Positions 1-64,000 of a stretch of 64,000 bases of DNA are shown one piece after another. This DNA comes from Marinobacter adhaerens HP15 (GTDB lineage Bacteria; Pseudomonadota; Gammaproteobacteria; Pseudomonadales; Oleiphilaceae), in NCBI RefSeq assembly GCF_000166295.1, contig NC_017506.1, positions 3,162,001-3,226,000 of the forward strand, read 5' to 3'. Below the pieces are notes generated by a model, which worked only from the letters and a program-made list of their open reading frames with translations, made no database searches and had not been told where the DNA came from. The stretch's first letter is position 1. Every line of letters begins with the position of its first letter. The position numbers and the translations under genes are program-made.

Positions 1-1
1 C

Positions 2-274
2 AGCGCATCTGTGAGCTCCAAAGGGCTGTTTGAATGCATTAACCGCAATGGTAACGGTTACATCGACCGTTCTGAACACGTATACCTGCGCCCATGCGGA
101 ATCACCGAAGACCTCGCCTGCGGTAATGTTCCAGACTCATTTGACGAAAGCTCTAACACTGACACCGTGCAATTCGGATCGAGATTTCTTCAACTTGCCG
201 ACGCAGATGGTGATGGGAGGATAAGCAGTCTGGAGCTCCGCGCCCACTGCAATAACATGACCGTGAAGAAATAA
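2..274 (+). CDS. EF-hand protein, N-terminally cut by window edge
   Basis: The reading frame is open to the left edge of the window, so the true start is probably upstream; a GTG at position 11 is the first possible start inside it. Counting from that GTG, residues 11-22 (N-R-N-G-N-G-Y-I-D-R-S-E) and 64-75 (D-A-D-G-D-G-R-I-S-S-L-E) both match the 12-residue EF-hand loop with an oxygen ligand at positions 1, 3, 5 and Glu at 12. The second loop is canonical; the first has Asn in place of Asp. Calcium binding follows from family knowledge. The role and location in the cell cannot be told because any signal peptide would lie outside the window. The frame ends at TAA, and a terminator-like hairpin lies about 80 nt downstream. 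Confidence 0.6.
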   Translation, partial: SASVSSKGLFECINRNGNGYIDRSEHVYLRPCGITEDLACGNVPDSFDESSNTDTVQFGSRFLQLADADGDGRISSLELRAHCNNMTVKK

Positions 275-352
275 ATTCTGGGTTCGCCTGGGCGCAATTT
301 GATGAGAAAAGAAAGTGGTGCCGCCTCCGGGCACCCAGATTCAACGACTTAG

Positions 353-371
353 CCCGCCTTGTGCGGGTTTT
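353..371 (+). terminator. Intrinsic terminator after EF-hand gene
   Basis: CCCGC (353-357) pairs with GCGGG (363-367) around a 5-nt loop and is followed by TTTT. It is a short, GC-only stem and the only terminator-like structure between the EF-hand gene and the Mop gene. Confidence 0.5.
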
Positions 372-499
372 GTCGTTTCTGGCATTCCTGAAATGAGACC
401 AGAGGCTGCTACAGCCAGTGGCAGGAACATTGACGGCCATTTTTGGTCATTCCCCCATGTTATGATGCGGAAATTGAACCCAATCCCAGGAGGCGACCT

Positions 500-928
500 A
501 TGAAAGTCAGTGCACGCAATGCGTTAAACGGCAAAGTGGTTAGCATCAAAGAAGGTCCGGTAAACTCCGAGGCCATCGTAGAGCTGGCCGGAGGCGAGCA
601 GTTGGTTGCCGTTGTAACCAGCGAGAGCGCGAAACACCTTGGACTGGAATCAGGCAGTCAGGTTACTGCGCTGATCAAGGCACCCTGGGTCATGTTGATG
701 ACCGAATGCGACGATATTCGCCTGTCAGCACGCAACTGTCTCAAAGGTAAGGTGGTCAGCGTCAGTGATGGTGCGGTCAATGCCGAAGTTGTTCTTGAAC
801 TGGCCGGTGGTAGCCGACTATGCGCCATCGTGACACGCGATGCCGTCGAGGAATTGGGACTAGAATCCGGCGTGGATGCCTCGGCTGTTATCAAGGCATC
901 AAACATTATTCTGGCCGTACCCGCCTGA
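500..928 (+). CDS. Tandem Mop (TOBE) domain molybdate-binding protein
   Basis: This 142-residue protein consists of two clearly homologous halves. Residues 3-31 (S-A-R-N-A-L-N-G-K-V-V-S...) and about 74-102 (S-A-R-N-C-L-K-G-K-V-V-S...) are the Mop/TOBE signature, each continuing to a 'GLESG' motif near the end of the half. Stand-alone Mop proteins (molbindins) and the C-terminal pair in ModE bind molybdate or tungstate oxyanions in the cytoplasm; storage or buffering is the usual role. The ATG at 500 is chosen because a perfect AGGAGG lies at 488-493; an in-frame ATG at 443 has no such site. No mod transport genes are adjacent, so the link to molybdenum rests on the domain alone. Confidence 0.85.
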   Translation: MKVSARNALNGKVVSIKEGPVNSEAIVELAGGEQLVAVVTSESAKHLGLESGSQVTALIKAPWVMLMTECDDIRLSARNCLKGKVVSVSDGAVNAEVVLELAGGSRLCAIVTRDAVEELGLESGVDASAVIKASNIILAVPA

Positions 929-983
929 TCATTGACCATATCAGTCGTCGGCAGCAATCAGCGTTGCTGCCCGGACAACGCAC

Positions 984-1014
984 AAAAAACCGCGACCATG
1001 ATCGCGGTTTTTTT
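984..1014. terminator. Bidirectional terminator between Mop gene and uspA
   Basis: AAAACCGCGA and its complement (ending at 1010) flank a short loop, with an A-run on the left and a T-run on the right, so it can serve both the plus-strand Mop gene and the convergent minus-strand uspA gene. Confidence 0.85.
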
Positions 1015-1030
1015 GACTTCAGAAATAATG

Positions 1031-1471
1031 TCACTCGCTTACGACAGTCACCGGCCGGTGAGCATGCCTGACGACCTTCTCGCTCACACTGCCAAGAGTG
1101 AGGCTTCTCAACGTAGAGTCGCCGCGCCGCCCCAGAAACATATGGGAGCCGGGATGTTCATCAAGGTATTCAACGATCTCCTTGGCCGGATCACCCTTTA
1201 GCAGGACTTCTTCCGCCGGCTCAACAATCCCGCTTACCGCCTGCTTCGCGGCATCAAATGCCTTGCGTCCGTATTCGCTGGCTTGTTCGTCAATGTCACT
1301 CTGCGGTATGCCACTTACGATCAGTCTCTCGAGCTTGGTGCCAGGGAAGACGGCAAGCAGTTTGAGTGGCTGGTTCGTCGCTTTGGCAAACTCCGCTGCC
1401 ATTTTGGCGGCGTGCGATGAATGCTCCGAACCGTCACACGCGACTACGATGCTTTGATTTCCATTTGCCAT
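1031..1471 (-). CDS. Universal stress protein, UspA family
   Basis: Single-domain Usp fold of 146 residues. The N-terminus 'SIVVACDGSEHS' and the C-terminal pattern G-R-R-G followed nine residues later by G-S match the ATP-binding signature G-2x-G-9x-G(S/T) of nucleotide-binding Usp proteins. Usp proteins are cytoplasmic dimers associated with survival of starvation or respiratory stress; the specific role here is unknown. The ATG at 1471 is preferred over the upstream ATG at 1495 because a GGAAAGGAG site sits about 8 nt before it. It converges on the Mop gene and shares its terminator. Confidence 0.9.
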   Translation of the reverse strand: MANGNQSIVVACDGSEHSSHAAKMAAEFAKATNQPLKLLAVFPGTKLERLIVSGIPQSDIDEQASEYGRKAFDAAKQAVSGIVEPAEEVLLKGDPAKEIVEYLDEHPGSHMFLGRRGDSTLRSLTLGSVSEKVVRHAHRPVTVVSE

Positions 1472-1660
1472 GTCATCAACTCCTTTCCTGATCAATGTTT
1501 AACCAACCTAACATTGCTGCGGCCATACGAGGGTTGATTGAAATCAATTACAGCGGGATCGGTTTTATGGTCGAAGCGCATTTGTACCTATTGCCGGAAC
1601 CTGTGACACCATTAATCCTTGCGCTGCCGAGACGGCAATTGACGACAAGGAGTGATTGAA

Positions 1661-2623
1661 ATGCTGATGGCCATTGGGGCGATCATCGCGGGTCTGATTC
1701 TGTTGGTGTGGAGTGCGGACAAATTTGTGGAAGGCTCGGCTACCACCGCCAGCCATTTCGGAATGCCCCCGCTGCTTATTGGTATGGTTGTGGTGGGTTT
1801 TGGCACGTCTGCGCCAGAGATGGCCGTGTCTGCACTGGCGGCCTCGCAGGGTAATCCCGGTCTGGCTCTGGGCAACGCCTATGGCTCGAATATCACCAAC
1901 ATTGCGTTGATTCTGGGCATCACAGCCCTGCTGGCGCCGATCGCCGTTCACTCCCAGGTCATGCGAAAGGAGCTACCCATTCTCATTCTGGTCACCGCCT
2001 TTGCCGGCTGGCAACTGTGGGACGGGGATCTGAGCCGGATGGATGCCATCGGGCTGATGCTGGCGTTTGTTGCCCTGATTGGCTGGAGCATCTACCAGGG
2101 CCGTCGGCAGCCAGACGATGCTCTCGCTACAGAGATGACCGAAGAAGTGCACGCAATGCCAGTGCGCAAAGCCATTTTATGGCTGGTGGTCGGACTGCTG
2201 CTGCTGATTGTCAGCTCCCGCATACTGGTGTGGGGTGCGGTTGATCTGGCAACTACCTTTGGCATCAGCGATCTGGTTATCGGCCTGACCATCGTGGCCG
2301 TTGGCACATCACTTCCGGAACTTGCCTCATCCATCATTGCCGCCCGCAAAGGAGAGCATGATCTGGCCCTGGGCAACATTCTGGGTTCCAACCTGTTTAA
2401 CACCCTTGCCGTCGTGGGGATTGCAGGACTGATTGCCCCCATGCCGGTGGCGCCAGAAGTGCTCACCCGTGACTTCCCGGTAATGGCTGCCCTCACCCTG
2501 GTTCTGTTTGCCATGTGCTATGGCTTCCGCGGGCCCGGACGTATCAACCGGTTTGAAGGGAGCGCCCTGCTACTTGCCTTCGTGGCTTATACCGTGTATC
2601 TCTTGGCTTTTTCGGGAGCGTAA
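1661..2623 (+). CDS. CaCA-family Na+(K+)/Ca2+ exchanger
   Basis: Inner-membrane antiporter of 320 residues with the internal duplication typical of the calcium/cation antiporter superfamily. Alpha-repeat 1 carries 'GFGTSAPEMAVSA' and 'GNAYGSNITNIALILG'; alpha-repeat 2 carries 'AVGTSLPELASSI' and 'GNILGSNLFNTLAVVG'. The acidic residues in the two S-x-PE/LPE motifs form the ion-binding site in the family. The length and two-fold pattern match YrbG-like proteins. The start at 1661 is chosen because AAGGAG precedes it by 8 nt; a GTG at 1652 in frame would overlap that site. The lysE-type gene follows after 3 nt, suggesting co-transcription. Ion specificity cannot be read from the sequence. Confidence 0.88.
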   Translation: MLMAIGAIIAGLILLVWSADKFVEGSATTASHFGMPPLLIGMVVVGFGTSAPEMAVSALAASQGNPGLALGNAYGSNITNIALILGITALLAPIAVHSQVMRKELPILILVTAFAGWQLWDGDLSRMDAIGLMLAFVALIGWSIYQGRRQPDDALATEMTEEVHAMPVRKAILWLVVGLLLLIVSSRILVWGAVDLATTFGISDLVIGLTIVAVGTSLPELASSIIAARKGEHDLALGNILGSNLFNTLAVVGIAGLIAPMPVAPEVLTRDFPVMAALTLVLFAMCYGFRGPGRINRFEGSALLLAFVAYTVYLLAFSGA

Positions 2624-2626
2624 ATC

Positions 2627-3247
2627 ATGTCACTTGCAGCCTGGCTGACCTTCCTTGTTGCAGCCGTTCTGATCAGTGTGTCCCCGGGTGCAGGGGCGAT
2701 CAATACCATGAGTAATGGTATGCGTTACGGCGTTCGCCGATCGCTGCCGGCAATCATGGGGCTGCAGCTTGGTTTTGGCATCCAGATTCTGCTGGTGGGT
2801 GCCGGCCTCGGCGCCATCATCGCGTCCTCCAACATCGCCCTGTCGGTTATCAAATGGCTGGGTGTTGCCTACCTGATCTGGCTGGGCATTTCTAAATGGC
2901 GAGAGCCTGTGATGGAATCCATGGACGATGACCGTCAGCCCGTTAGCGGGTACAAGCGGTTCTGGAATGCCGTGTTCGTGAACCTCACCAACCCCAAGGC
3001 CACGGTCTTTCTGGTGGCCCTGTTTCCACAGTTTCTGGTAGCAGGCGCACCCCATGGCCCGCAGTTGCTCACCATGGGCATCACACTAATTCTGGTGGAT
3101 TGCTTGGTAATGCTCGGCTACGCCCTGCTGGCAAGCCAGCTGTTCCGGTTTATGACCACAGCCCGGCGCCAGCGGCAGATGAACCGCGTATTTGGCGGCC
3201 TGTTTGTGACCGCCGCTGTCGCCCTGGCCAGCTTCAAGCGCGCCTGA
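2627..3247 (+). CDS. LysE/RhtB-family amino-acid exporter
   Basis: A hydrophobic protein of 206 residues with about six predicted membrane segments. The N-terminal 'SPGAGAINTMSNGMRYG' and following 'AIMGLQLGF' match the LysE/RhtB signature region, and 'NLTNPKATVFLVALFPQF' is the second conserved family motif. Members export amino acids such as lysine, threonine or homoserine lactones; the substrate is not predictable here. The ATG is 3 nt after the exchanger stop, with GGGAG in the end of that gene serving as ribosome-binding site, so the two genes are probably translated from one mRNA. Confidence 0.88.
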   Translation: MSLAAWLTFLVAAVLISVSPGAGAINTMSNGMRYGVRRSLPAIMGLQLGFGIQILLVGAGLGAIIASSNIALSVIKWLGVAYLIWLGISKWREPVMESMDDDRQPVSGYKRFWNAVFVNLTNPKATVFLVALFPQFLVAGAPHGPQLLTMGITLILVDCLVMLGYALLASQLFRFMTTARRQRQMNRVFGGLFVTAAVALASFKRA

Positions 3248-3259
3248 TATCAGCCTGAA

Positions 3260-3700
3260 TCAGCGCAGGATGCACTCGCGGCTCAGCTTTTGGCTGAGCG
3301 TCCTGCGCTGCTGCCGGAGACTGTTCCCCCGGTCGTTGCTATAGCCCGCCCGCAGTTTAGACTGGATCCGCTCCAGTTTGCTTCTATAGGTTGCGCAGGT
3401 CTTCTCCAGCTCGGCATCGGCCTTTTCTTTTGCCGTTGCTCCGGAGCCCGTCGGGCGACCGGAGGCAAGCAGGCCTTCAACCTCTTTGCGGATTCCTGAC
3501 ACGCGTTTGCCTTGCCCGAGATTCTCGGACATCGGCACCGTGACAGGCGCCTGCACGTCAAGCTGCTTATGGGGAATTTCTCCCGGCGGGTAATCGGAAA
3601 AATGCGCTACGCCCCGGCTGTCTATCCAGGTGTATACCTCGGCACTGACTGCTGAAGTGAGAAATAAAGACAAAACAAGACCAGCCATCATCCTTGGCAT
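3260..3700 (-). CDS. DUF4124-domain exported protein
   Basis: Small exported protein of 146 residues. Residues 1-19 form a signal peptide ending S-A-V-S-A, followed by the DUF4124 motif 'EVYTWIDSRGVAHFSDYPP' that marks this family of short gammaproteobacterial periplasmic proteins. The C-terminal half (after about residue 80) is rich in Lys/Glu/Arg with helical character and may be a coiled coil. The start at 3700 is chosen because GGGAG precedes it and the product begins directly with a signal peptide; the longer frame to 3889 has no such support. Function of the family is unknown. It is convergent with the LysE-type gene and 12 nt from it. Confidence 0.8.
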   Translation of the reverse strand: MPRMMAGLVLSLFLTSAVSAEVYTWIDSRGVAHFSDYPPGEIPHKQLDVQAPVTVPMSENLGQGKRVSGIRKEVEGLLASGRPTGSGATAKEKADAELEKTCATYRSKLERIQSKLRAGYSNDRGNSLRQQRRTLSQKLSRECILR

Positions 3701-3747
3701 ACGGTTCCACTCCCTGTGGTTCGGTAATTTGGTGGGGCAGTATAGCG

Positions 3748-3764
3748 AAAAAAGCCCCGGGCTT
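3748..3764 (-). terminator. Possible terminator after glcF
   Basis: Read on the minus strand, AAGCC and GGCTT pair around a 3-nt loop (3752-3764) and are followed by six T. The stem is only 5 bp, so this is a modest candidate for the end of the dctP-glcF transcript. Confidence 0.4.
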
Positions 3765-3819
3765 GGGGGCAGATAGGCTAGGGGCCAGATGAACACCTCA
3801 TCCGACCCCGATTTCGGTT

Positions 3820-5028
3820 TTACTGGTCGAGAAGCTCGATCCAGTGCTGCACCGGCACCGGCGACTTGGTTTCCAGGTGCATCTGGCAACCGATATTGGC
3901 GGTCACGATGCGGTCCGGATTGTCGACGGTCAAAGCCTTCAGTTTGTTACCAAGCAGCTTCTGGCTCATCTCCGGCTGGGTCACCGAATAGGTGCCCGCA
4001 GACCCACAGCAAAGGTGCTTGTCCTTGGTCGCAGCCAGGTTAACACCCGCCCGTGTCAGCACCTGCTCCACCACACCGTTCTGCTTCATTGCGTGCTGCA
4101 GGGTGCAGGGACAATGGAATGCCACCTTGCCCGGATCCTGCCGGACCTTGAGCTTTTCCAGATCCTGTTTCAGCAAAAAGGCGCCTAGATCGGTGCACAG
4201 TTCGCTCACCTTCTGGGCCTTGGCGGCATAGACCGGATCGTCCTTCAACAGATGACCGTAATCCTGAACCATCGCCCCGCAACCGGAAGCCGTCATGATG
4301 ATTGCCTCAGCACCCGCCTCGATAGCGGGCCACCAGGCATCAATGTTCTGGCGCATTCTTTCCAGGCCTTTCTCGTGCTCGGAAAGGTGATAATTCACGG
4401 CACCACAGCAGCCAGCCTCCGGGGCTTCCACCATGGTAATGCCGAGCCGATCCAGAACCCGGGCGGCGGCTGCATTGGTATTCGGAGTGGCCGAAGGCTG
4501 CACGCAACCGGCCAGTGCCAGCACAATACGGCTGTGACTGGCTGCAGGCCAGGGGCTGGCCTGCTTTCTGGGCGGCACTTTGGTGCGCAGTTTTTCCGGC
4601 AATACCGGGCGGAAAACCTGCCCCAGGCGAAGCAGAACACCGAACAACTGGCGGTTGGGAATCACCCGCGCCAGGGCCCAGCGCAGCCACTTGTCTTTCG
4701 GCTCCCTGGGCATCTCCTTTTCCATCAGGCCGCGGCTGATGTCCACCAAGCGGCCATACTGGACACCGGACGGACAGGTGGTCTCACAGCTGCGGCAAGT
4801 CAGGCAGCGGTCCAGGTGCTCGCGGGTTTTCTCGGTAACTTCCGCCCCTTCCAGGAACATCTTCATCAGGTAGATCCGGCCACGAGGACCATCACGCTCG
4901 TCGTTCAGCTCCTGATAGGTCGGGCAGGTCGCGGTGCAAAAGCCACAATGCACACAGGCCCGCAGGATCGACTCGGCTTCCTGGCCTTCCTTGGTGTTAG
5001 CAAATTGTTGAACCAGATTCGTCTGCAT
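3820..5028 (-). CDS. glcF: Glycolate oxidase, iron-sulfur subunit GlcF
   Basis: The 402-residue protein carries two ferredoxin-type clusters: C25-x2-C28-x2-C31-x3-C35 and C75-x2-C78-x2-C81-x3-C85, each ending in C-P. The C-terminal two thirds contain two cysteine-rich CCG motifs ('GCCGAVNYH' and 'LCCGSAG') typical of GlcF and related 4Fe-4S subunits. In the family GlcF passes electrons from the flavin subunits GlcD/GlcE toward the respiratory quinone pool at the inner membrane. It is the last gene of the operon, starting 2 nt after the glcE stop. Length agrees with E. coli GlcF. Confidence 0.95.
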   Translation of the reverse strand: MQTNLVQQFANTKEGQEAESILRACVHCGFCTATCPTYQELNDERDGPRGRIYLMKMFLEGAEVTEKTREHLDRCLTCRSCETTCPSGVQYGRLVDISRGLMEKEMPREPKDKWLRWALARVIPNRQLFGVLLRLGQVFRPVLPEKLRTKVPPRKQASPWPAASHSRIVLALAGCVQPSATPNTNAAAARVLDRLGITMVEAPEAGCCGAVNYHLSEHEKGLERMRQNIDAWWPAIEAGAEAIIMTASGCGAMVQDYGHLLKDDPVYAAKAQKVSELCTDLGAFLLKQDLEKLKVRQDPGKVAFHCPCTLQHAMKQNGVVEQVLTRAGVNLAATKDKHLCCGSAGTYSVTQPEMSQKLLGNKLKALTVDNPDRIVTANIGCQMHLETKSPVPVQHWIELLDQ

Positions 5029-5030
5029 AA

Positions 5031-6098
5031 TTACAACCAGCTGTATAAACGTCCGGGATTGAAGATATTGTCCGGATCAAAGGCATTCTTGATGCGGCGC
5101 TGAATGCCCTTCAGGGCCTCCGGCTGGTGATGCATCACCTCACCGGTGCGATCGCCACCACGGAACAGGCTGACCTGGCCACCGGCAGCACGGGCCGCAG
5201 GCTCTAGATCTTTCAGCTCACCGGCGCCACGGAACCAGCGCTGGGAACCCGCCCAGTCGATAAACCAGTTACCTTCCAGTTTCGGTGTGGCAGCTGTCGA
5301 ACCAACGGAGAAGCGCCACAAAGGCACGTCGTTACCGGCAAAAAATTCGTGGTGCATATCCTGCACCTGTCGCCAGAAGTGGTCGCCCTCTTCCATCACT
5401 TCGCCGGACCACTTTTCAGCGGTGGCTTCCACACCGGATTTCGCACCGGCCAGACGCAGGTAAACCTTGCCGTCAACCCAGCAGGCGGCAGTGATGGGCT
5501 TGGGCTCGGCTGCCCGGCTATTCATATAGTGAACCACCTCGTCCATGCCCATCTCCTGAACCAGCGTCAGGGAAGCGGCCGGTTTCGGCATCACTTTCAT
5601 GCTGATTTCAGTGATTACGCCCAGGGTTCCCAGGGCACCGGCCTGAAGACGTGATACGTCATAGCCGGCCACGTTTTTCATTACCTGACCACCAAAGCGA
5701 AGATGTTCGCCCTTGCCATTGAGCAGCCGGATACCCAGCACCTGATCACGCACCGAGCCGGCCCAGGGGCGTCCCGGACCGGAAAGGTTACAGGCCAGGG
5801 TGCCGCCGATGGTGGAGGCGGCACCAAAATGGGGTGGCTCAAAATGCAGGCACTGACCTTCTTCAGCCAGAGTCGCCTCGATTTCGCTCAGCGGCGTGCC
5901 GGCACGGACGGTCAAAACCAGCTCCACCGGGTGATAGTCAACGATACCGGTATGCTCGCCCACGTTGAGGGTTCCGGCATCGGTGTCGGCTTCCCGGCCC
6001 ATGAAGGCCTTGGTGCCACCGCCGACAATATTGAGTTTGTGCCCGCTGTCCCGGGCCTGGAGCACTTGCTCCTTCAACTGTTGGGAAATATCAGCCAT
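5031..6098 (-). CDS. glcE: Glycolate oxidase, FAD-binding subunit GlcE
   Basis: FAD-linked subunit of 355 residues, homologous to the N-terminal part of GlcD. 'GGGTKAFMG' near residue 30 and 'GAASTIGGTLACNLSGPGR' near residue 100 are the PCMH-type FAD-binding motifs, and the end 'IFNPGRL' is typical of the family. GlcD, GlcE and GlcF together oxidise glycolate to glyoxylate. The ATG at 6098 is chosen because it has GGAAG upstream and overlaps the glcD stop by 8 nt; a frame extension to 6140 would lie deeper inside glcD. The overlap suggests translational coupling. Confidence 0.93.
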   Translation of the reverse strand: MADISQQLKEQVLQARDSGHKLNIVGGGTKAFMGREADTDAGTLNVGEHTGIVDYHPVELVLTVRAGTPLSEIEATLAEEGQCLHFEPPHFGAASTIGGTLACNLSGPGRPWAGSVRDQVLGIRLLNGKGEHLRFGGQVMKNVAGYDVSRLQAGALGTLGVITEISMKVMPKPAASLTLVQEMGMDEVVHYMNSRAAEPKPITAACWVDGKVYLRLAGAKSGVEATAEKWSGEVMEEGDHFWRQVQDMHHEFFAGNDVPLWRFSVGSTAATPKLEGNWFIDWAGSQRWFRGAGELKDLEPAARAAGGQVSLFRGGDRTGEVMHHQPEALKGIQRRIKNAFDPDNIFNPGRLYSWL

Positions 6099-7563
6099 GG
6101 GCGGCTTCCGTATGTTCGTGCGTGTGTTGTTTGTGCTCAAGGGAGCGGTATTCCTGACAGAACCGGAGGGCCGGTACGCCCTTGCCCGGGTTCAGGATAC
6201 CGGCGGGATCAAACGCGGCCTTTACGTCGTGGAACTGCTGGAGCTCCTCATCGTTGAACTGCACCGCCATCTGGCGAATCTTTTCAACGCCAACGCCGTG
6301 CTCACCGGTAATGCAGCCACCTACCTCCACACACATTTCCAGGATGCGTGAACCGAAGGCCTCCGTGCGCTCGAATTCGCCGGGCACATTCGCATCAAAC
6401 AGGATCAGCGGGTGCAGGTTGCCATCGCCGGCATGGAACACGTTGGCGACGCGAAGACCAAACTCCTCGGACATCTTCTCCATTTCCGTCAGAACATAAG
6501 CGATCTCGCGACGGGGAATGGTACCGTCCATGCAATAGTAGTCCGGTGAAATCCGGCCCACCGCCGGGAACGCAGACTTACGGCCTTTCCACAGCAGGGC
6601 TCGCTCTTCCTCGCTCTGAGAGGTCCGAACCGAAGTGGCACCCAGCTTGCGGAAGACTTCTTCGGCCTGGGCAATGTGTTCGTGAACTTCCTCCTCGGTG
6701 CCGTCCACTTCACACAACAACAACGCCTTGGCATCCCGCGGGTAACCGGCCTGGGCGAAGTCATCCGCTGCGATGATGGCGTGGCCATCCATCATTTCAA
6801 GGCCACCAGGGATAATGCCGTGGGAGATAATCCCGCCCACTGCATCACCGCCTTTCTGAACGTCATCAAACCCGGCCATGACAACCTGGGCTACTTCGGG
6901 TTTCGGCAACAGCTTCACTTTGACTTCCGTCACCACACCCAGCAGCCCCTCAGAGCCGGTCATCAGCGCAAGCAGGTCCATCCCACAGCCGTCCAGACCA
7001 TCACTGCCCACGGTCACGACATCACCCTCGGCGGTGACCATTTCCACGCTCAGGATGTTGTGAACGGTCAGACCGTACTTGAGGCAATGCACGCCGCCCG
7101 AGTTCTCGGCCACGTTACCGCCAATGGTGCAGGCGATCTGCGAGGAAGGATCTGGCCCGTAATACAAACCATACTGGGCCGCTTCTTCGCTGATGGCGAG
7201 GTTACGCACCCCAGGCTGCAGTCTTGCCGTTCGGGCCAGCGGATCAATCTCCACGATGCGATTGAACTTGGCCAGCGACAGCACCACGCCCTCCTTGTTG
7301 GGCATGGCACCGGCACTGAGTCCCGTTCCGGCTCCACGGGCCACCACAGGTACCGCGTTCTCGTTACAGATGCGCATCACCCGCTGCACCTGTTCAACGG
7401 TTTCCGGCAGCACCACCAGCAACGGCATTTCGCAATACATCGACATGCCGTCGCATTCGTAGGGCTTCATGGTTTCGTCATCGGTGATGACGTAGTCCGG
7501 GTCGATAAACGCCCGGAACTGCTCCGCCAGCTCGGCTTTGCTGACTTTCGGCTTGGTAGTCAT
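6091..7563 (-). CDS. glcD: Glycolate oxidase, main flavin subunit GlcD
   Basis: FAD-dependent oxidoreductase of 490 residues in the vanillyl-alcohol oxidase fold. 'ARGAGTGLSAGAMP' near residue 78 and 'IGGNVAENSGG' near residue 150 bind FAD; 'HAGDGNLHP' and 'ITGEHGVGVEKI' in the C-terminal half are conserved catalytic-domain motifs of GlcD and D-lactate dehydrogenase relatives. With glcE and glcF directly downstream the enzyme is best called glycolate (2-hydroxy-acid) oxidase, though D-lactate could also be a substrate. AGAGAG precedes the ATG. Confidence 0.95.
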   Translation of the reverse strand: MTTKPKVSKAELAEQFRAFIDPDYVITDDETMKPYECDGMSMYCEMPLLVVLPETVEQVQRVMRICNENAVPVVARGAGTGLSAGAMPNKEGVVLSLAKFNRIVEIDPLARTARLQPGVRNLAISEEAAQYGLYYGPDPSSQIACTIGGNVAENSGGVHCLKYGLTVHNILSVEMVTAEGDVVTVGSDGLDGCGMDLLALMTGSEGLLGVVTEVKVKLLPKPEVAQVVMAGFDDVQKGGDAVGGIISHGIIPGGLEMMDGHAIIAADDFAQAGYPRDAKALLLCEVDGTEEEVHEHIAQAEEVFRKLGATSVRTSQSEEERALLWKGRKSAFPAVGRISPDYYCMDGTIPRREIAYVLTEMEKMSEEFGLRVANVFHAGDGNLHPLILFDANVPGEFERTEAFGSRILEMCVEVGGCITGEHGVGVEKIRQMAVQFNDEELQQFHDVKAAFDPAGILNPGKGVPALRFCQEYRSLEHKQHTHEHTEAAHG

Positions 7564-7602
7564 AGCACTCTCTGGGTTCGAATTACGTCAGTGTGACAGT
7601 CA

Positions 7603-8028
7603 TCAACCGCGTTTTGTTTCAAAGTGGTCAAGACCGGCCTGGGCACAGTCCATATCCTGCTGGGGGGTACCGGAACTGATTCCGATACCACCCACCACTT
7701 CGCCGTCGACGATCACTGGCAGACCACCGCCAACAGAGCTGATGCGCCCGCCAACTTCGGTGTGGATACCGAAAGCGAGACTGCCGGGCACGTTCACCTT
7801 GTTGTAGTCATGGGTGGCTTTCTTGGCCGCAGCCGCCGTGAAGGCCTTGTCCTGGGCAATGGTCACGCTGGTGATCTTGCCGCCATCCATGCGCTCGAAG
7901 GCCACCAGATTGCCGGACTCGTCCACCACAGCGATGCACATAGGCACACCGATTTCACGGGCCTTTTCAGCCGCGCCCTCAATGAGGATGCGCGCCTCGG
8001 CAAGGTCCAGTCGTTTGATCGTCAACAT
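7603..8028 (-). CDS. glcG: GlcG/HbpS-family protein
   Basis: A 141-residue single-domain protein of the GlcG/HbpS/PduO-C fold. It shows the family features 'CIAVVDESGNLVAF', 'ITSVTIAQDKAFTAAA' and a glycine-rich end '[17 protein letters not shown]'. GlcG is found in glycolate-use operons in many proteobacteria, but its exact biochemical role is not settled; relatives bind haem or cobalamin. It lies between the TRAP large permease and glcD with short gaps on both sides, so it belongs to the same operon. An AAGGAG site precedes the ATG. Confidence 0.88.
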   Translation of the reverse strand: MLTIKRLDLAEARILIEGAAEKAREIGVPMCIAVVDESGNLVAFERMDGGKITSVTIAQDKAFTAAAAKKATHDYNKVNVPGSLAFGIHTEVGGRISSVGGGLPVIVDGEVVGGIGISSGTPQQDMDCAQAGLDHFETKRG

Positions 8029-8050
8029 AAAGCTTTACTCCTTGATTTGA

Positions 8051-9583
8051 TTAACCGTAAACCAGCCCTGGCAGCCAGGTTACGATGCCGGGGATCAGGA
8101 CACACATGAACAGTCCGAACGCCTGAATCGCCAGGAACACCAGGGAAGACTTGAAGATGGTACCCATGGAGATTTCCGGAGGACAAACGCCGCGGATGTA
8201 AAACAGTGCGTAACCAAACGGCGGACTCAGGAAAGACATCTGCATGTTCACCAGGTACAACACACCGAACCAGAGCACCACGTCGTCACCGGCAACCGGC
8301 GGGAAGCCGAACAAGCCAGGGAATTCCAGCGCCTTCACAATCGGAATGAAGATGGGCACTGCCAGCAGCAGGATACCAACCCAGTCAAGGAACATACCCA
8401 GAACCACCAGCAAGACCATCAGCAGGAACAGGATGCCGTACGCCGACATGCCGGTTCCAAGTATGGCGTCGGTGACAAACTGCTGACCACCCTGGAGGAT
8501 GTAGAAACCGACGAATACCGATGCACCGAACATGATCCACAGAACCATGGCAGACGCCTTGGCCGTGGTCACGGAGGCTTCGCGAAGGCCGGCAATCGAG
8601 AACTTCTTGTGCATCATTGCAACAATAATGGCACCGAAAGAGCCGATACCAGCCGCTTCAACCGGCGTGGCAATACCACCGAAAAGCAGGCCCAGAACCA
8701 GACCAACCAGTGCAAGGGGTGCAATCAGGTTGCCCAGAAGCTTGAGCTTTTCTTTCAGACTGATCCGGTCTTCCACCGGAATGGGCGGGCCCAGCTTCGG
8801 ATTCAGCCAGCTGCGCACCAGAACATAAGTCAGGTACAGACCGGAGAGCATCAGACCGGGCAACAGAGAGCCCAGATAAAGCTCGCCCACAGACTGCTGT
8901 GCAACAACGGCATACAGAATGGCCAGAATCGAGGGCGGAATGAGGATACCCAGGGTTCCACCCGCCATGATGGAGCCGATGGCAATCTTATGGTCGTAAT
9001 GACGCTTCAACATGGCCGGCAGTGCGATGATGCCCATGGTTACAACGGCGGCACCGATAACACCGACCATCGCAGCCAGAATCGTAGAGGCGACAATGGT
9101 TGCAGCAGCAAGGCCGCCACTGATGCCACCCATCCACTTGTAAACCACGCTGAACATTTCTTCGATCAGGCCCGCGCGTTCAAGCATCGACGCCATGAAG
9201 ATGAACAGAGGGATCGCAGCAATGTCCGGGTTTGCCATCAGCGGGAAGATCCGGCCGGGGACAATGTTCAACATCATGGCGTCACCCACCAGGTAGATGA
9301 ACATGACACCAAGACCACCGGTCACGAAAGCAAGCGGCAGCCCCATCATCAGGGCCACAGCCAGAGATCCGAACATCAGGTAGGTCAGCGGCCCGATTTC
9401 GACGCCGGACAAGCTACCCGAGAGCTTGAAGAGGAATTTCTCATCACTCCATGGGTCATAAAAGAGAATGTTGATCAGTTCAACACAGATGACAAACGCC
9501 AGACCCACGGTGGCGATGATCATTAACCATGTACCCAGTTTTCCGGCCATGCCGCTGCTGGGCGCTGCAGTTGTTGTACTCAT
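8051..9583 (-). CDS. dctM: TRAP transporter large permease (DctM)
   Basis: The 510-residue protein is highly hydrophobic throughout and belongs to the DctM family, the Na+-coupled channel subunit of tripartite ATP-independent periplasmic transporters. Conserved patches such as 'FIFMASMLERAGLIEEMF', 'GGTLGILIPPSI' and 'FGGIATPVEAAGIGSFGA' are characteristic. It is longer than the common 425-residue DctM because of an extra N-terminal segment before the core and a longer C-terminus, as in 2-oxo/hydroxy-acid type systems. The start overlaps the dctQ stop by 4 nt (ATGA), so the two membrane subunits are translationally coupled. Confidence 0.93.
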   Translation of the reverse strand: MSTTTAAPSSGMAGKLGTWLMIIATVGLAFVICVELINILFYDPWSDEKFLFKLSGSLSGVEIGPLTYLMFGSLAVALMMGLPLAFVTGGLGVMFIYLVGDAMMLNIVPGRIFPLMANPDIAAIPLFIFMASMLERAGLIEEMFSVVYKWMGGISGGLAAATIVASTILAAMVGVIGAAVVTMGIIALPAMLKRHYDHKIAIGSIMAGGTLGILIPPSILAILYAVVAQQSVGELYLGSLLPGLMLSGLYLTYVLVRSWLNPKLGPPIPVEDRISLKEKLKLLGNLIAPLALVGLVLGLLFGGIATPVEAAGIGSFGAIIVAMMHKKFSIAGLREASVTTAKASAMVLWIMFGASVFVGFYILQGGQQFVTDAILGTGMSAYGILFLLMVLLVVLGMFLDWVGILLLAVPIFIPIVKALEFPGLFGFPPVAGDDVVLWFGVLYLVNMQMSFLSPPFGYALFYIRGVCPPEISMGTIFKSSLVFLAIQAFGLFMCVLIPGIVTWLPGLVYG

Positions 9584-10284
9584 GATGTGCGCTCCTGACC
9601 GAGACGGATGAACAGTACGATGTCTTTAAGCAGCTTCGAAAAGCCGGCGAGCAGCAACAGGATTGCGCCCACAAACATCACGCCTTTCACGGGGTAATAC
9701 TGGATACCCCAGGTCTCGACAGTGGTCTCTTGCATCATTATGGAGTCCTGGAAGAAGGTCCAGGATGTGGTGGCCAGAACGGCTGCAAATATGAAGAAGA
9801 ACATGGAGGTGAAAATATCCATGCCCACGCGCCCGCGAACCGGCAGGAAGTTGTAGACGACGTCTACCCGAACGTGCGCTCCGTGCAACAGCGCAAAGGC
9901 ACCGGCAAGGATGTACTGCATACCGAAGATCAGGAAGCTGGCCTCATGCACCCAGATCGTTGGCATGTTAAAGATGTATCGCATCACCACTTCAAAGAAA
10001 TAGAAAAGCACGGCGTTGATGGTCCAGAACGCAACGAAAAGACCTGACTTCTCGCACATCCAGTCAACGATTTTCGTAAACCAGTTACCCTCGTACTCAA
10101 AGTGAGCAAGAGGATCATCTTCTTCAGACTGCAGCTCGGAAACCGTTTTCTCGGGCTCGGCGTCATCTCCGCCGTGCTTACTGCTCCACTTATCCCAAGC
10201 CATCATGAGCAATGGCATTACCGCAAGCCAGCCCCAGTAGAACCAGTGCGGCAAAACAAAGCCAAAGGAACTCAGATCAGACAT
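9580..10284 (-). CDS. dctQ: TRAP transporter small permease (DctQ)
   Basis: Small membrane subunit of 234 residues with four predicted transmembrane segments in the C-terminal part, plus an N-terminal membrane segment and a charged loop ('SSKHGGDDAEPEKTVSE'). The pattern 'WVHEASFLIFGMQYILAGAFAL' followed by 'HVRVDVVY' is the DctQ signature. It pairs with DctM to form the membrane complex served by the binding protein DctP. It is separated from dctP by about 100 nt holding a strong hairpin, while it overlaps dctM. Confidence 0.92.
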   Translation of the reverse strand: MSDLSSFGFVLPHWFYWGWLAVMPLLMMAWDKWSSKHGGDDAEPEKTVSELQSEEDDPLAHFEYEGNWFTKIVDWMCEKSGLFVAFWTINAVLFYFFEVVMRYIFNMPTIWVHEASFLIFGMQYILAGAFALLHGAHVRVDVVYNFLPVRGRVGMDIFTSMFFFIFAAVLATTSWTFFQDSIMMQETTVETWGIQYYPVKGVMFVGAILLLLAGFSKLLKDIVLFIRLGQERTS

Positions 10285-10308
10285 GTTGTTACCACCCAGA
10301 TCAAAGAG

Positions 10309-10355
10309 CGAGGAAGGGAGGGCTAATCCTTAGTCGGCTAACCCTGCCTTCCTCG
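10309..10355 (-). promoter_or_regulatory. Intercistronic hairpin between dctP and dctQ
   Basis: CGAGGAAGG (10309-10317) and CCTTCCTCG (10347-10355) are perfect complements. After a single G·G mismatch the stem continues as AGGG/CCCT, giving 13 paired positions. There is no long T-run after it in the minus direction, so it is more likely an mRNA 3'-end stabiliser or partial attenuator than a full terminator. It would raise binding-protein expression over the membrane subunits. Confidence 0.65.
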
Positions 10356-10383
10356 TGTGTCGTTTTTATTTGAGCTTTGGAAC

Positions 10384-11511
10384 TTAGAAGCCCTTGATGT
10401 CTTCTTCGGTTATGTAGCCAACCGTGTCGTTCATCATGTACTTCAGCTGGATATCCAGGATGGCGCGCGCGTCATCATTCTTGTTGGCCCAGTTGAACCA
10501 GATGGGGATCGCAGCTTTACGCCAGGTTTCCAGATCTTCCTGGCTCAGGCGGGTAACCGTGTCGCCATCCGCCTTGAACTTCTCCATCGCCTCGATGTTG
10601 CGCGCCTGGATGGCCAGGTAGTGCTTCTGGGAGTAAATCCGAACCTCATCCTCAACCAGCTGCTGAAGCTCAGGCGAGATAGAGTTCCAGGCACGCAGAC
10701 TGACGGTCAGATCCATCAGGTCCACCGGCTGGTAGATAGACATGACGCCGGGAGGTCCAAAGATGATGTAGTCAGTAACCTGGGAGAAGCCCAGCTCGTA
10801 GTTGACCGCAGGACCTACAAAGTCCGCCGCGTCAATAGTGCCTTTCTCGAGAGCCGGGAAGATATCCGAGCCCGGCAGACTGACCGTGGACACGCCAAAC
10901 TGCTGGAAAACCTCGGCAACCATGCCTCCGGGTACACGGATCTTCATACCTTTCAGGTCGTCAAGACTGTTTACCGGCTGCTTGGAATGGATGATGTTGG
11001 CGTCATGCTGGATCGGGCCAACGTAGAACAGGCCGAACTTCTTATAGATTTCCCGGGTCTTCTCCAACATACCCATGGAGTAGAACATGGTGTCCCACTG
11101 ATGGGGCTGATCCGGACCCGCTGGGTAGGAAGACAGGAACACAGAGGCAGGGATCTTGCCCGCCCAGTACAGGGTGAACGGGTTCATGCCCTGCAGCACG
11201 CCGTTACGAACAGCGTCAAACAGCGCGTTGTTGTCAGCAGCAACCGCCTTGGCCGGGAAGCACTGGAACTTGAGCTCTCCGCCGGACTTGGCCTCAATAC
11301 TCTTACACCACTCCTCGAAGAGCGTGTAGCCCACCGTACCCGCGTCCCAGGTCGACTGGATTTTCCACGTGGTAGCAGCTTGGGCCTGACCTGCGCCCAT
11401 GAGCATTGCGCCTGCCAAAGTGGCGCCCATGGCGATTGTCTTGAGGAAACTTCTGCGAGGTGGGGTCTCGCCAGTGTCACAGCTATTTCGGATGTTATTC
11501 TTCGAATTCAT
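10384..11511 (-). CDS. dctP: TRAP transporter solute-binding protein (DctP/TakP type)
   Basis: Periplasmic binding protein of 375 residues. A twin-arginine type leader is visible: 'PPRRSFLKTIAMG' then a hydrophobic stretch and A-Q-A cleavage near residue 45, so export may use Tat. The mature part resembles the 2-oxoacid/lactate-binding branch (TakP-like), with 'GMKIRVPGGMVAEVFQQFG' and 'EKGTIDAADFVGPAVNYELGF'. Given the glcDEF genes in the same operon, glycolate or lactate is the likely ligand (inference). The ATG at 11511 has GGAGAC upstream and begins the leader; the longer frame to 11595 adds residues without a role. First gene of the operon. Confidence 0.9.
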   Translation of the reverse strand: MNSKNNIRNSCDTGETPPRRSFLKTIAMGATLAGAMLMGAGQAQAATTWKIQSTWDAGTVGYTLFEEWCKSIEAKSGGELKFQCFPAKAVAADNNALFDAVRNGVLQGMNPFTLYWAGKIPASVFLSSYPAGPDQPHQWDTMFYSMGMLEKTREIYKKFGLFYVGPIQHDANIIHSKQPVNSLDDLKGMKIRVPGGMVAEVFQQFGVSTVSLPGSDIFPALEKGTIDAADFVGPAVNYELGFSQVTDYIIFGPPGVMSIYQPVDLMDLTVSLRAWNSISPELQQLVEDEVRIYSQKHYLAIQARNIEAMEKFKADGDTVTRLSQEDLETWRKAAIPIWFNWANKNDDARAILDIQLKYMMNDTVGYITEEDIKGF

Positions 11512-11621
11512 CGAAACGTCTCCGTTGGCTTTGTTTTTATCAGCGTCTATGGCAACGCCGGCGCAGGCCGACATTAGAATGATATTCGTAGCCAATCCGG
11601 GTTTAGTCCAGTTCGGTGAGC

Positions 11622-11636
11622 ACTGGTCTGACCAGT
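11622..11636. promoter_or_regulatory. GntR/FCD operator, site 1
   Basis: ACTGGTCTGACCAGT is a perfect 15-nt palindrome about a central T. The core TGGTCnGACCA matches the known operator type of PdhR/LldR/GlcC-like FCD regulators. It lies in the divergent region about 110 nt upstream of dctP. Confidence 0.75.
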
Positions 11637-11739
11637 TTTTGAAGTATTAAAAATGGACGAAATACTCTGAATCGGCCATATTTAACGGGCTCGGACGCAC
11701 ATCAGCTGAGAACGGAAACACCTACAATCAGAAGCATTC

Positions 11740-11754
11740 ACTGGTCAGACCAGA
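11740..11754. promoter_or_regulatory. GntR/FCD operator, site 2
   Basis: CTGGTCAGACCAG (11741-11753) repeats the core of site 1 some 119 nt away, just before the regulator gene. Two sites flanking the divergent promoter region suggest control of both the operon and the regulator itself. Confidence 0.75.
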
Positions 11755-11774
11755 GAGCATAAACAGGCCCCCAA

Positions 11775-12533
11775 ATGGCAATCTCCCAGGAAATCTCATA
11801 TCGGCTGGAACGCCTTATTCTCGACGGCGGGCTGGCTCCGGAGCAGAAGATACCGTCCGAGCGCCAACTGGCGACCCGGCTGGGTGTTTCCCGCGCGGTG
11901 ATCCGGGAAGCCCTGCATGAGCTTCAGGGCCGCGGCGTTATTGAGACCCGCCACGGCAAGGGGTCGTTTGTGGCCAGCATGGTGCCCGGCGCAAGCGAGC
12001 TGGGAGAACAGAGTCCGCTGATGCATCTTTTCGAGGGACATCCCCGCACACTTTTCGACCTTCTGGAAGTACGCGAACAACTGGAAGGCCAGGCCGCCTA
12101 TCTCGCTGCCCTGCGGGCAACCCGGCTCGACCGGCATCGCATCACGAAGGCGTTCCGGGCGCTTGAGGATACCGACCCGCTTCGTAACGCCCGGCTCGAC
12201 CATGGTTTCCATCTTGCGATTGTCGAGGCATCCCATAATCCGGTACTGGTGCATGTGCTCAACAGCCTGAAAAACATGATGTTGTTGACCGTTCAGGCCT
12301 CGGTTGCCAACCTGAACCCGAGAGAAGAAATGCGGAAGAAAATCGTCCGCCAGCACCGGCAGCTGTATGAGGCCGTCATCGCTGGCAAGCCGGCCAACGC
12401 CCAAAAGGTGGCGATGGCCCACGTACGGTTTGTCAGTGAGGCCATGAGAGACATGGAGAAAGACGGAGGCAAACTGATCAGGCTGCCCATTGAACAGGAC
12501 AAAGCGAATGATCATTTGCGGGCAGAAGCCTAG
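11775..12533 (+). CDS. GntR-family (FCD) regulator of the glycolate operon
   Basis: The 252-residue protein has an N-terminal winged helix-turn-helix ('QKIPSERQLATRLGVSRAVI' near residues 22-42, then 'RHGKGSFV') and an all-helical FCD effector domain from about residue 95. This is the PdhR/LldR/GlcC branch of GntR regulators, which sense small carboxylates. It is divergent from dctP-glcF and two TGGTCnGACCA palindromes lie between, so it most likely controls that operon in response to glycolate or lactate. It could be called glcC by context, but the sequence alone does not separate GlcC from LldR or PdhR. A further copy of the operator core lies at 36315-36335. Confidence 0.85.
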   Translation: MAISQEISYRLERLILDGGLAPEQKIPSERQLATRLGVSRAVIREALHELQGRGVIETRHGKGSFVASMVPGASELGEQSPLMHLFEGHPRTLFDLLEVREQLEGQAAYLAALRATRLDRHRITKAFRALEDTDPLRNARLDHGFHLAIVEASHNPVLVHVLNSLKNMMLLTVQASVANLNPREEMRKKIVRQHRQLYEAVIAGKPANAQKVAMAHVRFVSEAMRDMEKDGGKLIRLPIEQDKANDHLRAEA

Positions 12534-12687
12534 CATGGCAAAAAGCTTGCATTGATCAATCATTCGACCACAATGTCATGCAGCGAACGGCGGTGAAATT
12601 CGGTAAAACGCTCCCTTAAAGGGATTGATTTCCGCATCCACAGTCCGTAAAACATGCGCCTTTGAATTACAGCCCCAGGAGTCACCC

Positions 12688-13458
12688 ATGGCGGACCAAT
12701 CGCCTTTGATCTGCAGGGACATTTACAAGACCTTTGACCAGCTTGAGGTGCTCAAAGGTATTTCACTGGAGACCCGCAAAGGCGACGTGGTTTCCCTCAT
12801 TGGCAGCTCCGGCTCCGGCAAGAGTACTTTCCTGCGTTGCATCAACCTGCTGGAAACACCCACCTCCGGCGACATTATCGTGCACGGCGACCCAATAAGG
12901 TTCACAACCAACCGCAAGGGCGAACGTATTCCGGCCGATAACAAACAGGTTGAACTGATTCGCGCGAAACTTTCCATGGTCTTCCAGAGCTTCAATCTCT
13001 GGTCTCACATGACCGTTCTGGAAAATATCATTGAAGCCCCGGTTCACGTGCTGAAGGTACCCAAGAAGGAAGCCATCGAGCGCGCCGAAGCCTACCTGAA
13101 CAAGGTGGGTATCTACGAGCGCAAGGACTACTACCCGGCCCAGATGTCCGGCGGCCAGCAGCAACGGGCGGCCATTGCGCGGGCACTGGCCATGGAACCG
13201 GAGGTCATGCTGTTTGACGAACCCACTTCGGCACTGGATCCGGAGCTGGTAGGCGAAGTGTTGAAGGTCATGCAAGGGCTGGCTGAGGAAGGCCGCACCA
13301 TGATCGTGGTTACCCACGAGATGGCATTTGCAAGGGACGTGTCGAGTCAGGTCCTGTTTTTGCATCAGGGCGTGATCGAGGAACAGGGTACCCCCGAGAA
13401 AGTGTTTGATCATCCGGATTCGGAACGCATGAAGCAGTTCCTGACTCCCAACTTCTGA
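12688..13458 (+). CDS. aotP: Basic amino-acid ABC transporter, ATPase
   Basis: ATPase of 256 residues of the HisP/GlnQ class. Walker A 'GSSGSGKST', signature '[17 protein letters not shown]', Walker B '[13 protein letters not shown]' and the switch His in '[11 protein letters not shown]' are all intact. An insertion '[16 protein letters not shown]' after the first part of the domain is seen in HisP/AotP-type ATPases. The start at 12688 has CAGGAG upstream; the frame extends to 12625 but without support. It is first in the order P-J-Q-M and precedes astE, which points to arginine or ornithine as the substrate. Confidence 0.92.
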
Positions 13459-13558
13459 CACTCGGTGCTATCTTGAACCGGTGAAGAAATAAAATGTTGG
13501 AACCAAAAACTTCCATCAAAAATAAAGCCCAAAAGGCAAACCACTGGAGAAGTGACAC

Positions 13559-14311
13559 ATGAAAAAAATGATTTTTGCAGCAAGCTGCGCACTCGCCCTG
13601 ATTGCTGGTGGCGCACAGGCCCAGGAGCGGGATCTCCGCATCGCGTTCGACGTGCCTTACGAGCCGTTTGAGTACAAGGACGAGAATGGTGAACTGACCG
13701 GTTTCGAAGTGGAACTGGCCGAAGCCATGTGTGAAGAAATGAACGCCAACTGCGAATTCGTGATCCAGGCGTGGGACGGAATGATTCCGGGCCTGCTGGC
13801 GCGTAAATTCGATCTGATCATGTCTTCCATGTCCATTACGCCGGAGCGCGCAGAGCGGGTTCTGTTCTCAGAGCCGTACTACAACACCCCGGGTGGCTGG
13901 TTCGGCCCTGAGAGCTTCAACACCGACGTCACTGACATGAGTGCGATGGAAGGCAAGACCGTTGGCGTTCAGCGCGGCACCACCATGGACACCTACGTGA
14001 CTGAAAACATGGGTGGCATTGTCACCATCAAACGCTACACCACTGCAGATGACATGGTTCTGGACCTTGAAGGCCAGCGCCTCGATGTCGTGTTCGTAGA
14101 CTATCCGGTGGGCGAGCAGACTGTTCTCACCAAGGAAGGCTTCAAGGAAGTTGGTGAAGCGGTCAAGCTTGGCGAGGGCGTAGGTGTTGCCATGCGTCAG
14201 CGCGACACCGACCTTGCAGAAGAAGTGAATGCGGCCCTTCGCACCCTGAAGGAAGATGGTACCTACGACACCATCATGCAGAAGTACTTCGCTTACGACA
14301 TCAAGATGTAA
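13559..14311 (+). CDS. aotJ: Basic amino-acid ABC transporter, periplasmic binding protein
   Basis: Solute-binding protein of 250 residues with a clear signal peptide (residues 1-21, ending G-G-A-Q-A). The mature start 'LRIAFDVPYEPFEYKDENG' and 'DLIMSSMSITPERAERVLFS' are typical of family 3 binding proteins of the lysine/arginine/ornithine/histidine group. It delivers its ligand to the AotQM permease. A GGAGAAG site precedes the ATG. A GC-rich hairpin between this gene and aotQ suggests more binding protein is made than permease. Confidence 0.92.
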   Translation: MKKMIFAASCALALIAGGAQAQERDLRIAFDVPYEPFEYKDENGELTGFEVELAEAMCEEMNANCEFVIQAWDGMIPGLLARKFDLIMSSMSITPERAERVLFSEPYYNTPGGWFGPESFNTDVTDMSAMEGKTVGVQRGTTMDTYVTENMGGIVTIKRYTTADDMVLDLEGQRLDVVFVDYPVGEQTVLTKEGFKEVGEAVKLGEGVGVAMRQRDTDLAEEVNAALRTLKEDGTYDTIMQKYFAYDIKM

Positions 14312-14320
14312 ATCTGCCGA

Positions 14321-14344
14321 GGGGTGGCCCGTCAGGGCCGCCCC
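14321..14344 (+). promoter_or_regulatory. Intercistronic hairpin between aotJ and aotQ
   Basis: GGGGTGGCCC (14321-14330) pairs with GGGCCGCCCC (14335-14344), with one G·T wobble and a 4-nt loop. No T-run follows, so it is read as a stabilising or partial attenuating hairpin rather than a terminator. Confidence 0.6.
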
Positions 14345-14362
14345 TGCTTACCGGACATTCCC

Positions 14363-15067
14363 ATGCTTGATCTGAAAGGCTATGGCCCGGCCCTGATGGA
14401 TGGGGCAATAGTCACCATTGAACTGGCCTTCCTGTCTCTTGCCCTCTCGGTTGCCCTGGGACTGATTGGCGCGTCTGCCAAACTGTCGCAAAGCCGGGTT
14501 GCCAAAGGTATCGCGACCACCTACACCACGCTGATTCGTGGCGTGCCAGACCTGGTCATGATGCTGCTGTTCTACTATGGCGGCCAGGTGGCAGTGAACA
14601 TGCTTTCGGATTACATCTGGGAAGCTTACGAAATCGACTTTTTCTTTCAGTTCGACCCGTTCATCTCCGGCGTTGTAACGATCGGGCTGATTTTCGGCGC
14701 CTATATGACCGAAACTTTCCGCGGCGCTTTCCTGGCGGTTGAAACCGGTCAGATCGAGGCTGCCCGAGCCTATGGCTTTACCCGTTTTCATACCTTCCGC
14801 AGAATCATGCTGCCACAAATGATGCGCCATGCCCTGCCCGGTCTGGGCAACAACTGGCAGGTTCTGCTAAAGACCACCGCCCTGGTTTCCATTATCGGCC
14901 TGACCGACATGGTTCGTGTGGCGGAGGAAGCTGCCAAAGCGGAGCGCATGCCCTTCCACTTTTTCATTCCGGTGGCGTTTGTTTACCTGGCCCTCACGGC
15001 AGGGTCTGAATTGTTTATCAAGTGGCTCGATAAACGGGCCAATGTCGGCGTGGTTCAGGGGAGTTAA
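14363..15067 (+). CDS. aotQ: Basic amino-acid ABC transporter, permease (HisQ type)
   Basis: The 234-residue permease has about five predicted membrane segments. It contains the EAA loop of polar amino-acid permeases ('GQIEAARAYGFTRFHTFRRI...P') that contacts the ATPase. The segment 'TLIRGVPDLVMMLLFYYGGQ' is typical of HisQ/ArtQ/AotQ. The ATG at 14363 is chosen over an upstream GTG at 14324 because the longer frame would start inside the hairpin and add a non-membrane leader. The aotM gene follows 3 nt after the stop. Confidence 0.9.
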   Translation: MLDLKGYGPALMDGAIVTIELAFLSLALSVALGLIGASAKLSQSRVAKGIATTYTTLIRGVPDLVMMLLFYYGGQVAVNMLSDYIWEAYEIDFFFQFDPFISGVVTIGLIFGAYMTETFRGAFLAVETGQIEAARAYGFTRFHTFRRIMLPQMMRHALPGLGNNWQVLLKTTALVSIIGLTDMVRVAEEAAKAERMPFHFFIPVAFVYLALTAGSELFIKWLDKRANVGVVQGS

Positions 15068-15070
15068 CGT

Positions 15071-15793
15071 ATGCCTGATTTCATTGCCGAGTGGCTGAAC
15101 CAGAACGAAATCTTTACCGCCATGACCATCATGGAATACTGGGATGGCATGGTGACCACCGTGCATCTGGTGTTTCTGTCCCTGGTTATCGGTTTGCTGG
15201 TGGCGGTTCCGCTGGCCATCCTCCGGACGGTTCGCAACCCCTTCGTCTCCGGCCCGGTGTGGCTTTACACCTATCTGTTCCGCGGCACACCATTGCTGAT
15301 CCAGCTTTACATCATTTATTACGGGCTGGCCCAGATTGAGGGCATCCAGGAGACCTTCTGGTGGGAGATTTTCCGGGAGCCTTTCTACCCGGCCCTGCTG
15401 GCTTTCACACTGAACACAGCGGCCTATACCACGGAGATTATCCGCGGTGCGATCATATCTACGCCCAACGGTGAAATTGAAGCAGCCAAAGCCTATGGCA
15501 TGAACTGGTTTATGCGGATGCGGCGGATTGTGCTGCCAAGTGCAGCGCGGCGGGCGGTGCAGGCCTACTCCAACGAGGTGATCTTCATGCTGCACGCCAG
15601 TGCGATTGCGAGCGTAGTCACCATCGTGGATCTGACGGGGGCGGCCCGTAATATTTACTCCCGGTTTTATGCGCCGTTTGATGCGTTTATCTTTGTGGCA
15701 CTTTGCTATATGGCGCTCACGTTTATACTGGTTTTTGCCTTCCGCAAACTCGAAACTCATCTTCTGAAGCACCAGCGGCCGGTGAACGGCTAA
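15071..15793 (+). CDS. aotM: Basic amino-acid ABC transporter, permease (HisM type)
   Basis: Second permease of 240 residues, homologous to AotQ. It has 'YTYLFRGTPLLIQLYIIYYG' and an EAA loop 'GEIEAAKAYGMNWFMRMRRIV', the HisM/ArtM/AotM pattern. It forms the membrane heterodimer with AotQ. GGGGAG precedes the ATG and the gap to aotQ is 3 nt. The 159 nt between this gene and astE is largely filled by a long palindromic element (15823-15926). Confidence 0.9.
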   Translation: MPDFIAEWLNQNEIFTAMTIMEYWDGMVTTVHLVFLSLVIGLLVAVPLAILRTVRNPFVSGPVWLYTYLFRGTPLLIQLYIIYYGLAQIEGIQETFWWEIFREPFYPALLAFTLNTAAYTTEIIRGAIISTPNGEIEAAKAYGMNWFMRMRRIVLPSAARRAVQAYSNEVIFMLHASAIASVVTIVDLTGAARNIYSRFYAPFDAFIFVALCYMALTFILVFAFRKLETHLLKHQRPVNG

Positions 15794-15822
15794 GCCCCCA
15801 GGCTTCCAGTTTGGTGCCGGGC

Positions 15823-15926
15823 CGGTTGGCGGGTGTCTTCCCGGGAGACGCTACGAGCACATCCATGTGCGCTTGACTGAGGCCATCCATGGCCTCAGAC
15901 ACTCCCGGGAAGACACCCGCCAACCG
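15823..15926 (-). repeat. Palindromic element with 54-nt conserved core, copy 1 (inverted)
   Basis: Perfect 25-nt inverted-repeat arms at 15823-15847 and 15902-15926 enclose a 54-nt core (15848-15901). The core, read on the minus strand, begins TGT and ends CTCGTAGCGT like copies 2 and 3. It forms hairpin A with an 8-bp stem CTGAGGCC/GGCCTCAG and hairpin B with GCACA/TGTGC around loop TGGA. The arm sequence is unrelated to that of copies 2 and 3. It lies between aotM and astE, so it would be transcribed if those genes form one unit. Confidence 0.85.
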
Positions 15927-15952
15927 CCCTCTGACTTTTCCGTGGAGTCCCC

Positions 15953-17008
15953 ATGACCGTTAGTTCGGATCTATTTGGCAGTTCCCATGATTGGCTCTCA
16001 CACACCCTCGACAACGCGGATGCATCACTCCCAGAAACCAAAGCCTTCCTCCCTGACGGCACGCGTATCAGCCGCAAAGCCGTAGGCGTTCTGGACATTG
16101 TCCCCCCGGCGGCACGCAGCAATCCGAATGCCGAAGCCATCATCGTTTCTGCAGGTGTTCACGGGAACGAAACAGCGCCCATTGAGGTTCTTAACAGACT
16201 GGTTTCCGAACTGATTGAGGGCGAATGGGAGCTGGCTTGCCCGGTCTTGCTCATTATGGGTAACCCGCCCGCGATGGTCGCTGGGAAGCGCTTTCTGGAA
16301 GTGAACCTCAATCGGCTGTTCGATGGCGCGCATAGTCGGAACGAGTATGAGGGGCTGGCCGAGGCTGCGCGGGCGCAGGAACTTGAGGAGGCTTGCCGGC
16401 AGTTTGCCATGGCCAATCCCCAGGCGCTTTATCACTACGACCTGCACACCGCCATTCGGCCGTCGCACCGGGAGCGGTTTGCGCTGTATCCGTTTGTTGA
16501 GGGCCGGACGGTTCCGGTCGACCAGTGTGATTTTTTGCTGGAGGCAGAGGTGGAGACGCTTCTGCTGCAGCACAAGGCGGGCACCACGTTTTCGTCGTTT
16601 TCCTCGTCGCTGCTGAAAGCCGAGAGTTTTACCGTGGAGCTGGGTAAGGTGCGGCCGTTCGGGCAGAATGATCTGGGGCGTTTCTCGGGTATACGGGATG
16701 CATTGCGGCGGCGATTCAAGGGGCAACCCTCGCCTGCCCCGCAGCCGCCGTTTGATCACCTGACGGTGTTTGAGGTGGTGCATGAGATTCTGAACACCGG
16801 GAAGAACTTCCGGTTCCATATTCCGGACGATGTCGCCAATTTCACCGAGTATCAGCCCGGCACAGTCATCTGGGAGGACGACGAGACCAGTTATCGGGTG
16901 GGGCATTCACCAGAGGCGATTGTGTTCCCCAATCCGGAGGTTCCGGTGGGCCATCGAGTCGGGCTGATGATCCGGCCAGAAACGGGGTCAGATGAAAGTT
17001 TCATCTGA
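15953..17008 (+). CDS. astE: Succinylglutamate desuccinylase AstE
   Basis: Zinc hydrolase of 351 residues in the M14/AstE-AspA family, catalysing the last step of the arginine succinyltransferase pathway: N-succinylglutamate to succinate plus glutamate. 'GVHGNETAPIE' (H70, E73) and the later His in 'YDLHTAIRPS' are the zinc ligands; 'ESFTVELGKVRPFG' contains the catalytic Glu of the family, and 'NLNRLFDG' is the substrate-binding Arg-rich motif. TGGAG precedes the ATG. The last codons (G-S-D-E-S-F-I) and the stop lie inside a 27-nt palindrome, so the C-terminus has been rewritten by a repeat. Other ast genes are at 22-28 kb on the opposite strand. Confidence 0.93.
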   Translation: MTVSSDLFGSSHDWLSHTLDNADASLPETKAFLPDGTRISRKAVGVLDIVPPAARSNPNAEAIIVSAGVHGNETAPIEVLNRLVSELIEGEWELACPVLLIMGNPPAMVAGKRFLEVNLNRLFDGAHSRNEYEGLAEAARAQELEEACRQFAMANPQALYHYDLHTAIRPSHRERFALYPFVEGRTVPVDQCDFLLEAEVETLLLQHKAGTTFSSFSSSLLKAESFTVELGKVRPFGQNDLGRFSGIRDALRRRFKGQPSPAPQPPFDHLTVFEVVHEILNTGKNFRFHIPDDVANFTEYQPGTVIWEDDETSYRVGHSPEAIVFPNPEVPVGHRVGLMIRPETGSDESFI

Positions 17009-17011
17009 CCC
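16985..17011. repeat. REP-like palindrome overlapping the astE stop
   Basis: GGGTCAGATGAAA and TTTCATCTGACCC are perfect 13-nt complements separated by one G. The palindrome contains the last astE codons and its TGA. GGGTCAGA-type palindromes are widespread intergenic repeats in gammaproteobacteria; here it also may act as the end-of-transcript hairpin between convergent astE and the RND gene. Confidence 0.75.
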
Positions 17012-17024
17012 TCGTTCCGGCTGA

Positions 17025-20000
17025 TCAGGCCGGGGCGTTTTCGGGTTCCGGCACGCTGACTTTGATCAACTGGGTGCAGACAGCCGGGATGACCAGCAGC
17101 GTCAGCACCGTTGAGGCCAGCAGGCCGGAGATGATGGCCCAGGCCATGGGTGGCCAGAGCGTGGAGCTTGAGAACGCCAATGGCAGCAGGCCGGCCACGG
17201 TGGTTGCTGTGGTCAGCAGGATCGGGCGGGTGCGCTGCTCTACCGCGTTGCGCATGGCGTCGCGGATGTCTCTTCCTTTCTCCAGTTCCCGATCCATCAC
17301 GTCCAGCAGAACGATGGCGTTGTTCACCACGATTCCCACCAGGGCGATCACGCCGAGCAAAGACTGGAAACCGAAGGGTGAGCCAGAAAGCACCAATCCG
17401 GGGAAAATACCGACGGTAGCCAGCGGCACCGTCAGGAGGATAATGCCGACCCGGCGGAAGGAGTTGAACTGCAGCAGCAGGAAGAACAGCAGCAACAGCA
17501 TCCCGATGGGGGCTGCGGTGAGCAATGCGGTGTTGGCTTCACCGGAACCCTCGGCATCACCGCCCATGGCCATGCGGGTACCCGGTGGTAACGGGTTTTT
17601 CTCAAGCCCTGCGTAAAGGCCGTCCAGAGCCTGGCTGAAGCTGTAACCGGTTTCGAGGTTAGCCGTGACAGTATTCATTCTTACGCCATCACGCAGGTAT
17701 CGAGCCGCCGGTTCCCAGGTGGTATCCACTGTTGCCACTGCTGAGAGCGGTACGGCGTCGCCCCGATCGTTGTAGATGTTCACTGATAGCAACCGTGACA
17801 GCGACAGGGCCGTGCCCTCGCGGGAACGCAGCACCAGGGGGATGGGATCCTCTTCCTGGCGATAGCGCTCAGCCACCACACCAAAGCTCTGGCCATAGAG
17901 GCTTTGGGCCACATCGGCCCGGGTCAGGCCGTAGCGGGCCGCCGTGGCATCGTCGACGTTGATGGCAATACTGGGAACGCCAATATCCAGGTCATGGCGA
18001 ACATCAACCGTGCCCTCAACGCCTCTCAGAATGCTGAAGATCCGCTCCACCGCTTCGATCCGGGCACCATCATTGACATGGTAGACACGGATTTCCACCG
18101 GTGCAGCCCTGGGCGGTCCCTGCCCGAGAATACCCACGGTCACATCCAGTTCCGGCATCTGCTCTTTCACGTGCGCGCGAATCCAGCGGATCATGCCGGT
18201 AGTGTCTTCCAGTGTGGGTGTGGTAACCACCAGCCGTGCCCGGTTCGGTGCCTGGGGGGCGCGCTGCAGGTTGTAATAAAATGAAGGTCCGGTGAAGCCT
18301 ACGAACCGGTGGACCTTCAGGGCATCCGGCTGCGAACGGATAATTCGTTCCAGACTTTCCGTGGCCTCTGCCGTGCGGGCCTGGTCGGTGCCCTCGGGCA
18401 TGTAGACTTCGACAATCACCCTCGGGCGATCGGCATTCGGAAAGAACTGCTGGGCCATAAAGGGGGTCATCGCAAGACTGATGCCCACAAGTATGGCGCC
18501 GGCGGTAATCAGCCGTCCGGGGTAACGGGATACCAGGCCACCCAGAAAACGGGCTACTCCGATCAATCGGTCCTGGCCCGCCTTGCGGCGGGGCTTCAGG
18601 AATCTGGCCGCCAGCAAGGGAACGGCGGAGATAGCCAACAGATAGCTGACGGACAGTGTCAGCATGATCATAACCGGCACGCCACGGGTGAAATCCGCAG
18701 CACCGCCCTTGGCCAGAAGCAGGGGTGCGAAGGCCGCCAGTGTCGTTCCCGTTGAGGCACCCAGCGGGCCGGCCAGCTCGCTGACGGCCTGGCGCAGGGC
18801 ATCCAGCCGCCGCATGCCCTCATCCAGGTGCCCCTGGATGTTTTCGACGATCACGATGGCGTTGTCGATCAGGATGCCCAATGAGATCACCATGCCAATG
18901 ACGGCGATCTGATGCAGCACGCCCCCACCGAGGTCATAGAGCCCGACACTGATCAGGGCAACCATGGGCAGAATGGACGCGACCAGCAGCCCCATACGAA
19001 TGCCCATGCCGGTAAAGACCACCGCCACGATGATCAGCACTGAAAGCACCAGGCTCCAGGCCAGGTTATCGAGCCGTTCCTGCACCTTGTCCGGCTGGAA
19101 GAACATCTCCCGGATCTCGTAGGGTTCAAAGTCTCCGCGAATCTGCTCCATGCGTTCGCGCACCCGCTGACCAAAGCGGATCGCATCGGTGGTGCCCTCT
19201 TCCATAATGATGGAGACCAGCACCACCCGTTCGCCGTCGTACCAGGTTTCCGGCTGTCTGGGTTCTACTGGTCCACGCCAGACATCCGCTGCCGCGGCCA
19301 GGGGCACCTGTGAGCCATCCGGAAGTTCAATGGGCGTGGCGCGGATGGCGTCAATATCGGCAAACTCGCTGTTGGGAAGGACCGACAGGCGGCGGCCATT
19401 GACCACCACGAAGCCGCCGGGAATGGTCTGGTTTCGCCGCGCCAGCGTGTCCAGCACCCGCGCCGGTGAGATACCAAGCCGGAAGAGCGCGGCATCGTCC
19501 AGTGCCAGGGTAATCTGCTCGTCTGCATCACCTTCCAGCTCAATCCGGGAAACCCCCGGCAAATCCGAGAGGTTCTGCTTCAACCGTTCAGCAACGTCGG
19601 ATAGTTCCGTTACCGAGGGCGAGCCACCTACGGCCATGACGATGGCAGGAATATCGATTAGACGGTCATCAAGTACCATCCGGCCCACATCGTCCGGGAA
19701 GTCCTGCTTCGCGCGCTCCATGGCCTGGCGCACTCGGTCCCAGGCGGGGTCGGTGTCGTAGATGTCGTCATTCAGGCGCAGGCGCACGATGGCAACGCCG
19801 GTACGGGCGGTGGACTGGGTATAATCCACCCCCTCCACCTGCCGAAGTTCATCCACCAGGGGCCTGAGTACGAGCCGTTCAACGGCCTCGGCGCTGGCAC
19901 CCGGATAGTTGATGCTGATCAGGCCGGCCCGGTAGGGAAACGACGGGTCTTCCTGGCGTGGCATGGTGCTGTAAGCCGCGATACCCAACAGGCAGAGCAT

Positions 20001-20051
20001 GGTCACCACCATGCCCAGCAGGCGCTGGCAGTTCAGAAGCCGGCGGGTCAT
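17025..20051 (-). CDS. RND-family efflux transporter
   Basis: Inner-membrane proton-driven transporter of 1008 residues, AcrB/HAE1-related. It shows one N-terminal membrane segment followed by a large periplasmic loop, a membrane bundle near residues 330-500 with 'GILIDNAIVIVENIQGHLDEG', a second periplasmic loop and a C-terminal bundle with 'GIVVNNAIVLLDVMDRE'. These two motifs mark the internal duplication. The preceding adaptor gene overlaps by 1 nt. No outer-membrane channel gene is linked, so a shared TolC-like protein is expected. Substrates are unknown; the divergent TetR suggests induction by a toxic compound. Confidence 0.92.
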   Translation of the reverse strand: MTRRLLNCQRLLGMVVTMLCLLGIAAYSTMPRQEDPSFPYRAGLISINYPGASAEAVERLVLRPLVDELRQVEGVDYTQSTARTGVAIVRLRLNDDIYDTDPAWDRVRQAMERAKQDFPDDVGRMVLDDRLIDIPAIVMAVGGSPSVTELSDVAERLKQNLSDLPGVSRIELEGDADEQITLALDDAALFRLGISPARVLDTLARRNQTIPGGFVVVNGRRLSVLPNSEFADIDAIRATPIELPDGSQVPLAAAADVWRGPVEPRQPETWYDGERVVLVSIIMEEGTTDAIRFGQRVRERMEQIRGDFEPYEIREMFFQPDKVQERLDNLAWSLVLSVLIIVAVVFTGMGIRMGLLVASILPMVALISVGLYDLGGGVLHQIAVIGMVISLGILIDNAIVIVENIQGHLDEGMRRLDALRQAVSELAGPLGASTGTTLAAFAPLLLAKGGAADFTRGVPVMIMLTLSVSYLLAISAVPLLAARFLKPRRKAGQDRLIGVARFLGGLVSRYPGRLITAGAILVGISLAMTPFMAQQFFPNADRPRVIVEVYMPEGTDQARTAEATESLERIIRSQPDALKVHRFVGFTGPSFYYNLQRAPQAPNRARLVVTTPTLEDTTGMIRWIRAHVKEQMPELDVTVGILGQGPPRAAPVEIRVYHVNDGARIEAVERIFSILRGVEGTVDVRHDLDIGVPSIAINVDDATAARYGLTRADVAQSLYGQSFGVVAERYRQEEDPIPLVLRSREGTALSLSRLLSVNIYNDRGDAVPLSAVATVDTTWEPAARYLRDGVRMNTVTANLETGYSFSQALDGLYAGLEKNPLPPGTRMAMGGDAEGSGEANTALLTAAPIGMLLLLFFLLLQFNSFRRVGIILLTVPLATVGIFPGLVLSGSPFGFQSLLGVIALVGIVVNNAIVLLDVMDRELEKGRDIRDAMRNAVEQRTRPILLTTATTVAGLLPLAFSSSTLWPPMAWAIISGLLASTVLTLLVIPAVCTQLIKVSVPEPENAPA

Positions 20052-21130
20052 CAGCGCACCTCCACGGCATCACCGTCCGCCAGACGCGTCATGCCGGCAT
20101 AAACCACCAGGTCACCCGGGGACAGATCGCCGGAGGTAACCACCACCCGCTCGCCCACGACCCGGTCGACTTCCACCGCAACACGGGAGGCCACATTATC
20201 CCGGACCCGGAACACACTGACGCCCTCGGCATTGCGGATCACCGACAGCAGGGGCACTGTGATGGCAGATTCCCGAACAGGCGTGATGCCCACTTCTACC
20301 GGCTGGCCGGGCTCCAGGGTGTTTACCGGCAGGCTCACCAGAACCGGATGCAGCTCGCCGCGAATGGCGCTGGCCTGGGCAATCTCGACCACCGAACCGG
20401 ACTGTGGCGGGCGGCTGCGGTCCTGGACGGACCAGACAGGCAAGGTTTGCTCCAGCTCAACATGATCCAGCAGATACGCCGGTACCCGCACCTCTACCTC
20501 ACGGCCCTCGGGCGAGGAAAGCCGCATCACCGGCTGTCCGGCCGCCACGAATTCGTCCCGCTCCACCAGCAGGGCTTCAACCCGTCCGGAAAAGGGCGCC
20601 CGAAGTGTACTCTCCTCGAGCAGCTGGGTTGCCTCCGCCAGGGAGGCCCGCGCCGTTGCGACGCTCGCCTCCAGGGAGTCCCGCCGAGCTGCGAGCTGCT
20701 CCAGCGTCTGTTCGGATACCACACCGCGCTCGTGCAATCGGCTGGAGCGCTCCCACTCCCGCTGAGCCTGCTGATACTGGGTTCTCAACTCTTCCAGGCG
20801 GGCCCTGGCAGAATCCCGGGCCGGCTCCAGGCCAGGATTGTAGACACGGGCAAGCAGATCACCGGCCTGCACCTTCTGCCCGAGCTCCACCGCCTGCTCC
20901 TTGAGGGTGCCACTGACCTGGAAGGTCAGTGTCGCTCGCTGGGTAGCACGAACAATTCCGGAAAACCGCAGCGGCATATCCTGGCTCTCGCCGCCGGAAA
21001 CTTCAGACACACGCACTGAAACCTTCTGCTGCCCGGGCTCCGGGGCTACGTCACTGGCTTTACAGCCCGACAGAAACAGTGAAAAAACCGCAAGAGAAAC
21101 GATGGCAACGGGGATTCGAAGTGGTGTCAT
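20051..21130 (-). CDS. RND efflux periplasmic adaptor lipoprotein
   Basis: Membrane-fusion protein of 359 residues. A lipobox L-S-G-C at the end of the N-terminal hydrophobic stretch predicts lipid anchoring. Residues 60-85 ('LKEQAVELGQKVQAGDLLARV') form the first lipoyl half, a coiled-coil hairpin of alternating Gln/Glu/Arg follows (about 90-160), then 'LRAPFSGRVEALLVERDEFV' gives the second lipoyl half. The ATG at 21130 has AAGGAAGAG upstream; an ATG at 21145 in frame is possible. It links the RND pump to the outer membrane channel. Confidence 0.9.
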   Translation of the reverse strand: MTPLRIPVAIVSLAVFSLFLSGCKASDVAPEPGQQKVSVRVSEVSGGESQDMPLRFSGIVRATQRATLTFQVSGTLKEQAVELGQKVQAGDLLARVYNPGLEPARDSARARLEELRTQYQQAQREWERSSRLHERGVVSEQTLEQLAARRDSLEASVATARASLAEATQLLEESTLRAPFSGRVEALLVERDEFVAAGQPVMRLSSPEGREVEVRVPAYLLDHVELEQTLPVWSVQDRSRPPQSGSVVEIAQASAIRGELHPVLVSLPVNTLEPGQPVEVGITPVRESAITVPLLSVIRNAEGVSVFRVRDNVASRVAVEVDRVVGERVVVTSGDLSPGDLVVYAGMTRLADGDAVEVR

Positions 21131-21201
21131 GACTCTTCCTTTCATCCTTGCTTGTGTAGTTGGCGGGGTCCTGTCCCTGGAGAAACCCGATGATTGATTT
21201 A

Positions 21202-21232
21202 GACATCATGTCATTCTTTGACATTTTGTCAA
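21202..21232. promoter_or_regulatory. Probable TetR operator in the efflux divergent region
   Basis: GACATCATGTC (21202-21212) is a perfect palindrome and TTGACATTTTGTCAA (21218-21232) has perfect 5-nt arms. Both contain GACAT/TGTC, so they look like two binding sites for the TetR protein encoded 65 nt downstream, placed between it and the adaptor gene. Confidence 0.6.
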
Positions 21233-21296
21233 TAATCGGGTTTGATTCGATTTCAGGTATCCTATGCGTGCTTTTGCCAACTAACCGGATGATTGA

Positions 21297-21932
21297 ATGA
21301 GCGAACCGCTGAAAACCCGTCGCGAGCGTGAGAAACAGGCCCGTTACGACACCATCCTGGACGCCGCCGAACTGGTGTTCTCGGAAAAGGGCTACGAACG
21401 CACGTCCATGGACGACATCGCCCGTACCGCCAGCCTCAGCCGGGCCTTGCTGTACGTGTACTTCAAGGACAAGGCTGCGATACAGAGGGGCATTATGCTC
21501 AGGGCGGGCCATAGCCTGTTCCGTCGATTTGAAGAGGCAAGACAGACCGCGGATAACGGGCTGGGCCAGATCCGGGCGATGGGAGAATCCTATTATCGCT
21601 TTTATCTGGAGGAACCGGATTACTTCTCGGCTTTGACCAAGGCGTCCACGGCCATGGCGGAGGCAGACGAAAGCCAGGCAGAGGAAATGTTGTGCTCCAA
21701 ATCAGACCTGATGGAGCTGATGGTGGGGGCCATCGAACTGGGGCTACGAGACGGCACCATGAACCGCGACCGGATCAACGACCCCGTACAGACTGCACTG
21801 TACCTGCGCGGGGCCCTGCACGGGGTGATCTTGCTATGCCAGTCGGAAATGGGCGAGGGTAACCCGGCGTTTCCGGCCGAGCAGCTGATCCGGCACACCA
21901 TGGATATGCTGACGTCGTCGATTTCTGCCTGA
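21297..21932 (+). CDS. TetR-family regulator of the efflux operon
   Basis: The 211-residue protein has the TetR N-terminal DNA-binding domain: 'ILDAAELVFSEKGYERTSMD' followed by 'IARTASLSRALLYVYFKDK', the helix-turn-helix of the family. The C-terminal domain is helical and variable, as expected for ligand binding. It is divergent from the adaptor-RND pair and most likely represses it. Two palindromic sites lie between them. The stop is close to the convergent astB end. Confidence 0.88.
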   Translation: MSEPLKTRREREKQARYDTILDAAELVFSEKGYERTSMDDIARTASLSRALLYVYFKDKAAIQRGIMLRAGHSLFRRFEEARQTADNGLGQIRAMGESYYRFYLEEPDYFSALTKASTAMAEADESQAEEMLCSKSDLMELMVGAIELGLRDGTMNRDRINDPVQTALYLRGALHGVILLCQSEMGEGNPAFPAEQLIRHTMDMLTSSISA

Positions 21933-21954
21933 CAACTCGCAGCCCGGCAGGCTG

Positions 21955-23295
21955 CTAGAGCTGGAAATCGTAGATGGAGCCTAAGCCCATGATCCCGGTG
22001 AGTTCGTCCAGGGCTTTGCGAACCTCTTCGAGCAACATCGGATCGCCAAGCTCGTTCTGGCTGAGTTCATCCCGGTAATGGGCTTCCACCCAGGTGGTCA
22101 GGCGCTCATAGAGTTCATCGGTGAGCAACACACCCCGGTTGATGGCTTTCAGCTCATCGTCGTTGAGCACCACCCTCAACCGCAGACAGGCCGGGCCACC
22201 GCCATTGCGCATGGACTGCTTGACGTCGAACACTTCCACCGCGGTGATCGGCCCGCCAGACTTCACCAGGCCATCCAGATAACGGCTGACCGAAGCCACT
22301 TCACGGCACTCGCCGGGCACCGCCAGCAGCATGCCGTCGGGTGTGTTCAGCAACTGACTGTTGAACAGGTAGGAGGCCACCGCATCTTCCAGTGGCACAT
22401 CGGCACTGCTGACCCGAACCGCTTCCAGCTCGGCACCGGTGAGCCGCTCCCTGATGTCCGCCAGCACCTGCGCTTCGTTGAGAAACGCCATTTCATGGTA
22501 GAAAAGCGTATTACCGTTGCCCACCGCTATCACGTCGTTGTGGAAAACGCCGCCATCAATGGCGTCCGGATTCTGTTGGGCAAACACTGCATTCTGGTCT
22601 CTGAGACCATGCAGCCGTGCCACCGCCTGGGATGCCTCAAGCGTTTGCCGTGCCGGGTATTTCTTCGGAGCCGGAGCCTGCTCATTGAACGCCATCTGGC
22701 CATACACAAACAGTTCCACGCCGGGCTCACCATAACCGGCACACAACCGGGTGTGGTTGGCCGCGCCCTCATCGCCAAAGTGGCTCACTGATGGCAGCGC
22801 CGGATGGTGCGCAAAGTAGCTCTCGTCGGCAAAAATGGATTTCAGTGCCCGTCCGGTCACCGCATGCTCGATGGAACGGTGGAACTTGGCGCTCAGGTTG
22901 GCCGGGGTGAAGTGCACGCGATGGTCAGAGGTATCGGCACTTGGCGATACCGTGGCCGCATTTGCCGTCCACATCGGCGACGCAGAAGAGACTGCCGCCA
23001 GGATCGACGGACTGGATTTGGCCGCCTGCTCAAGAACGCGAGCATCCGGGCCTTCGAACCCCAGGGCCCGAAGTGTCGGAATATGCGGCCGCTCATGAGG
23101 AGGCAGAACGCCCTGCACATAGCCCCGGTCCGCAAGGCGCTTCATCTTCGCCAGGCCCTGCAGTGCCGCCTCTTTCGGATTCGAGACGGAACTGACATTG
23201 GATTTGGAGGCTACATTACCCCAGGACAGTCCCGCGTAGTTGTGGGTGGGACCGACCAGACCATCGAAGTTTGCTTCAACCGCGTGTTTCACCAT
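21955..23295 (-). CDS. astB: N-succinylarginine dihydrolase AstB
   Basis: The 446-residue enzyme of the amidinotransferase fold converts N2-succinylarginine to succinylornithine, CO2 and two ammonia. The start '[20 protein letters not shown]' is nearly invariant in AstB, and the catalytic Cys lies in '[10 protein letters not shown]' near residue 368. Catalytic His residues are present in 'HNDVIAVGN' and upstream. Length matches E. coli AstB (447). It is the last gene of the aruC-aruF-aruG-astD-astB operon and lies 14 nt after astD. Confidence 0.95.
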
Positions 23296-23309
23296 GGCAC
23301 TGGGTTCCG

Positions 23310-25873
<2,564 letters not shown>

Positions 25874-25934
25874 GGTGTCGCCTCCGTGATCCCGGCGGGT
25901 TGATACTTAACTGCGTCCTCGGTTCCCGAATAGG

Positions 25935-26954
25935 TCATAGCGGCGCGATCCTTACCCGGTCACCCGCGGTCCGGTTCAGCGTATTCCAGGTCGAGACCGG
26001 CACCTTTAGTTTGTCGTCCAGTGATTCGGCGACCGGTGTCAGGGTGCAGCGAAACTGTTCACCCTCGCCAGCGGCAATCAGGCAGGTTTCGCCGGTGTCC
26101 TCGTTGGTCCCATGAAGTTCCTTAGGGTGACTGGTCACGAGGGTTTTCAGGCTGTCGGTACGAGCTTCAAGAACCGGACCGGCATCAAAAATGTCCAGAT
26201 AGTTTCCGGGCTGGAACCCTTCCCGCTGGAGCAACTCAAAGTTGGGTACGGTAATCTGGTGCGGCTGCCCCATCGCCTTCTGAGCCGCTTCACTCAGCAG
26301 CGTCACATAAATGGGATTGGGCGGCATGAGCTCGGCAATGAAGGTTTTGCTGAGCTGCCCGGAGTACTGGTCCGCCGTTTCAAAATCCATATCAAAGAAA
26401 TGCCGGCCAAGGCTGTCCCAAAAGGGCACGCTCCCGTCTTCGAGCTGAACGCCCTGAATTTCGACGGCCATACGCTGGGTAAACCATTCACGGTGATCAG
26501 CAATAAACAGAATCCGGGCCCGCGACAGCAACTCGAACGCATCCGTGCCCTGCAGCTCCGGGCGGATCGAGAAAGAGCACAGCAGCGATACATCGGTCAG
26601 CGAGTGGGAGGGGTACAACACCTCCACACGGCGGGACACTCCCAGTTCATGGGAGGCATGGATCAGGGCATCCCGCCGGTAACTGTAAAAAGGCTGGCCA
26701 TTGCCGGCATGGGCATCGATACCGGCCGTGCCGGCGATGTCTCCGGTTTCAGTATCCTCAAGCACGAACAGGAACCTGGGAGGGTCATCCTCTGCGCTGA
26801 TCCGGCCGGCAAACGACGCCAGGGACTGCTCGATCTTGTAGGCCAGGGCGTCGCCCTGTTTGGGCAGGGTGGAAGAAAGACGGGCACACTGGGTGCCCGC
26901 GATGGCGAGAATCTGGTCCAGATCATCCGGCTCAGCCGGACGTACCAGCCACAT
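25935..26954 (-). CDS. aruF: Arginine/ornithine succinyltransferase subunit AruF
   Basis: AstA-family protein of 339 residues, homologous to the next gene but more divergent: 'MWLVRPAEPDDLDQILAIA' replaces the AruG start, and 'SRRVEVLYPSHSLTDVSLLC' aligns with the AruG core. This is the alpha subunit pattern known from Pseudomonas AruF. An AAGGAG site precedes the ATG and the gap to aruC is 9 nt. The pair of paralogous subunits, rather than a single AstA, places the organism with Pseudomonas-like gammaproteobacteria. Confidence 0.9.
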   Translation of the reverse strand: MWLVRPAEPDDLDQILAIAGTQCARLSSTLPKQGDALAYKIEQSLASFAGRISAEDDPPRFLFVLEDTETGDIAGTAGIDAHAGNGQPFYSYRRDALIHASHELGVSRRVEVLYPSHSLTDVSLLCSFSIRPELQGTDAFELLSRARILFIADHREWFTQRMAVEIQGVQLEDGSVPFWDSLGRHFFDMDFETADQYSGQLSKTFIAELMPPNPIYVTLLSEAAQKAMGQPHQITVPNFELLQREGFQPGNYLDIFDAGPVLEARTDSLKTLVTSHPKELHGTNEDTGETCLIAAGEGEQFRCTLTPVAESLDDKLKVPVSTWNTLNRTAGDRVRIAPL

Positions 26955-26963
26955 AAGATCTCC

Positions 26964-28178
26964 TTAGGCCGTCAGTTTTTTCACTGCCGCTTCGAAACGC
27001 TCGAGGGCTAATTCAATGTCCGGTTCCGGGATAATCAGGGATGGCGCCAGACGAATCACGTTTGCACCGGCCACCAGAACCATCACGCCCTCTTCCAGCC
27101 CGGCGTTCAGGAAGTCCTTGGCCTTGCCCTGCCATTTCTCGGTAAGCACGCAACCGAGCAGGAGGCCGGCACCGCGCACTTCGGTGAACACGCCGTAGCG
27201 TTCGCCAATATCCATCATGCCCTTGCGGAGCTTGTCGGAACGGGCTTTCACGCCCTTGAGAATCTCCGGCTGACTGACGGTATCCACTACCCTCTGCGCC
27301 ACGGCGCAGGCCAGTGCGTTACCGCCGTAGGTACTGCCGTGAGTACCCACGCCCAGGCTGGCTGCAACCTTGGCCGTGGTCAGCATGGCTGCGACCGGAA
27401 AACCGCCGCCAAGCCCCTTGGCACTGGAGAGAATATCCGGCACCACGCCATACATCTGATAGGCGTAGAAGTGGCCGCTTCGACCAACGCCGGACTGAAC
27501 CTCATCAAACACCAGCAGTGCGTCATTTTCGTCGCACAGATCTCGCAGCCCCTGGAGGAATGCCTGGTCGCCGGGCATAACACCGCCCTCGCCCTGAATG
27601 GGCTCGACCACGATGGCACAGGTTTTCTCCTTCGAGATCAGTTTCTTCACGGATTCCAGGTCGTTGAACTCGGCATGGTGAATGCCGCCGGGTGCCGGCT
27701 CGAATCCTTCCAGGTACTTGGGTTGGCCACCGACGCTCACGGTAAACAGGGTGCGCCCGTGAAAGGAATTCTTGAACGAAATGATCTCGTTCTTCTCTTT
27801 ACCGTGATGCTCCCAGGCGTACCGACGGGCCAGCTTGAACGCCGCTTCGTTGGCCTCGGCTCCAGAGTTGGCGAAAAACACGCGCTCGGCAAAGGTGAGG
27901 TCACACAGGGTTTTCGCCAGACGCAGGGCTGGTTCGTTGGTCATCACGTTGGAAAGATGCCAGATTTTCTCAGCCTGATCGTGCAACGCGCCCACCAGCC
28001 CCGGATGGGAATGGCCCAGGCAGGTCACTGCGATGCCGCCCTGGAGATCAATAAACTCGCGGCCTTCCTGATCCCAGATCCGGGAGCCCTCTCCTCGCAC
28101 CGGAATGATGGAACCGGGAGCGTAGTTGGGCACCATGACTTCATCGAACAGTTCGCGGCTGACGGGTTCTTTATTCAT
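26964..28178 (-). CDS. aruC: Succinylornithine/acetylornithine aminotransferase AruC
   Basis: Class III PLP-dependent aminotransferase of 404 residues. '[19 protein letters not shown]' holds the PLP-contacting Asp, and '[16 protein letters not shown]' holds the Schiff-base Lys near residue 253. It is first in the aru/ast operon and therefore most likely works on succinylornithine, producing the semialdehyde used by AstD; family members also act on acetylornithine in arginine biosynthesis (ArgD), and dual use is possible. GAGAGAG precedes the ATG. The promoter of the operon should lie in the 100 nt upstream. Confidence 0.92.
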
Positions 28179-28277
28179 AAATCTCTCTCGGGAAAGCGGC
28201 TAAGCAATTAAAAATAGTAGAGTGGCCGCACCAAACAAGTAAGTAGGTGTGCGGACTCCTGCACCATAATACGCCAC

Positions 28278-29738
28278 TCACGGCATAAGAACATCCGGTT
28301 CCCCGATGGCAGGCAATTCGATCACCCGCTGCTGTTCGTGCCCGCCCTTTTTTCTGTCCATGAGGGCGCCGATCAGAAGTTTGTAGGAATCCAGGTCAAA
28401 GGTGACTGCCTGGCCACTGAGTGAGAGATCCGCCAGCGCCTCCTCTTCATGCAGGGTGGCGACATGCATCCAGTTATAAACCACCAGGATGTCCGTGCGC
28501 CCGGACCGCTCATCCCGCTCAACGATCCCGACCGGCCCTTTCCAGGGCCAGGTTTTCAGTCGCAGGCCGTGGAAGGCAATCTGCACCCTGAGGTTATAGC
28601 GCTCGACATTCTCGAGTTCCTCACAGGCACCCTTGCAGCGCCCCAGCGCGCGCTGGAAACAAGGACCCTCGTGCTCGGGCTCCAGGCCGAGCAGCCGGTT
28701 GCACAGTTCATTCTTGGCCGCGATGCCGCTCAATGCCCGCTCGGCATCCCGTTTGCTGCGGAACAACCCGAAATAATCCCCCAACCGGTGGGGCTCGATT
28801 TCACGAACCAGGCGCGCCTGGAGATACCCCGCCTCGTTTCTCGACAGCTCAATGCTCACCAGATTCTTGGCCGCCCGGGAGCGACGGTTGAACAGAGGCT
28901 TCAGGGTTTTGATCTGCTTGAGCTCCAGCAAGAGCGCGCCAAGCTCGCCGGCAGTTTCCGTCCACTCAACACGGCGCAGACTCTCGGACATCCTTACACC
29001 ACGGGCAGAGTTATGATCGCCGGAAAAGTGCGAGGCCACCCGCTGGGCAATATTGGTGCTCTTGCCCACATATAAAAGCACATCGTTTTCGCCGTAAAAC
29101 CGATATACCCCAGGGCCCCGGGGCAGGTCCTGAAGCGTATCCGACGGAAGATGAGATGGAATACTAGGCCGTTGCAGCAGCTCTCGGAGGGCCTTATCGA
29201 ACTTCCCGTCGCCTTTTTCCGAACGCGCATGCTCAAAGAACGCCAGCATGGCGGACACATCGCCCATGGCCCGGTGGCGCTGAACCCGGGCAAGGCCATG
29301 GCGGGCTATCAGCGCGTCCATGTTATGCCGCCGGAATTCCGGATACAGCCGCCGGGAAAGCTTTACCGTGCACAGCACCTTCGCTGAGAAAAGGCGCCCC
29401 AGTCTGCGGAACTCGGATTTGATAAAGCCGTAATCAAAGCGGGCGTTGTGAGCGACAAACACCTTGCCCTTGAGTTGCGCCTCCAGCTCATCCGCCACCT
29501 CTTCAAACAACGGGGCATCGGCGACCATCTCATTGGAAATGCCGGTAAAGTTCTCGATAAACGGGGATATCCGCGTTTCCGGATTCAGCAGCGTCTGCCA
29601 CTCACCCACCACCTCGCCGGCCCGCCAGAACCGGATACCAATCTCGGTAATCCGGTCCCGGGCTGAATTACCGCCGGTGGTTTCAATATCAAGAAACGCG
29701 AACGTGGCTGACTCAATAACTGTACTTTCGGACGTCAT
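28278..29738 (-). CDS. DnaQ-type exonuclease fused to GIY-YIG nuclease domain
   Basis: Two-domain nuclease of 486 residues. Residues about 12-180 form a DEDDh 3'-5' exonuclease: 'FLDIETTGGNSARDRITEIG' (D, E), 'HNARFDYGFIKSEF' (D) and 'HRAMGDVSAM' (H, D). Residues about 205-290 form a GIY-YIG domain ('GPGVYRFYGENDVLLYVGKS', then 'NIAQRVASHF') as in UvrC and Cho. The C-terminal part has a cysteine-containing segment 'CNRLLGLEPEHEGPCFQRAL' seen in this fused family. The architecture suggests a role in DNA repair or replication quality control but no function is assigned. Monocistronic. Confidence 0.88.
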   Translation of the reverse strand: MTSESTVIESATFAFLDIETTGGNSARDRITEIGIRFWRAGEVVGEWQTLLNPETRISPFIENFTGISNEMVADAPLFEEVADELEAQLKGKVFVAHNARFDYGFIKSEFRRLGRLFSAKVLCTVKLSRRLYPEFRRHNMDALIARHGLARVQRHRAMGDVSAMLAFFEHARSEKGDGKFDKALRELLQRPSIPSHLPSDTLQDLPRGPGVYRFYGENDVLLYVGKSTNIAQRVASHFSGDHNSARGVRMSESLRRVEWTETAGELGALLLELKQIKTLKPLFNRRSRAAKNLVSIELSRNEAGYLQARLVREIEPHRLGDYFGLFRSKRDAERALSGIAAKNELCNRLLGLEPEHEGPCFQRALGRCKGACEELENVERYNLRVQIAFHGLRLKTWPWKGPVGIVERDERSGRTDILVVYNWMHVATLHEEEALADLSLSGQAVTFDLDSYKLLIGALMDRKKGGHEQQRVIELPAIGEPDVLMP

Positions 29739-29900
29739 GGAACAACTTTACGCCTCATTGGCAACTGCAGATGTCTGTATATGAACGAAAAGCTGTTATA
29801 GACATTCGTCTAATTTCTGCATGAATTTATTTGAATTGTCACGAATTCGTAACTACCTTGTTTTTGGGTCCAACAACAAAAATGTGTGGAGACAACAACG

Positions 29901-31034
29901 ATGCAAAGCAACAAACTGAGATTGGCAATTCGTGCGACGGCAGCAACAGTAGTAATGGGGGTTGCCTCTCAAGCGAGCGCACTTACGCTGAACGTAGGTG
30001 ACGATACCGAAGCGAGCCTGTATGGCTACGCTCGTCTGAACATGAGCTATGACCTGGACGGCAACCGCGCCGTATCCACCCGTGCAGGTTCTTTCACTCC
30101 CGCTAACGAAGACGTAACTGGCCACTTCGGCGCTGACGTACAGCAGAGCCGTCTGGGCGTTAAAGTCAAGCACGCGTCTGGCGTTGCGATCACCGTTGAA
30201 GGTGACTTCCGTGGTTCCGGCAACGGTGCAGGCAGTCTGCGTATGCGTCACGCGTACGGTGAATACAACGGTTTCATGGCCGGCCGTAACTGGTCCAACT
30301 ACACCAGCTTCGTAGGTAACACTCCGACTCTGGACTTCGACAGCCTGGCAGGCACAGCTGGTAGCCAGGATCGTACCGAGCAGGTTCGTTACACCACTGG
30401 CGCTCTTTCCTTCTCCCTTGAAGATCCGAGCTCACAGGGTGTTCTGGGTGCTGGCGGCAACACTCGCACCTCTGCACCTGCCCTGACTGCCCGCATCCAA
30501 GATTCCGCTGATGCTCTGTCCTACTCAGCTGCAGCGCTGATCAGCCAGGTTACCGCTGACGACGGCACCAATGACGACAGCGCCATGGGCTACGCAGTGT
30601 TTGGTGCGGCCAAGTTTGCTCTGAGCGATATGATCTCCATTCAGGGTGCAATCAACTACACCGACGGCGCCAACGGGTATCTGTGGCGTTCAGGCAGCAA
30701 CTACTTTGGCCCAAGCGCCTATGTAGATGGTAACAGCATTGAAACCATCGCAGGCTACGGCGGCTCGATTGGTACCAGTGTTGCCCTCGGCGGTGGTCGT
30801 AGCATCAACCTGGGCTACGGCACCACTACTCTGGACCTGGACGACGCGATTGCAGCTGGTGCAACTACCAATGCTGATGCTGAAACCAACCAGAATATCT
30901 TCCTGAACTACATGTGGTCACCGGTACAAAACGTCATGATGGGCGTTGAGTACGGTTACTTCGATCAGGAAACTGTGGCCGGTGACTCCACTGACGCAAA
31001 CCGCATCATCTTTGCGGCGCAGTACGGCTTCTAA
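29901..31034 (+). CDS. Outer-membrane porin, DcaP-like
   Basis: Beta-barrel porin of 377 residues. Residues 1-27 form a signal peptide ending A-S-Q-A-S-A, and the mature protein begins with 'LTLNVGDDTEASLYGYARLN', a start resembling DcaP-type trimeric porins. The sequence alternates polar and hydrophobic residues and ends 'IFAAQYGF' with a terminal Phe as needed for barrel assembly. The ATG at 29901 has TGGAG upstream; a GTG at 29886 in frame would include that site. The codon choice (many CGT, GGT, ACC) suggests high expression. Substrate unknown; DcaP members pass negatively charged organic molecules. Confidence 0.82.
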   Translation: MQSNKLRLAIRATAATVVMGVASQASALTLNVGDDTEASLYGYARLNMSYDLDGNRAVSTRAGSFTPANEDVTGHFGADVQQSRLGVKVKHASGVAITVEGDFRGSGNGAGSLRMRHAYGEYNGFMAGRNWSNYTSFVGNTPTLDFDSLAGTAGSQDRTEQVRYTTGALSFSLEDPSSQGVLGAGGNTRTSAPALTARIQDSADALSYSAAALISQVTADDGTNDDSAMGYAVFGAAKFALSDMISIQGAINYTDGANGYLWRSGSNYFGPSAYVDGNSIETIAGYGGSIGTSVALGGGRSINLGYGTTTLDLDDAIAAGATTNADAETNQNIFLNYMWSPVQNVMMGVEYGYFDQETVAGDSTDANRIIFAAQYGF

Positions 31035-31065
31035 TTCTTCCGTTAGAAGTTAGTTAACTCAGCAG

Positions 31066-31091
31066 AAACCCCGGCTCCGGCCGGGGTTTTT
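31066..31091 (+). terminator. Terminator of the porin gene
   Basis: AAACCCCGG (31066-31074) pairs with CCGGGGTTT (31081-31089) around a 6-nt loop and continues into TTTTT. Strong intrinsic terminator. Confidence 0.88.
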
Positions 31092-31216
31092 GTTTGTGCC
31101 GAATTTATAACGGACCTCTCTGAACATTGCTGGCCCAGAGTGCTAGTGAATGGCAATCATTGGAAGACCATTGTCGGCACTGAAGGAAAGAGAAGAACAG
31201 GAAGGAGCTAAAACGA

Positions 31217-31322
31217 GAGAGGCGGGCAATACGATTCAGGACTGTAGAGGGCCAGGGATGGCCCGAAACAAGCCCCCATGGATGGGCTCGTAGCGTGTCC
31301 TGAATCGTATTGCCCGCCTCTC
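31217..31322 (+). repeat. Palindromic element with 54-nt conserved core, copy 2
   Basis: Perfect 26-nt arms (31217-31242 and 31297-31322) enclose a 54-nt core (31243-31296). The core matches copy 3 at all but a few positions and ends CTCGTAGCGT. Hairpin A is GGGCC/GGCCC with loop AGGGAT; hairpin B is CCCA/TGGG with loop TGGA. It fills the convergent gap between the porin (31034) and aceF (31366), downstream of the porin terminator. The 331-nt gap holds nothing else that I recognise. Confidence 0.88.
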
Positions 31323-31365
31323 GCCGCCCCCAAACCTCAAAGGCTGGGAGCGGATCTAGCAGCTA

Positions 31366-33030
31366 TCACAGCAGAAGGGTACGAATGTCCCCAAGAAGCT
31401 GACTGAGCACCGTGGTAAACCGGGCCGCATCGGCCCCATTCACCGCCCGGTGATCGTAAGACAGCGACAACGGCAGCATCAGGCGGGGCTGGAACTCCTT
31501 ACCATCCCAAACCGGCTTCATCGCCGCCTTGGACACCCCAAGAATCGCCACCTCCGGCGTATTCACAATCGGCGTAAACGCGGTGCCGCCAATACCACCC
31601 AGACTGGTGATGGTAAAACAGGCACCCTGCATCTCTGCCGGCTTCAACTGCTTGTCCCGGGCTTTCTGGGCAAGCTCGGCGCTCTCGGCAGCAAGCTCCC
31701 ACAAGCCCTTCTTGTCCACATCCTTGATCACCGGCACCATCAGCCCGTTGGGCGTATCCACCGCAATCCCGATGTGAATGTACTTCTTGCGAACCACCTC
31801 CTTGCGCTCCATGTCCAGAGACACGTTGAACTGGGGCAGTTCTGCCAGCGCCGTGGCACAGGCCTTCAGCAGGAACGGAAGCGGCGTCATCTTAACGCCC
31901 TTCTTCTCGCCGGCTGCCTTCTGGGCCTTGCGGAAATCCTCCATATCGGTGATGTCCGCATCCTCGAACTGGGTGACGTGAGGCACGTTAAGCCAGCTGC
32001 GCTGCATGTTGTTGGCCGTGGCGAACATCATCCGCGACATGGCCTCACGCTTCACTTCACCAAACTGGCTGAAGTCTGGCAGCTTGACCCCGGGGATACC
32101 GGAGCCGGTGGCAACACCGCTACCCTGCTGAGCCTGCTTTAACTGGCTCTTCACATAGGCGTGGACATCGTCCTTGATAATCCGGCTCTTCGGGCCAGAG
32201 CCCTTGATGCGGGCCAGATCGGCACCCAGCTCACGGGCCAGCTTGCGAACAGCAGGGCCAGCATGGACCTTCGCGCCAGGCGTGGGCGGCTCATAGGTTG
32301 CACCCTGAGGTTCAGGGGCAGACTCTGCTTGCTGCTTTGGCTTCTCTTCGGACTTGGGCTCCGACTTCTCTTCCTTCGCCGGCTCTTCAGACGCCGGCTC
32401 GGAGTCGTCTTCCGCTTCGCCGCCCTCTTCCTGGACGGTCATCTCCAGCAGCTCATGGCCCTCGGAGAGCTTGTCACCCTCTGACACCAGGATCTTGCCC
32501 ACTTTGCCCGAGTACGGCGAGGGAATCTCCATGGTGGCCTTGTCCGATTCCACGGTAACCAGCGGATCGTCAGCCTCGATGGTATCGCCTTCGGCAACAT
32601 TGATTTCGATAACCGGAACATTGTCGAAGCCATCCAGCGCAGGAACCTTCACGGTCTCCTTGCGTGAGCCCCCGGAAGCCTTCTTCGGCGCCGGCTTGCT
32701 CTCTTCGGATTTCTCCTGCTTATCGGCTTCGCTCTTTTCCTCGGCTTTTCCTTCCGGCTCTTCCTCGGAATCGTCAGAGCCACCACCATCGGCGCTGGCT
32801 TCCATCATCCCCACGACGTCGCCTTCCTTGACCTTGTCGCCCACCTTAACGGTGATTTTGGTGATCTTGCCGGCACCGGGCGACGGCAGCTCCACCGAGG
32901 CTTTGTCTGACTCTACGGTCAGGATCGGATCTTCTGCTTCAACCGAATCCCCTGCACTGACGGTGATTTCGATAACCTCGACCTCATCCGCACCGCCGAG
33001 ATCCGGAACCTTGATTTCCTGTTCACTCAT
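31366..33030 (-). CDS. aceF: Pyruvate dehydrogenase E2, dihydrolipoyl acetyltransferase
   Basis: The 554-residue E2 has two lipoyl domains, each with the lipoylated Lys in D-K-A ('VESDKASVELPSPG', K43; 'VESDKATMEIPSPY', near residue 160). They are joined by Glu/Lys/Ser/Ala-rich linkers. A peripheral subunit-binding domain follows ('GPAVRKLARELGADLARIKG', about residues 252-285), then the catalytic domain ending in 'DHRAVNGADAARF', the active-site His-Asp motif. It transfers acetyl from E1 to CoA in the cytoplasmic PDH complex. The gene starts 10 nt after aceE. No E3 gene (lpd) is linked here. Confidence 0.96.
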   Translation of the reverse strand: MSEQEIKVPDLGGADEVEVIEITVSAGDSVEAEDPILTVESDKASVELPSPGAGKITKITVKVGDKVKEGDVVGMMEASADGGGSDDSEEEPEGKAEEKSEADKQEKSEESKPAPKKASGGSRKETVKVPALDGFDNVPVIEINVAEGDTIEADDPLVTVESDKATMEIPSPYSGKVGKILVSEGDKLSEGHELLEMTVQEEGGEAEDDSEPASEEPAKEEKSEPKSEEKPKQQAESAPEPQGATYEPPTPGAKVHAGPAVRKLARELGADLARIKGSGPKSRIIKDDVHAYVKSQLKQAQQGSGVATGSGIPGVKLPDFSQFGEVKREAMSRMMFATANNMQRSWLNVPHVTQFEDADITDMEDFRKAQKAAGEKKGVKMTPLPFLLKACATALAELPQFNVSLDMERKEVVRKKYIHIGIAVDTPNGLMVPVIKDVDKKGLWELAAESAELAQKARDKQLKPAEMQGACFTITSLGGIGGTAFTPIVNTPEVAILGVSKAAMKPVWDGKEFQPRLMLPLSLSYDHRAVNGADAARFTTVLSQLLGDIRTLLL

Positions 33031-33040
33031 GGCGGTCTCC

Positions 33041-35704
33041 TTAGCTCAGCACCGGGTTCGTTTTGTTGCGATCGATTCCGTACTTGCGCATGGCTTCGAG
33101 AACCACATCGTTCTTCACCTCACCGTCCTTGGCCAGAGCTGACAGCGCCGTGACTGTTACGTAGTAACGGTCGACTTCAAAGAAGCTGCGCAGCTTTTCC
33201 CGGGTGTCGCTGCGGCCAAAGCCGTCGGTGCCCAGGGTCAGGTAGGTTTTCGGGATGAACGCCCGGAGCTGCTCGGAGTGCAGCTTGATGTAATCGGTGG
33301 AAGAAACCACTGGCCCGGTCTGTTTCTCCAGGCACTGGGTAACATACGCCTTCTTCGGCTTGTCATCCGGGTGCAGGCGGTTCCAGCGCTCTACGTGCAG
33401 GCCTTCACGGGCGAGCTCGTTGAAGCTGGTAACACTCCACACATCGGACGCGACACCCCAGTCGTCTTTCAGCATCTGGGCGGCAGCACGCACCTCGTTG
33501 AGGATAGCGCCCGCACCAAGCAACTGAACCCGAGGCGTCTTCTTGTTGCCCTTGGTTTCGACAGACTCGAACTTGTACATGCCCTTGATAATGCCGTCTT
33601 CGCAATCCTTGGGCATTGCAGGCTGTTCGTAGTTCTCGTTTTCGATGGTCAGGTAGTAGAAGACGTTCTGGTTGTCCTCGAACATCTCCTTCATACCCTT
33701 GCGGAGCACGACCGCCATTTCATAACCGTAAGCCGGATCGTAGGCTTTACAGTTCGGAATGGTGTTAGCCAGCACGTGACTGTGGCCGTCCTGGTGCTGC
33801 AGGCCTTCGCCGTTCAGGGTGGTCCGGCCGGCGGTACCGCCGATCAGGAAACCACGGGCCTGGATGTCACCGGATGCCCACGCCAGATCGCCAACCCGCT
33901 GGAAACCGAACATGGAATAGAAGATGTAGAACGGAATCAACGGGAAGTTGTTGGTGCTGTAGGAGGTCGCGGCCGCCATCCACGCTGCCATGGAGCCGTC
34001 TTCGTTGATACCTTCCTCAAGAATCTGGCCTTTCTTGTCTTCCCGGTAGTACATGATCTGATCACGGTCTTCCGGAACGTACTTCTGGCCTTCGGCGGTG
34101 TAGATGCCGAGCTGGCGGAACATGCCTTCCATACCAAAGGTACGGGCTTCGTCGGGCACAATGGGTACCACACGCTTGCCGATGCGCTTGTCCTTGGTCA
34201 GGGCTGTCAGGATACGGACGAAGGCCATCGTGGTGGAGATCTTCCGGTCGCCGGAGCCTTCCAGTACCGCTTTGAAGATGTCCAGATCAGGAATCTGCAG
34301 CGGCTGGCAATCCTTGCGGCGCTTGGGATAGAAACCACCCAATTCCTGCCGGCGCTTCTTCATATAGACAATTTCCGGGCTATCCGGCGCTGGCCGGTAG
34401 TAGGGAACGTCCTTGAGCTCCTCATCCTTCAGCGGCACTGCAAAGCGGTCGCGGAACGATTTAAGCTGCTCGATATCAAGCTTCTTCAAAGAGTGGGCGG
34501 TATTCTGCGCCTCGCCGGCCTCACCAAAGCCATAGCCTTTGATGGTATGAGCCAGTATGACGGTCGGACGCCCACCGTTCTTGTTGATGGCATGATGGAA
34601 GGCTGCATAGATCTTGTAAGGATCATGGCCACCCCGGTTGAGCTTGTTGATCTCCTCATCCGACAGGTCCTCAACGAGCTTGGCTGTTTCGGGGTACTTG
34701 CCGAAGAAATTCTTACGGGTATAGGCCGGGCCATTACTCTTGAAGTTCTGAAGGTCGCCGTCACAGACCTCGTCCATGACGCGCTGCATCTTCCCTTCTT
34801 TGTCCCTCTCGAACAGGGGATCCCAGTGGCGACCCCAGACGACCTTCAACACGTTCCAGCCGGCACCGCGAAAGACACCCTCAAGTTCCTGGATAATCTT
34901 GCCATTACCACGGACTGGGCCGTCCAGACGCTGAAGGTTGCAGTTAACCACAAAGATCAGGTTGCTGAGGTTTTCCCGGCCGGCCATGGAGATGGACCCC
35001 AGGGTTTCCGGCTCGTCACACTCGCCGTCACCGACAAAGCACCAGACCTTGCGGTCGCCCATCTCGATGAGCTCCCGGCTGTCCAGGTACTTCATTACGT
35101 GAGCCTGATAAATGGCCTGAATCGGGCCCAGACCCATGGAAACCGTGGGGAACTGCCAGTAATCCGGCATCAACCAGGGGTGCGGGTAGGACGAAAGGCC
35201 GGTGCCATCTACCTCTTCGCGATACTTGTCGAGATCTTTTTCATCGAACCGGCCTTCAAGATAGGAGCGTGCATAGATGCCCGGAGATGAGTGCCCCTGG
35301 AAATAAACCAGATCGGATTCGCGCTTTTCGTCGCCACCGTGGAAGAAGTAGTTAAAGCCAACATCGTAGAGGGTCGCAGCCGACGAGAACGAGGAAACAT
35401 GGCCGCCAAGATCTCCGGGACGCTGATTGGCGCGCATAACCATGGCCATGGCATTCCAGCGGATCAGGGAGCGAATACGGCGCTCCATGAAGAGGTCGCC
35501 GGGCATCGGCGCCTGCTGGGACACAGGAATACTGTTCCGGAATGGCGTGGTAATGGAATATGGCAGCTCGGTTCCGTCACGGCTCGCCCGTTCGGAGAGC
35601 CTCTCAAGAATGTATTTGGCCCGGTCTACGCCTTCGTTCTCGATCAGAGATTCCAGCGCGTCCAGCCATTCACTGGTTTCAATGGGATCATCGTCCTGGT
35701 ACAT
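33041..35704 (-). CDS. aceE: Pyruvate dehydrogenase E1 component
   Basis: Homodimeric thiamine-diphosphate E1 of 887 residues, matching E. coli AceE in length. 'GDGECDEPETLGSIS' is the ThDP/Mg2+ motif (G-D-G...N-N type, here with 'NLIFVVNCNLQRLDGPVRG'), and 'HSHVLANTIPNCKAYDPAYG' is a conserved part of the C-terminal half. It decarboxylates pyruvate and acetylates the E2 lipoyl groups. The ATG at 35704 has GGGGAGGG 4-5 nt upstream; a TTG just before it is also in frame. No TGGTCnGACCA operator lies in front of the gene, so PdhR-like control is not visible. Confidence 0.96.
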   Translation of the reverse strand: MYQDDDPIETSEWLDALESLIENEGVDRAKYILERLSERASRDGTELPYSITTPFRNSIPVSQQAPMPGDLFMERRIRSLIRWNAMAMVMRANQRPGDLGGHVSSFSSAATLYDVGFNYFFHGGDEKRESDLVYFQGHSSPGIYARSYLEGRFDEKDLDKYREEVDGTGLSSYPHPWLMPDYWQFPTVSMGLGPIQAIYQAHVMKYLDSRELIEMGDRKVWCFVGDGECDEPETLGSISMAGRENLSNLIFVVNCNLQRLDGPVRGNGKIIQELEGVFRGAGWNVLKVVWGRHWDPLFERDKEGKMQRVMDEVCDGDLQNFKSNGPAYTRKNFFGKYPETAKLVEDLSDEEINKLNRGGHDPYKIYAAFHHAINKNGGRPTVILAHTIKGYGFGEAGEAQNTAHSLKKLDIEQLKSFRDRFAVPLKDEELKDVPYYRPAPDSPEIVYMKKRRQELGGFYPKRRKDCQPLQIPDLDIFKAVLEGSGDRKISTTMAFVRILTALTKDKRIGKRVVPIVPDEARTFGMEGMFRQLGIYTAEGQKYVPEDRDQIMYYREDKKGQILEEGINEDGSMAAWMAAATSYSTNNFPLIPFYIFYSMFGFQRVGDLAWASGDIQARGFLIGGTAGRTTLNGEGLQHQDGHSHVLANTIPNCKAYDPAYGYEMAVVLRKGMKEMFEDNQNVFYYLTIENENYEQPAMPKDCEDGIIKGMYKFESVETKGNKKTPRVQLLGAGAILNEVRAAAQMLKDDWGVASDVWSVTSFNELAREGLHVERWNRLHPDDKPKKAYVTQCLEKQTGPVVSSTDYIKLHSEQLRAFIPKTYLTLGTDGFGRSDTREKLRSFFEVDRYYVTVTALSALAKDGEVKNDVVLEAMRKYGIDRNKTNPVLS

Positions 35705-36261
35705 CAAACCCTCCCCTTGGCATCAAAAAGTGCAGCGCCGCCACGATCAGCAGCCGGGCGCGTTGCGGTGTCGATAAGCTGCGATGAAATGCAGTGTTTT
35801 GTTGTGGGTATGTCAGCCTGACAGGTGTACCGGCTCCCAGTACACAGAACCTGTACAAAGCATAGAACAGCTTTCACACTTTTCCTGCCCGATCGCCCCC
35901 GATTTACGGGCTTTTGGCCCCACGAATGATCGGTATGCCGATGAAGCGCGCGGATCAGCCAACCCATTTCGTCGTCTTTTTACTACATTTTTAACGCTAA
36001 ATTCAATTTACACCCTATCTAAATCCATTTCAGGGGCGCTCTTTGCGGTTAGTTACGGAAGAATGACCGTTTTTGGACCAGCAGACAACCAGACTGCGAC
36101 CAATGTCGTAGCATTCTTATCAACCGGAAAATTGATTACCACGCTAAACGATATCCTCGCCGCAATTCGCTACACATTCGCCGCTGTTAGCGATTTTTGT
36201 TGAATATTCTGAGCCTTTAACTCTTCTACTCATCTAATTTACCGGAACTTTTTAATTAGAC

Positions 36262-36290
36262 CTGAAAATAATCTCCCGTTTATGTATACT
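36262..36290 (+). promoter_or_regulatory. Sigma-70 promoter of the kamA-like gene
   Basis: CTGAAA (36262-36267), a 17-nt spacer and TATACT (36285-36290). Transcription would start near 36297, about 20 nt before the palindrome at 36315. Confidence 0.5.
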
Positions 36291-36314
36291 CGCCTGCCTG
36301 ATTTTTAACCACCG

Positions 36315-36335
36315 AAAAGTGGTCGGACCACTTTT
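36315..36335. promoter_or_regulatory. Palindrome with TGGTCnGACCA core upstream of kamA-like gene
   Basis: Ten-nt perfect arms, AAAAGTGGTC and GACCACTTTT, flank one G. The core TGGTCGGACCA has the same form as the two sites at the glycolate locus (11622 and 11740). Position just downstream of a predicted promoter suggests a repressor site for an FCD regulator; it could instead act as an RNA hairpin. Confidence 0.6.
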
Positions 36336-36364
36336 CTGTCATTGGCACCAACAGAGGGCGATCT

Positions 36365-37729
36365 ATGAACTCCATCGTCACCTTTCCGAACCGAATTCCC
36401 ACTACGGAGTTCGAGGAACGGCGTTTCAAGGTCTACACAGACCGCCAGCTCGACAAGATTGAAGTCATTCAGAATCTCCCTGAGGAGACGCTATTTGAAA
36501 TGAAGGTGGTAGCCAGCGTGCTACCTTTCCGGGTCAACGAATATGTGATCAATGAACTGATCAACTGGGACAAGGTTCCCAACGACCCGATCTATCAGCT
36601 TGTCTTCCCCCAGAAAGGCATGTTGAAAGAAGAGCATTACGAGCGCATGGCAACAATGCACCGTGAAGGTGCCGACAAAAAAGAGATCCAGGCGGTTGCC
36701 AAGGAAATCCGGGATGAACTGAACCCGCACCCGGCAGGCCAGATGGAAATGAACATGCCCGAGCTGGACGGTGAGGTGCTCGACGGTGTTCAGCACAAGT
36801 ACCGCGAGACAGTGCTGTTTTTCCCGGCCCAGGGTCAGACCTGCCACTCTTACTGCACCTTCTGTTTCCGCTGGGCACAGTTTGTCGGTGACAAGGACCT
36901 GAAAATGGCCAGCACCGAAGCCGAGAAGCTCCACGGCTACCTGCAGGAGCACACCGAGGTAACCGACCTGCTGGTGACCGGTGGTGATCCAATGGTCATG
37001 AAAACCAAGAACCTGGTGCAGTATCTCGAGCCATTGCTGGAGCCCGAGTTCGACCACATCCAGACCATCCGCATCGGCACCAAGGCCCTCACCTTCTGGC
37101 CCTACCGCTTTGTGACCGATAAAGATGCGGATGAGCTGATCGATCTGTTCGCCCGTCTCGTGGACGCCGGCAAGCACGTGGCCATCATGGCCCACTACAA
37201 CCACTGGCAGGAAATCACCACCGAGATCGCCGAAGAGGCCATCCGACGTATCCGCGCCACCGGCGCCGAGATCCGAGCCCAGGGCCCGCTGATCAAGCAC
37301 GTCAACGACGATGCCGACGCCTGGGCAAAACTGTGGAAGAAAGAAGTGCAGCTGGGCATCATCCCCTACTACATGTTTGTAGAGCGGGACACCGGTGCCA
37401 AAAACTACTTTGAAGTACCTCTCGCCGAAGCCTTCCACATCTATCGGGAAGCCATGAAAAAGGTCAGCGGCCTGGCCCGGACCGCCCGCGGCCCCTCCAT
37501 GAGCGCCGGCCCCGGCAAGGTGGAGATTCAGGGTATAACTGAAATCAACGGCGAGAAGGTGTTCGTCCTGCGCTTCCTGCAGGGTCGTAATCCGGACTGG
37601 GTTCAGCGCCCGTTCTTCGCCAAGTACAGCGAGACGGCCACCTGGCTACACGAACTGGAACCAGCCTTTGGCGAAGAGAAGTTCTTCTTTGAGGATGAGT
37701 ACGAAGAGATGAAGAAGGGTAACGGCTAA
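36365..37729 (+). CDS. KamA-family radical SAM aminomutase
   Basis: The 454-residue protein carries the radical-SAM cluster motif C160-x3-C164-x2-C167 in 'CHSYCTFCFRW', followed by 'DLLVTGGDPMVM', the SAM-contacting GGDP segment of the KamA family. Lysine 2,3-aminomutase relatives also bind PLP. It is longer than EpmB (about 340) and has an N-terminal extension of about 100 residues, so a true 2,3-aminomutase of lysine or glutamate, or another substrate, is more likely than EF-P modification. No acetyltransferase (ablB) or epm partner is adjacent. A palindrome with the FCD-type operator core lies 30 nt before the ATG, and the gene is monocistronic with its own terminator. Confidence 0.85.
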   Translation: MNSIVTFPNRIPTTEFEERRFKVYTDRQLDKIEVIQNLPEETLFEMKVVASVLPFRVNEYVINELINWDKVPNDPIYQLVFPQKGMLKEEHYERMATMHREGADKKEIQAVAKEIRDELNPHPAGQMEMNMPELDGEVLDGVQHKYRETVLFFPAQGQTCHSYCTFCFRWAQFVGDKDLKMASTEAEKLHGYLQEHTEVTDLLVTGGDPMVMKTKNLVQYLEPLLEPEFDHIQTIRIGTKALTFWPYRFVTDKDADELIDLFARLVDAGKHVAIMAHYNHWQEITTEIAEEAIRRIRATGAEIRAQGPLIKHVNDDADAWAKLWKKEVQLGIIPYYMFVERDTGAKNYFEVPLAEAFHIYREAMKKVSGLARTARGPSMSAGPGKVEIQGITEINGEKVFVLRFLQGRNPDWVQRPFFAKYSETATWLHELEPAFGEEKFFFEDEYEEMKKGNG

Positions 37730-37752
37730 AGGCCGGCCCTGGCGTGATAAAA

Positions 37753-37780
37753 AAAGCGGCCCCAGTGACGGGGCCGCTTT
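37753..37780. terminator. Bidirectional terminator after kamA-like gene
   Basis: AAAGCGGCCCC (37753-37763) pairs with GGGGCCGCTTT (37770-37780) with A-run on the left and T-rich tail on the right. It serves the kamA-like gene and the convergent small membrane gene. Confidence 0.88.
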
Positions 37781-37785
37781 GCTTT

Positions 37786-38019
37786 TCAGCGATTGGAACG
37801 ACGCGCTTTCCAGTTGGGAATAACCCAAAAGACCAGGGCTCCGAACACAGCCCCGATAATGCCAATCAACGCTACCTGCAGACCACCATTACCCAGAACC
37901 CCGTCCTGGACGTTCTCCATCGCCAGCAAGCCGGCAATGAGGATCCATGGAGTGAGAAGAATAAGGGCGCTCAAAGCCAGGAATCGCTGAATTCGACGAT
38001 CATCTTTTCGACTACGCAT
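37786..38019 (-). CDS. Small two-TM membrane protein, unknown
   Basis: A 77-residue protein: a charged N-terminus (M-R-S-R-K-D-D-R-R), a first membrane segment 'FLALSALILLTPWILIAGLL', a polar turn, and a second segment 'LIGIIGAVFGALVFWVI', then a basic tail. The ATG at 38019 has GGGAGAGG upstream. I do not recognise a family. The basic ends suggest an inner-membrane hairpin with both termini in the cytoplasm. It converges on the kamA-like gene and shares the terminator. Confidence 0.7.
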   Translation of the reverse strand: MRSRKDDRRIQRFLALSALILLTPWILIAGLLAMENVQDGVLGNGGLQVALIGIIGAVFGALVFWVIPNWKARRSNR

Positions 38020-38082
38020 AACGACCTCTCCCAATAAATGAGCCTATGAATACTGCATCTATTAGTCATTGGATCAGGTTCG

Positions 38083-38409
38083 TTATTTTTGCCTCACAAA
38101 CTTGGGCACAAACCCCTCTGGCTTGTCCCTGAGCCACTCAACAAACGTCCGCAACTCCTCCAGCTGCAGCAGCTTTTCCCGGGTGTTGAAGTACAGACCC
38201 AGTTCGTATTCCGAGCGAGCTTTATGAATGGCGTTGTGACAGGGTCTGCACACCCACAGGGTTCGGGTGATCAGATCTTCTTTGGTGAACAGTTTCTGGA
38301 AGCGCTTCTTCCGATGCAGGTGCTTGGGGATAAGGTGGTGCCGGGTGAGCCTGGCAACCGGGCGTTCGCAGAGTTCGCAATTGTCTGGCTGGGGTGGGAG
38401 CTTGAGCAT
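38083..38409 (-). CDS. HNH endonuclease-like small protein
   Basis: A 108-residue protein with a zinc-ribbon HNH fold: 'CELC' near the N-terminus, 'LTRHHLIPKHLHRKK' (the H-H of the motif), then 'WVCRPCHNAIHKA' with the second Cys pair and the N and H residues. The pattern C-x2-C ... HH ... C-x2-C-H-N-x3-H is that of stand-alone HNH nucleases such as YajD. The start at 38409 lies just before 'LKLPPQPDNC'; a longer frame to 38463 is possible. No partner gene or mobile element is adjacent, so a housekeeping nuclease role is as likely as any other. Confidence 0.75.
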   Translation of the reverse strand: MLKLPPQPDNCELCERPVARLTRHHLIPKHLHRKKRFQKLFTKEDLITRTLWVCRPCHNAIHKARSEYELGLYFNTREKLLQLEELRTFVEWLRDKPEGFVPKFVRQK

Positions 38410-38494
38410 TGTGTTTGCTTGAACGAGGGCCGGATGAACACATTCACCCGGCCCCGGATTCAACCTCGGGTTCTGATCTCCCCGAGCAACCTAA

Positions 38495-39358
38495 TCAGTG
38501 CATCAGGGTATAGAGCTTTCGCCGATAGGTCCGCACATCCGGGTTATTGTTACCCAGCTTGTCGAACAGCTCGATCAGCGTTGTCTTGGCCACTTCGTCC
38601 TTGTATTTACTGTCCACCTGCATCAAACGGATCAGAAGATCCATGGCCTCGGCGTTGTTCTCCTGTAATACGTGGTGGAGCGCCAACTGATGCAGAGCGT
38701 TCGGGTCTTTGGGATCCTGCTCCAGCGCCATTTCGAGATCCTTGATCGGTGGCAGCTCGGCAGACTGCCGGAGAAACTTCAGGCGGGCCGCCAACTGCTT
38801 TGCCTGGTGCTGCATCTTCTCCTCCGGCGGAAGGCTTTCCAGTACCTGTTCAGCCGTCTCAAGATCACCCATCTCCGCTTTCAGCTGGGCAAGATCAATC
38901 AGTACCTTCAGGTTCTCGGGATCCTCCTGGTTCATCTGCGACAGGATGGCCAGCGCTCCCTCAACATCGCCCTCTTCCCAGATCCGATGGGCCTTGTCAT
39001 ACGGATCCTCCTTTGGCGCTTCAACATGCTTGTCCAGAACCTTGCGGATTTCGTTTTCCGGCAGCGCACCGTTAAACCCATCCACCGCCTGGCCATTCTT
39101 GACCAGAATGACCGTTGGCAGACTGCGCACACCAAGGCTGGAGGTAAGCTGCTCCTGCTCGTCGGCGTTCACCTTGGCAAGCATGAACGCGCCCTGGTAA
39201 TCCTCAGCGAGTTTTTCCAGCAAGGGCATCAACTGCTTGCACGGAGCGCACCACTCAGCCCAGACATCGACCAGAACGGGTGTGCTGGCAGAGGCTTCCA
39301 TCACCTTCTGCTGAAAGTTTTCCATGGTGGCGTCAAAAATATACGGAGAGTTGCTCAT
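38495..39358 (-). CDS. YbbN-type thioredoxin/TPR co-chaperone
   Basis: Residues 1-110 are a thioredoxin domain with the active-site 'WAEWCAPCKQ' (C37, C40) and cis-Pro loop 'VRSLPTVIL'. The remainder is a helical tetratricopeptide region ('ALAILSQMNQEDPENLKVLI', 'PNALHQLALHHVLQENNAEA') as in E. coli YbbN/CnoX. Unlike E. coli CnoX, which has a degenerate SQHC site, the full CxxC is kept, so thiol-disulfide activity is likely. The family hands clients to GroEL/DnaK. The ATG at 39358 begins the usual domain start; a frame extends to 39451 without support. It is divergent from the lon gene, a protein-quality-control neighbour. Confidence 0.88.
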   Translation of the reverse strand: MSNSPYIFDATMENFQQKVMEASASTPVLVDVWAEWCAPCKQLMPLLEKLAEDYQGAFMLAKVNADEQEQLTSSLGVRSLPTVILVKNGQAVDGFNGALPENEIRKVLDKHVEAPKEDPYDKAHRIWEEGDVEGALAILSQMNQEDPENLKVLIDLAQLKAEMGDLETAEQVLESLPPEEKMQHQAKQLAARLKFLRQSAELPPIKDLEMALEQDPKDPNALHQLALHHVLQENNAEAMDLLIRLMQVDSKYKDEVAKTTLIELFDKLGNNNPDVRTYRRKLYTLMH

Positions 39359-39565
39359 GCAAGGCACCTGAAAAGTCGTATGAATCATCGGAAACTGCCA
39401 GAGACATGGGGCCAACTCCCGGAAATTCAAGCGCCAACAGCGCCAACCCAACTCCTTGAAATCACCGTATCTGCCGTTACATAGCTAATAAGCAACGCCC
39501 CGGGGCAATGACGCAGCAGCCCGTCCCGGGCAGATTCACAACCTTTCCGGATGGATACTCGCGGC

Positions 39566-42016
39566 ATGAATGATGAGACGCAAAACGATTCACTAGAGGA
39601 ATTCGAAGAGGACGTGACCGAATATATCGGCAAGGACGAGCACAGCAAGAGCCTTGCCCTGCCCCAGCAGATGATGCCCCGGCGCATGTACGTGCTGCCG
39701 GTTTCGAACCGTCCGTTTTTCCCGGCCCAGGTGCAGCCTGTGGTGGTCAACCAGAATCCGTGGCAGGAAACCCTGAAGCGGGTCGGCGAAACCGACCACA
39801 AGGTCATGGGTATCTGTTTTGTGGAAGAAGAGGATGCGGAGGCAGGCGTACCTTCCAGCGAACAGCTGGAGACCGTCGGCTGCGCCGTGCGCGTACATCA
39901 TGCCCAGAATGAAAGCGGCAAGGTTCAGTTCATCGCCCAGGGGCTTCAACGCTTTAGGATTGTCCAATGGTTGCGCCGCAAACCGCCGTACCTGGTTGAA
40001 GTGGAATATCCGGCAGAACCGGAAGAAGAGGCAGACGAACTCAAGGCCTACACCCTCGCCATTATCAGCGCGATCAAGGAACTGCTGCGCACCAATCCGC
40101 TGTACGGCGAGGAGGTAAAACAGTACCTGTCCCGGTTCGGACCGGATGACAGTTCTCCGCTTGCCGACTTTGGCGCCTCGATGACCAGCGCTCCGGGTAA
40201 CGAATTGCAGGATGTGCTGGACACCGTTCCCCTGCTCCGCCGCATGGAAAAAGTCCTGCTCCTGATGCGCAAGGAACAGGAAGTCGCTCGGCTGCAGTCG
40301 GAAATCAGCGAAGAGGTTAACGCCAAGGTACAGAAGCACCAGCGCGAGTTCTTCCTGAAGGAACAGCTCAAGGTCATCCAGCGTGAGCTGGGCATGGCCA
40401 AGGACGACAAGACCGCAGACGTGGAGCGTTTCGAGCAGCGCATGGCAGAGCTGCAACCGCCCGAGGCTGTGCAGGAGCGTTTCCGGGATGAACTCGAAAA
40501 ACTGCAGGTGCTGGAACAGGGCTCCCCGGAATATGGCGTTACCCGTAACTATCTGGACTGGCTGACCCAGGTTCCCTGGGGCATTCACTCGGAAGACCAC
40601 TTCGATCTGGCCGAAGCACGGCGGATACTCGACCGCGATCACGACGGCCTCGACGATGTGAAAGACCGAATCATCGAATTTCTGGCGGAAGGAACGTTCA
40701 AGGGCGAGGTCAGCGGTTCGATCCTCTTGCTGGTAGGCCCACCTGGCGTTGGCAAAACGTCCATAGGCCATTCCGTGGCGGACGCACTGGGCCGGAAATT
40801 CTACCGCTTCAGCGTGGGCGGCATGCGTGATGAAGCCGAAATCAAGGGCCACCGTCGGACCTACATCGGCGCCATGCCGGGCAAGTTTGTTCAGGCGCTG
40901 AAGGATTCCAAGGTTGCGAACCCGGTGATCATGCTGGACGAGATCGACAAGATCGGCGCTTCCTTCCAGGGTGACCCGGCATCCGCCCTGCTGGAAACGC
41001 TGGACCCGGAACAGAACCGGGATTTTCTTGATCACTATCTCGATGTTCGTATGGACCTCTCCAAGGTTCTGTTCATCTGCACGGCCAACCAGCTGGACAC
41101 GATTCCGCGGCCGTTGCTGGACCGCATGGATGTCATTCGTCTGTCCGGCTACATCGCGGAAGAAAAGCTGGCCATCGCCAAGCACTTCCTGCTTCCCAGG
41201 CTGCTGAAGCGGGCGGGGCTGCTGAAAAAGCAGCTCAACATCACGGACGCAGCGATCAAGCAGGTTATTGAGGGCTATGCGCGAGAGGCGGGCGTGCGGA
41301 GCCTGGAAAAACTCCTGCACAAGATACTCCGCAAGGGGATCGTGAAGCTGCTGGAAAATCCGGACCAGCCGGTCAAGGTGGGCGTGTCGGATCTGCAGAG
41401 TTATCTGGGGCAGCCTTCGTTCAAGAAAGAGAAATCCCTGAAAGGTACCGGCGTTGTCACTGGCCTGGCCTGGACCGCCATGGGCGGGGCCACCCTGAGC
41501 ATCGAGGCCTCCAGGATTCACAGCTCGCAACGCGGCTTCAAACTGACGGGCCAGCTGGGTGATGTCATGAAGGAGTCCGCAGAAATCGCCTACAGCTATG
41601 TGTCCTCAAACCTCAAGCGCTTCAAAGGCGACCCGACTTTCTTCGACAAGTCCTTCGTGCACTTGCACGTGCCCGAAGGCGCCACGCCGAAGGATGGCCC
41701 CAGTGCCGGCGTCACCATGGCAACCGCCCTGCTGTCGATCGCACGACGGGAAGCACCGCAGCAGAACATCGCCATGACCGGGGAGCTGACCCTGACCGGA
41801 CAGGTGCTGCCGGTGGGCGGTATTCGCGAGAAAGTGATTGCGGCGCGGCGACAGAAAATCAGCAATCTGATCCTGCCGGAAGCAAATCGGGGCGATTACG
41901 AGGAGCTGCCGGAGTACCTGAAGGAAGGCCTGGTGGTGAACTTTGCCAAGCATTACAGCGATGTTTTCCAGGTGTGCTTCGGCAATAAGCCGAGGAAAGG
42001 GTCTTCGGTGCACTAA
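39566..42016 (+). CDS. Lon-family ATP-dependent protease (second type)
   Basis: Serine protease of 816 residues in one chain: an N-terminal LAN domain starting near 'MYVLPVSNRPFFPAQVQPVV', a coiled-coil stretch around residue 250, AAA+ module with Walker A 'GPPGVGKTS' near residue 392 and Walker B 'VIMLDEIDKIG', and a C-terminal protease domain with the catalytic Ser in 'PKDGPSAGVTMATALLS' near residue 712 and Lys in 'IREKVIAARRQ' near residue 756. The gene is not beside clpX or hupB, as the main lon usually is, and its N-terminus differs, so this is probably a second Lon such as the AsrA type of Pseudomonas. Start is uncertain (39551 or 39566). TTGAAA-16-TACATA near 39456 is a weak promoter candidate. 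Confidence 0.9.
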   Translation: MNDETQNDSLEEFEEDVTEYIGKDEHSKSLALPQQMMPRRMYVLPVSNRPFFPAQVQPVVVNQNPWQETLKRVGETDHKVMGICFVEEEDAEAGVPSSEQLETVGCAVRVHHAQNESGKVQFIAQGLQRFRIVQWLRRKPPYLVEVEYPAEPEEEADELKAYTLAIISAIKELLRTNPLYGEEVKQYLSRFGPDDSSPLADFGASMTSAPGNELQDVLDTVPLLRRMEKVLLLMRKEQEVARLQSEISEEVNAKVQKHQREFFLKEQLKVIQRELGMAKDDKTADVERFEQRMAELQPPEAVQERFRDELEKLQVLEQGSPEYGVTRNYLDWLTQVPWGIHSEDHFDLAEARRILDRDHDGLDDVKDRIIEFLAEGTFKGEVSGSILLLVGPPGVGKTSIGHSVADALGRKFYRFSVGGMRDEAEIKGHRRTYIGAMPGKFVQALKDSKVANPVIMLDEIDKIGASFQGDPASALLETLDPEQNRDFLDHYLDVRMDLSKVLFICTANQLDTIPRPLLDRMDVIRLSGYIAEEKLAIAKHFLLPRLLKRAGLLKKQLNITDAAIKQVIEGYAREAGVRSLEKLLHKILRKGIVKLLENPDQPVKVGVSDLQSYLGQPSFKKEKSLKGTGVVTGLAWTAMGGATLSIEASRIHSSQRGFKLTGQLGDVMKESAEIAYSYVSSNLKRFKGDPTFFDKSFVHLHVPEGATPKDGPSAGVTMATALLSIARREAPQQNIAMTGELTLTGQVLPVGGIREKVIAARRQKISNLILPEANRGDYEELPEYLKEGLVVNFAKHYSDVFQVCFGNKPRKGSSVH

Positions 42017-42025
42017 TAGCAGGAG

Positions 42026-42055
42026 AAAGCCTGGCTCATTGAGGTCAGGCTTTTT
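42026..42055 (+). terminator. Terminator of the lon gene
   Basis: AAAGCCTG (42026-42033) pairs with CAGGCTTT (42046-42053) and is followed by T-rich sequence. It overlaps the 3' end of the convergent marR gene. Confidence 0.75.
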
Positions 42056-42539
42056 CCTTCCATCCGTCATCCTTGAGAACTGACCCAACGGTCAGCACCG
42101 GTGATGCATCAATATCATCGGCATCCATCATGTTGGCCACCCGCTGAAGCGAGGCCAGAATCATGGTTTGCTCCCATTCCGCCAGGCTCTGGAATTTCTG
42201 AATGAAATCCTCCTGCAACGGATTGGGCGCCCGGGCCAGAAGATCTGCGCCTTCCTCGGTCAGGTGCGCGTGAACCTTACGTTTGTCCTGGGTGCTGCGT
42301 ACCCGATAAACCAGTTTCCGATGCTCCAGGCGATCCAGGATGGTGGTAACCGTCGCCTGGCTGAGGCTGACCTTTTCCGCAATGGTGCCGATAGTCACCT
42401 CGCCCAGATCCCGAATCGTTCTCATGATCAGCAGCTGGGGCCCCGTGAGCCCGGCATGCTTGCTGAGGCGCTTCGAATGAAGGTCCGTCGCCCGGATAAC
42501 CCGCCTGAGAGCCACCAGTACATCTTCATAACTGTTCAC
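42045..42539 (-). CDS. MarR-family regulator
   Basis: A 164-residue winged helix-turn-helix protein. 'HAGLTGPQLLIMRTIRDLGE' then 'TIGTIAEKVSLSQATVTTIL' is the MarR recognition region and 'DRLEHRKLVYRVRSTQDKRK' gives the wing. The C-terminal end 'RVANMMDADDIDASPVLTVG' carries an extra tail. MarR proteins are dimeric and respond to phenolic or oxidative ligands; the target is unknown, as the divergent gene upstream (TPR protein) is 165 nt away and is a possible candidate. Its last codons overlap the lon terminator. Confidence 0.87.
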   Translation of the reverse strand: MNSYEDVLVALRRVIRATDLHSKRLSKHAGLTGPQLLIMRTIRDLGEVTIGTIAEKVSLSQATVTTILDRLEHRKLVYRVRSTQDKRKVHAHLTEEGADLLARAPNPLQEDFIQKFQSLAEWEQTMILASLQRVANMMDADDIDASPVLTVGSVLKDDGWKEKA

Positions 42540-42704
42540 AGCAATACTCCGATTCGGTCATGGGAATTTCTTTATACCCCTAACTATTAGAGGTCTTTGC
42601 ACCCGTGATTGCAAGTCAGGGAGATTCCCGGCATTTTTTCAGCCGTCCACTATGCTAAGGTTTCCCACTTGTTCCACTTACGACAGACGGACGGAATGCG
42701 CCCG

Positions 42705-43613
42705 ATGATCAAGTATTTCCTGCCTTTTCTTTTGATGACAACATTTACTGGCACCCTCCTCGCCCAGGAAAAACTGGGGCCAGAGAAAGAGCTCACTGCA
42801 GAGGATCTGGAAGAGAGCATCAAAACGCTGGACGAACCCATGTATACGCCCTTTGTGGAGCTGTACCTGCTGGAAGAAAGCAAAGCGTTGCGCAAGGAAA
42901 TGCAGAATACCCGGGCAGAGCTGATCGAAAAGGTGGTCGACAAGGAGCTGTCGGTAGCGGATAAAACCATGTCCTATGCCACAGACACCGTCACCTATTT
43001 TTTCTACCTGATCGCTGGCGCCACCTCTATTCTCGTTGTTATCGGCTGGAACTCCATCCGGGATATGCGCAATCAGCTGACCAGCCTGGCCGAAAAACGG
43101 GTCAACGAGCTGGTGATCGAGTATGAGCAGCGGCTTGAGTTCATCGAGGACCAGCTCAAGCAGAAATCCGACATCATTCACCAGAACCAGGCCGAGATCG
43201 AGCGCACCAACGAAGTGCATTCCCTGTGGCTGAAAGCCAGCCAGGAAACCTCACAGCAGAACAAGATTTCCGCCTACGACCAGATTCTGGATCTTCGCCC
43301 GGATGATGTGGAAGCTCTGAGCTACAAGGCCGACGCTGTCCTGGAAATGCAGGAACCGTTGTGGGCAATCAGTCTCTGCCAACGCGCGCTGAAGCTTGCA
43401 CCGGATAATGGCCACGCGCACTATCAGCTGGCATGCGCCTATGCGGAAATCGGCCGCTGGGAAGACGCAGTCAGTACGTTGAAGAAAGCTATTGAAATTT
43501 CCGAGGCATACCGCGACGATGCTTCCGTAGACGTGAGTTTTGACCAGCTCCGCGAACATGAGAGCTTCCGGGCGCTGGTCTCAGAGGATGAAGAAGACGG
43601 CAGGGACGCGTGA
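42705..43613 (+). CDS. Membrane-anchored TPR protein
   Basis: The 302-residue protein has a signal peptide-like N-terminus ('FLPFLLMTTFTGTLLAQ'), a Glu-rich periplasmic helix, and one clear transmembrane segment near residues 95-115 ('YFFYLIAGATSILVVIGW'). A coiled coil of Glu/Lys/Gln follows (about 125-175), then two TPR-like repeats near residues 190-275 ('PDDVEALSYKADAVLEMQEP', 'PDNGHAHYQLACAYAEIGRW'). The layout suggests a scaffold with its TPR part on the cytoplasmic side. The start is not certain: ATGs at 42696 and 42705 are close and the frame opens at 42609. I do not know a named family. Confidence 0.75.
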   Translation: MIKYFLPFLLMTTFTGTLLAQEKLGPEKELTAEDLEESIKTLDEPMYTPFVELYLLEESKALRKEMQNTRAELIEKVVDKELSVADKTMSYATDTVTYFFYLIAGATSILVVIGWNSIRDMRNQLTSLAEKRVNELVIEYEQRLEFIEDQLKQKSDIIHQNQAEIERTNEVHSLWLKASQETSQQNKISAYDQILDLRPDDVEALSYKADAVLEMQEPLWAISLCQRALKLAPDNGHAHYQLACAYAEIGRWEDAVSTLKKAIEISEAYRDDASVDVSFDQLREHESFRALVSEDEEDGRDA

Positions 43614-43767
43614 CAACGTTCAGAGCGGCACGGGTTTTGCCTTTGCAGACAGGCCCGTGTTCCGGAGCAAACTCCAGAGCCATCTGCTTGACAAGCAGTG
43701 AGGTGTGGTGTTTGTTTAACTCTCTGAGAACACAAGAATAACCCTGAAATAAAACAGGACAGACTCA

Positions 43768-44880
43768 ATGAGAACTTCAGTAAAAAAACTCGTAACCGCT
43801 GTTAGTACTTCCGTCGCCCTGATGGGTGCCGGCCACGCCGCCGCAGAAATCCAGATCGGTATCGCCGGCCCCATGACTGGCCCCGTTGCCCAGTATGGTG
43901 ACATGCAATTCTCTGGCGCCCGCATGGCGATCGAGCAGATCAACGCCAATGGCGGTGTCATGGGCGAAGAGCTCGTTGCCGTTGAATACGACGACGTGTG
44001 TGACCCGAAGCAGGCCGTAACGGTTGCCAACAGCCTGGTCAACGATGGCGTTCGTTTCGTAATTGGCCACCTGTGCTCCAGCTCTACCCAGCCCGCATCT
44101 GACATCTACGAAGATGAAGGCATCCTGATGGTGACGCCGGCTTCCACCAGCCCGGAAATTACCGAGCGTGGCTATGAGCTGGTATTCCGTACCATCGGCC
44201 TGGACAGCATGCAGGGCCCGGTCGCGGCTCGTTACATTGCTTCCCAGAACCCGGAACGCGTTGCTATTGTTCACGACAAGCAGCAGTACGGTGAAGGTAT
44301 TGCCACCGCTGTTCGTGACACCCTGAAGGACGCTGGCGTTGAAATCGCCATGTTTGAAGGCATCACCGCCGGTGACAAGGACTTCTCATCACTGGTCACC
44401 AAGCTCAAGCAGGCCGATGTGGATTACGTCTACTACGGCGGTTACCACCCGGAACTGGGCCTGATCCTGCGCCAGGCAAACTCTGCTGACCTGGATGCCC
44501 GTTTCATGGGCCCCGAAGGCGTGGGTAACAAGGACATCAACACCATCGCCGGCGAAGCCGCCGAAGGTCTACTGGTAACCCTGCCACCGGCGTTCGACCA
44601 GAAAGCCGAAAACCAGGCGCTGGTGAAGGCGTTCGAAGACAAGGGTGAAGATCCTTCCGGTCCGTTCGTTCTGACCTCCTACACCGCTGTCCAGTTGGTC
44701 GCCGAAGGCATTGAAGCCGCTGGCTCTACCGATCCGTTCGATGTTGCCGCTGCGCTGCGCGAAGGCACCTTCCAGACTCCGATCGGCACCGTTGAATACG
44801 ACAAGGCCGGCGACATGAAGTCATTCGAGTTTGTTGTGTACGAATGGCATTCAGATGGAAGCAAAACTCCGGTAAACTAA
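43768..44880 (+). CDS. livJ: Branched-chain amino-acid ABC transporter binding protein
   Basis: Periplasmic binding protein of 370 residues, type I fold. Residues 1-26 form a signal peptide ending A-A-A. The mature start 'EIQIGIAGPMTGPVAQYGDM' and 'GHLCSSSTQPASDIYEDEGI' are typical of LivJ/LivK. It delivers leucine, isoleucine, valine or related ligands to LivHM. A TTGACA-like -35 is seen at 43688, but no good -10 with it. A terminator-like hairpin follows the gene, so full-length livJHMGF mRNA would need readthrough. Confidence 0.92.
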   Translation: MRTSVKKLVTAVSTSVALMGAGHAAAEIQIGIAGPMTGPVAQYGDMQFSGARMAIEQINANGGVMGEELVAVEYDDVCDPKQAVTVANSLVNDGVRFVIGHLCSSSTQPASDIYEDEGILMVTPASTSPEITERGYELVFRTIGLDSMQGPVAARYIASQNPERVAIVHDKQQYGEGIATAVRDTLKDAGVEIAMFEGITAGDKDFSSLVTKLKQADVDYVYYGGYHPELGLILRQANSADLDARFMGPEGVGNKDINTIAGEAAEGLLVTLPPAFDQKAENQALVKAFEDKGEDPSGPFVLTSYTAVQLVAEGIEAAGSTDPFDVAAALREGTFQTPIGTVEYDKAGDMKSFEFVVYEWHSDGSKTPVN

Positions 44881-44910
44881 GCCAAATCGTTAACAAACGG
44901 TAATCATGAG

Positions 44911-44949
44911 AACACCTTCTCACCGCGATCCGGGAGAAGGTGTTTTTCT
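44911..44949 (+). terminator. Attenuator/terminator between livJ and livH
   Basis: AACACCTTCTC (44911-44921) pairs perfectly with GAGAAGGTGTT (44934-44944), followed by TTTTC. An intrinsic terminator inside an operon gives excess binding protein over membrane parts. Confidence 0.85.
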
Positions 44950-45041
44950 AGGCTCCTGTTGATCCTCCCCCACTTCCTGCCCGGATATCCCGGACACGGG
45001 GTGTGGTAGCGGAGGGAGCAGGCTTTCGGAGTCCCATAACA

Positions 45042-45965
45042 ATGCAAGACCTCCTTTATTTCTCACAGCAGCTCATTAACGGGCTGACGATCGGGAGCAC
45101 TTACGCCCTGATCGCCATCGGCTACACGATGGTTTACGGCATCATCGGCATGATCAACTTTGCCCATGGTGAAATCTATATGATCGGTGCCTACACGGCG
45201 CTGATTGCCATTACCGGCCTCGCCGCTCTTGGCATTGCCTGGTTGCCACTGATCCTGATCGTCGCACTGCTGTGTGCCATGATCGTCTCCAGCTCCATGG
45301 GCTGGGCAGTGGAACGGGTGGCCTACCGGCCCGTGCGGGGGCGTCACCGCCTGATCCCGCTGATCTCTGCCATCGGCATGTCCATCTTCCTGCAGAACTA
45401 CGTTCACCTGGCACAGGGATCCCGCAACATTGGTTTCCCGGCCCTGATCGACGGTGGTTTCAACTTCGGTTCCGGTGACGGTTTCCAGATGTCCCTGTCC
45501 TATATGCAGATCACCATCTTCATCACCACACTGATCTGTATGACAGCCCTGTCCCTGTTTATATCCCGTTCGCGGACTGGCCGCGCCTGCCGGGCGGTGT
45601 CACAGGACCTGGGTATGGCCAACCTGCTGGGCATCGACACCAACCGGATCATCTCGGCAACCTTTGTGATCGGTGCGGCACTGGCAGCCGTTGCCGGCCT
45701 GCTTCTGGGCATGTACTACGGTTCGGTTGATCCTCTGTTCGGCTTCATTGCCGGCTTGAAAGCCTTTACCGCAGCGGTACTTGGCGGCATTGGCAGCATA
45801 CCCGGCGCGATGCTGGGCGGACTGATACTGGGCGTGGCAGAGAGCATGACCTCCGGCTACCTCAGCGGTGAGTACAAGGATGTGATCTCGTTCAGCCTGC
45901 TGATTCTGATTCTGCTGTTCAAACCCACCGGCCTGCTCGGCAAACCGGAGGTTGAGAAGATCTGA
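45042..45965 (+). CDS. livH: Branched-chain amino-acid ABC transporter permease LivH
   Basis: Hydrophobic permease of 307 residues with about eight membrane segments. '[21 protein letters not shown]' then '[19 protein letters not shown]' are the LivH signature, and '[20 protein letters not shown]' forms the ATPase contact region. The ATG at 45042 is chosen because it opens the usual hydrophobic start and has CGGAG upstream; a frame from 45003 is possible. The stop overlaps the livM start by 1 nt (TGATG). Confidence 0.93.
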
Positions 45966-47236
45966 TGGCTGCTAACAATTTCAGACACGCGCTCTTTTGC
46001 GCGTTCATTACACTGATCATTTCCTACCCGATCATTGGCTTCAATCTTGAGGCCCAGGGCATCAACGTGACCCTGACCGGCGCCGATGCCAGCACCATCG
46101 TGATGGTATTGTTCGCGGCGGTGATCGTATTCCTGTTCCAGATGTTCCGGGAACAGATCATGGGGGGCCTGAAGAGCATTCCCCATCCTCTGCCTCAATC
46201 CAACAAGGAGCCGATGGCGGAAAACCGCCGCGCAAAGATCGAATCCTGGGTACTGACCGGCATCGTGGTTCTCGCCCTGTTCTGGCCGTTCTTCGTGTCA
46301 CGCGGTGCGGTGGATCTCGCGACCCTGGTGCTGATCTACATCATGCTGGCCCTTGGCCTGAACGTGGTGGTTGGCCTGGCCGGGCTGCTGGACCTTGGCT
46401 ATGTGGCGTTCTACGCCGTGGGCGCCTACACCTTTGCCCTGCTCTCCCAGTACACCGGCATTTCGTTCTGGCTGGCGCTGCCTATTGGTGCTCTGCTTGC
46501 CGCATTGTTCGGTCTGGTGTTGGGCTTTCCGGTACTCCGGTTGCGGGGGGATTATCTGGCCATCGTAACCCTCGGGTTTGGCGAGATCATCCGGATACTT
46601 CTGAACAACTGGACGACGCTGACTGGTGGCCCCAACGGCATTGGTGGCATCCCCGATCCAACCCTGTTCGGCATGGAATTCGGGCGCCGGGTGAAGGAAG
46701 AGGGCAACACCTCGTTCCACGAAACCTTCGGCATCGCCTACAGCGGTGAACACAAGGTTATCTTCCTGTACCTCATTGCCCTGGTTCTGGCGGTATTCAC
46801 CGCGCTCGTAATCCGTCGATTCATGCGGATGCCCGTGGGCCGGGCCTGGGAAGCACTGCGGGAAGACGAGATCGCTGCCCGCTCCCTGGGTCTCAGCCGC
46901 ACCGCAGTGAAGCTGTCCGCCTTTACCATTGGCGCCTTCTTTGCCGGTTTCGCCGGCACTGTGTTCGCCTCCAAGCAGGGCTTCATCAGCCCGGAATCGT
47001 TTGTCTTCCTGGAGTCTGCCATCATCCTGGCGATCGTGGTTCTCGGCGGCATGGGTTCCCAGATCGGCGTGGTACTGGCAGCAATCGCTGTCACCATCCT
47101 GCCGGAACTGGCCCGTGAGTTCTCCGAATACCGCATGCTGATCTTCGGTGCCGCCATGGTGCTGATGATGGTCTGGCGTCCGCAGGGCCTGATGCCCATG
47201 CGCCGCATTCATATTGAACTGAAAAGGCAGGAGTGA
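45965..47236 (+). CDS. livM: Branched-chain amino-acid ABC transporter permease LivM
   Basis: Second permease, 423 residues, with the LivM core motifs '[20 protein letters not shown]' and '[19 protein letters not shown]'. As in many proteobacteria it carries an extra N-terminal region (about 90 residues with two membrane segments, DUF3382-like) before the core. It pairs with LivH. The start overlaps livH by 1 nt, so the two are translationally coupled. Confidence 0.93.
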
Positions 47237-47242
47237 CAGACG

Positions 47243-47998
47243 ATGCTTGAAGTACAGAATCTGTCCATGCGCTTTGGCGGCCTGCTGGCGGTAGACGAAG
47301 TGTCTCTGGACGTTCAGGAACACGAGATTGTGTCCATCATCGGCCCCAACGGGGCTGGAAAAACCACTGTATTCAACTGCATGAGCGGTTTTTACAAGCC
47401 CACGGGCGGGAAGATCCTATTCGAGGGCAAGGAAGTACAGGGCAAGCCTGACTACAAGATCTCCCGTCTGGGGATGGTTCGCACCTTCCAGCATGTCCGG
47501 CTGTTCAGCCAGATGACGGTGGTGGAAAACCTGCTCGTGGCACAACATCGCCACCTGAACACCAACCTGATTTCCGGCCTCATCCAGACACCCAGTTACC
47601 GGAAGAAAGAGCAGAAATCCCTGGACCGGGCCGCCTACTGGCTGGATCGGGTAGGCCTGCTCGACATGGCCAACCGGGAGGCTGGCAACCTGGCCTATGG
47701 CCAGCAACGGCGCCTGGAGATTGCCCGCTGCATGGTCACCGAGCCCAAGCTGTTAATGCTCGACGAGCCGGCAGCCGGCCTCAACCCGGCGGAAACCAAG
47801 GAACTCAACCAGCTGATTATCAGCCTGAAAGAGGACTACAACGTTTCCGTAGTGCTGATTGAGCACGACATGAGCCTGGTAATGGATATTTCCGACCGCA
47901 TCAACGTCATCAACCAGGGCCGCCCCCTGGCCAGTGGCACACCGGAAGAAATCCGCCAGAACGACGACGTGATCAAAGCATATCTGGGCGAGGCCTGA
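47243..47998 (+). CDS. livG: Branched-chain amino-acid ABC transporter ATPase LivG
   Basis: ATPase of 251 residues. Walker A 'GPNGAGKTT', signature region 'AYGQQRRLEIARCMV', Walker B 'KLLMLDEPAAGLNP' and switch His 'IEHDMSLVM' are present. The signature has 'AYGQQ' in place of canonical LSGGQ, which is normal for LivG. It energises import with LivF. It starts 6 nt after livM. Confidence 0.94.
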   Translation: MLEVQNLSMRFGGLLAVDEVSLDVQEHEIVSIIGPNGAGKTTVFNCMSGFYKPTGGKILFEGKEVQGKPDYKISRLGMVRTFQHVRLFSQMTVVENLLVAQHRHLNTNLISGLIQTPSYRKKEQKSLDRAAYWLDRVGLLDMANREAGNLAYGQQRRLEIARCMVTEPKLLMLDEPAAGLNPAETKELNQLIISLKEDYNVSVVLIEHDMSLVMDISDRINVINQGRPLASGTPEEIRQNDDVIKAYLGEA

Positions 47999-48007
47999 GG
48001 TAAACAC

Positions 48008-48709
48008 ATGCTAGTACTAGAAGATGTCCATACCCACTACGGCAAGATCGAGGCCTTGCACGGGGTGTCTGTCGAAGTCAAAAAGGGTGAGATCGTCTCG
48101 CTGATCGGCGCCAACGGCGCCGGCAAGACCACGCTGCTGATGACCGTCTGCGGTAACCCCCGGGCCAGTTCAGGACGCATTTTCCTGGAGGGCCGGGAAA
48201 TCACCAACGAATCCACGGCGCAGATCATGCGCTCCGGCATCGCCATTGTTCCGGAGGGGCGTCGGGTGTTCTCGGGCCTGACCGTGGAGGAAAACCTCCA
48301 TATGGGTGGTTTCTTCAACACCAAGGCCGAAATCCGCAAGAGCCAGGAGCACGTCTACGAGCTCTTCCCGCGCCTCAAGGAACGTGAACATCAGCGTGCC
48401 GGCACCATGTCTGGCGGCGAGCAGCAAATGCTGGCTATCGGGCGGGCACTGATGAGCAGGCCAGAGATGATCATCCTTGATGAACCATCACTGGGCCTGG
48501 CGCCGCTGATCATCAAGCAGATCTTTGAGATCATCGGCCAGCTTCGCGAGGAAGGCATTACGGTTTTCCTCGTCGAGCAGAATGCCCACCAGGCCCTCAA
48601 CCTGGCAGACCGGGGTTACGTGCTGGAAACCGGAAAGATTCGCCTGCACGACACGGGTAAGAATCTGCTCAACAACCCGGATGTCCAGAACGCCTATCTG
48701 GGCGGCTGA
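48008..48709 (+). CDS. livF: Branched-chain amino-acid ABC transporter ATPase LivF
   Basis: ATPase of 233 residues. Walker A 'GANGAGKTT', signature 'MSGGEQQMLAIGRALM', Walker B 'MIILDEPSLGLAP' and 'FLVEQNAHQAL' (His of the switch displaced, as usual in LivF) identify it. It forms the nucleotide-binding heterodimer with LivG and is the last gene of the operon, followed by a strong terminator. Confidence 0.94.
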   Translation: MLVLEDVHTHYGKIEALHGVSVEVKKGEIVSLIGANGAGKTTLLMTVCGNPRASSGRIFLEGREITNESTAQIMRSGIAIVPEGRRVFSGLTVEENLHMGGFFNTKAEIRKSQEHVYELFPRLKEREHQRAGTMSGGEQQMLAIGRALMSRPEMIILDEPSLGLAPLIIKQIFEIIGQLREEGITVFLVEQNAHQALNLADRGYVLETGKIRLHDTGKNLLNNPDVQNAYLGG

Positions 48710-48733
48710 TCCTGGATCCTTGCCTCGAAGCAT

Positions 48734-48767
48734 AAAACCGGAGCATGCACGCTGCTCCGGTTTTTTT
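48734..48767 (+). terminator. Terminator of the liv operon
   Basis: AAAACCGGAGCA (48734-48745) and TGCTCCGGTTTT (48753-48764) are perfect 12-nt complements followed by further T. Confidence 0.92.
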
Positions 48768-48947
48768 GGGCTAAATCAAATACTCACCAATCTTTAAACT
48801 TGCGTTGGCTGGATTTCAACTATACTCAGATCAACGGTCAACCTGTCTCCACAAGACCAGTCAGGGCCGTTTTCGCAATGCTGCTCCACGTCAGGGGCAG
48901 CATTGTGTATTGCGACGACAGCTTTAAACCACAGGAAGGAGTGGATA

Positions 48948-49412
48948 ATGAAAAAACTGATCGCAGGTGCAATTCTTCTTGGTGCCTCTTCTATGGCCTT
49001 TGCCCAACCGGGCTGTGGCGTCGGTGCCATGATCTGGAAAGGACAATCCGGCATTGCCCCCCACGTACTCGCTGCAACCACCAACGGTACCTTTGGTAAC
49101 CAGACGTTTGGTATGACCACAGGCACCCTTGGCTGCCAGACCAACCAGTCTGTTCAGTCCATGGCCATGTACATGGACAGCAACATCGACAAGGTGGCCC
49201 GGGACATGTCCCGCGGTTCCGGTGAGAACCTGGACACCCTGGCAGTGCTTCTGGGCGTCGACGAAGCTGACCGGGACACCTTCCGCAAGGTGCTGCAGGA
49301 CAACTTTGCCACCATTTTCCCGAACTCTGACACCACCTCCGGTGAAGCCGTGGACGCCATCGTCGCGCTCCTGGAGCAAAACGAGTCACTCAGCAAATAC
49401 GTAGCAGCCTGA
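48948..49412 (+). CDS. DUF3015 exported protein
   Basis: A 154-residue exported protein. Residues 1-19 form a signal peptide ending A-F-A, then 'QPGCGVGAMIWKGQSGIAPH' and 'NGTFGNQTFGMTTGTLGC' mark DUF3015. Two cysteines in the mature part could form a disulfide. The C-terminus is helical ('LDTLAVLLGVDEADRDTFRK'). AGGAAGGAG precedes the ATG. In this and related organisms the gene is found beside a DUF4105 gene, and that arrangement is kept here, suggesting a shared envelope role of unknown nature. Confidence 0.85.
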   Translation: MKKLIAGAILLGASSMAFAQPGCGVGAMIWKGQSGIAPHVLAATTNGTFGNQTFGMTTGTLGCQTNQSVQSMAMYMDSNIDKVARDMSRGSGENLDTLAVLLGVDEADRDTFRKVLQDNFATIFPNSDTTSGEAVDAIVALLEQNESLSKYVAA

Positions 49413-49486
49413 TCCAGGCTCCTTGAAGGGACTCTCATGCGCCAGGGACGGCGCATCGTTCCATTCTCTACCCTGTTCAACCCCGG

Positions 49487-51367
49487 ATGCAGCACCAACC
49501 CATGGGCAACATGCTTCGCATTGGGCCAGCCCTGATCTGGCTTGCAGTCAGCCTGCCGACCCAGGCCAATTCGCCTGAACACGCAACCGAGCTCCATCTC
49601 GACCCTGCCTGGCTTACACTCATTCATTATCAACCCGACAGGTTTGGTAGCGGATATACCAGCCAGGCCGACGATCCGGCCTTTTTCCTGAGCGAAAATG
49701 GCAAGCACTCCCCCCGGGCAGAGCTCAAGGCCACCCTGGATGCTATCCAGAAAGACGGGGAAGGCGACGACCACGCCCTCTGCCGCTTCCCGGCACGGGC
49801 AACCTGGCTCAGTCAGCAACTTGATCTGTCGCTACCGGAGATCGAGTGTCCCGGCTTCCAGGAATGGTCGGAAACATTGAACACCGAGACGGTGACCCTG
49901 GTGTTTGCCGCCTCTTATCTCAACAGCCCGTCTTCCATGTTCGGGCACACGTTTCTGCGCCTGGACCCACCCCAGGATGACGACGAAACCAACCTGCTGC
50001 TGGCCAACACGATCTCCTATGCCGCTGATGCCGCCGCCCACGACAGTGAACTGCTGTTCGCGTACAAGGGCATTTTCGGCGGCTATCCCGGCATCACTAC
50101 GGTCCAGCCGTACTACGAGAAAATTCGGCTTTACTCCGACATCGAACATCGTGACCTGTGGGAGTACAAACTGAATCTCACCCAGGATGAAGTGGACCTG
50201 ATGATCGCCCATGCCTGGGAGATCAGGGACCGGAATTTCGATTACTACTTCTTCGACGAGAACTGTGCCTATCGCCTTTTGGCGCTGATAGACATTGCCC
50301 GCCCGGGCACGGACCTTTTGGGGGAAGTAAGCACTCACGCCATTCCGTCGGACACGGTTCGCTGGGTGGTCGACAAGGATCTGGTCAGCGAAGTCTACTA
50401 CCGGCCTTCTGCTGCCACATCGGTGGCCTACAGTCTCTCAACCCTGCCTGACGATCAACAGACCCTTGCGGCAGCGGTCGCCAACGGATATGTAGCCGCT
50501 GATGGTAGCGAAGTGAAGTCACTGCCAGCCGAGCAACGAGCACATGTTCTGGACGCCACTTACGATTATGTTCGATACAAGAGCGAGGCCGACGGTTGGC
50601 CCCGTGAAATCGCCGCACCACTCTCCCATGACCTGTTGAGAGAGCGCAGCCAGATCAGCGACGTCGCACCGCCCGAGGAACCACCAGAACCGGTAGTTCG
50701 GGATGATCAGGGCCACGACACCTTCCGCCTGAGCCTCGGAGCAGGCCAGCAGGCACACAGGGAATTCACCCAGTTGACCCTGCGCCCGGCCTACCACGAT
50801 GTGCTGGACCCGCCGGCCGGCTACCGTACCGGTGCCCAGCTGCAGTTCCTCCGACTCGACGCGCGCCTGTATACCGACAACGACGAACTTCAACTGGAAC
50901 AGCTTACCGGCGTGGAAATCCGCTCCCTGAGCCCGCGGAACGCCTTTTTCTCTCCACTGTCCTGGCAGGTAGGTTTTGGTGGCCGCCGCACGGATACTGG
51001 CAACGATCGGGTCCTGACGCCCTACCTTGAGGGCGGAGCTGGCGGCAGCTGGCGCCTTGGCAACCAGACCCAGGCCTTTGCCATCGCCACCGCCGACCTG
51101 GAGATCGACGACGACCTGCGCCGAGGCTACGATGCTGCCCCGGGCGCCGACATCGGCCTGCTCCATCAGAACAACCAGTTCAGCCTGCTCGCCGGTGCCA
51201 AAACCAAGGCCTGGATCGTCAGCAGCCAACACCGCCAGGATCAGCTTTACGCCAAAGCCAACTGGCATATCGGCCGCGAGTTCAGTCTGTTTGCCGAGTT
51301 CACCCGGGAAGACCACTACGACAGGTATCAAAGCCTATGGCACGCCGGAATCCACGCGTATTTCTGA
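49487..51367 (+). CDS. DUF4105 protein, probable envelope protein
   Basis: A 626-residue protein. An N-terminal hydrophobic stretch ending near 'LPTQANS' is a signal peptide, with the start either at 49487 or a few codons later (M-G-N-M-L-R). The middle (about residues 130-290) is the DUF4105 region, with 'SSMFGHTFLRLD', 'YAFKGIFGGYPG'-like sequence and 'NYYFFDENCAYRL'-type motif ('DYYFFDENCAYRLLAL') holding conserved His and Cys that look catalytic. The C-terminal 200 residues alternate in a beta-barrel-like manner and end 'HAGIHAYF'. That suggests a protease/transferase-like domain with an outer-membrane barrel (inference). The stop overlaps the next gene by 31 nt. Confidence 0.78.
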   Translation: MQHQPMGNMLRIGPALIWLAVSLPTQANSPEHATELHLDPAWLTLIHYQPDRFGSGYTSQADDPAFFLSENGKHSPRAELKATLDAIQKDGEGDDHALCRFPARATWLSQQLDLSLPEIECPGFQEWSETLNTETVTLVFAASYLNSPSSMFGHTFLRLDPPQDDDETNLLLANTISYAADAAAHDSELLFAYKGIFGGYPGITTVQPYYEKIRLYSDIEHRDLWEYKLNLTQDEVDLMIAHAWEIRDRNFDYYFFDENCAYRLLALIDIARPGTDLLGEVSTHAIPSDTVRWVVDKDLVSEVYYRPSAATSVAYSLSTLPDDQQTLAAAVANGYVAADGSEVKSLPAEQRAHVLDATYDYVRYKSEADGWPREIAAPLSHDLLRERSQISDVAPPEEPPEPVVRDDQGHDTFRLSLGAGQQAHREFTQLTLRPAYHDVLDPPAGYRTGAQLQFLRLDARLYTDNDELQLEQLTGVEIRSLSPRNAFFSPLSWQVGFGGRRTDTGNDRVLTPYLEGGAGGSWRLGNQTQAFAIATADLEIDDDLRRGYDAAPGADIGLLHQNNQFSLLAGAKTKAWIVSSQHRQDQLYAKANWHIGREFSLFAEFTREDHYDRYQSLWHAGIHAYF

Positions 51368-52215
51368 CCACCACCACGGCCCGGCTAAGCGGGCTTCTGG
51401 TTGCGCTTCTGCTGCTATCCGGTTGCAGCAGCGTCTTCTTCTACCCGGATCGGGTGACTTACATCACCCCGGACCGACTGAACCTCGAATACGAAGACAT
51501 CTACCTCGACACGGCCGACGGCGAAACCCTCCATGGCTGGTGGCTGCCCGCAGAAGCCCCTGAGAACAACGCCAGGGGCACAGTCTATTTCCTGCATGGC
51601 AACGCCCAGAACGTCAGCAGCCACATCCTCAACGTAGCGTGGCTGCCCGAGAAAGGCTACAACGTCTTTACCATCGACTACCGGGGCTACGGCAAATCCA
51701 CCGGTGACCCGGACATCGAAGGCGCGCTGCACGACGTGGAAACCGGCCTGCGTTGGCTGGCCCAAAAACCTGACGTGACCGACCGCCCCCTATACATCCT
51801 CGGCCAGAGCCTCGGCGGCGGTCTCGGAATCGCCCTGGCCAGTGAATGGATTCAGAGGGAGGAACAGCCCCGGCTGGACGGTGTAATCCTGGATGGTACC
51901 TTCTCCGGCTTTCGCAAGATCGCCCGGGAGAAATTAGGTGGGTTCTGGCTTACCTGGCCGTTGCAGATTCCGCTAAGCTGGACGATTCCTGATGACTACG
52001 AGGGCCTGGACCATATTCCCAGAATCAGCCCGGTGCCGGTCATGGTGATCCACAGCGTTCGGGACGGGATTATTCCCTTTCATCATGGAGAGGCGCTGTT
52101 TGAGGCAGCACAGGAGCCCAAAGAGTTCTTGCAGACGGATACGCCTCACGGGGCGACGTTTGTTATTCCCGGGTACCGGAGAGAGGTGCTTCGCTTCATG
52201 AATGCTGGGCGATAG
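51337..52215 (+). CDS. Lipoprotein alpha/beta hydrolase
   Basis: Serine hydrolase of 292 residues. A lipobox L-L-S-G-C at residues 26-30 predicts a lipid anchor. 'YFLHGNAQNVSSH' carries the oxyanion region, 'YILGQSLGGGLGIAL' the nucleophile elbow with Ser, and Asp and His of the triad are placed in 'HSVRDGIIPFHHG' and 'DTPHGATF'. The fold matches the YfhR/BEM46-type hydrolases. It overlaps the DUF4105 gene by 31 nt, so is likely co-translated. Substrate unknown. Confidence 0.86.
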   Translation: MARRNPRVFLTTTTARLSGLLVALLLLSGCSSVFFYPDRVTYITPDRLNLEYEDIYLDTADGETLHGWWLPAEAPENNARGTVYFLHGNAQNVSSHILNVAWLPEKGYNVFTIDYRGYGKSTGDPDIEGALHDVETGLRWLAQKPDVTDRPLYILGQSLGGGLGIALASEWIQREEQPRLDGVILDGTFSGFRKIAREKLGGFWLTWPLQIPLSWTIPDDYEGLDHIPRISPVPVMVIHSVRDGIIPFHHGEALFEAAQEPKEFLQTDTPHGATFVIPGYRREVLRFMNAGR

Positions 52216-52222
52216 AGTGTGG

Positions 52223-52332
52223 GCGGCTGTTGGGTTTCCCTTTTCAAAAGTGTTGAGGGCCAAGGACGGCCCGAAACAAGCGCACATGGATGTGCTCGTA
52301 GCGTCTTTTGAAAAGGGAAACCCAACAGCCGC
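52223..52332 (+). repeat. Palindromic element with 54-nt conserved core, copy 3
   Basis: Perfect 28-nt arms (52223-52250 and 52305-52332) enclose a 54-nt core (52251-52304). The core ends CTCGTAGCGT. Hairpin A is GGGCC/GGCCC with loop AAGGAC; hairpin B is GCACA/TGTGC with loop TGGA, as in copy 1. The arms begin 8 nt after the hydrolase stop and are unlike those of copies 1 and 2. It occupies the convergent gap between the hydrolase and pnp. Confidence 0.88.
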
Positions 52333-52355
52333 TTGCAACCAAGCCAAGCGCAATA

Positions 52356-52390
52356 AAAAACCCGCCAATCCAAAAGAAAGGCGGGTTTTT
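52356..52390. terminator. Bidirectional terminator after pnp
   Basis: AAAAACCCGCC (52356-52366) pairs with GGCGGGTTTTT (52380-52390). It serves pnp on the minus strand and the hydrolase on the plus strand. Confidence 0.88.
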
Positions 52391-52407
52391 ATCAAGCCCG
52401 AAAACGA

Positions 52408-54528
52408 TCAGGCAGAGAAATCGGTCGGCTGATCGCCTTCCTTGATTTCCTTCATGGACAGCTTCACACGACCACGGTTGTCCACATCCAGCACCTTCAC
52501 CAGAACTTCCTGACCTTCGCTCAGCTCGTCAGTCACGTTCTCGATGCGGCGATCAGAGATCTGGGAAATGTGCACCAGACCATCCTTGCCAGGCAGGATG
52601 TTAACGAAGGCACCGAAGTCCACAATGCGCTCTACGCGGCCCTTGTAGATGGCACCCACTTCAATCTCGGCCGTGATTTCCTTGACCCGGTTAACCGCCG
52701 CCTGGGCAGCTTCCTGGTTGTCGGCGTAGATCTTCACGTTGCCATCATCATCCAGATCGATGGAGGCGCCGGTCTCGTCACAGATCGCGCGGATAACAGA
52801 ACCGCCCTTACCGATAACGTCGCGGATTTTCTCCGGATTGATCTTGATGGTGGTGATGCTCGGCGCACGGGCAGACAGCTCGGCACGGGGCTCGGAGATC
52901 ACCTTGTTCATCTCGCCCAGGATATGCAGACGCGCAGCGTGAGCCTGCTCGAGAGCGATTTCCATGATCTCGTCGGTGATGCCGTTGATCTTGATATCCA
53001 TCTGCAGGGCGGTCACGCCCTCCTGGGTACCGGCCACCTTGAAGTCCATGTCGCCCAGGTGATCTTCGTCACCCAGGATATCAGTCAGAACCGCGAACTT
53101 GTCGCCTTCCTTGACCAGACCCATGGCAATACCGGCAACCGGTGCCTTGATGGGTACACCCGCGTCCATCAGCGCCAGACTGGAACCACAGACAGAGGCC
53201 ATGGAGCTGGAACCGTTGGACTCGGTGATCTCGGAAACCGCGCGGATGGCGTACGGGAATTCTTCGAGGGTCGGCATAACAGCCAGAACACCACGCTTGG
53301 CCAGACGACCGTGACCAACTTCGCGGCGGCCCGGGGTGCCTACACGGCCAGCTTCACCTACGGAGTACGGAGGGAAGTTGTAGTGGAACAGGAACGGATC
53401 CTTGCGCTCGCCTTCCAGTGCATCAATGATCTGCACATCACGGGACGTACCCAGAGTAGTGGTCACGATGGCCTGGGTTTCGCCACGGGTAAACAGGGCG
53501 GAACCGTGTACGCTGGGCAGAACACCGACTTCAATTTCGATCGGACGGACAGTCTTGTTGTCACGACCATCGATCCGCGGCTTGCCATCAATGACCTGCT
53601 GGCGAACCACACTCTTCTCGATCTTGCCGAAGTACTTTTTGACTTCGTCTTCGGAAGGCTGGCCTTCCTCTTCACCGGCCAGTTTCTCAACGGCAGCGGC
53701 TTTTACTTCGCCCAGACGCTCGTAGCGGGCCATTTTGTCACGGATGCCGTAGGCTTCCTCGATAGCACCGGCAAAGTCGGCCTTGATGGCATTCAGCAGC
53801 TCGGTGTTCTCGGCGGCCGGCTGCCAGTCCCAACGGGGCTTGCCGATTTCAGCAGCAAATTCCTTGATGGCGGTAACCGCTGTCTGCATTTCCTGATGAC
53901 CATAAAGCACGCCGCCCAGCATCTGGTCTTCGGTCAGGCCTTTGGCTTCGGATTCAACCATCAGAACCGCATCTTCAGTACCGGCAACGACCATATCCAG
54001 CAGGGAGGTCTGCAGTTCTTCAAACGTCGGGTTCAGGAAGTAACCGCGCTCGTTGGTGTAACCGACGCGGGACGCACCGATGGGGCCATCGAACGGAATA
54101 CCGGAGATGGACAGAGCGGCAGACGCCGCCAGCATCGCCGCAATATCCGGGTCCTGGTTCTTGCTGGAGGACATGACCGTGGTGATGACCTGAACTTCGT
54201 TCATGAAGCCGTTCGGGAACAGCGGACGAATCGGACGGTCGATCAGGCGTGAGGTCAGCGTTTCCTTTTCGGAAGGACGACCTTCGCGCTTGAAGAAGCC
54301 ACCGGGGATTTTGCCCACGGCGTATGTCTTCTCGAAGTAGTTCACGGTCAGCGGGAAGAACGGCTGGCCGGGCTTGGCTTCTTTGGCGCCAACAACGGTG
54401 CCGAGAACGGAAATATCATCCACGGTTACCAGTACGGAACCGGTTGCCTGACGGGCAATACGGCCGGTCTCCAGAGTGACGGTTTTGCCGCCAAGCTCAA
54501 ATGATTTCTTGAAAGGTTTCAGATCCAC
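52408..54528 (-). CDS. pnp: Polyribonucleotide nucleotidyltransferase (PNPase)
   Basis: A 706-residue phosphorolytic 3'-5' exoribonuclease. Two RNase PH domains are joined by a helical linker; the C-terminal RNA-binding part has a KH domain ('[20 protein letters not shown]') and an S1 domain ('[20 protein letters not shown]'). It degrades mRNA in the degradosome. The start is placed at GTG 54528, where AGGAG lies 6-7 nt upstream and the product begins like other PNPases shortly before 'KTVTLETG'; the open frame to 54627 has no such site. Length then matches E. coli (711). A long leader hairpin lies upstream, where RNase III-dependent autocontrol occurs in E. coli. Confidence 0.95.
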
Positions 54529-54641
54529 AAAAAACTCCTGGTCTATCTGTTCCAGATTGATTCGTTCCGGGCGCCCCTGCGCTCGAACCATAGTTCTGCA
54601 GATGATGTGCTGTGGTCTGAAGAGCAACCCGTCTGAAAGCT

Positions 54642-54719
54642 AACAGGCTGTTGCAAAACCCCGGTCTGGGAGGCGGCAGTTCCGGAGGCCGCCAGGCCCG
54701 GGCTTTTCAACAACCTGCT
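54642..54719 (-). promoter_or_regulatory. pnp leader stem-loop
   Basis: A long imperfect stem (about 23 nt arms, 4 mismatches) carrying TGTTG and AAAA tracts encloses a second stem GGCGGC/GCCGCC. It sits between the rpsO terminator and pnp, where E. coli has the RNase III-cut hairpin that mediates pnp autoregulation. It could alternatively be a generic intergenic palindrome. Confidence 0.55.
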
Positions 54720-54785
54720 ATCAATTTCGGCTTTCCATTACGACAGGGAATCCTTCGAACACACAGACAATCCAACTGCAGTGGG

Positions 54786-54827
54786 AAAAAACACAACCAG
54801 CAGTCCCCGCGAGGAGGACTGCTGGTT
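54786..54827 (-). terminator. Terminator of rpsO
   Basis: On the minus strand AACCAGCAGTCC and GGACTGCTGGTT-type arms (54816-54827 and 54795-54806) form a 12-bp stem, followed by GTG and six T. pnp beyond it must rely on readthrough or its own promoter. The 351-nt rpsO-pnp gap holds this and the pnp leader hairpin. Confidence 0.88.
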
Positions 54828-54879
54828 GACGACTGCCGCCGGACGTACCGGCACAGCCCTCAGGTCGTAAAGACCCGGA

Positions 54880-55149
54880 TTAGCGACGCAGACCCAGACG
54901 CTGGATGAGCTCCAGGTAACGATCGGCGTTCTTGCGCTTGAGGTAGTCCAGCAGCTTACGACGCTGGTTTACCATCCGGATCAGGCCGCGGCGGGAATGG
55001 TGATCCTGCTTGTTGGCCTTGAAGTGATCCTGCAGCTTGTTGATGTTCGCGCTCAGCAGTGCCACCTGAACTTCAGGGGAACCGGTATCGCCATCACCTT
55101 GCTGAAAATCCTTAACGATCTGTGCTTTCTCGTTGGCAGAAAGTGCCAT
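54880..55149 (-). CDS. rpsO: 30S ribosomal protein S15
   Basis: The 89-residue protein is S15: '[20 protein letters not shown]' and '[20 protein letters not shown]' are nearly invariant. It binds 16S rRNA and helps build the small subunit platform; in E. coli it represses its own translation. Length is the same as E. coli S15. It lies between truB and pnp in the conserved order, with its own terminator downstream. Confidence 0.98.
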
Positions 55150-55227
55150 AACTCACCTCATTGTTTGCGATGCTTTCGAATACGGCCGAACCGCGCATCT
55201 CTACAGCCCGGCTAGACAGCGACGCGC

Positions 55228-56169
55228 CTAACGCTTTCCGCTGCTTTTCACCAGTCGGCGTGGGACCAGATTGGTCTGCTCGCCTTCCGGGAATGCTTCT
55301 GCAAGCCCGACGAAGCTTTCGTTAGCGCTCTCATTCGCATAGAGACGCACGAACCCGTCGTAAGCCTGACCCGGTATTCTAACCGGTTGTCCGTTCAAGA
55401 TCGATACCAGCGCCTGCCCCGCCAGACGGTGCTCGGGGAACATGGACAGCGCGGCATCCGGTGCCACGAGGAGACCATCAAGGCTTTCACCCCGCTCACG
55501 CATCGCCTCCAGATCACTCACAGCATGGGCATCGGCCAGGGTGAACCCGGACGCCATGGTACGGCGCAGCGCCGTCACATGGGCTCCGCAGCCCAGGGCT
55601 TCACCGATATCCTCAACCAGTGAGCGAATGTACGTACCCTTGGTGCAGCTGACCGCGATATCCAGTTCATTCTCGCGAATATCCAGGAGCGTCAGTTCGT
55701 AAATGGTCACCGGCCTTGCCGGACGTTCCACCTCGATACCTTCGCGAGCATATTCGTAAAGCGGACGCCCTTTGTGCTTGAGCGCCGAGTACATGGAGGG
55801 AACCTGTTGGATATCACCCCGGAAACCGTCAAGTAACGGCTCCAACACCTCGGCGGTGAGACCGGCCGGTACCGGTTTCTCGGCAACGACGGCGCCCTCA
55901 CTGTCACCGGTTTCGGTTCGGACTCCGAGCCGGGCGGTGGCAATGTAGGCCTTGTCGCTGTCGAGCATCATCTGGGAGAACTTGGTGGCCTCACCGAAGC
56001 AAAGCGGCAGCACGCCCGTCGCCAGGGGATCAAGAGCACCGGTGTGGCCCGCCTTGGCGGCCCCGAACAGGCGCTTCACCTGCTGCAGGATGCCGTTGGA
56101 GGTAACACCTGCCGGCTTGTCGATAACGAGGATACCGTTAACGTCACGGCCTTTGCGTCTGCGGCTCAA
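55228..56169 (-). CDS. truB: tRNA pseudouridine-55 synthase TruB
   Basis: A 313-residue pseudouridine synthase that makes the T-loop Psi55 in tRNA. '[20 protein letters not shown]' contains the catalytic Asp (D47), and '[20 protein letters not shown]' is the second TruB motif. The C-terminal region is the PUA-like part. The start overlaps the rbfA stop by 4 nt, as usual in this operon. Confidence 0.96.
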
Positions 56170-56588
56170 GCGTTACGCTCCGGGTCATCCTGATCATCGT
56201 CGGTGCGGTCAACGGCCGGCTTGTCGCCGACCGCTTCCCGAATGAGGCTATCCATCTTGCGGCTGTATCCCTGCAGCGTATCGAAGTGGAAACGCAACTG
56301 TGGCACAACCCGCAGCTTCATTGCGCGACCTACCTGGCCCCGCAGAAAGCCCGAGGCTTTGTTGAGCACCGCAATCGATTCCCGGACCTCCGGAGACTCT
56401 TCCGTCAGTTCTTCGGTGGAAAGCAGGGAAACATAGATATCGGCGTAGCCAAGATCACGACTGACCTTGACTGCGTTGACCGTGACCATACCCACCCGCG
56501 GGTCTTTGACTTCCCGCTGGATGAGCTGGGCCAGTTCCCGTTGCATCTGATCGCCGATGCGATCAATACGACTGAACTCTCTTGGCAT
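56166..56588 (-). CDS. rbfA: Ribosome-binding factor A
   Basis: The 140-residue KH-type protein assists late maturation of the 30S subunit and 16S 5'-end processing. '[20 protein letters not shown]' and '[20 protein letters not shown]' are typical. The C-terminus has an acidic tail (D-D-D-Q-D-D). It overlaps infB by 1 nt at its start and truB by 4 nt at its end. Confidence 0.95.
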
Positions 56589-59137
56589 CAGGCCCCCGTG
56601 GACTCAAGCTTGCGCTCGACCCGGACGCGATCGAAGACCTCGATCTGGTCGCCGACTTTCACGTCGTAACCCTTAACACCAATACCGCATTCCATGCCGT
56701 TACGGACTTCAGGTACGTCGTCCTTGAAGCGACGCAGGGATTCCAGCTCGCCTTCAAAGATAACCACGTTGTCCCGCAGAACCCGGATCGGCTTGTTACG
56801 GTAAACCGTGCCTTCAGTAACCATGCAACCGGCCACCTGACCAAACTTCGGCGAACGGAACACATCACGCACGTCGGCGATGCCAACAATATCTTCGCGG
56901 AATTCCGGTGCGAGCATGCCAGTCAGGGCTGCTTTCACATCATCAATCAGGTTATAGATGATGCTGTAGTAGCGCAGATCCAGACCTTCCTGCTCAACCA
57001 GGCGCTTGGACGCTGTGTCGGCACGGACGTTGAAACCGAAGATAACCGCATTGGTTGCCATGGCCAGACTGACGTCGGTCTCGGCAATACCGCCAACACC
57101 GGACGACACGATCTTGACCTGGACCTCATCGTTACCCAGGTCCTGCAAGGCCTTGGTGATGGCTTCCAGCGAACCCCGAACGTCGGTCTTGAGCACAACA
57201 TTGAGGGTTTTGACCTCGTCCTTGCCCATGTTCTCGAACAGGTTCTCAAGCTTGGCGGCCTGCTGACGCTGGAGACGCTGCTCCCGCTCGCGGCTCTGAC
57301 GGAACTCGGCCAGCTCTTTGGCCTTCTTCTCGTCAGCAACGGCGAAGAACTCGTCACCGGCATCCGGTGTTCCGTTCAGACCGAGGATCTCGACCGGAAT
57401 AGACGGGCCTGCTTCCTTGACCTGCTTGCCGGCTTCATCGGTCATCGCCCGGACCTTACCGAAGTAGGAACCGGCCACAACCATGTCGCCCTGACGCAGG
57501 GTACCGTTCTGTACCAGGACAGTCGCAACGGAACCGCGGCCACGCTCAAGGCTGGATTCTACGACCACGCCCTTGGCAGGCGCATCGGTTGCCGCCTCAA
57601 GCTCGAGCACTTCTGCCTGAAGCAACAACGCCTCCAGCAGATCTTCAATGCCCTCACCGGTGTGTGCTGAAACAGGCACGAACTGAACGTCACCGCCCCA
57701 GTCTTCCGGGATGACTTCCATACCCGCCAACTCGGTCTTGACGCGATCGGGATCGGCCTCTTCCTTGTCCATCTTGTTGATGGCAACAACGATCGGCACC
57801 CCGGCGGAGCGCGCGTGCTGGACGGCTTCCTTGGTCTGTGGCATCACGCCGTCATCTGCGGCAACCACCAGGACAACGATATCCGTGCACTGGGCACCGC
57901 GGGCACGCATGGCGGTAAAGGCCGCGTGGCCCGGGGTATCCAGGAAGGACACCATGCCGTGATCCGTTTCTACGTGATAAGCACCAATGTGCTGGGTAAT
58001 ACCACCAGACTCACCGGAGGCCACCTTGGTACGACGGATGTAGTCCAGCAGGGAGGTCTTACCGTGGTCAACGTGACCCATCACGCTCACAACCGGAGCC
58101 CGCTTGGTCTTTTCGCCGCCCTCGAAGGAGAATTCGCTCAGAACCTCTTCCTCGAACGCATCGTCGCTGACTGTCTTGGCTTTATGACCCAATTCCTCGG
58201 TCACCAGAACGGCAGTTTCCTGGTCCAGTGCCTGGTTGATGGTGGCCATGACGCCCATGCCCATCAGGGTCTTGATAACATCAGCCGATTTGACTGCCAT
58301 ACGCTGGGCAAGGTCACCGACAGATATCGTTTCCGGAATCTCTACTTCTCTGACCATTGGTTTGGTCGGCCTCTCGAAAGCATGACGCTTCTCTTTGGGT
58401 TTCTTTTTCGCACGCAGCGGCTTGCGCAGCGTGGTCTCTTCCTCATCCTCGGAGATAACCAGCGGCTCTTCCACCGGACGACTGCGAGGACCACGATGGC
58501 CTGCCTGCTTCTTCTTCGGCTTGCCCTCTTCAATCTCGTCGCCGCGCTCGCGAACTTTTTCTTTCTTTTTCTTGGGCTTGCGGTCCTTGCCATCGCCCTC
58601 GGGCGGCGGCATCGGCATATCTTCCGGAGCGGGAACCGGCTCGGGCTCAGGCTCCGGCTCTTTCTTCGGCTCGGCCTTCTCTGCCTGCTCCGGCTGCTCT
58701 GCAGTCGCTGCCTCTGCGGGCTTCTCTGCTTCCGGCTGCTGGGCCTGCTCGGCCGCTACCTTTGGCGCCTCTTCCACCGGTGCCTGCTCCGGCTGCTGCT
58801 CAGCTAACGACTCTTCCGGTTTCGGCGCTTCAGCCTCAGGCTGCAATTCAGCCCGTTTGATGTAGGTACGGCGCTTGCGAACCTCAACATTGACGGTCTT
58901 TGCCTTGCCAGCCTTGAGCGTCGTAGTGGTCTTGCGCTTCAGGGTAATCTTGCGCGGTTCGGCGTCGGCCTCACCGTGAGTCTTTCTCAAATAGGCCAGC
59001 AACTGCTGCTTCTCATCGCTGGAGACAGAATCATTCTCGGAGCGGGCTTTCAGGCCAGCCTCCACAATCTGCTTCAGCAAACGATCCACGGGAGCGCCTA
59101 CATCTTCGGCCAGTTGTTTTACCGTTACTTCAGCCAT
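56588..59137 (-). CDS. infB: Translation initiation factor IF-2
   Basis: GTPase of 849 residues that brings initiator tRNA to the 30S subunit. It has an N-terminal IF2_N module ('[20 protein letters not shown]'), a long linker rich in Glu, Pro, Ala, Lys and Gln (about residues 60-250), a second IF2_N region near 270, the G domain with 'GHVDHGKTS' (about 350), 'DTPGHAAF' and 'NKMDKEE', then the C-terminal domains that bind fMet-tRNA. The low-complexity linker is normal for the family and explains odd frames on the other strand. GGAGGAGG precedes the ATG. Confidence 0.97.
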
Positions 59138-59155
59138 ACTGGTCCTCCTCCCGAA

Positions 59156-60649
59156 TTAAGCCTGGTCTTCAAACCAGGGGGCACGTGCAGTCATGATAAG
59201 CTGACCGGCACGCTCTTCATCCATACCTTCAATCTCGAGCAGATCGCCAACCGACTGCTCTGCCAGATCTTCCATGGTGCGCACACCCATGCCGGCCAGC
59301 TTGAAGGCCAGGCTACGGTCCATGCCATCCATTCCCAGAAGATCCTCTGCCGGCTCAGCGCCTTCGAGCGCTTCCTCGCTTGCCAGGGCCTGGTTCAGCA
59401 GGACGTCCTTGGCGCGACGGCGCAGCTCGGTGACGGTTTCCTCGTCAAAACCTTCGATCGCCAGCATCTCTTCCATTGGCACATAGGCCACCTCTTCAAT
59501 GGAGGTAAACCCTTCCTCGATCAGTACACCGGCAAATTCTTCATCAACGTCCAGATTGCCAGTGAAATGCTCGACAAGCCGGCTGTATTCCTGCTCCTGA
59601 CGCTCACCGGCTTCTTCCTCCGTCATCACGTTCAGGGTCCAGCCGGTCAGATCGGTGGCCAGGCGAACGTTCTGACCGTTACGGCCGATTGCCTGGGCCA
59701 GGTTGTCTTCCGCCACAGCCACTTCCATGGTGTGCCGGTCTTCATCCATAACGATGGACGCCACTTCTGCAGGCGCCATGGCATTGATCACCAGCTGGGC
59801 CGGGTTGTCGTCCCACAACACGATATCAACGCGCTCACCGCCCAGCTCATTGGACACGGCCTGAACCCGGGAGCCACGCATACCAACACAGGCGCCAACG
59901 GGATCAATACGGCGATCGTTCGTCTTCACCGCAATCTTGGCCCGGGAACCGGGATCACGGGCAGCGCCGCGGATTTCGATCAGATCTTCAGCAATCTCGG
60001 GCACTTCGATGCGGAACAGCTCGATCAGCATCTGCGGAGAGGTGCGGCTGAGAATCAACTGGGGACCGCGGTGATCCGTACGGATCTCCAGCAGCAGCGA
60101 ACGCACCCTGTCACCCATCCGGAACGTCTCGCGGGGGATCAGGAATTCGCGGGGCAGCAGCGCCTCGGCATTGGCACCCAGATCGACAATCACGTTGTCG
60201 CGAGTAACCTTCTTGACGGTACCCGACACCAGCTCACCTACGCGGTCGCGGTAGCTGTCCACAATCTTGGTGCGTTCAGCTTCACGAACCTTCTGGAAGA
60301 TAATCTGCTTGGCAGCCTGGGCGCCAATGCGGCCAAAGGCTTCGGATTCGATTTTCTCCTCGTGGATATCGCCGGGCTTCAGGGCCGGGTCGATTTCTTC
60401 GGCTTCCTGCAGGGTGAGCTCGGTGCCCAGTGCAGGAACGGCATCGTTGTCCACCACCAGCCAGCGGCGGAAGGTTTCGTATTCGCCGGTTTTCCGGTCG
60501 ATTGATACGCGGATATCCGCCTCTTCGTCTTCAAAGCGTTTTTTGGCAGCGGTGGCCAGTGCCAGCTCGATCGCTTCAAAAATCACATCCTTCTCGACAC
60601 CTTTCTCGTTCGAGACGGATTCAACCACCAGCAAGATCTCTTTACTCAT
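59156..60649 (-). CDS. nusA: Transcription elongation/termination factor NusA
   Basis: A 497-residue protein: N-terminal RNA-polymerase-binding domain, S1 domain near residues 135-200 ('[20 protein letters not shown]'), two KH domains (about 230-345, '[16 protein letters not shown]', '[18 protein letters not shown]'), and two acidic C-terminal repeats ('[20 protein letters not shown]' and '[16 protein letters not shown]'). It modulates pausing and intrinsic termination. Length matches E. coli NusA (495). It is 55 nt after rimP. Tandem terminators in the leader upstream of rimP may be its autoregulatory target. Confidence 0.97.
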
Positions 60650-60704
60650 GGGATTGCCCTGCCCTTAAAATCAACTGTGCGTCCACGGACTTTATTCAAA
60701 TCGT

Positions 60705-61166
60705 TCACTCAAACACCGGCACGATGTGGGCTTTTTCAATGCTGTCGAATGGCAGCAGATACTCGTGATCATCAACGACCACAACCACATCATCACCTTC
60801 CACGCCTTTGATCAGCCCCTGAAACTTCCGGCGACCTTCAAATGCCATCCGGAGACGAATCTGAACCTGGTGACCAACAAAGGCCTCGTATTGCTCTAGA
60901 CGAAACAGCGGGCGATCCATCCCCGGGGATGAGACCTCCAGTGTGTATTCGGTCTGGATGGGATCTTCCACATCCATCACACCGCTGATCTGGCGACTGA
61001 CTTTCTCACAGTCGTCGACTCCGATGCCGTTTTCGGCATCGTCAATAAACACCCGTAACAGGGAATGATGGCCCTGCGAGCGGAATTCAATGCCCCAGAA
61101 CTCATACCCCAGACCTTCCACCACGGGCTGAAGAATGTCTTCCAGTTGCTTAAGCTTGGCTGACAA
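60705..61166 (-). CDS. rimP: Ribosome maturation factor RimP
   Basis: A 153-residue two-domain protein that assists 30S assembly. '[20 protein letters not shown]' and '[20 protein letters not shown]', then '[10 protein letters not shown]', are RimP signatures. The start codon is TTG (plus-strand caa at 61164-61166) with GGAGAAGG about 6 nt upstream; no ATG is better placed. It is the first gene of the rimP-nusA-infB-rbfA-truB operon. Confidence 0.94.
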
Positions 61167-61208
61167 GTTGTGCCTTCTCCGTTATCAATTTACCGGCCCC
61201 AAAAACAA

Positions 61209-61236
61209 AAAAAGGGCTGTTTTATCAGCCCTTTTT
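61209..61236 (-). terminator. Leader terminator T2 upstream of rimP
   Basis: AAAAAGGGCTG and CAGCCCTTTTT form an 11-bp stem around a 6-nt loop, followed on the minus strand by TTTG and TTTTTGG. It lies inside the leader of the rimP-nusA transcript, about 40 nt before the start codon. Confidence 0.85.
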
Positions 61237-61271
61237 ATGCACCAGGGCCCTTTGCGCCAGGCCCCTTAATC

Positions 61272-61299
61272 AAAAAGCCCCTGACAATGGGGCCTTTTG
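61272..61299 (-). terminator. Leader terminator T1 upstream of rimP
   Basis: On the minus strand AAAAGGCCCC and GGGGCTTTTT pair, with one bulged base, around a 7-nt loop and end in a T-run. It is the first of two terminator-like structures in the same leader. Confidence 0.7.
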
Positions 61300-61405
61300 T
61301 TGCAAGAACTCGCAGGAAACAAACCGGTGTACCGCTTCCTGCTGACAGACACCTGGCCTGCCAGAAACCCGCCAGCACCACGCGGCAGGTCCCAATATCC
61401 GCCGG

Positions 61406-61434
61406 AGTATAGAGACGCCGGACAGACTGGTCAA
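61406..61434 (-). promoter_or_regulatory. Promoter of the rimP-nusA-infB operon
   Basis: On the minus strand TTGACC, a 17-nt spacer and TATACT match the sigma-70 consensus closely. It lies after the tRNA-Leu terminator and about 240 nt before rimP. The 320-nt gap between rimP and the tRNA holds this promoter, the leader hairpins and the tRNA terminator. Confidence 0.75.
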
Positions 61435-61446
61435 GGACTGACCAAA

Positions 61447-61477
61447 AAAAACGGCCTGGAAACTCCAAGCCGTTTTT
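61447..61477 (-). terminator. Terminator after secG-tRNA-Leu
   Basis: AAAAACGGC/GCCGTTTTT outer stem continued by TGGA/TCCA around AAC; on the minus strand it ends in a T-run. It lies 10 nt after the tRNA 3' end. Confidence 0.88.
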
Positions 61478-61486
61478 CTTCTAATA

Positions 61487-61571
61487 TGGTGCCCGGGGCC
61501 GGACTCGAACCGGCACGGCTTTCGCCACTACCCCCTCAAGATAGCGTGTCTACCAGTTTCACCACCCGGGC
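61487..61571 (-). tRNA. tRNA-Leu(GAG)
   Basis: An 85-nt class II tRNA including encoded CCA. Acceptor arms GCCCGGG and CCCGGGC pair; the D region has TGGTGAAACTGGTAGAC as in Leu tRNAs; anticodon stem CTATC/GGTAG holds loop TTGAGGG with anticodon GAG; a variable arm and a GGTTCGAGTCC T-loop follow. It starts 7 nt after the secG stop, the usual gammaproteobacterial position, so is co-transcribed with secG. Confidence 0.96.
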
Positions 61572-61578
61572 AACATTC

Positions 61579-61959
61579 TTACTCGAGTTCAGGGAGATCA
61601 GACTCCCCACCCTCGGCTTCGCTGGCTGCGGCTTCGCCATTGTCAGCAGCGGTATCAGCAGGGGCGGCGCTGCTGGATTCCTGAACAACAGGAATACCGG
61701 CTTCGCCTGCCACTTCGGCACGCTGCTTGGCAAAAATCGCCAGCGAGAAACTTGTTACAAAAAATACAACTGCGAGCAGAGTCGTGAAGCGGGTGAGAAA
61801 GCTACCGCTACCCTGACTACCAAACACAGTCTGCGATGCACCACCACCAAAGGCAGCGCCGGCATCTGCGCCTTTGCCTTGCTGGATCAGCACCAGACCC
61901 ACCAGCGCCACCGCGATCACCACGTGCACAACGACTACCAGCGTTTCTACCCAATCCAT
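61579..61959 (-). CDS. secG: Protein translocase subunit SecG
   Basis: The 126-residue SecG has two membrane segments: 'TLVVVVHVVIAVALVGLVLI' and 'FTTLLAVVFFVTSFSLAIF', joined by 'QQGKGADAGAAFGGGASQTV', the glycine-rich SecG signature with 'SQTVFGSQG'. The acidic Ala/Glu-rich tail is typical. It is part of SecYEG in the inner membrane. It lies 24 nt after tpiA and is followed by tRNA-Leu. Confidence 0.95.
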   Translation of the reverse strand: MDWVETLVVVVHVVIAVALVGLVLIQQGKGADAGAAFGGGASQTVFGSQGSGSFLTRFTTLLAVVFFVTSFSLAIFAKQRAEVAGEAGIPVVQESSSAAPADTAADNGEAAASEAEGGESDLPELE

Positions 61960-61983
61960 AACGACTCTCGCGAACCTTTAAAT

Positions 61984-62742
61984 TCAGGTACCCGCCGGAA
62001 CACTCCGGCAAATACTTACAAAATCTTCTGCTTTGAGCGACGCTCCGCCGATCAAACCGCCGTCAATATCCGGCTCGGCAAAAAGAGCGGCTGCATTATC
62101 CGCTTTTACACTGCCCCCGTAAAGGAGGGAAATCTCATTGGCCGGCGCGCCCATCTCTGAAAGCACCTGCCGAATCGACGCATGCATTGCCTGCGCGTCC
62201 TGTGCCGTAGCGGTTTTACCTGTTCCGATCGCCCAGACAGGCTCATAGGCAACCACTACACGCTGCCACTGCTCGCTTGCGACCGTCGCAAGGCCGGCCT
62301 TTACCTGGGCGGCAACAACGGTCTCGGCCTTACCAGCCTCACGCTCTTCCAGGGTTTCACCAACACAAACCATGGCCTGGAGCCCGGAAGCGAGAATGCG
62401 ACCGACTTTTTCGGCCACTGCAGCGTCTGTCTCAGCGAAGAGCTGGCGACGTTCGGAATGACCCACCAAGGCGTATTGACAGCCCTGATCCAACGCCATG
62501 TCCGCGGAAATCTCACCGGTGTAGGCTCCGGACGCCCATTGCGCCACGTTCTGAACACCGACCGACAGCACATCGCCTGCGCTGGCAACCACGTCCGGGA
62601 CGTAAATAGCGGGAGGAATAATAACAACCTCAACGCCATTATCAAGAGAAGCCGCCTGGGATCGCACATCGCTTACCAGCGTTTGTGCCAGGTCTTTCGA
62701 CCCGTTCATTTTCCAGTTTCCGGCTACAATCTTCCGACGCAT
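61984..62742 (-). CDS. tpiA: Triosephosphate isomerase
   Basis: A 252-residue TIM-barrel enzyme that interconverts dihydroxyacetone phosphate and glyceraldehyde 3-phosphate. 'GNWKMNG' holds Lys11, 'ALVGHSERR' the catalytic His near 95, and 'VAYEPVWAIGTG' the catalytic Glu near 168. The C-terminal 'YGGSVKADNAAAL' and 'GGLIGGASL' bind phosphate. A good promoter lies 29 nt upstream, so it can be transcribed independently of glmM. Confidence 0.97.
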   Translation of the reverse strand: MRRKIVAGNWKMNGSKDLAQTLVSDVRSQAASLDNGVEVVIIPPAIYVPDVVASAGDVLSVGVQNVAQWASGAYTGEISADMALDQGCQYALVGHSERRQLFAETDAAVAEKVGRILASGLQAMVCVGETLEEREAGKAETVVAAQVKAGLATVASEQWQRVVVAYEPVWAIGTGKTATAQDAQAMHASIRQVLSEMGAPANEISLLYGGSVKADNAAALFAEPDIDGGLIGGASLKAEDFVSICRSVPAGT

Positions 62743-62770
62743 AACAGTTCCCGAACGTTAGGGAGGGCGA

Positions 62771-62799
62771 ACTATACAGCACTCCCTCCCGGCAGACAA
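62771..62799 (-). promoter_or_regulatory. Promoter of tpiA
   Basis: On the minus strand TTGTCT, a 17-nt spacer and TATAGT, ending 29 nt before the tpiA ATG. Short GGGAGGG/CCCTCCC arms flank the -10 element and could affect leader folding. Confidence 0.6.
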
Positions 62800-62817
62800 C
62801 CGCCTGAAAACACAAAA

Positions 62818-64000
62818 TTAAGCGGTGGATTTCTCCACAACTTTTGCCAGTTCCTCGACTACCCGAAGAATCTCGCTGGCGTCCTGCCCCTCCGCCATCA
62901 CACGGATCAGCGGCTCTGTGCCAGAGGCCCTCAACAGAATCCTGCCGGAACTGCCCAGCTCGGTTTCGGCCTTGCGCACCGCAGCTACGATATCATCACG
63001 ACTGAACGGATCGAAACGCTGCGCCACCCGAACGTTGATCATTTTCTGGGGGAGCTTGCTCATCCCCTTCCGCAGATCCGCAAGGGTTTTCCCGGACTTC
63101 CACACTGAAAGGAGGACCTGCAGCGCCGAAACAATACCATCACCGGTACTGGTGCAGTCGCGGATAACCATGTGACCGGAGCCTTCGCCACCCAGAACCC
63201 AGTTGTTGGCGAGCAGCCGCTCCATCACGTATCGGTCGCCGACTTTTGCACGCTCGAACTCGATTCCGATTTCATTCAAAGCAAGCTCGACACCCAGATT
63301 GGTCATCAGCGTGCCGACCACCCCGCCTTTCAGGCGATCCTCGGCAAAGCGTTGGGAGGCGATGACGTAGAGCAGCTCATCGCCGTCCACCTCGGATCCG
63401 TCCCGATCCACCATCAGAACCCGATCACCATCCCCATCGAAGGCGATCCCCAGATCAGCGTTTTTTTCGATCACTGCTGCCTTGAGAGCCTGCAGATGAG
63501 TGGAGCCAACGTTAAGGTTGATATTGAGTCCATCGGGATCGCCACCGATAACCGAAACCTTGGCCCCAAGCTCCCGAAATACCTTGGGCGCCACGTGATA
63601 GGTGGCGCCATGGGCACAGTCCAATACGATATTCATGCCGTCGAGCGTAAACTCATTGGGCACAGTGCTCTTGCAGAATTCCACGTACCGGCCCGGTGCG
63701 TCGTCAACGCGGGACGCCTTGCCAAGCTCGGTCGGGCCACAAACCTCAATGGGCTTGTCCAGCCAGCGCTCGATCTCGGCTTCAAGAGCATCGTCCAGCT
63801 TGGTGCCGGCCGCCGAGAAGAACTTGATGCCGTTGTCGTGGTGGGGATTGTGGGAGGCGCTGATCACAATGCCGGCCGAAGCGCGGAAAGTGCGAGTCAG
63901 GTAAGCGATTGCCGGCGTTGGCATCGGACCGAGCAGCTTTACATCCACACCCGCCGCCGCAAGGCCAGCCTCGAGGGCCGACTCAAACATATAACCGGAC
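62818..64000 (-). CDS. glmM: Phosphoglucosamine mutase, N-terminus beyond window
   Basis: The frame runs through the right edge of the window: before the internal Met the codons read S-G-Y, as in '[11 protein letters not shown]' of GlmM, so about 50 N-terminal residues are missing. '[13 protein letters not shown]' contains the phosphoserine of the active site, '[13 protein letters not shown]' the Mg2+ site, and '[12 protein letters not shown]' the sugar-binding loop. The C-terminal '[12 protein letters not shown]' binds phosphate. It converts glucosamine-6-P to glucosamine-1-P for peptidoglycan and LPS. In gammaproteobacteria it usually follows folP and ftsH, which would lie to the right. Confidence 0.95.

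What the first reader, a model, noticed from the sequence alone, without database searches (positions are those of the whole stretch)
15823..52332. Three palindromic elements with a fixed 54-nt core but private, perfect inverted-repeat arms
At 15823-15926, 31217-31322 and 52223-52332 a core of exactly 54 nt is flanked by perfect inverted repeats of 25, 26 and 28 nt. The cores are clearly homologous: all begin TGT, share CAAGC before hairpin B and end CTCGTAGCGT. The arms share no sequence between loci. An ordinary mobile element has conserved ends and a terminator has no conserved loop, so the usual classes do not fit. One idea (inference) is an element that inserts and copies the adjacent target as its reverse complement on the far side, giving a cruciform with a constant head. 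Another is a nucleic-acid structure recognised by its head, with the stem free to drift only by paired changes.
Basis: partly seen in the sequence, partly recalled or inferred. Interest (0 to 1): 0.85.

Follow-up and report, generated by a model that had tools for sequence, protein, structure and literature searches.

The report
Scattered Y-shaped RNAs with CsrA-type hairpins
The three palindromes look like copies of a scattered RNA element that folds into a long stem topped by two small hairpins of the kind the global regulator CsrA grips; each copy's stem has its own sequence because it drifts only by paired changes, and the window's genome carries at least 85 copies.

Summary
The window's genome (Marinobacter, by 74-97% matches to named contigs) carries at least 85 copies, none inside a roughly called gene. 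Each is a ~28-bp stem capped by a 52-58-nt three-way-junction head with two hairpins. In 85 of 85 both loops hold GGA, nearly always as CANGGANG, the GGAs 20-22 nt apart: the published CsrA/RsmA site at bridging distance. The arms are private because copies drift by paired changes: orthologous copies stay complementary, and G.T outnumbers A.C 141 to 17, so the folded GGA strand is selected, as RNA or, less likely, ssDNA. Target copying is not supported; in two other genera whole units with shared arms have spread. Rfam's TwoAYGGAY (RF01731) has this architecture: two copies in this genome exceed its cut-off, one window copy lies just below. I judge it a high-copy, locus-private variant of TwoAYGGAY, most likely a CsrA-docking RNA spread as a repeat. 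CsrA binding and transcription are inferred; no promoter signal was found. All 30 adjacent pairs under 300 nt that I counted point away from each other, unexplained.

The parts
15823..15926 (-). Element 1: 25-bp perfect stem plus 54-nt head, GGA strand is the minus strand; lies between an ABC-permease gene (15071-15793) and an AstE/AspA gene (15953-17008), both on the + strand
15902..15926 (-). Element 1, 5' arm on the GGA strand
15848..15901 (-). Element 1, 54-nt head (three-way junction: hairpin A, hairpin B)
15885..15890 (-). Element 1, loop of hairpin A (ATGGAT)
15861..15866 (-). Element 1, loop of hairpin B (ATGGAT)
15823..15847 (-). Element 1, 3' arm on the GGA strand
31217..31322 (+). 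Element 2: 26-bp perfect stem plus 54-nt head, between a DcaP-like porin gene (29886-31034, +) and a 2-oxoacid dehydrogenase acyltransferase gene (31366-33030, -)
31217..31242 (+). Element 2, 5' arm
31243..31296 (+). Element 2, 54-nt head
31254..31259 (+). Element 2, loop A (AGGGAT)
31278..31283 (+). Element 2, loop B (ATGGAT)
31297..31322 (+). Element 2, 3' arm
52223..52332 (+). Element 3: 28-bp perfect stem plus 54-nt head, between an alpha/beta-hydrolase gene (51337-52215, +) and a PNPase (pnp) gene (52408-54627, -)
   Evidence: (TwoAYGGAY 41.3 bits, cut-off 43)
52223..52250 (+). Element 3, 5' arm
52251..52304 (+). Element 3, 54-nt head
52262..52267 (+). Element 3, loop A (AAGGAC)
52286..52291 (+). 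Element 3, loop B (ATGGAT)
52305..52332 (+). Element 3, 3' arm

Best explanation
The palindromes are modules for a structured RNA of the TwoAYGGAY kind (Rfam RF01731). The GGA strand, as RNA, folds into a ~28-bp stem ending in a three-way junction with two hairpins whose loops are ANGGAN, 20-22 nt between the two GGAs. Shown by sequence comparison: the fold, its conservation by paired changes, the strand polarity, the near-invariant loops, the high copy number and the intergenic position. Inferred: that it is transcribed, that one CsrA/RsmA dimer bridges the two hairpins, that the long stem holds the two sites in register and protects the RNA, and that the many copies together act as a distributed sink or local docking site for CsrA. 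The element has spread as a whole repeat unit (seen as shared-arm families in two other genera); in Marinobacter the copies are probably old, so their stems have drifted apart by compensatory change, which is why the arms look private while the head is constant.
For: At least 85 copies in the own genome: 84 matches of 45.8 bits or more, next match 21.9, plus one. Stem paired to about pair 28, then pairing falls to a third or less Watson-Crick; in 23 copies 13 of 14 inner pairs change on both sides and 99.4% of cells pair. Orthologues: locus 2, 16 species, 15 of 26 stem pairs changed on both sides, 6 of 416 cells unpaired; locus 3, 11 of 18 species with an element, 19 of 26 and 2 of 286. G.T 141 v A.C 17 in 5424 cells of 226 elements; 80 v 9 in 105 elements that also carry a head pattern, so less tied to the model's arm score; 17 v 1 in the inner 14 pairs of 65 elements of other genera; same polarity whether the upstream gene is co-oriented (38:4) or not (24:3) (own copies). 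GGA in both loops in 85 of 85 own copies, 110 of 112 from named contigs, 32 of 32 orthologues and 64 of 65 of other genera; motif CANGGANG; gap 20-22 nt. CsrA literature, passages read: ANGGAN hexaloop, bridging of sites 10-63 nt apart, optimum >18 (PMC7652899); TwoAYGGAY predicted to bind CsrA (PMC4333381). RF01731 over its cut-off on two own copies. csrA in 59 of 61 Marinobacter genomes, the two without being under 85% complete.
Against: No transcript data. No sigma-70-like promoter enrichment upstream (5.6% of 214 copies over the score that 5% of shuffles reach) nor between 30 divergent pairs (3.3%); 34 of the 84 own copies with a called upstream gene do not follow a co-oriented gene, so how the GGA strand is transcribed there is unknown. 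CsrA occurrence does not track the element: 33 of 36 genomes with matches v 38 of 44 without have CsrA, and one 98%-complete genome with 2 matches has none found (G256). Three copies lack GGA in one loop (two, one). Loop conservation is partly circular, since the loops helped the model and the pattern find the copies. A G.T excess could also arise from a folded single DNA strand.
Confidence: 0.62

Rival explanations
1. A REP/REPIN- or MITE-like mobile repeat whose folded single DNA strand (not an RNA) is the recognised form; the CsrA-like loops are then part of a transposase recognition hairpin.
For: High copy number, no copy inside a called gene, equal numbers on both strands of the chromosome (42:42); every adjacent pair closer than 300 nt is divergent (own 9 of 9; named contigs 21 of 21), which recalls inverted REP pairs; whole-unit copies with sharp ends in G309 and an outer inverted repeat in G127.
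Against: RAYT/Y1 transposase (PF01797) is not found in the own genome nor in other element-rich genomes such as G009 and G001 (other transposase families not tested); no clear bias to leading or lagging strand (38 v 46, origin position assumed at base 1); the loops match the CsrA RNA motif with variation almost only at its N positions, which a DNA-binding transposase does not predict; in the own genome the two pairs with the same arms lie in 2.7-2.8-kb segmental duplicates, not moved elements.
Confidence: 0.22
2. Insertion with inverted copying of the target: an element lays down a fixed head and copies the neighbouring DNA as its reverse complement.
For: Near-constant head, private outer arms.
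Against: Both arms change together between orthologues while staying paired; G309 has copies with shared arms in unrelated surroundings; G.T/A.C polarity shows selection on a folded strand; the inner arms have a family consensus.
Confidence: 0.03
3. Bidirectional terminators or 3'-end stabilisers between genes, with the head as an incidental loop.
For: Preference for convergent gaps (28 convergent v 14 divergent contexts by rough gene call); long stable stems.
Against: The 3' flank is T-poor, so no U-tract on the GGA strand; a terminator does not need 85 of 85 copies to keep GGA in two loops; polarity does not depend on gene orientation.
Confidence: 0.08
4. DNA-level upkeep: long palindromes kept perfect by template-switch correction, without selection on RNA.
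For: Near-perfect arms; one altered copy (L075) has a left half that is an inverted copy of the hairpin-B flank, as template switching would make.
Against: Correction of DNA predicts about equal G.T and A.C intermediates (reasoned, not simulated); observed 141 v 17 and 80 v 9.
Confidence: 0.05

Closest known systems
TwoAYGGAY RNA (Rfam RF01731; Weinberg et al. 2010, PMC2864571; CsrA binding predicted in PMC4333381)
   Same: Long outer stem enclosing two hairpins with ANGGAN-type loops and a CGU near the end of the head (alignment); two copies of this genome score 44.7 and 43.6 bits against a cut-off of 43, element 3 of the window 41.3.
   Different: Most copies fall below the cut-off. A copy number of 85 or more per genome, locus-private arms drifting by compensation, divergent pairing, and model matches in 33 of 222 sampled genera are not mentioned in the passages I read or in titles and abstract starts listed (one search listed none).
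Csr/Rsm sponge RNAs (CsrB, CsrC, RsmX/Y/Z; Aln1a-c of Alteromonas, PMC5864184, passages)
   Same: ANGGA motifs in loops that are held to bind CsrA/RsmA.
   Different: Those are one to a few dedicated sRNA genes, most with more sites each (recalled, except Aln1a-c); here each element has one pair of sites and there are dozens of elements without a recognisable promoter.
REP/REPIN and bacterial MITE repeats (features recalled)
   Same: Many short intergenic palindromic copies, often as inverted pairs; whole units copied in G127 and G309.
   Different: No RAYT found in the own genome; constraint is on a folded strand with a protein-binding RNA motif; in Marinobacter the best-conserved part is the head, not the ends.

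Membership tests
TwoAYGGAY RNA (RF01731) | Scores at or above the curated gathering score (43 bits) | tested here: inconclusive
   Window copies: none at gathering; element 3 41.3 bits, and 4 of 16 own loci listed with 33-41 bits. Own genome: 2 of 8 matches with E up to 0.01 are over the cut-off; 8 of 31 Marinobacter genomes have one over it (63 candidates scored per genome). At least 85 copies exist, so most are below.
TwoAYGGAY RNA (RF01731) | Outer stem enclosing two hairpins with AYGGAY-type loops | tested here: met
   Alignment to the model; all 85 own copies have both loops with GGA, as ANGGAN.
TwoAYGGAY RNA (RF01731) | Tandem G.A in one hairpin stem (noted for the family in PMC4333381) | tested here: inconclusive
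   Read by eye from the sequences, e.g. the AGAGGGCC/GGCCCGAA stem; other copies have full pairing or a mismatch at one pair (17 of 23 copies unpaired at columns 20-37).
Csr/Rsm-type CsrA-binding RNA | ANGGAN hairpin loops, paired sites at bridging distance | tested here: met
   Motif and 20-22-nt gap against passages of PMC7652899.
Csr/Rsm-type CsrA-binding RNA | Binds CsrA in vitro or in vivo | not testable with these tools
   No binding or CLIP data at hand.
Csr/Rsm-type CsrA-binding RNA | Transcribed from its own promoter | tested here: inconclusive
   No sigma-70-like enrichment upstream of 214 copies or between 30 divergent pairs; the matrices were recalled approximations and other promoter types were not covered.
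REP/REPIN with RAYT | RAYT (Y1_Tnp) in the genome | tested here: not met
   0 matches in the own genome; 34 of 61 genus genomes have any.

The most novel reading that the evidence does not exclude
A class of mobile RNA element that carries a ready-made docking site for one CsrA dimer: it has seeded genomes in many gammaproteobacterial genera, in some with dozens of copies, so that the Csr regulator is titrated or recruited by an interspersed repeat, a distributed sponge of at least 170 sites in this genome, and close copies are held as divergent pairs by an unknown replication or transcription mechanism.
Probability: 0.3. Interest if true: 0.85.

Novelty: new variant of a known kind. Interest (0 to 1): 0.62.

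Why it matters
If CsrA binds these heads, a global regulator is confronted in one genome with some 170 sites spread by a repeat, an unstudied layer of the Csr network and a natural experiment (sister species with 0 to more than 70 copies). It also gives the obscure TwoAYGGAY family a copy-rich host genus with cultured strains in which its function can be tested.

Tried and rejected
Target-copying insertion: not supported, by orthologue comparison and by shared-arm copies elsewhere. RAYT mobilisation: PF01797 not found in the own genome. DNA-only upkeep of the palindrome: disfavoured by G.T v A.C. Own sigma-70 promoter: no signal. Copy number against CsrA copies or presence: no relation visible by eye. 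Replication-strand bias: none clear. The gene beside element 3 was first taken for rpsA; it is pnp, and my note carries the wrong name. The microRNA families are matches of any long hairpin, all far below their cut-offs. Literature: listings (one search listed none) showed no title or abstract start that describes such dispersed elements; passages only of PMC2864571, PMC4333381, PMC5864184, PMC4679880, PMC7652899 and PMC4383904 were read, no supplements.

Limits: genome censuses are lower bounds because only 150, 75 or 16 candidates per genome were scored; one copy (L204:4427-4506) was found only by local search. Gene calls are from a home-made codon score, not an annotation, and overlaps of up to about 25 bases were tolerated. 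The sigma-70 matrices are recalled approximations. Sequences in the G.T/A.C counts are related, so the p values are too small.

Rows dropped: near-identical copies and copies too close to a stretch end. Four of the 89 matches: three antisense readings of true copies and one partial match in L235. Nine of the 121 matches, leaving 112: the five lowest-scoring (L102, L075, L098:2371, L049:7382, L042:1333), two cut by contig ends (L095, L078), one with an insert (L037), and L098:4-85 at a stretch end. The two own copies among the 34 matches (32 left as orthologues). At locus 3, 7 of 18 elements left out of the pair count (one identical to the own copy, six of other head types). One search shows 65 of the 68 matches; the other three are copies fetched twice; of 91 pattern sites in the 80 named loci 82 lie in the 112 elements; of the nine others three are at stretch ends, four are altered copies (L037, L042, L075, L102) and two (L041 Azotobacter, L064 Kushneria) are unrelated sequence. 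In G127 one of 12 fetched copies (L355) has other arms and flanks; in G309 one of 10 (L382) lacks the shared flanks.
Full report
WHAT IS THERE. The three palindromes are at the stated places, with perfect arms of 25, 26 and 28 nt and 54-nt heads, and fold far better than shuffles (z -8.8 to -11.3; 0 of 200 shuffles as good in each). The heads align without gaps, 41 of 54 columns invariant.

MANY COPIES. A head pattern found 25 sites in the own genome (control 1); 24 are full elements and one (L025) is not. A covariance model of 23 of them (R1) found 84 matches of 45.8 bits or more, the next being 21.9; a local search added one. So there are at least 85 in 4.65 Mb, one of them on contig C2. In a draw of 274 genomes of the class, 37 in 33 of 222 genera have matches (own genome included, 16 candidates scored per genome).

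ANATOMY. In 85 copies the stem pairs by Watson-Crick in more than nine cells of ten out to pair 20, in about three quarters or more to pair 28, and then drops to a third or less beyond pair 29. The head is a three-way junction (predicted fold): hairpin A, linker C(A/G)AGC, hairpin B, then a tail ending GCG(T/G) in most copies. The first base of the head varies with the linker (63 T-A, 14 C-G, 8 C-A), which lengthens hairpin A towards the junction. GGA stands in both loops in 85 of 85 own copies, 110 of 112 copies from named contigs, 32 of 32 orthologues and 64 of 65 copies of other genera. Own loops read CANGGANG in 83 of 85 (A) and 85 of 85 (B), and the GGAs are 20-22 nt apart. Weak flank consensus: AAAGTTCGAAG before the stem, CNCCNCCAAACC..AAAGGCTAG after it, then a T-poor stretch.

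WHY THE ARMS ARE PRIVATE. At the place of element 3, 18 of the 30 fetched genus loci have an element; at element 2, 16 of 30 (own copy included in both). Element 1 has orthologues in three named contigs. Orthologues differ in arms and stay paired: 15 of 26 stem pairs changed on both sides among 16 species at locus 2 (6 of 416 cells unpaired), 19 of 26 among 11 of the 18 at locus 3 (2 of 286). M. guineae differs from the window at element 3 by a T-A to C-G double change. In G029 the element of locus 2 is missing; the alignment suggests a deletion but its ends are not clear. At locus 2 the near relative G009 (96.8% identical neighbouring gene) has a different arm allele while G023 (93.9%) has the window's arms, probably allele exchange by recombination (inference). 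In two other genera copies share arms: 11 of 12 fetched from G127, with a further outer inverted repeat, and 9-10 of 10 from G309, nine of which have units bounded by roughly TTAGGAA..TTCCTAA with unrelated DNA outside. So the element has been copied as a unit, and private arms are most simply the aged state (inference). In the own genome the two pairs with the same arms lie in 2.7-2.8-kb segmental duplications.

RNA, AND WHICH STRAND. On the GGA strand G.T pairs number 141 and A.C 17 in 5424 stem cells of 226 elements. A palindrome kept by DNA repair should give them about equally; tolerance of G.T marks selection on a folded strand, and on this strand. In 105 elements that carry a head pattern the count is 80 v 9, in 65 of other genera 17 v 1 over the inner 14 pairs. 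It holds where the upstream gene is co-oriented (38 v 4) and where it is not (24 v 3). A folded DNA strand is not excluded by this alone; the loop motif favours RNA.

PLACES. By a rough gene of 85 lie inside genes; contexts on the element's strand are convergent 28, co-oriented 22, anti-oriented 18, divergent 14, unknown 3. Adjacent copies closer than 300 nt are all divergent: 9 of 9 in the own genome, 21 of 21 among 112 elements of named contigs; under 1000 nt 12 of 12 and 24 of 25, the exception being tandem. The genes round the nine own pairs are convergent (4), tandem (3) or divergent (2), so gene order does not explain it (read). No promoter-like enrichment lies upstream or between the pairs.

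FUNCTION. ANGGAN hexaloops are the CsrA/RsmE site, and one CsrA dimer bridges sites 10-63 nt apart, best above 18 (PMC7652899, passages). PMC4333381 (passages) predicted CsrA binding for TwoAYGGAY. I therefore propose docking of one CsrA dimer per head and a summed sink effect of many copies. Transcription, binding and effect are inferred. Against it or neutral: csrA is in 33 of 36 genomes with matches and 38 of 44 without, which does not discriminate; one 98%-complete genome with two matches shows no CsrA (G256); and copy number shows no relation to csrA number in the genus.

KNOWN KINDS. RF01731 exceeds its cut-off in two copies of this genome (44.7 and 43.6, cut-off 43) and in 8 of 31 Marinobacter genomes; window element 3 scores 41.3; at gathering the window has no match. 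Architecture agrees, scores are borderline, so this is a variant of TwoAYGGAY rather than a new class. The table of PMC2864571 lists TwoAYGGAY as probably an RNA and probably not cis-regulatory, from human gut, gammaproteobacteria and Clostridiales (passage), while the Rfam table types it as Cis-reg. RAYT is unlikely as mobiliser. No title, abstract start or passage seen describes the dispersed, private-stem form.

Noticed in passing
own genome and named Marinobacter contigs: All 30 adjacent pairs of copies closer than 300 nt that were counted are divergent, 33-180 nt between stems, whatever the gene order. Unexplained.
   Followed up: partly
L075 near 7316 (minus strand): An altered copy whose left half is an inverted copy of the hairpin-B flank, as expected of a template switch in a palindrome.
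   Followed up: no
L037 near 220: A copy with inserted sequence that includes an extra ANGGAN hairpin, giving three such loops.
   Followed up: no
L354, L356, L357, L360, L364 (G127), upstream flank: Outside the stem lies a further hairpin GCGGTGC-A(T/G)GGAT-GCACCGC, again with an ANGGAN loop, beside an outer inverted repeat; in L363 the inner element is inverted within that repeat.
   Followed up: no
G029 v its relatives: A Marinobacter whose protein beside element 2 is 93% identical to the window's has only 9 matches where G000, G009 and G023 have 53-74, as if most copies were lost in one lineage.
   Followed up: no
L243, L272, L273 intergenic: A different palindromic repeat, around GGGGTCAGATGAAAG..CTTTCATCTGACCCC, in several copies at loci 2 and 3 of other Marinobacter species.
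   Followed up: no
L083: A contig labelled Rhodopirellula MAG is 96% identical to the own Marinobacter genome over 3 kb; probably mis-binned.
   Followed up: partly
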